From: Saccoglossus kowalevskii
Lineage: Eukaryota; Hemichordata; Enteropneusta; Harrimaniidae
Assembly: GCF_000003605.2 (NCBI RefSeq)
Contig: NW_003155737.1
Span: 106,993-132,529 of the forward strand
Length of the DNA stretch: 25,537 nucleotides
Direction: 5' to 3'
The position numbers were made by a program, and so were the translations under genes. The notes below the pieces were generated by a model, which saw only the letters and a list, made by a program, of their open reading frames with translations, searched no databases and was not told where the DNA came from. How positions within the stretch are numbered: the stretch's first letter is position 1; every line of letters starts with the position of its first letter. Positions 1 to 25,537 of this stretch are shown in pieces.

Positions 1-840
1 GCTAAAACAAGTTTGGTTGTACTGGATAAGGCCAAATATTTCCTTCAAATGCAGTTATCGATTCTTTGGTTGTCGTCACAAGTTTTGATATTGATTCGAT
101 ACTTCCCTGACATCAAATTATTATAAATAAAATAACAGTCGTTGAATAATAAAGAAAAAAAATGGCCACGCCAATGAAACCAGTCACTGATACTTTAAGC
201 TAGAAGCCTACACGTAATTTTTGATATAGTTGGTCATAAATCGCATGACTATGTTCATTGGTTTATTATGTAAAATCATGGTCCTATTGTCCCATGGTAC
301 CATGAAATTGCATTCTTTTGTGAGTTACAGTGATGCATTTTGAGAAACTTGTCCATATATTTGTCAAAAATCGCTATTTTATTACAATTATATTGAACAC
401 AGTGTTAAAATGCACTTTGACACTTTTTAAAATTCATATGTTTTAAATAATTCAGAAAAAACAAAAAGTATCCCATTATTCACAATGTATATTTTTACAG
501 CATATCCACCAGCCTACATATAATAGAATATAATATCTCCGCCACTGGAACCTATGGTAAAAGCGTTATGATACTCACAAAATGGTCACTACCCACTAAA
601 ATACAACCATCAAATTCTAGAAAATTAGGCTGGTGAACCCAACTTTTTTAAAGTAAATATCTTTATATTGCTAGGAGTCCAATTCTTCTCAAGATGGATA
701 AATTCTGGGTATTGGTATACGACGAGTGTATCGAATCCGCATAGAGACTAACTAAGTTCCAAAATGTTTGATCAATTATATTAATATAATAAATAAATTT
801 TGAGTTTGAAAATTATCTGAAAATTATCTGAAAATTATAA

Positions 841-1240
841 ATAATTTCAACCTCCGAAAAATGCCAAGTAAATTTAGAATCAGTGATCACAATCTAAAGA
901 TTGAACTAGGGAGAAGGAACGAATCAAAAATTTTGTTAGATTTTATCCTTAAATGTCCTTCATTTAAAAGTGAAAGGAAAAGATTTATGAAGATTGTCTT
1001 TCTAAAGTCTAATTTACCAGATGATATTTTTTTGAGGTAATGACTATACCTTAAAGATACTATCTATAAATCCCCTGATTAAATGTTGTGAGAATATTGA
1101 AGTTATTATTTTGATATTTCTTTAGTCCTTATTTTTTCAGTTTCACTGTTTGTTTTTATTACATTTGTTTATTTATGTCTTGTTATTATCTTCGCCTTAC
1201 TAAATCCTCTGATGATTTATTTGTGTATTAAAGTTATTAT
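841..1240 (+). mobile_element. Decayed LINE 3' end, sense strand, upstream region
   Basis: A 59-codon frame at 861-1040 reads K-F-R-I-S-D-H-N-L-K-I-E-L-G-R-R, then L-K-C-P-S-F. This is the same RT C-terminal RISxHxLxIExGR..CP motif as the LINE at 8290-8830, with the zinc-knuckle part deleted. AT-rich sequence with ATTAAAG and ATT repeats ends near 1240, like a LINE tail. Confidence 0.6.
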
Positions 1241-1450
1241 TATAATCGACAGGAAAACAACCTCTTAACCATGCAATGGACCGTATAACGCAGACTAAAT
1301 ATAACTACAAACTACGCAATGTCACCAAATGAATGAATAGATTTCAAAAGAAAACTAAAATCGGCTCAGTGTAAAATGAGAACAACTGAGTTTCAGATTA
1401 CCATATGCATCTTTCGGGCTCGTTGTGTTTGTGTCATATGTGTTAAATTA

Positions 1451-1734
1451 AAGCGCGGTAGTCGTCGCGTTGCGCATGTGCGAAGATATATGGGTCTCAT
1501 ATAAACAAAGATGGCGACTTTGACTGTTGCGCAGATCAACGAGTGCGAACTGACACGTTTCCAAGCCTTAATTGGGTAATTTTCGAAGAAGTCACAGGCG
1601 GTAATCAGTGCAAGTCGCGCCCAGGTCAAACCTTATACTTGTGATTTCCATTTTAAGAGCGCATTGGATTGTGGGAAAATCAATGTTTATCAACACGAAT
1701 ATCGAACATGCGCAGCGCGACGACTACCGCGCTT
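1451..1734. mobile_element. 284-bp element with 33-bp terminal inverted repeats
   Basis: The left end 1451-1483 starts AAGCGCGGTAGTCGTCGCG; its complement ends at 1734, and about 31 of 33 positions pair. The element is much more CpG-rich than its surroundings. It contains TGCGCATG words like NRF1 sites in both ends and AAGATGGCG (YY1-like) at about 1508. No clear target duplication, so it may be a MITE or a symmetric regulatory island. A 78-codon minus frame inside resembles no family. Confidence 0.6.
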
Positions 1735-3600
1735 GAATATACATGTACTCCAATACGCTGCTGAAAATGATTTGTACAATAACAGAAATAATTTTGGTTT
1801 TCGCTCTTCCCACTAAAATATATGGTTAAGTGTCAGTCTGCAAATACACACTCCACATAGAAATACATAACGTTCGTTAACTGCTGGCTGAAGTATAAAC
1901 ATGCCGTCTATAAACGCCCGATCCATGCGATATTTTTATGAGCAACAATCTCCCGGTGGCTAAGGGGGTTAAATCTTTTCTTGTTTGCAATGTTTACAAA
2001 ATGCCCGCAACACGATATTCCGATGGGGCCACCGTTACCAACTTGTTGATTGTATGTAACTTATGCCAAGCGCCCCATACTGAGTATTGTATAATAAAAT
2101 ACGTCGTGTCACATATTCTTACAATGAAACCTTATATTACTTATTTCAATTCATTTTCGCCGTGTTATTCCCACCGAACCACACCCGTACTAATATCCGG
2201 CTTACTTGTTGGACTTCCGCATTAAGGATTAAATTCGAGGAATTGATTTCAGTATTTTGGAAAACGCCGCCATCGGTGAGTCATGGAGTCGATTGACTGA
2301 TCGGTGATCGGTGTTTCTTTCAGAAATTTTGCTTCTTTAGTAAAACTTTAAAATGGGTTTTTATAAACCTCAAATGACATTTTATGTTAGAAACATGCAT
2401 TCATGTTGAATTGTATCACAGTAAGGTACTTTCCACGGTAGAGATGGAACTCCTCTGTGATTTTTCACGCAAGCCCACAATTTTGCTTTAAAATGATGAA
2501 ATTGGTCAAAATTCAAAATTGTAACTGTAATCTGTCATCTAACTCAGGCTGTAGTCAGTAGTATATTGCAATTCATTTTATTGCATTCGTCCATGTCCTG
2601 TCGTGGTATGTGGTGACCACGGTCTCCTTGTCACAGCCACCTTATGCGACTGCGTCGGTATGGGTATGTCTACGTATGTACCGGGGAATAATTTTTCTAC
2701 ACAGTCAGTCAGTCAGTCAGTTTTCATCATGTACAATGAGTTGAATAACCATTATTCTAATGTATTACACCCGTACCCTGTTTTAAATGACAGTGCTACG
2801 CTGTATACTAGTGATTTAAAACATGTCGCGCGTGGTATCTGTAAAATGTCACTAGTTGCAACAATCGAACTCGTCATTTTGGTTCCTAAGGGCCGTTGCC
2901 CGAAACGTCTAGTTATGTGGAACAGGATTACTAGCTACGACTTTTTATAAGCGCTGTAGGTTGTAGTAAGTATAGTTATTGAGTAACATTGTGATGTTTT
3001 TGTAGGACGGACAACTCATGATTTAATCAAAGTAAAAAAAATCTACATGTCTAAAGTATTGGCTAAATGTTTAAAATCTCTGACCACTATTTTTTCGGTG
3101 CGCCGACGCCGATAAAGAGGTTTTTATATGTTAATTAATGCTGATCATCGTCAAGTGATATATATTTGTCAACAGCTCTGCTACCCCACACCAACGGAGC
3201 GGTCATGCTGAGTATTTCGAATCAATCCTACACTGTATATATATGTGGTTATAATAATTAGTGACAATCATTTATATTGTTTGAGATTTATTTTCTGCCA
3301 TGTTTTTTTTTTCTGTAAATTTAGTTGTGAACTAGATACAAAAACACCGTTTTTATGATATGACATTGTCTTACGCTATTTCGCTGTTAACGTTTAACTG
3401 ACTGACTGGCGGTTCTGCTCCCAGCGACGATCCATTCTAAATATTGACTTTTAACTTGACCATGAGGTATGTTTCATGGCTTCACCCTTTTCTCCGAACG
3501 CGGGAATTTTTAATCGATGCTTATTTTATTTTTATCCACAGTGATTCACTTTGTCCCGACATCGTGAACTGATACCATATGTATAATCAGGGTCTGGTTT
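1735..3600. other. Upstream non-coding region, no gene supported
   Basis: Open frames here (for example 1938-2225 and 2603-2950) have no domain and no clean splice context. A (CAGT)n run lies at about 2702-2721. The same holds for 1-840, which is AT-rich and featureless. Confidence 0.6.
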
Positions 3601-3708
3601 CAACCGACCAATCAGCGAGCACGTTGGAGATGTCTGCGAATCAGTGATTGGAGGAGGATATGGCGAGTGCTTCCGAGTACAGCAAGTGATATCCCGATCC
3701 TCCGAACG

Positions 3709-3716
3709 TATATAAA
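3709..3716 (+). promoter_or_regulatory. Candidate TATA box of the mucin gene
   Basis: A TATATAAA motif lies 179 bp before the predicted start codon. A CCAAT motif (3608-3612) and its reverse ATTGG (3647-3651) lie 60-100 bp further upstream. This spacing fits a TATA/CCAAT promoter with transcription starting near 3735-3745. If so, the 5' UTR is about 150 nt and may include a 27-codon upstream ORF starting with ATG at 3742. Inferred from motifs only. Confidence 0.5.
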
Positions 3717-3894
3717 CTCCGTGCAAAGTAAATTTCCAGCAATGTGCCGTATCCTGGCGATATCGGACATATTAAACTTTTTCTATTTAGAACAAACGGA
3801 AACGATTAGCTGCAATATTTTATACTGATATATATATATATTATTTCACATTTGTTTAATATATTTCTGCTACAAACGAGGCCATAAGTCTAAA

Positions 3895-3998
3895 ATGATT
3901 CTTAGCCGGGCAAAAATGCGAACGACTTGGCTGCTTGTCATTACGGTAATTTCTGTGACGCTTGCATCAGAACTATTACAATCCCAAGACACCGAAAA
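3895..3998 (+). CDS. Exon 1: signal peptide
   Basis: ATG at 3895 opens a frame with a basic n-region (R5, K7, R9) and an uninterrupted hydrophobic core from W12 to A24, followed by S25-E26: a classical secretory signal. A second in-frame ATG (M8) would give a shorter signal peptide with the same core and may be the real start. The exon ends in phase 2 at a strong GTAAGT donor. This fits a secreted mucin and sits suitably behind the TATA box. Confidence 0.8.
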
Positions 3999-6900
3999 GT
4001 AAGTACATTTCATTTTCTACTATGCATTCACGCATGCGCTTTAAGTTGACTATATATCAGTGTACCACATTCTTCATAAATTCAAGTAAATTCACATTTA
4101 TTCCAAATTTAAACCATTGTCATGATTTAGATAGTAATTTTTGTAAAATTTGTATGTTTTATATATGTGTTTTAGCAGTTAGTGTAATCATTTTAATTCC
4201 TTCTGAGAAATTTTAAGTGTTTCATAAACTAAACTAAACTAACCTAACATATTTGTACATTTCAGTCAACACACGAGGCAAGAAAGGTCGGCTCCGATAC
4301 GTAAGTTTCTCACCGTCGTTAATTTCATTTGTATTAAAATATCACGTGATATAAATATATGTCGTTAAGAATATTAATTTGTGTATTTTATTTTTTTGAA
4401 TTTTCTGCTTTTATTGACCCAACTTTTACATTAATTATTGCTTTTCGCCCTCAGTTCGAATCCCATCCGATGCAGAACATATTCCAGAAGGTGAGTTGTA
4501 CATATATATAATCACCATCATTATTTTTTAGTTCTCGGGGCGTGTATAATTTTTGTTTGTCCTCGCACACAAACTAGAAAAAGTATGTGCGTTGGGACTG
4601 TCCGGTTTAGGGTAAATTTGGTACAAACAGAGTTGTTAACTATCAGTTTCTGACAAGTCTATATTTCAAGGCACACCTTTTATTTATTTATTTATTTATT
4701 TATTTGTTAACACGCAACATCCCCCGGAGGGAATGAAAAGGGTTACAAATGAGATCAAACCTGATCTGCCTCGACCCTCGATTGGACACTTCAGTACCGG
4801 TACTCTATAATATGCTATTATATACAACCCAGGTTTATTGAGTCGGGACTGTGAAGTGAGAAAAACGCGGCGAGGGACACGCATTCACTTTAATGGTGTT
4901 AACGCTCGTGTAAATAATGTTGACCATGACTGAACATTTCTACGAAATATGGAAGGTTGGTCAAAGCTGCAGTTGGCTTAAGTCCTTGACATGCGCGTAC
5001 ACCTTGTATCTGGGTGCTGATACACCGAGCTGCAAAACTAACTCCGTACAAGCCAGAATAATTTCACCCCAAGTATCGTAATGATATAACGGAACTTGAA
5101 GAATTGAATTATACTAATGCCTAGTTTTCGTGCACGCTATGTCTGTGCCGATATTTACAATATTTGAGAGGAATTCTAGATCATCCGGCGTTCCAGGTGT
5201 TATTATTTGCAAAATTATTGTCAGATGTTGTTGGTTTCGAGACAGGACTAACCTGCTCCCGAAGAGTATGACCCACGGCTAAACGAAACAATTACACGTT
5301 GAACGGAGTTAACCCCAAACAAGCATAAGAAAATTATACTTTTCACCTCCAGTTCCTGAAATGTAATCGTTGGTCTACTTCACTTGAATACGGCCACGCT
5401 ATCCAATTACGCTACAATGATTACATAATACGGATAGTGTCTCGATCCGAGTATTTTGAACCCAACACTCCCTGAGAGTTGACACGCTGAACAAATGAAC
5501 CCCATAAAGCTACTCGATTCATCTTTTTTAGTATAATTTTGGGTGAAAAATTGCCAAAACATATTCTTGAGTAGAAGCGCTTCTATATATTACCAACGTT
5601 TGCCAATTGAAGAATTGTTTATCAAAATTGTCTCAAGTGTAGACAAATATGTTTGTAGTATTTTAGTTAATTTTGTATTTCAGATTCTAAAATTATTTTA
5701 GATTAGTTGTCACGGTGTTATTTTATGTTTCTTATATTAGACTTTACTCAAGCATTTATTTTTGTGTACGTTCTAAATAAAACATTCTATTCTATTCTAT
5801 TCTATTCTATTCTATTCTATTCTATTCTATTCTATTCTATTCTATTCTATTCTATTCTATTCTATTCTATTCTAGCCTCATGACAGTACCCCTTCCCGCC
5901 ACATTATACACTCCCTTAGTACTGCCCTCCCCATCTATTACATCAACCCCTTTACAACAATACATGTCTATCATTTGCCAACCGTGTTCACATTGTGAGG
6001 TCACCACCCGAACGTCTCAGTACTTGCTTGTTCATTGACGTGAATAATTTCCCATTTATTGTCGGAAATTTTCCTTCCAAACTAATTAACATTACAAACT
6101 CGGATACACCATGGAGGTATAAACAGATACCTCCCTGTATATACTAACATTTACGTGATTGATGCCAGTGCGTTTTTCCAATAAACTGAGGAATTCACGC
6201 ATTGGGTTTTGAGCAACTTCGACGTTCAGTAACAGTAACATTTCATTGAATCTTTAGAAAAAGAACTTTTCTATCCGTTGTTGGCAATAAATATATATGT
6301 AACAAAAACTAAAAAATAATACATGTACAAATAACAATCAAAAGAAAAATTACGCAATTTCATTTCGTGTTGTGAAAAACGTTTACAAAACGTTCAATGT
6401 TTTTGATCATTTCCATCACTACTGTAAGACCATTTATTTTCACTGGTATTTAATTTCACTATTTAGGTGCTTTTAGCAATTTTATTGGATTTTAGGTTCA
6501 TGAATGTGGCCGGGAAACAATGAGTTCGACTGTTATTTTTTCATGTTCATTAAAAATAATTTAATTTAGCGAATTTTACTTCTCAACAAACATAGCGAAT
6601 TTAAAAACCAGCGAATAATTAATGTTTCACCAGTATTTTCAAGTAGATGTACAAGTTTCTGGAATGAAATGGTGATTTTAGCAAGGAATGCAGTATCTGT
6701 CAGAATTGTTTGTGGTCTAAAATAATATTTAGGACATGAATTATTATTTTCTATTCCTACATGGATTTAAGTCACCGCGTCTACCCATGATGGCCTAAGA
6801 ACTACAATGTAATAAATAGCCAAGACAAATAACATTATTATTAAAAAACCGTTGTTATTTGTTTCACTAGAAAACCGATGTCTACAGAATGCGCCAGAGA

Positions 6901-9900
6901 GACCAAACAACGGACACATCGCATTCCAGATATCATCAGAGACGCAGTAAGTAATGCAAATCATGGAGCTAAAATGCATTTTTTCAGTTGCACGTACGTT
7001 CTCTGTGGTATATGCCCGAAGTATTACTATAATCACAGTCCCTCTATCATGATAAATTCCTTTCTATCATCGTTTCGTTACTTGCTAATCACGCCATCTA
7101 GCGGCCGTTTCGGAAAGCGGAAACAGGAAGCTGGGGGAAGCGCGACGTTTGACTTTGGAGTAATTCTGCTGTACGTTTTTTTTTTCATATTCAGAGAATT
7201 ATATGCCTCGTGTCTTAATGGTTTTGAATGGGAAACTAACCCAAGATATACCGTGTTCACCTGTAACAATAATGACGGTGTCTGGTCGCCAGAGTATACG
7301 TTGCCAAACTGCATTCGTAAGTAGTATTCATTGCTTGAGGAAGAGTTCATGGTGTTAAAATTTGACAGCAGTGTTGATTTTGTATTTAAGATGGCGGGTG
7401 AGCAATATTCCTGCACAGGGAAATCAGTTTGACTAGAAGAATGTCCCTCGAAAACAAAGAGTTAGATCACGTGTTGTGTTTTACCATAGTTACCGTGCTT
7501 TAGCTCAGCTTTACATACTGGTGCGGCAAATAAATAATCCGATGAATCTAATTTTGTCTACAGTCAACATCATCCTAGGCCAATCTGTTTAAATATAGAT
7601 GTTCTGTACCGGATGTTTTTTTATACATTTTTTATGAATAATAAATTTAAATCAAATAATTAAAATATGGATTCATATTTTGAAAAAAATAACAAACAGA
7701 ATTATAAAGTTCATTGACTGTGTCTACATCCCCAACCATAATAATTATAAAAATCTTCTCGTTACTACCTCATTTTTTTCAGAATAGATAACTGTATTTT
7801 TTTTATCTAACCATTTAAATTTTTTCTTTAAATTGTATGTGTTCTTAATAAAGGTTAAGGTTCAATCCGTAATTTCACTTTGGTATCCTTTGTTTACAGC
7901 AATCTGTAGTCCACCTTGTCAGAATGGAGGTATCTGTTCTGCACCAGGCAGCTGTCAGTGTTTATTTGGCTTCTCAGGCAGTCTGTGTCAGGATTCCTCA
8001 CAAGGTGAGTTGATGTCTGCATGGCCTTATATTTAGACACCGTCCTAGTTGTTATCCCCATATGTATGTTTCAAATTTCACTTTTATATATTAAACAAAT
8101 TTTGTGAACTTCCAAGAACATGAAGCTATTGATTGACTATGATTTCTTACTATGTTTCCAGGAGCAGAGCCCAGCTGTGAAGTACTCTCATCACCTCTCA
8201 ATGGTGAAATAAGCTGTGTTCAGGATAATTTTGGGCTGTAAGTCACTTTTATTAAATTCATTCTTTTCTTTTATTCTTATATGTTTATATTATTATGATT
8301 ATTTTATTTCCATTTCTTTAAAGAAATACATGTATACCCCACTAACCTGGGGGAGCAGGTTACGCTGCATATAAAAAAGAAAGTTACAAGCGTGACTTTA
8401 ATCATCTCAATAAAATAAAATAAAATATTATAACTCATCTATTGGAGAACTCGCACTAACAAATTATATCTAATCTGAAAAGCTGTGTATACAAATCTTG
8501 CAAGAATTTGGATGATTTCATGGTTATCCTGAGAAAAAATATATAAGTTTACTGATAGGCGAAAGGAGCTCAAATTGTCGTTCAATTCAATCAAAAAGTG
8601 GTTTTCGAATATGGTTATATGCTGGACAAACTACCAGAAAATGAGTTTCATCTTCAACAGCATCAATACATATTTGGCAGGTTCTATTATCCACTGGAGT
8701 TCCATAATATCTACCGGTCTCAATGTGTAACTTATGATTAGAGCACCGAAGTTTAGTTAAAGCTTGTCTGTGCAGGGGAACACGAACGATATCCAAATAA
8801 TTCTCGTAAAAAATATTTATTTTAAGTTAGCGAAACGTTCGTAACTTATTTCTACAAGCCATGATTCTGCACACTGTTGATTTCTTCAATCTCAAGCAAC
8901 TGCTGCATGTATATGTGTTTTTTTTCCTGCATTTTGGAGCATTATACTGCCCATTATTGTGTGGCAATAGGGTTGGACGGAGATGTTTGCTTTAATAATT
9001 GGAACACATTGTGCAATTCTCTGTTCTTGCTTTGTTATTATGCAACAATTAGCAGCGTGTCATCATTATTCTCTAAATAACATTAGATATATGCATTTAT
9101 GTCAAAACTATTGTAAAAACAAATTGAGAATGTAAGTTTTAATGCAGTCAATCCAAACACATTGATTTCTGCGATTTTATAACAATAGTCTGTGTATATA
9201 TCTGCATATGCAAATCTATTTGTGTCAAATTATATTTTTATTTTTTTTAGGGTGTGTGAGGCTGTGTGTAACGATAATTATCACTTTGAAAATGGTGGTA
9301 GTACTCTTGTGTACACCTGTAACAATGCTGACCATCGCTGGGCACCAAATGAAAACATTCCAGATTGCACATGTAAGCTGAGCTCCTCCAGTTATAGTCA
9401 TCATCTATTTTCATTCATTTTAGATGCCTACTCATAAAAAAAAATGTTGTTCATAAATCACATGGCACTGTTCACTTTTCTATCATGTACAATCATTGTG
9501 CTATAACAGCATTCGGTTTTAGTGTCATAATTTTGAAAAAAAAAACGGCCAAATATTCAAACCCAGATTATTGAAAAAATTCAAACAAAAAGTCACAAGA
9601 TATTTTCTCACTCTATGTCAATACTTTTAAATATTGCATACACTGTTGTATCTCCATAATTTGAACCAATGATAAAATCTAAAATGTAACCATAATTTTT
9701 TTGAAAAGTAACCTGGATACTCCATACCTTTTTCTAAGTCAACTTTCTTATATTTGACAGGGTTATATGTACAATTTACTGAAAAATGAATAAATTCTGC
9801 ATATTTGTTTTTATGAGTAGGCTTCTTTTTTAAGTTGCACTGATGGTTATTAAGTTTCTTACACCTTTTTATTCCAGCTGACTTTGGCAGTGAAGTGTGC

Positions 9901-12900
9901 AGATACCTTGACCCAGCCAGCAACTCATTCACCAGCTGTCAACGAGGTTCAACAGAAACGTAAGTCGACTTTACATTCAAAATACCCAACTCCCTATTAG
10001 TTCTATAGAAGTGAACTCTTTAGTCCAATAGAAGTGGGCTCTGTAGTGGTCTTCATGGTCAAGTATTTTTTTCATACCTGCACTTCAGCATTTACTCGTT
10101 TCCAAACAAAGAGTTGCACAGCTTCCCTAGCAATAGAGTAACTAACAGTGTTTTGTTATTGTTTCAGGTCTTGTACTGCAACTTGTTCCCATGGCTACCA
10201 GATGAGTAACGGAGAAACATCCGTTACTTATGACTGTAACCATTTAAGTAATCAGTGGATACCAAGCGAGGAATTTCCGCGCTGTGACCGTAAGTTTTCT
10301 TCTGTTTTTTTAGTTTTCTTGATATTACATCAATTAGAAAAATGACTTTAACATCTTTATGAAGAGAAGTACTGCATCTAAATGCACTATTTTTTTTTCT
10401 AAACAGCTGTATGCGACCCACCATGTCAGAATGATGGACTCTGCCAAACCCCAGGGAGGTGTTTATGTCTCCATGGTTACACTGGAAACACCTGTGAAAT
10501 CAGTAAGTATTTTACTGCATAATTTATTTGATTAATAGTTTTAAAATATGAAAATAAAGATTGCTGTTGTGACATAAAACGTTTTCATATCTGTTATAGG
10601 TCCGGAAGATTACTGTGAGAATAATCTGTGTCAGCATGGTAGTACATGTTATAGTAACCCATCCACTCACAGCTATTATTGTTCCTGTGCAGATGGATTT
10701 AACGGCTTCTACTGTGAACATGGTATGTTGTATTTCAAAGAGGTATAATTTTCATTTACATGTGAGTCTTTGGCAAACTTTGATAAATTTGCTGGTGCTT
10801 TGAAATCAACTTGTTCCTACGATAAATTTCTACAATGCCATTATGATAGGAAGACAACCACACAGTTCTGGAGTATGGTTTGTCTGTGTCATTATGATAG
10901 GAAGACAACCACACAGTTCTGGAATATGGCTTTTATGTCATTATATGAACACACAGTATTTTTATGTTGATCCCAAACATGGAATTTGGTTTGTAGCAAA
11001 AGCACTCCATACACATAATTCCACATACAAAATTCAGCAGAGATAAAAGTGACATTCGGTGTCAAGAATTGTCACACAAAAATATATTAAAAAAATATAA
11101 TATTCTGTTGTATTGGTAGATAGTTTTAAGAAATCTTATATAATTTGCATGTGATTTTGAAATTCAATGTCAAAACACTGGTCTATACAGCACATTACGC
11201 TTTACTTTATCACTTCATTCCTACAGTTGTTTGTGCTGAAAGATCTCCAGACAATGGTGCTCTGGCTTGCACACTTAATAACACTATGAAAAGCTGTTCT
11301 TTTCAATGTCTGCCTGGATATCAACTTTCTCAGCCAATCACTAACTCATATCAGTGTCACCTGATCACTGGTCTTTGGACTCCTGAACTACCTGAGGTGT
11401 ATTGTATACGTAAGTATTACTTTTCCACCCTAATGAAAAGCACCGCATGAGACACACTGTTTTCCATATTTGTACCCGTGATGAACATCACATGTGTAAA
11501 TAATATTGTTCATTTGTTGACACAAAATTTGAATGCTTGCTGCATGACAACTGTAATGCTCCAAACCAGATCATTAACAAACTTTTTGTAGCAATTTTGA
11601 TTTTTTTTTAATGTATTTTATCATAGACTCTATAGATATATGAATTTTACTTTATAAAAAACTTTTTCAACTTCTTGTCTTTCAGCTGAAGTGGTTCCAA
11701 CACAAGCAGTCATCATTCCTGCTATGTATCCTACATTAGGACCAGTTGGACCAGGTAATTAAAGCCACTTTTTTCACAACTCCAGTGACACACTTTAACA
11801 AATATGACACATGTAATTAGTTTATGGTACAATGAATTATTGATCACTTTTTAAATCTGAATTTTTTCAGCAAATCCCGATCCACAGCAAGGTGGGTTCT
11901 GTTTCACCTGGGGTCAGAGCCACTATCGTACGTTTGATGGATCAATCTACAACTTCCGTGGTGGTTGCACTTATCTTCTTGCTGGTAATTGTTTGGACAA
12001 CAGCTTCAAAATCCAAGTACATAATGACAATCAGTGTTTAGATGCTGGACACTGTAAACGCTCTCTCACCCTGTTTGTTGGCAATATTGAATTCTCACTT
12101 GACAGTACGCTGAATGGTGTTCTCGTCAGCAGAAATCAACAACCTCTAAACATACCCAACAACATCAATGGGTTGGACTTTTCTAAGGTTGCGGACTATA
12201 TCATTGTCCGCAGTGGTTTAGGCTTTACTCTTAGATGGGATGGAGCTGAAGCAATCTCTGTCAAGGTTTCAGAGTCACTTTTTGATGAGACTTGCGGTCT
12301 TTGTGGGAAGTACAATGAAGACGTCATTGATGATTTTACAGATATCAGTTCTACTGTGGTGAGGTCTGTCTTTGATTTTGCCAATAGCTACAAAATGAAT
12401 GAAATCTCTGAAGGTAGGTCATTTTTAGGTTTCTGCCATTGTTGACATTTCAAAACATGTCTGAACATAATTTTGCTGGTAGAAATTGACTCAACTTTCT
12501 AATGAGAATCCCATTTAAATTTTCACTTCTACAAAATTTCTTGATTTTCCCAGTCTCATGAAATTCATAAAAATTGATGAAAATAAAGTACTAGTAGTAA
12601 TAATTTTTAAATGATGTTAAAATTCATAGTTATTTATTAAATTTGTTTTGGTATTTATATTATCACAGTATTTTGTTATTTGCTTAAATCACAGACCTTA
12701 GATTTATGCTTAAATGAATGACAATTTTTTCTCTGTTTTTCAGATGTTTGTTCAGATAGCAGTCAGCAGTCCCTGTGTCACCATAGTACAAATGACGATA
12801 TTGAGATAGCACAGATAGCAGACAGACTCTGTAATCAGCTTTTAGATTTCTCAGCTTGTCATCATGTGAGTATTCTTTTCTTCTCTATATTTCTGTAACA

Positions 12901-15900
12901 CCACAGTTTTAGTTTGTGCATGGAACATAGAGCTCGGCTAAATATCAACGTTTGGAATTTTAGAAGAAAAAGTTGGCCAAGCTGGGTTCAAACCATGACT
13001 TTGGTGTTGGGAGTTAGTACCTGTAATGTGGTTAGGATTGATATATAAATGAAGAACTTTTCATCAGATTGTCATTGTTTATTAAAGTCATTTATCACAC
13101 CTCGTATGCGTGTTATTTTAAGTGTACCAGCATGGCTGCTCGTGTGTACTCAGTATACTTACTACCAAAGGGAGGGAGGGGGTATTATAGATAAGTAAGC
13201 AAGAACTTGTCAGTCTGTGTGCTATTGTTATTATTAAAACTGAATTCCTGAATTGAAAATAAACTTCCTACTACTTAATTCTTATATCCAGGCGGTAAAC
13301 CCAGCACCTTTCTATGCAGCATGTAAAGAAGATGTCTGTGGTTGTCATGGTAACAGTAGCTGCCAATGTAGTAGTTACGCTGCATATGCTAAAGAATGTG
13401 CCAGGCATGGTATCAACATTGTGTGGAGATATGAAGAGAGATGTCGTAAGTATATTTCATATTTGTCTTCACTTCAGAAACTTTTTGCTTGAGCTAGTTG
13501 GGAATAAATGTTTGTATTTAAAAGAGAAAGAGAGCATTGTTAACACATGAAAGCTTTCACAATGGCCGATATGAATGGTATATAACTGTGCCACAGTAGC
13601 TTTCTGATCTCTTTTGCCTTAAGTCCTTTTAATTTTCTCATCAGCCAAAATTTAACGCAATCTCTTAACAGCAAATGTGATTTGAGATTTTCCCGCTAAG
13701 ATTTTTACAGTGATTTGCCTCTCAGTAATTCAGATTATCTGTCCTGGTGACTGCATGCATATATATATATTTACCAGTAATACTGGCATACTCACAGTGT
13801 GTTATCGTTGACAGCTATCACATGTTCTGGTGGTATGGTATATGAACAGTGTGGCAGTGCTTGTCCTAAAACTTGTCAGAAAACTGCCTATCAGTGTGAA
13901 GATGATCATTGTATTGATGGATGTCACTGCCCCAATGCCACTGTCAAGTACAACAATGTCTGCATTGCTGAAGATGAATGCCCATGTGTCAATAGTGGTA
14001 AAGAGTATACAACCGGATCTGAAATACCCCATGATGATGGCTGCAATGTGTGGTAAGTACGGTAACCCTAGCAACCTCTGGCAGCCATCTTGGATCTTGC
14101 TTTCATGTTTGAATGTTGATGCTTTCATGTGTGATAATAAGTTCATTGTTATTATCAGTCGAGTGACATAAATAAGTAATTAGTAAGTATACTGTGGAAT
14201 ACTTTATTTTCGCTGGAATTAATTTTCGCTGAAAAGGCTTTTTAGGTGTTTTGTATGGAATTTATTTTCACTGATTTTTGATGAATTTAATGTGAAATAT
14301 AGGGAAAAAGTATATTCGCTGGATTTTATTTTCACTGAATCATCCCTTCAGCGAAAATAGCGAAAATAAAGTATTCTACAGTAGTATTTTATTAGTGGTT
14401 GTCCATCAATAAAAAAAATAGTGTTCAGGGATTGAAATTAACCTTGCCTGTCTGGGACAGGTCTTAAATTCAACCCCTGATGTTTTTAAAGAATCTAAAT
14501 GCCTAATGACTAGGTATACAATCACGCATAGTTGTCTATTTGAATAAGATTTCTGTCTTCCCTATACAAATGTACCGTTACAATTGACATATCTGTCACG
14601 TCCATATGACTATATAATTATTGGAGAAATGCAATCTCATTCCTATTACAGTACGTGTCAAAGTGGAAACTGGCGTTGTACAGAAGAACAGTGTGGTGGT
14701 GAGTACTGACACAAAGTTGCAACCTAAATTGACTAACTATAAATAAAAAAAATTAAACTTGTTTGTGATTATACTGACAGCAAAATCTCAAACTGTATCT
14801 TGTTATCTTCCAGCTACTTGCTCTGCATACGGTGATCCTCATTACGTAACTTTTGACGGTCGCCATTATAGATTTACGGGTAAATGTAGCTACGTTTTAA
14901 TGAAGACTATGGATGATACTTTTGGTAATTTCACCATTAATGTAGATAACGTACAGTGTGGGGATTCTCGTTCAGCCTGTACAAAGTAAGTCTAACACTT
15001 TCAAACATCTATGATAGTTTTGGTAATTTCACCATTAATGTAGATAACGTACAGTGTGGGGATTCTCGTTCAGCCTGTACAAAGTAAGTCTAACACTTTT
15101 AAACATCTATGCTAGTTTCAAACACAAACCATGATGTATTATTGCATTGTAGTTATTATTGTACATATGTTAATATGAGAAACCACTTCAAATGAAGATG
15201 GCATTGTGATCTTTATTATCCTACAATATAAAATATATAACTTTATAATCAAAACTGCGTGAAATTTATTCTCTGTATAATACATATTTTGCTAATTTTT
15301 TCTGCTTTTTGGTTGTCCAATATATAACTGCCTATATAAACACTTCTCAATTTTTTGAGGGATGTGACAGTTATTCATTTCATTCGGCCTATTAAGCCTT
15401 TGTTTTCAAACTTTGATTGACAGGTCAGTTATGATTACAGTTGATGACACTCATCTTAAATTGAAAAGAAGACAAGGAATTGTTGTAAATGGAAATGATG
15501 TTGATAGATCCAGTTTACCAATCAAAATACCGGGATTATTTGTAGAACAAGTGACCGATCTGTACCAGAGGGTGGGTAAACCGTTTCATTTTCAGCGCTA
15601 GGAATGTTTGTTTTCATTGCTATAAAGATGACAATTTTCTTTTATTTAAAGTGTTAGCTAGTAAACTTACATTGTGTTAGTGAGCATACATATTTTAGAT
15701 ATCTAGGTACACACCTTTGTGCTGCCAACAGGATTTCTTATTCTGTCTTCTTTATGTGGGTGACTTATTTGTTCACATGAAAATTGGGAACTAAAATTTG
15801 CTTGGAAATCAGGGGAATACAACAGAATTCCAAATTATACTTCAAACTTGTTGTGTAATCATGTAAACTATATATTCTGTGTGTATACAACATGTTTATG

Positions 15901-18900
15901 GATTGCTAACTATACCAATAGTGAGTGATGCATCTCAACAATTATTTCCCAAACAAACCTGCTTCAATCTGAAAGTGAGTTATCATGTCCTGCTACCCAT
16001 TCTATATGTCATTGTGTAGAATTAAAAGTATAGTGTATTGAAGTAAATTTCGCAATTAACCTTTGTAACAGATAACTTTGGACAATGGAATCCAAGTGAA
16101 ATGGGACAGTGTTGCAAGAGTTTACGTTACAGTCCCAGCAAAGTTTTTCAACAATACTTGTGGTTTATGTGGTACATTTGACAGAAATCAAGAGGTGAGA
16201 ATCAACAAACTATTATTTTATGTTGTATTTTGTGTCGTGTATTTCTAGGGTAGCAGTAGTACCACTATCCCAATGTGTGATATTGTTAAGGGTATTATAA
16301 AATGCATCTTGGTTTATTTTTACAGAATGATTTTTGGACTGAAGAGGGTGACATTGAGAGACAGCCACGTGAGTTTGGTAATAAGTGGTCTTTGGATAGG
16401 AGTTGTGCTTCACCTCAGACGCCACCTAGTGATCCGTGTGAGATATATACACAGAGGAGACAGCAAGCTGAACAGCTTTGTGGAATGCTCAGACAATCTC
16501 CTTTTACAGGTTAGCATTACATTTCATGTTTAAAAATGCTTCTTATGATAGAAAGGATTTGTAAAAAAGCAAGGAAAGACAACAATCAGCTGTAAAACAA
16601 GAGGAGTTATGTTTTGTTTTTCTGTGTTTTAGATGATAAAATGTTGTATGAGATATCAAAGTTTGTTTTCTGTTTTTGTTGCATTTGTTATTTGTCATGA
16701 TGCAATATCTGAAACAGGTGTCAATTGTTCCAAAGTCATTATTCATTATTCAAAAATAATGGTAGAAAACAGGTATTGAAACTCAGGCATACAATGTACC
16801 GGGGGTATGTTCTTAAATCTCCATTAAGCTAAGGAGTTTTAAATTATCTCAAGCATCATTATACTTTTTTAACTCCAAAAATGTCGTATTTTCAGGTACA
16901 AATTGTTTTTGTTTTTTTGTTCTCTGAGTCTATTCTATTCTATCATTGTTTCTAAAACTGTTCTAATTTCAATTGATAAAATCTTATCTGTTTCTAGAGT
17001 GCAATAACCTAGTTAACGTTGATGGCGTTTATACGGACTGTATGTTTGACCAGTGTAATCAAGGCGGTGATGAAACACCGTCCGAGGTGCTATGTGATTA
17101 CCTATCGAGTTACGCTATGGACTGTGCCAATCATGGTTTGGTGCTTGCCTGGAGAGATGTTGTACCCCAATGCTGTGAGTTCATGTCTTTTATAATCAGT
17201 CTTTGCTGCTAATAAACAATTTGTATTATTTGTACAAGTCATCACATCAATTACTACTTTATAATTCCAAATGTTTCCAAATTTCACAAATTGTGTGTGT
17301 TTTTCAGTTATTGAGTGTGAACGAGAGAAAGTTTACCAGGAATGTGGATCGGCATGTCAAACAAGCTGTGCAGCACTGGGTTACGACTGTCAGCAAGAAT
17401 GCATACCGGGATGTAGTTGTCCACCGGGTATGGTGGAAGATTACCATGGCAACTGTGTCTTGATTGAAGAATGTCCCTGCAAGTATAATAATAAAATGTA
17501 TGCCAGTGGTGAGCTCACCCACCAAGATTGTAAAACCTGGTAAGTAACCCTTAGGCTATTGTAAAAAAGTTCAACATTGATGTGTATGTCCATGCTGGAT
17601 ACTTATTTACAAATTTTGCAACCACCATCAGTTGTTTGCTAGCTCAGCTACAAATCTCTCCATTCAAATAAGATTTATTATGATCAGGAATATAGTAGAA
17701 AAACCTGCTTGATTAGTTCCCATTCAAATTTTAAACACCTTGTATTAAAATAATAAAAATGCGTGTTAATAATGGTAACATGTTCAAGTTCTATGAAGTG
17801 ATTGATAAAAGTAATGATTATTTTCAGCCAATGTACTAGTGGTGTTTGGCAATGTGAAGACAGGGAATGTGAAGACACTGAACTGGAGTGCAGCGAAAAC
17901 ATGGAGTTTTCTATGTGTAAAAATAATTGCCCACTCACATGTACAAATATGAATCATGGACGTAGCTGTGCGTCATCAACATGTGAACCAGGCTGTCAGT
18001 GTCTTGAAGGTTACGTCTTGGATGGTAAGTTTTTATTTCAGTATCTTTAAGGATACGTCTTGGCTGCCCCAATACTTCTGAAACTTGCTGTAAATATTTT
18101 GAAGTCTTACAGTAATGAATTTATTGGATCTGAATTATATTAATGTTAGAGTATATTCAGATGTTATCAGTGCTTTCTCCAGTGACATGCTGCAATATTT
18201 GTATAATAGATTCTGTGTTGTGTTGGCAGACATGTTCAATATTGAATAATCATTTTATTTTGACAGATGAACAGTGTATCCTTCCACAAGACTGTCCCTG
18301 TCACCACGGTGGTACAAGTTATCAGACTGGAAATACAATATTAATGGATTGTAATACTTGGTAAGAAAATTGATTTAAGGTTTTTGGCTAAGATTAAAAC
18401 AAATGATAGGATTTCTCTGACACTCACACTATAGTTTTATTATTTTATTTGTCGTTCACAAAACACAGATAAAAATATATGGTCACCAAACCAATTTTTG
18501 CACCACTCTCCAGTAAAAAATCTATGAAAATTATGATTTTGAGCTAACAATATCTCAAAATTGTGTTACCTATATACCTGTGATACCAGTCATAAGATAA
18601 ATACCATTGATGTCAAGAATTATTGGGATTTTCTGATGATTACTATTTTTTATTTTATGAAATCATGCTTTAACCTGGTTTCCTTCGATGGTTTCCCAAA
18701 ATTTCAACTTTTGCATCTTTTTAGGTAGTTTTTCTTCAAACAAATAATTTGTACTAGGGAAAAAAAGTTGGTGACATAATCAATGTGACACTTTTGAAAC
18801 AAAAAATTAAACTTGTCACTCTTATTTGTTAGATTGATACCCATTTACTTGTCTCTAATCTGAATTTATAACCTAATTGCTGTGAAAATTGTTTTCAAAT

Positions 18901-21900
18901 ATGACAAAACATTAGGAAATTATTATTTTTTTTAAAAATTTATTAGGTTATCATATTTGCTCTATTTAGTGTCCGCTTACATACATGACGAGGTTATTGC
19001 CCGCTTACATACATGACAGATGTTTGTGTCCGCTTACATACATGACAGACGTTAGTGTCCGCTTATGTACATGACAGATGTGTGTATGGTATATGATATA
19101 TACCGGTAGAAGATAATAATTGGTAATCGTAGTCCTAAATAACTATTAAAAATAGCTAGACGTTTCGAGCAATGGCTCTTTATCGATAGCATAGAAGAAA
19201 GTGTTATAACGTACAGGTAGAACATAGGAACGTAAGAACGTGCATGAACTATAAGTTAGAATCACAAAAAATTCCACAATAGAACAAATAACGCGCCTTA
19301 GGTAGTGAGCTCAACAAATGAGTTGAACTGTTTGTTAATACCATGGGGTTCTTTAGTTCCAAGGCGAAATATAGTTTCCTCCTTGACACGCCTGAGCTGA
19401 TTTTCGTTGCCATTGACAACACATACACCAGAAATAGACATATCTGTAATATTATGTCCACTAGAATTAAAATGAAATGAAACCGGATAATAACGATTTT
19501 TCTGTCTAGTTTGCCGTAGATGCTCAGCAAACCGCATGTATGGTATATACAGTGTATGGTATATACAGTTTTTGGTTTACGTGCACTTCTATTTTTAGAG
19601 ATACTAATATTGTAAATACAATTTTGACATTAAAGTTTTTATTTATTTTCACTTAAATGTAATTTAATTTAGTTTTTTATTGTTGCACTTTCACATTTTA
19701 TTTAAATTAAATTAAATTTTGTTTTATTACAGTACTTGTAATGGGCAACACTGGGAGTGTACATCAAGTGATTGTCCTGAGGTCTGTACTACATGGGGCG
19801 ACTCGCATCATGAAACATTTGATGGTAAACTATACAGATTCCAGGGCCATTGCACATACACCTTATCTCAAAGCACTGCCAACAATCCTCACATCCAGTA
19901 TTCTGTAACTACAGAAAACATCCCGTGTGGTACCAGCGGCGTCACATGCACGAAATCTGTTATTTTCACTGTTGGTAGCGGTAATGATCGTCAACGTATT
20001 GAACTGGTAAGAGATAATCCTGTAGTTTTTCCTAAGGATTCTGTCTTTCAAGTCTGGGAAACAGGAAGGTTTGTGTTCATACGCATCCAGGAAGGTGTAA
20101 CAGTGCAGTGGGATAGAGGAACCAGAGTTTATGTCAAGCTTGATCCAAAGCATAGAGGAATGGTAAGTGGAAAAAGCAAATTTTTATTTTTTCAGATATA
20201 ATTTATAATTTGCTTGAGTCAGAATTAAAACTTATGAGAGATATTTCTTTCCCCAGGTTGAAGGTCTCTGTGGGAATTTTAATAGCAATCAAATGGATGA
20301 CTTCCGATCACCTGCAGGCGGACCATCAATCACGTCATCATTAGAATTTGGCGACAGCTGGAAAGTGTTTGAATCATGTCCAAACTCTGTACATGTTAAC
20401 GATACCTGCAGCCTCGCTCCTCATCGCAAGGCATGGGCTGACAAGAAATGCAGTATTTTAAAGGGACCTTTGTTCCAACCGTGCCATAGTGAAGTTCCTT
20501 ATGAGCCGTACTATGAGACGTGTGTGTATGACGCATGTGGTTGTGATACAGGAGGAGATTGCGAATGCCTGTGTACTGCCATTGCTACCTATGCTGAAAA
20601 GTGCAACATGATTGGTATCTCAACTCGCTGGAGATCGCAATACTTTTGTCGTGAGTATATTATTACCCAATCATCAGCATTAAAGCCACTATAAATAGTA
20701 CTTTTCGTGAGTGTGCCAGGCCAGACATAATGGGGAGACCAAAGCCACTGTACTCTTGGCGAGTGTGCCACAGATATAGTAGAGAGACCTGAGTCACTGT
20801 ACTCTTGGTGAGTGTGCCACAGATATAATGGGGGGTGGGGGGGGGGCGCACCAAAGCCAAAATATTACAACATTTATACTATAGTAAATTATGCTTGGAA
20901 AGGCTATGGTTTGAATTTTGGAATATGCTATATCTTCAATTTCTCAGAGGATTGAGTGTGAGTTATCATCTTCCTCCATGTACAGAGATAAATATATTAT
21001 TTGTTTCTGACTGAAGCCAGTCAATCCCCGACCCACGCTATCAGATTGAACTAATGCACCACTTGTATACATTACCATGAAATATATTTATATTCACAAT
21101 AGCTATGCAGTGTGAGGGATGTGGTCATTATGAAGCATGTACCAGTGCCTGCCCCAAGACGTGTGATAATTACTATCAATATGACACTGTAATGGATCAG
21201 TGTGATCAAACATGTGTAGAAGGATGTCAATGTCCGGATGATGAAGTTTATGATGTAGAATCCAATAGGTGCATTTCCCCATCAGAATGTTACTGTCTTA
21301 AAATCGACGGTGTGAAGTATTTTGAAGGTCAGACCATACAGAGCCTTTCTGATGATTGTCAAACATGGTAAGTGTTTAAACCAGGATTTTATACCACAAT
21401 GATGAAACTGAACACTCAAAAAAATGGAAATCTACTTGGCATGGGAGAATTAGAGTCAAGTCTTATGAGCACTGCAGAACTAGCATATACATTTTTTTTT
21501 ACAACAACCATTCAACTCAAAACTTGTCTTTTGATAACTTGTTTTCTTTTTCTTTCCAGTTTTTGTTCCAACCATAGTCTACATTGTCTGGGACAGCCCT
21601 GTGGATTCACTCCAGCAACCACAGCATACCCTACCTTATCTACTGTATTCACAACAATACTACCAGCTACTACCATGGTGACCACTGGAGAAATTTCTAC
21701 ATTGCAGCCAACTATGGAAGCAACGACTCCTGCCATCACAGAACAAACAACATTGCAACCAACTACAGAGGCAACGACTCCTTCCATCACAGAACGAACA
21801 ACACTGCAACCAACTACAGAGACAACAACTCCTGCCATCACAGAACGAACAACATTGCAACCAACTACAGAGGCAACGACTCCTGCCATCACAGAACAAA

Positions 21901-24900
21901 CAACATTGCAACCAACTACAGAGGCAACGACTCCTTCCATCACAGAACGAACAACATTGCAACCAACTACAGAGGCAACGACTCCTTCCATCACAGAACG
22001 AACAACATTGCAACCAACTACAGAGGCAACGACTACTTCCATCACAGAACGAACAACACTGCAACCAACTACAGAGGCAACGACTACTTCCATCACAGAA
22101 CGAACAACATTGCAACCAACTACAGAGGCAACGACTACTTCCATCACAGAACGAACAACACTGCAACCAACTACAGAGGCAACGACTCCTTACATCACAG
22201 AACGAAGAACATTGCAACCAACTACAGAGGCAACGACTCCTTCCATCACAGAACGAACAACATTGCAACCAACTACAGAGGCAACGACTACTTCCATCAC
22301 AGAACGAACAACGTTGCAACCAACTACAGAGGCAACAACTCCTTCCATCACAGAACGAACAACATTGCAACCAACTACAGAGGCAACGACTCCTTCCATC
22401 ACAGAACGAACAACATTGCAACCAACTACAGAGGCAACGACTACTTCCATCACAGAACGAACAACATTGCAACCAACTACAGAGGCAACGACTCCTTCCA
22501 TCACAGAACGAACAACACTGCAACCAACTACCTCACCATCACCAACTACATCTGTCACTAGTCCAATACCAGTGAGTTCGGCGATGCCTTGCGATAGCTG
22601 GACTCCATGGTTGAATTCTGACATGCCATTCTTGGGAAGCATTGGAGACATGGAAACGCTACAGAATCTGAGAAGCAAGTACACATTCTGTGAACGGCCA
22701 AATATGATTAAATGCCGAACAGTCAATCAACACTATGCACCTAATGAACAGGATATAGGAGTCACATGTCAACTCCATCATGGTCTTAGCTGTGTTAATG
22801 CAAACCAAACATCTGGTCTGTGTTACGATTATGAAGTCAGTTTCTTCTGCCCTTGTGGTAAGTCTAGAATTTTACTGTGTTTTAAAGACTCTCATATTAT
22901 CTTTCGATGTGCTAAGAAAGACTTATTCAACATTTTTTATTTGATATCATTAAAAATTTATTGTCACTATAGACTCACCTTATCTTTTGAGGCACCAAAT
23001 GTGATGCTGTAGCTTTAATTGTGTTCAATGATTTTTTGAGATTTGTGTGTGAATAGGTTTGTATAAATTGATGAATATTTTGGTTGACTAGTGAGTTAAA
23101 GTTGATAAATGGTCTCGTGCCAAACGTTCATGTCACTGTTTTGTTTTGTTTGTGTCCTATAGAGGAAGAAACTACTGTGACCTCGCCTACTGTAAGCACG
23201 TCATTTGTTAAAACTACTCCAGTAACTTTCCATACTGTACCACCAACACTGTGTACACCCGGAATGACACCATGGATGAACATAGACTCTCCTATGGATG
23301 GTGATGGTGACATGGAACCTTTAGATGAATTACGACAGTTTTATGGATTCTGTCGTTTTCCAGAAGCCATAGAATGTCGTGATGCACAGACTGATGAACT
23401 TTATACTAAGACAGGAGAGACCTTAACATGTGACTTGATGAATGGCTTGTTATGCTTTAATTCTGATCAAATTAACGGGCTATGTAGAGACTACAAGGTG
23501 CGACTGGATTGTGGCAACTGTGGAGGTAAGAAATAATGCACTAACTAAGGAAATCTGTGATAGCAATAATTTAATAACGATTTTAATACAACAAAATAAT
23601 GTAACCCTTTGAGCACCATTGTCAACTTGTGGCACCACCTTTTTTTTCAATACCATCTTCTCCTCCTATTAAATGTTGACTGTTTTACAAAATGTGAAAA
23701 TATTTGCTCTGAATTTTGGAAAATACATGTATCTGCCACTCAAAGGGTTAGGCTTCTTTGTAATCCATGAAAAAGATTCTTATTTATGTTTTCACTACTT
23801 GTTTCGCAACTAATATTTGTGAAATTAATCAAATACAGCTGTTTGGAAAACTATCGGTAAATAATCTTTGAGTAAATTATGGCAAACATGGTGGCTTAGA
23901 CTATTTGGTTATTTCTGTTACAAAAGATATAATGAGTTCAAGTCCATGAACTTCTCACTCCCACTGTTTCATAAACGTCTCACCACTTCATGTGTTTCAT
24001 GCTTTCAGTGACGAGTCCACCAAATGTAACTGAGTCTACTTCTGTTACTGAATCTACTACAATATCGAGAACCACAATGTCCACAACCACCGGGATTGAA
24101 ACGTCTTCTCTAAGTCCAATCACCACAGAAGCTGTGACTACGACCACCACTGTCAGTCCAACTACACAAATCTTAACAACTTTGGGTACCTTGAAGCCAG
24201 AATGTATCCAGCATGGATGGAGCCTTTATATGAGCTCTGATGTTGGGGGCTACTTAATGGAAGATGGAGACTTTGAAACATTTGAGAACCTGAGGAAATA
24301 CTACGTTTTCTGCGAAAGACCGGTCGATATTAAATGCCGATTAGTGAAAGATAAAGAGATATACTACAATAACACAGGTCAACGTGGTGTGACATGCGAT
24401 GTGAATCATGGTCTGGTCTGTCTAAATAGATTGCAAGTGCGACCAAGTCGATACTGTTATGATTATGAAGTTAGTGTGTATTGTATCTGTGAAACGCCAC
24501 CACCCTCAACACTTCAGCCAGTTGGTAAGTGATATCCCACAATACAATAAATATGACTGCCAAGAAAAATATTTACCAAATGACATTGACAGACAATGTA
24601 TGTTAATATACATTGTATATTTTGTATTAGAAACCATTTTCAATAGTAGTCCATGCATATTAGCATAAAACTACATTTATTACGTATTTTATGACTAGTT
24701 CTAGGTTTACAACTTGATTGATGCTTAGCATAGATCGCCATGGCCTTGGGACATAAACTCGCCTAATAGTAGCCATTTTTATGTTAAACATTCATTCAAA
24801 ATCAAGCATTTCTGCCATTCCAGAACTGGATTTCTGTTGTGATAATATAGAGTTCATTCAAACTTGGTACATTGAACATTATGTGATCCCCTATGCACAT

Positions 24901-25537
24901 TTGTTTCAGAAGGCCGACTAGTGGCCATTTTGTTTTAACAAATGCTGTTCTGAATGTTCAAACTTTATATACATCGCATCATGTTTACACATATGCACAT
25001 GTAATAATTTGGTGATACAATTCAATATGGCTGAACGGTGGCCATTTTAATGTCTGCCATATCAGGAGCTAGATCTTGGTTGTGTATGGACGGAATTTGT
25101 TCAAATTTGAAATGTACATTGAACATTATGGGACCTTGATGCGTGTCATTTTATGTTTCAGATCGGATTTAAAATGGCTGACTGGCTGCCATTTTGTTTT
25201 AATCAATGCTGTTTGATCCAGAGGCATACCTCAGAAATGCTCTGACCATTTATCTTCAAACGTAAAAATTTAATGAACTTCATGAACTACGTCTTACAAT
25301 TATTTTAATAATATTACAGTTTACCAAATGTAATGATTACTTTATTTTATTCTCTAGTTACTACGACAGAAACCATCAGTACAACTGTGACTGTTACTGA
25401 AACTGTTACTACCACAAGAACCACTGAGGTACCACCTACAACTTCAATTGTCCCAGAAACAACATTTCAAACTATCAGTCCAACAGAATTATTCACTGTA
25501 ACTCTGCCAGAAGCAACATCAGAAATGGCTGAAGAGC
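3895..25537 (+). CDS. Gel-forming mucin-like secreted glycoprotein, 34 exons, partial at the 3' end
   Basis: Joined exons: 3895-3998, 4266-4300, 4455-4490, 6871-6946, 7195-7316, 7900-8004, 8162-8237, 9251-9372, 9878-9959, 10168-10289, 10407-10502, 10600-10722, 11227-11409, 11686-11754, 11871-12413, 12744-12865, 13292-13445, 13815-14052, 14652-14698, 14814-14985, 15424-15571, 16072-16194, 16326-16509, 16998-17174, 17308-17539, 17828-18024, 18267-18360, 19733-20162, 20257-20650, 21103-21367, 21560-22857, 23163-23525, 24009-24524, 25358-25537. All introns are GT..AG and the frame stays open for about 2409 codons. Approximate residues: signal peptide 1-25; sushi1 62-123; EGF1 127-154; sushi2 165-224; sushi3 233-292; EGF2 296-323; EGF3 331-364; sushi4 369-426; D1 451-818; D2 819-1178; D' 1179-1275; D3 1279-1638; T/P/S repeats 1671-1942; CysD1 1968-2056; CysD2 2087-2178; CysD3 2243-2340. 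The D1-D2-D'-D3 plus CysD order identifies the VWF/MUC2/MUC5AC class. No furin-type site is visible between D2 and D'. The C terminus (D4, VWC or cystine knot in relatives) lies outside the window. Orthology to a named mucin cannot be set, so no symbol is given. Confidence 0.93.
4266..4300 (+). CDS. Exon 2: 35-nt micro-exon, basic linker with RQER motif
   Basis: A short exon between a TTTCAG-type acceptor and a GTAAGT donor. It takes the phase-2 end of exon 1 and leaves phase 1. It encodes residues 35-46, including R39-Q-E-R42, which fits the minimal furin pattern RxxR. No domain is visible. The exon rests on splice signals and frame, not homology, so it is less certain than the later exons. 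Confidence 0.65.
4455..4490 (+). CDS. Exon 3: 36-nt micro-exon, linker
   Basis: A symmetric phase 1-1 exon with a CTCAG acceptor and GTGAGT donor, adding residues 47-59 between the signal region and the first sushi domain. It could be skipped without a frameshift. No family is recognisable. Support is splice sites plus frame continuity with exon 4. Confidence 0.62.
4679..4704. repeat. (TTTA)n simple repeat
   Basis: About six uninterrupted copies of a TTTA/TATT tetranucleotide in intron 3. It may be the tail of an adjacent unidentified interspersed repeat. Confidence 0.85.
5690..5874 (+). mobile_element. Retroelement 3' tail ending in (ATTCT)18
   Basis: AT-rich lead-in with AAATAAAAC (about 5775-5783), followed directly by about 91 bp of perfect ATTCT repeats (5784-5874, about 18 copies). 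A polyadenylation-like signal followed by a short-unit microsatellite is typical of the 3' end of CR1/L2/RTE-like non-LTR retroelements. No coding remnant of the element is recognisable upstream, so the element identity is inferred; the microsatellite is seen directly. Confidence 0.6.
6420..6635. mobile_element. MITE-like element with imperfect inverted ends
   Basis: The left end (TACTGTAAGACCATTTATTT) and the reverse complement of the right end share roughly two thirds of about 30 positions, including TACTG, and both lie at TA. The interior contains the same ATTTTCACT and TTTAGGTG words as the clearer element at 14190-14383, suggesting an older relative. The family (Tc1/mariner-type TA insertion) is inferred. 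Confidence 0.45.
6871..6946 (+). CDS. Exon 4: sushi 1, first half
   Basis: This exon is recognised only in the frame set by exon 3, where it reads C62, P67, P70, N71-N72-G73-H-I: the first Cys and the P-x-N-G-x-I signature that open a CCP/sushi domain. Acceptor CACTAG, donor GTAAGT, 76 nt, phase 1 to 2. The first half of sushi 2 is also 76 nt with the same phases, which supports the call. A longer open frame across it in another phase is a shadow. Confidence 0.85.
7091..7104 (-). promoter_or_regulatory. CTCF-like motif
   Basis: On the minus strand CCGCTAGATGGCGT matches the bilaterian CTCF core CCASYAGRKGGCRS at 12 of 14 positions. It lies in intron 4. A single motif match is weak evidence of binding. 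Confidence 0.3.
7195..7316 (+). CDS. Exon 5: sushi 1, second half
   Basis: 122 nt, phase 2 to 1. It encodes a Cys followed by NGF, the F-T-C strand, and W-S-P..PNC ending at C123, giving the Cys-G-F/Y, Cys, W and final Cys of a sushi domain. Together with exon 4 it makes one four-Cys CCP. The acceptor follows a long T tract and the donor is GTAAGT. The paralogous second halves of sushi 2 and 3 are also exactly 122 nt. Confidence 0.92.
7317..7899 (+). other. Intron 5, no further feature seen
   Basis: AT-rich intronic sequence between sushi 1 and EGF 1. I see no repeat, RNA gene or exon in it. Confidence 0.6.
7900..8004 (+). CDS. Exon 6: EGF-like domain 1
   Basis: Symmetric phase 1-1 exon encoding six cysteines (C127, C131, C137, C143, C145, C154) in the order C-x3-C-x5-C-x5-C-x-C-x8-C with CQNGG and a GFSG turn: a compact EGF-like domain without the calcium-binding D-x-D/N-E start. 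Such modules usually mediate protein contacts outside the cell. It is closely similar to EGF 2 in exon 11, consistent with module duplication. Confidence 0.95.
8162..8237 (+). CDS. Exon 7: sushi 2, first half
   Basis: 76 nt, phase 1 to 2, the same size and phases as exon 4. It encodes C165, then P-L-N-G-E-I-S-C, the opening of a CCP domain. The additional Cys suggests a six-Cys sushi variant, like those known in selectins, once exon 8 is joined. Confidence 0.9.
8290..8830 (-). mobile_element. LINE 3' end (non-LTR retrotransposon remnant), antisense in intron 7
   Basis: Minus-strand reading at 8587-8796 shows [15 protein letters not shown], then C-x2-[15 protein letters not shown] and R-K-P-L-F. 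This is the conserved C-terminal tail of reverse transcriptases of CR1/L2/RTE-like LINEs, with the HxLxIExGRY and CxxC..EDExHFLxxCP motifs. A frameshift near 8587 separates it from continuing LINE-like residues toward 8460. The strand ends toward 8290 in A-rich, AATAAA-like sequence. It is a 5'-truncated, non-autonomous copy. Confidence 0.8.
9251..9372 (+). CDS. Exon 8: sushi 2, second half
   Basis: 122 nt, phase 2 to 1. It encodes V-C-E-A-V-C, then Y-T-C, a Trp, and a final D-C at C224. Joined to exon 7 it gives six cysteines and the conserved W of a sushi domain. TTTTTTTTAG acceptor, GTAAGC donor. Confidence 0.93.
9426..9822. mobile_element. Candidate inverted-repeat element in intron 8
   Basis: A perfect 15-bp inverted repeat (GCCTACTCATAAAAA at 9426-9440 and its complement at 9808-9822) bounds about 397 bp of AT-rich sequence; similarity extends a few bases further inward. 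No target-site duplication is clear. It may be a MITE or a chance or foldback structure. Confidence 0.4.
9878..9959 (+). CDS. Exon 9: sushi 3, first half
   Basis: 82 nt, phase 1 to 2. It encodes C233 (V-C-R-Y-L-D-P) and a second Cys in FTSC, parallel to exon 7 but two codons longer and without the P-x-N-G core, so it is a more diverged CCP opening. Assigned by exon position, phases and the following half. Confidence 0.88.
10168..10289 (+). CDS. Exon 10: sushi 3, second half
   Basis: 122 nt, phase 2 to 1. It encodes [10 protein letters not shown], then Y-D-C, a Trp, and C292 in PRC. The HGY turn, W and terminal Cys are the CCP signature. With exon 9 this is a six-Cys sushi domain. Confidence 0.93.
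10407..10502 (+). CDS. Exon 11: EGF-like domain 2
   Basis: Phase 1-1, 96 nt. Six cysteines (C296 to C323) follow the same spacing as EGF 1, starting [10 protein letters not shown] and ending G-Y-T-G-N-T-C. This is clearly the paralogue of exon 6. The pattern sushi (split) + EGF occurs twice, so a three-exon block was probably duplicated. Confidence 0.95.
10600..10722 (+). CDS. Exon 12: EGF-like domain 3
   Basis: Phase 1-1, 123 nt. Six cysteines from C331 to C364 ([23 protein letters not shown]). It has a longer third loop than EGF 1 and 2 and is the classic EGF type. Directly after EGF 2. Confidence 0.95.
10839..10940. repeat. Two-copy 51-bp tandem repeat in intron 12
   Basis: Two direct copies of a unit beginning CATTATGATAGGAAGACAAC start at 10839 and 10890. 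The first about 40 bp of each are almost identical and the rest diverges. It produces an open shadow frame that is not a gene. The rest of intron 12 (10723-11226) shows nothing else. Confidence 0.8.
11227..11409 (+). CDS. Exon 13: sushi 4 (single exon)
   Basis: 183 nt, phase 1-1, unlike the three split sushi domains. It encodes [25 protein letters not shown] and the final Y-C at C426: six cysteines and all CCP landmarks. Loss of the internal phase-2 intron, or an independent origin, distinguishes it. Confidence 0.95.
11686..11754 (+). CDS. Exon 14: Pro-rich linker
   Basis: 69 nt, phase 1-1, encoding residues 428-450: seven prolines (including PEVVP and GPVGP) and no cysteine. It separates the sushi/EGF head from the D assemblies and is probably flexible or extended. 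Being symmetric, it can be skipped in frame. Confidence 0.85.
11871..12413 (+). CDS. Exon 15: VWD domain 1 (D1)
   Basis: One 543-nt exon holds the whole VWD domain. It opens [15 protein letters not shown], the canonical VWD start, continues [11 protein letters not shown], and reaches CGLC (592-595) followed by N-x-D-x3-D-D, the calcium-loop pattern. In VWF and MUC2, D1 and D2 with CGLC act in pH-dependent assembly and disulfide multimerisation in the secretory pathway. That role here is inferred from the family. Confidence 0.96.
12414..12743 (+). other. Intron 15, nothing further seen
   Basis: AT-rich intron between VWD1 and C8-1 with no repeat or exon that I can support. Confidence 0.55.
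12744..12865 (+). CDS. Exon 16: C8-1, first part
   Basis: 122 nt, phase 1 to 0. It begins D-V-C634, then L-C-H-H, L-C-N-Q-L and A-C-H-H: the first half of a C8 module. It continues directly into exon 17. Confidence 0.9.
12866..13291 (+). other. Intron 16, nothing clear
   Basis: Contains a GGGTTCAAACC word resembling a tRNA B box near 12989, but no A box or clover-leaf. No exon or repeat is supported. Confidence 0.5.
13292..13445 (+). CDS. Exon 17: C8-1, second part
   Basis: 154 nt, phase 0 to 1. It encodes [23 protein letters not shown] and W-R-Y-E-E-R-C723: the diagnostic C8 ending (C..YA..C...G....WR...C). It completes the C8 module of D1. Confidence 0.95.
13446..13814 (+). other. Intron 17, nothing further seen
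   Basis: AT-rich intron with a short TA dinucleotide run near 13759-13770. No gene or mobile element is recognised. Confidence 0.55.
13815..14052 (+). CDS. Exon 18: TIL-1 and start of E-1
   Basis: 238 nt, phase 1 to 2. TIL (trypsin-inhibitor-like) pattern: C727, [18 protein letters not shown], then D-E-C-P-C starting the E module. The exon splits a Cys codon (TG|T); all four TIL-E units in the gene share this phase-2 position. Confidence 0.95.
14192..14381. mobile_element. TA-flanked MITE with 23-bp inverted ends in intron 18
   Basis: The left end CTGTGGAATACTTTATTTTC and the right end are inverted complements with one mismatch over about 23 bp. Each side is bordered by TA, the target duplication of Tc1/mariner-superfamily elements. 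The 190-bp interior has further TTTTCGCTG/CAGCGAAAA words and no ORF. Confidence 0.75.
14652..14698 (+). CDS. Exon 19: E-1 module
   Basis: 47 nt, phase 2 to 1. It completes the split Cys codon and encodes [15 protein letters not shown], the short W-x-C finger (E module) that closes D1. Its GTGAGT donor abuts the exon end. Confidence 0.92.
14814..14985 (+). CDS. Exon 20: VWD2, first part, with GDPH
   Basis: 172 nt, phase 1 to 2. It opens A-T-C-S-A-Y-G825-D826-P827-H828-Y-V-T-F-D-G, the VWD start. The G-D-P-H sequence is the known autoproteolytic site type of MUC2/MUC5AC D4 and FCGBP VWD domains, here found in D2. The last 66 nt of the exon and its donor are copied in tandem just downstream. 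Confidence 0.95.
14920..15115 (+). repeat. 98-bp tandem duplication across the exon 20 donor
   Basis: Copies at 14920-15017 and 15018-15115 differ at about two positions. Each contains the last 66 nt of exon 20, the GTAAGT donor (14986 and 15084) and the start of the intron. The second copy lies in intron 20. Because 98 is not a multiple of 3, and TAA directly follows the first exon end in frame, using the second donor would terminate the protein. The remainder of intron 20 (15116-15423) has no other feature. Confidence 0.95.
15424..15571 (+). CDS. Exon 21: VWD2, middle part
   Basis: 148 nt, phase 2 to 0. It encodes [19 protein letters not shown] and [11 protein letters not shown], the central beta-strands of VWD with the V-x-V-N-G turn. 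The donor GTGGGT is weaker than most here. The exact end is fixed by frame with exon 22. Confidence 0.88.
15572..16071 (+). other. Intron 21, nothing further seen
   Basis: 500 bp AT-rich intron inside VWD2. No repeat, RNA or exon is supported. Confidence 0.55.
16072..16194 (+). CDS. Exon 22: VWD2, CGLC part
   Basis: 123 nt, phase 0-0. It encodes G-I-Q-V-K-W-D, R-V-Y-V-T-V-P and [10 protein letters not shown] (CGLC at 955-958), the late VWD strands and the thiol-exchange-like motif shared with D1. Confidence 0.95.
16326..16509 (+). CDS. Exon 23: end of VWD2 and start of C8-2
   Basis: 184 nt, phase 0 to 1. It completes the calcium loop (N-D-F-W) after exon 22, then F-G-N-K-W-S, the conserved end of VWD, followed by S-C, P-C and Q-L-C-G-M-L of C8. 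An open frame in another phase over the same DNA is a shadow. Confidence 0.93.
16510..16997 (+). other. Intron 23, nothing further seen
   Basis: AT-rich intron with a short TCTATTCTAT run near 16928. No other feature is supported. Confidence 0.55.
16998..17174 (+). CDS. Exon 24: C8-2, second part
   Basis: 177 nt, phase 1-1. It encodes [29 protein letters not shown] and W-R-D-V-V-P-Q-C1086, a full C8 ending. Unlike C8-3 it has only one Cys at the C-x-C-x-C site. Confidence 0.95.
17308..17539 (+). CDS. Exon 25: TIL-2 and start of E-2
   Basis: 232 nt, phase 1 to 2. C1090, [25 protein letters not shown]: a TIL domain closely parallel to exon 18. It ends by splitting the same E-module Cys codon. 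Confidence 0.95.
17828..18024 (+). CDS. Exon 26: E-2 module and first part of TIL' (D')
   Basis: 197 nt, phase 2 to 1. It starts [10 protein letters not shown] (E-2) and runs without an intron into C1185-[14 protein letters not shown] and P-G-C-Q-C-L-E-G, a second TIL not preceded by VWD or C8. This TIL'-E' unit is the D' region of VWF/MUC2-type proteins. No RxxR cleavage motif lies at the D2/D' boundary. Confidence 0.95.
18267..18360 (+). CDS. Exon 27: end of TIL' and start of E'
   Basis: 94 nt, phase 1 to 2. It encodes [13 protein letters not shown] and D-C-N-T followed by the split Cys codon, closing TIL' and opening E'. Confidence 0.93.
18971..19080. repeat. Minisatellite, about 4 copies of a 28-29 bp unit
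   Basis: The words CCGCTTACATACATGACAGA start at 18973, 19001, 19030 and 19059 with small differences. It sits directly beside the Penelope-like insertion in intron 27. Confidence 0.85.
19095..19536 (-). mobile_element. Penelope-like element 3' fragment
   Basis: Minus-strand reading at 19298-19537 shows F-A-E-H-L-R-Q, then [18 protein letters not shown], later E-E-T-I-F-R-L-G-T and P-H-G-I-N. This is the GIY-YIG endonuclease C-terminus typical of Penelope-like retroelements (HFNSxGH..DM, LGT..P.G.N). The piece is 5'-truncated. TGTATGGTATAT occurs at 19083-19094 and 19537-19548, a candidate 12-bp target-site duplication. Confidence 0.75.
19155..19192 (-). ncRNA. Degenerate hammerhead-ribozyme-like segment of the Penelope element
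   Basis: On the minus strand: GCTA, TCGATAA, a stem AGAGC-CATT-GCTC, GAAAC, GTC, TAGC. The order stem I / CUGAUGA-like / stem II / GAAA / short stem III with GUC / stem I matches a type I hammerhead. GCTA/TAGC and GAGC/GCTC can pair. The CUGAUGA box has three changes, including the position of catalytic G8, so activity is unlikely. Hammerhead motifs are known in Penelope-like elements. Confidence 0.45.
19733..20162 (+). CDS. Exon 28: E' module and most of VWD3
   Basis: 430 nt, phase 2 to 0. It starts [10 protein letters not shown] (E'), then P-E-V-C1279[22 protein letters not shown], the VWD start, and continues to R-V-Y-V-K-L-D at the last strands. VWD3 is carried by two exons, against one for VWD1 and four for VWD2. 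Confidence 0.96.
20257..20650 (+). CDS. Exon 29: end of VWD3 and complete C8-3
   Basis: 394 nt, phase 0 to 1. It encodes [16 protein letters not shown] (calcium loop; Glu replaces the first Cys of CGLC), F-G-D-S-W-K, then the whole C8: C-S-I-L, D-A-C-G-C, G-D-C1506-E-C1508-L-C1510, Y-A-E-K-C and W-R..F-C1535. The CxCxC matches VWF Cys1097/1099/1101, where 1099 is an interchain cysteine. Confidence 0.96.
20709..20850. repeat. Three-copy, about 50-bp tandem repeat in intron 29
   Basis: Units start at 20709, 20761 and 20810 with GAGTGTGCCA and share ACTGTACTCTTGG. Two units carry GTGAGT (20707, 20809), the same donor as exon 29 (20651). A G-rich run follows at 20830-20846. Nothing else is recognised to 21102. 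Confidence 0.8.
21103..21367 (+). CDS. Exon 30: TIL-3 and start of E-3
   Basis: 265 nt, phase 1 to 2. M-Q-C1539-E-G-C1542-G-H-Y-E-A-C1548-T-S-A-C-P-K-T-C, then E-G-C-Q-C-P, S-E-C-Y-C. It is a TIL domain like exons 18 and 25 but with an extra Cys (1542) that the other three TILs lack. By alignment from the preceding F-C-P-x-x-C it corresponds to interchain VWF Cys1142. Confidence 0.95.
21560..22857 (+). CDS. Exon 31: E-3, Thr/Pro/Ser repeat domain and CysD1
   Basis: 1298 nt, the largest exon, phase 2 to 1. It begins [11 protein letters not shown] (E-3), then a T/S/P-rich lead, then 16 perfect-length copies of [17 protein letters not shown] (residues 1671-1942), about 59% Thr/Ser/Pro: a mucin domain for dense O-glycosylation. 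It ends with CysD1: C1968-D-S-W-T-P-W1974, G-D-M-E-T-L, F-C-E-R-P, I-K-C-R, V-T-C, G-L-S-C, L-C-Y-D-Y-E-V, C-P-C. The W-x-x-W is intact. Long antisense and out-of-frame open frames here are by-products of the repeat. Confidence 0.96.
21699..22532 (+). repeat. 51-bp coding minisatellite, 16 units plus a partial
   Basis: Unit boundaries fall exactly every 51 bp from 21699 to 22514 with no indel; the 17th unit breaks off after about 18 bp. Variation is confined to a few codons: CTG/TTG at position 2, CCT/ACT (P/T) at 11, TCC/GCC/TAC (S/A/Y) at 12, CGA/CAA at 16. Units 11-13 and 14-16 show the same P,T,P order, suggesting a three-unit duplication. Confidence 0.97.
22858..23162 (+). other. Intron 31, nothing further seen
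   Basis: 305 bp AT-rich intron. The open frame that continues into its first 155 bp is read-through past the GTAAGT donor. Confidence 0.6.
23163..23525 (+). CDS. Exon 32: T/S/P spacer and CysD2
   Basis: 363 nt, phase 1-1. A 30-residue T/S/P-rich spacer precedes C2087-T-P-G-M2091-T-P-W2094, [34 protein letters not shown]. All CysD cysteines are present, but the first Trp of WxxW is Met. Symmetric phases make the exon a duplicable or skippable cassette. Confidence 0.95.
23602..23750. mobile_element. Short piggyBac-like MITE in intron 32
   Basis: Ends TAACCCTTTGAGCACCA and CTGCCACTCAAAGGGTTA are inverted complements at about 15 of 18 positions and bound 149 bp. CCCTTTG ends next to TTAA-like flanks (GTAA and TTAG) fit a decayed piggyBac-type MITE. 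The rest of intron 32 (23526-24008) shows nothing else. Confidence 0.55.
24009..24524 (+). CDS. Exon 33: T/S/P spacer and CysD3
   Basis: 516 nt, phase 1-1. About 65 Thr/Ser-rich residues, without the 17-residue repeat, precede C2243-I-Q-H-G-W2248-S-L-Y2251, G-D-F-E-T-F, F-C-E-R-P, I-K-C-R, V-T-C-D, G-L-V-C, Y-C-Y-D-Y-E-V, C-I-C. It is a CysD in which the second Trp of WxxW is Tyr. Confidence 0.95.
24766..25235. repeat. Diverged tandem repeat, about 250-265 bp units, in intron 33
   Basis: Two related stretches start at about 24766 and 25034. Each begins GCCATTTT, contains ACATTGAACATTATG (24869 and 25116) and ends with GCCATTTTGTTTTAA plus ATGCTGTT (24924 and 25188). Offsets vary between 247 and 268 bp. 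No coding content. The family is unknown. Confidence 0.6.
25358..25537 (+). CDS. Exon 34 (5' part): Thr-rich mucin segment, cut by the window end
   Basis: After a CTCTAG acceptor the phase-1 frame stays open to the edge. It encodes about 60 residues rich in Thr, Val and Glu ([11 protein letters not shown]) with no Cys, another O-glycosylation-type spacer. By the pattern of exons 31-33 a further CysD is expected to follow. Confidence 0.88.

Follow-up and report, generated by a model that had tools for sequence, protein, structure and literature searches.

Predicted gel-forming mucin gene of Saccoglossus kowalevskii with sushi-like and EGF modules ahead of a D1-D2-D'-D3 core

The window analysed here, a stretch of 25,537 nucleotides of the hemichordate Saccoglossus kowalevskii, contains a predicted mucin gene on its forward strand. 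Thirty-four exons were joined from position 3895 to the window end, and a script check confirmed that all 33 junctions are GT-AG, that the phases are consistent and that the frame is free of stops; the joined product has 2,409 aa and its frame is still open at the window end. Because the junctions were picked by eye from the reading frames such that known domains stay in frame, the matching phases cannot count as fully independent support. The quality of the splice donors is more independent support for the joins, with 25 of 33 matching at least 7 of 9 consensus positions versus 4.3% of all 1,613 GT dinucleotides on the + strand (the gene's own included). The predicted protein starts in exon 1, which has a second Met at 3916, and its modules follow the order sushi-EGF-sushi-sushi-EGF-EGF-sushi, a 23-aa linker, a complete D1-D2-D'-D3, T/P/S repeats and three CysD domains (Table 1). 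A reading of this DNA made from sequence only (hereafter the sequence-only reading) had proposed a sushi/EGF head in front of a complete mucin core with a T/P/S-CysD region, and the in-phase open frame of 34 exons, together with the Pfam matches, confirmed this arrangement.

Table 1. Features of the predicted mucin gene (window coordinates)
Feature	Position	Strand	Evidence or remark
TATA-box-like sequence	3709..3715	+	Regex consensus match only; ~180 bp upstream of ATG
Exon 1: start codon and probable signal peptide	3895..3998	+	Putative leader, hydrophobic peak 3.08
Exons 2-3 (4266-4300, 4455-4490): short spacer with RQER, furin-like motif	4266..4490	+
Sushi-like module 1 (exons 6871-6946, 7195-7316), 4 Cys	6871..7316	+	Cys/Trp pattern, exon layout
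EGF module 1, one exon, phase 1-1	7900..8004	+	Pfam EGF_2 7.3e-06
Sushi-like module 2 (exons 8162-8237, 9251-9372), 6 Cys	8162..9372	+	Pattern, exon layout
Sushi-like module 3 (exons 9878-9959, 10168-10289), 6 Cys	9878..10289	+	Pfam Sushi 14.3 bits, below 20.7 cut-off; pattern
EGF module 2, one exon, phase 1-1	10407..10502	+	Pfam EGF_2 1.2e-05, EGF 2.5e-05
EGF module 3, one 123-bp exon, phase 1-1	10600..10722	+	Pfam EGF 1.3e-05
Sushi module 4, one exon, 6 Cys	11227..11409	+	Pfam Sushi 3.2e-06, 27.9 bits, above 20.7 cut-off
Linker exon, 69 bp, 23 codons, phase 1-1, Pro-rich, Cys-free	11686..11754	+
D1 assembly, exons 15-19: VWD1 with CGLCG, C8, TIL, E	11871..14698	+	Pfam VWD 3.2e-32, C8 4.9e-18, TIL 2e-07
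D2 assembly, exons 20-25: VWD2 with GDPH and CGLCG, C8, TIL	14814..17539	+
GDPH motif in VWD2, residues 825-828	14831..14842	+	Known type of autocatalytic Asp-Pro cleavage site
D' region, exons 26-27	17828..18360	+
D3 assembly, exons 28-30 and start of 31: VWD3, C8-3, TIL3, E	19733..21608	+
Cys1506, equivalent of MUC2 Cys1088, first Cys of CECFC, inter-chain disulfide	20560..20562	+	Alignment
Cys1542, equivalent of MUC2 Cys1130 (CEWH), second inter-chain cysteine	21120..21122	+	Alignment
T/P/S region	21609..22592	+	51-bp repeat x16.3 (21699-22531), about 40% Thr (40.5%)
CysD 1 (Mucin2_WxxW)	22593..22857	+	Pfam; PDB MUC5AC CysD 1.2e-12
CysD 2	23246..23525	+	Pfam, own-genome match
CysD 3	24194..24496	+	Pfam, own-genome match
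Further T-rich exon, start only, cut by window end	25358..25537	+

The four sushi and three EGF modules first proposed for the head hold up to different degrees. The EGF modules can be regarded as secure, as all three exceed a Pfam cut-off (EGF_2 or EGF) when searched singly. The sushi modules are less certain: module 4 scores above the Pfam Sushi cut-off, and modules 1-3 are assigned by their Cys/Trp pattern, by the way their exons are arranged and by a profile that matches CCP proteins weakly. Searched singly against Pfam Sushi, one of the four modules lies above the cut-off, one below it, and modules 1 and 2 are unmatched; Sushi was likewise absent at E <= 0.1 when the whole 450-aa head was compared with Pfam, and an NCBIfam search of the head gave zero matches. 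All four modules share a C, C, C, W, C framework, and modules 2-4 have a regular six-Cys spacing of 13, 9, 4, 17 and 16 residues (within one), with module 1 lacking two of the six. Each of modules 1-3 is interrupted by an intron at a similar position (exons of 76+122, 76+122 and 82+122 bp). The six-Cys sushi spacing of selectin modules resembles that of the window modules, and EGF and sushi modules are neighbors in selectins and in C1r/C1s; the head differs from these proteins in lacking a lectin, CUB or protease domain and in sitting on a mucin polymer.

A profile built from the four modules matched CCP/sushi proteins in the PDB in 47 of 48 rows at E <= 10 (best E 4.2e-5, many matches being partial), including C4BP, DAF, factor H, beta-2-glycoprotein I and others. 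The profile without module 4 was weak, with CCP proteins in 16 of 19 rows, a best E of 0.006 and an Ig-like protein as the second row (0.0081). A sushi-pattern regex, itself written from these modules, finds four instances on the gene strand and zero on the antisense strand. Single-sequence AlphaFold, run on module 4 only, gave four strands at a poor pLDDT of 59.9.

Pfam identifies three VWD, three C8, four TIL and three Mucin2_WxxW domains in the core (CysD 6.2e-61). D1 to D3 form one continuous alignment to MUC5B, MUC5AC and MUC2 (for MUC5B, over query residues 6-1183 at 626 bits), and it is this unbroken match that bears out the description of D1-D2-D'-D3 as complete. MUC2 chains are reported to be joined via C1088 (CECFC) and C1130 (CEWH) (PMC11207715), and MUC5AC chains via Cys1132 and Cys1174 in the same two domains (PMC11933400). 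The predicted protein has aligned equivalents of both MUC2 residues in D3, and its C8-3 region closely resembles that of MUC2. On the basis of VWF numbering, C1508 had initially been taken for the inter-chain residue; this candidate was dropped as the MUC2 text points to C1506, and both cysteines are present. CysD and a PTS region have been reported together in Deuterostomia (PMC9169620, citing others). Downstream on the scaffold lie a TIL, a VWD with GDPH, a C8, a second TIL, a sub-threshold VWC and a Cys_knot (2.1e-11) followed by a stop. These D4 parts and the cystine knot would be the expected C-terminus of a mucin, and we infer that they belong to this gene across the unreadable stretch that lies between.

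Could the protein be of the VWF/hemostatic or SCO-spondin-like type rather than a mucin? High scores are also obtained with FCGBP (764 bits, summed over repeated stretches) and with VWF (up to 657), and D1-D2-D'-D3 and the D3 cysteines are common to VWF and the window gene. The long Thr-rich repeats and the three CysD domains argue against such an assignment, as do the absence of a VWA match in the four pieces scanned with Pfam and of an R-x-x-R, furin-type site between D2 and D' by regex; among the alignments printed, MUC2 gives the best per-stretch score for C8-3 to TIL3. We consider this reading highly improbable and treat the product as a mucin.

The own-genome search covered 4,830 contigs (572 Mb) and returned 73 CysD matches, a large CysD/mucin repertoire, and at least 158 VWD matches. 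Among the CysD matches listed, only the three in the window fall on the window scaffold; others are on C2922, C4131, C4081, C3976 and further contigs, many of them clustered, and one on C2922 lies in a stop-free frame of 9,175 codons that N's may have lengthened. The same genome contains a mitochondrial COX1, and the mitochondrial code read from COX1 and ND1 fits Hemichordata: AAA encodes Lys at conserved ND1 sites, TGA encodes Trp, AGA is compatible with Ser, AGG does not occur in these two genes, and ATA coincides with Ile positions of the COX1 motifs MPIMIGGFGNW and LTGIVL. In other groups, AAA stands for Asn (echinoderms), ATA for Met (amphioxus and molluscs) and AGA for Arg (cnidarians). 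In a D1 tree (10 rows, two of seven inner branches well supported), the window gene and a gene on contig C3976 are sisters with a support of 96/93, and their D1 assemblies are 51% identical. Ahead of its D1, the sister gene has a split sushi-like pair (26-31% identical to the window gene's four modules, with no Pfam match), an F5/8C (discoidin) domain (Pfam 9.5e-28, exact exon join), an EGF exon (Pfam 1.4e-07, 49% identical to EGF module 3), a sushi exon of 192 bp (20.3 bits, just below the 20.7 cut-off, and 36% identical to sushi module 4) and a linker exon that has length and place alone in common with the window linker. The sizes of the EGF exon (123 bp), the linker exon (69 bp) and the split sushi exons (76+122 bp) are equal in both genes. 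CysD occurs on the same contig, and the D3 motif is 'GGDCECFC'. The sister gene differs from the window gene in its F5/8C domain and in the smaller number of modules found.

A phase-1 acceptor precedes D1 in all six genes of the D1 group, and exon evidence gives a sushi-containing head in two of these. The gene on C2261 has three EGF regex matches before D1, which are matches rather than joined exons. A signal peptide placed directly at its D1 was rejected, the 'leader' being the T-run of a splice acceptor. C2922a, C2922b and C3574 are headless in the readable part of their upstream DNA, and, with other parts unreadable, absence of a head is not claimed for them. More distant VWD genes on C1755 and C999 have sushi/EGF or EGF matches nearby; on C1755, three sushi and six EGF regex matches (again not joined exons) precede a divergent VWD. 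On C999, at ~886,900-889,100, a CCDGWHGKYC peptide and an EGF match precede a D1-D2-D3 set, an arrangement that resembles the EMI-EGF start of SCO-spondin-like proteins. The C2261 gene carries GDPH in both D2 and D3, with the D3 motif GGDCECLC.

The head and the mucin core were proposed to belong to a single gene, and this is very probably the case. In the alternative arrangement, a small secreted sushi/EGF protein (3895-11409) would be followed by a separate mucin gene starting at D1. Such modules often form small secreted proteins, and elsewhere in the genome sushi/EGF exons occur near VWD exons (C1755, C2261). However, the introns at the joint between head and mucin are merely 276 and 116 bp, both joints flanking the linker exon are in phase 1, and read-through of exon 13 reaches a stop after 13 residues and yields no sensible end. 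The signal AATAAA is absent from 11410-11870, where one ATTAAA occurs at 11758. We identified 21 alternative first-exon candidates in 9373-11870, none of which combines a leader with a good donor: two candidates from 10843 are as hydrophobic as the leader of exon 1 (3.1 against 3.08) and have poor donors (GTCATT and GTTCTG), and the sole start candidate with a GTAAGT donor is not hydrophobic (0.97). The sister gene, which could in principle share a two-gene arrangement, has the same EGF-sushi-linker-D1 exons, its linker exon also being 69 bp long. Taken with the intron sizes and phases, this exon series makes two adjacent genes improbable, and we continue with a single gene.

GDPH motifs in other VWD domains are described as being cleaved between Asp and Pro, with a disulfide that may hold the pieces together (PMC10880436). 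By residue counting, the helper Gln of FCGBP D10, whose mutation has a partial effect, corresponds to Thr840 in the window gene, so cleavage at its GDPH may be incomplete. We compared the cysteines of D2 and D3 using the VWD pairing scheme of VWF. One of the usual VWD cysteine pairs (before 'NNP' and in E-GLCG) is missing altogether from D3, and in D2 only the partner is missing, which leaves C955, the first Cys of the D2 CGLC (16159-16170), alone. This residue may be a free thiol; its partner is absent in both headed paralogues. The sister gene shows the same cysteine states in D2 and D3, but its D2 does not contain GDPH.

The closest known systems are the gel-forming mucins MUC2, MUC5AC and MUC5B, which share with the window gene D1-D2-D'-D3, a T/P/S region with CysD, the inter-chain cysteines of D3 and, in the candidate C-terminus downstream, D4 parts and a cystine knot. 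The window gene differs from them in the head that precedes D1, with its four sushi-like and three EGF modules, and in the GDPH of D2. The GDPH assembly of MUC5AC is D4. Human MUC2 and MUC5AC are described as having GDPH in one of their four D assemblies, which is D4 in MUC2 (PMC10880436). It had been stated that vertebrate gel-forming mucins start directly with D1; this is nearly right and needs one amendment, as MUC5AC has an ordered segment before VWD1 that contacts VWD3 of another chain (PMC11912381).

Among invertebrate deuterostomes, Ciona GFM1 is likewise a mosaic gel-forming mucin, with 30 domains of 13 types and a D1-D2-D'D3-D4-VWC-CK organization (PMC6109156). GFM1 differs in adding a chitin-binding domain and FN2 and in having a PTS of just 50 aa, and the section describing it does not name sushi or EGF modules (PMC6109156). 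Mosaic gel-forming mucins were thus already known, and a sushi/EGF head before D1 appears to be a new variant of them. We found no gel-forming mucin with a sushi/EGF head among the literature titles and abstract openings listed, and we make no claim of absence from print. Such a head is also not named in the portions of the sea-anemone and placozoan mucin literature covered.

On the basis of the predicted architecture, the gene probably encodes a secreted gel-forming mucin with a seven-module head and a short Pro-rich linker between signal peptide and D1, in which each node of the polymer would bear two binding heads. Chains would pair via the C-terminal knot and then via D3, as in MUC2. Furin cleavage of D1-D2 has been described for VWF (PMC9169620). 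Since R-x-x-R is absent between D2 and D', D1-D2 and the head should instead stay on the chain, so each D3 node would keep two heads projecting from D1 and the polymer would display a regular array of them. Single contacts are perhaps weak, and many together could hold a ligand in the gel. Candidate ligands are glycoproteins of microbial or host origin or a further protein of the mucus; a complement-like function of the head, which the sequence-only reading had suggested together with a role in mucosal immunity, is at most possible. Because the pre-VWD1 segment of MUC5AC touches VWD3 of another chain, the linker may dock in a similar manner and lift the head off the bead. Phase-1 introns flank each head module, which suggests that exon shuffling placed the head in the phase-1 intron that precedes D1.

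The main rival to a binding surface is that the same gene encodes a head with a structural part in mucin assembly, such as packing, chaperoning or storage. The contact made by the MUC5AC segment (PMC11912381) and the equal linker length in the sister gene are consistent with such a role. However, the head of the sister gene differs, with F5/8C added and fewer modules found, and this fits changing targets more easily than fixed packing; we consider a structural head possible but doubtful and favor a binding head. We further speculated that mucins of this type have exchangeable recognition heads, in which the same polymer core bears one or another phase-1 exon cassette (sushi/EGF in the window gene, sushi-F5/8C-EGF-sushi in its sister), the gel forming a multivalent matrix, encoded by the genes, that captures different targets. 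In a bolder addition, GDPH cleavage would leave the head and D1 on the polymer via the C821-C958 disulfide, beside the partnerless C955, and thiol exchange could release the head. As the sister D2 lacks GDPH, the release idea would be limited to the window gene. This proposal is a tentative one, and we consider it unlikely as it stands.

Gel-forming mucins are usually viewed as passive gels whose selectivity comes from sugars. If true, a protein recognition head in the polymer, varied between sister genes, would make mucus a selective trap. In a hemichordate gene, this would bear on mucus-based filter feeding and defence in early deuterostomes. A swap of modules at the phase-1 intron before D1 would be a clear route by which heads arise and gives a prediction for other genomes.

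Several further features of the window were observed. Viral and prokaryote contigs yielded no confirmed relatives of the exon-29 peptide, in keeping with its origin in an animal gene. An ORF of 103 aa at 1914-2222 (+) gives weak, consistent AID/APOBEC-like matches, all below cut-off (NAD1 0.0023, NAD2 0.0042, APOBEC2 0.0085, APOBEC_N 0.026 and SNAD4 0.1), and contains the motif HTE...SPCYSH. None of nine shuffles of this ORF matched AID/APOBEC-like families, and searches of the PDB and NCBIfam returned zero matches; it may be what remains of a deaminase gene, as a fragment or a dead exon. The ORF at 8587-8826 (-) has a weak match to the reverse-transcriptase zinc domain zf-RVT (E 0.032, below cut-off) and is perhaps a LINE remnant in an intron. 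Within D2, a 98-bp tandem duplication at 14913-15118 (97% matches) has copied the end of exon 20 and its splice donor into the intron, and read-through past the first donor stops immediately. Intron 3 contains ATTCT repeated 18.2 times without mismatch (5784-5874).
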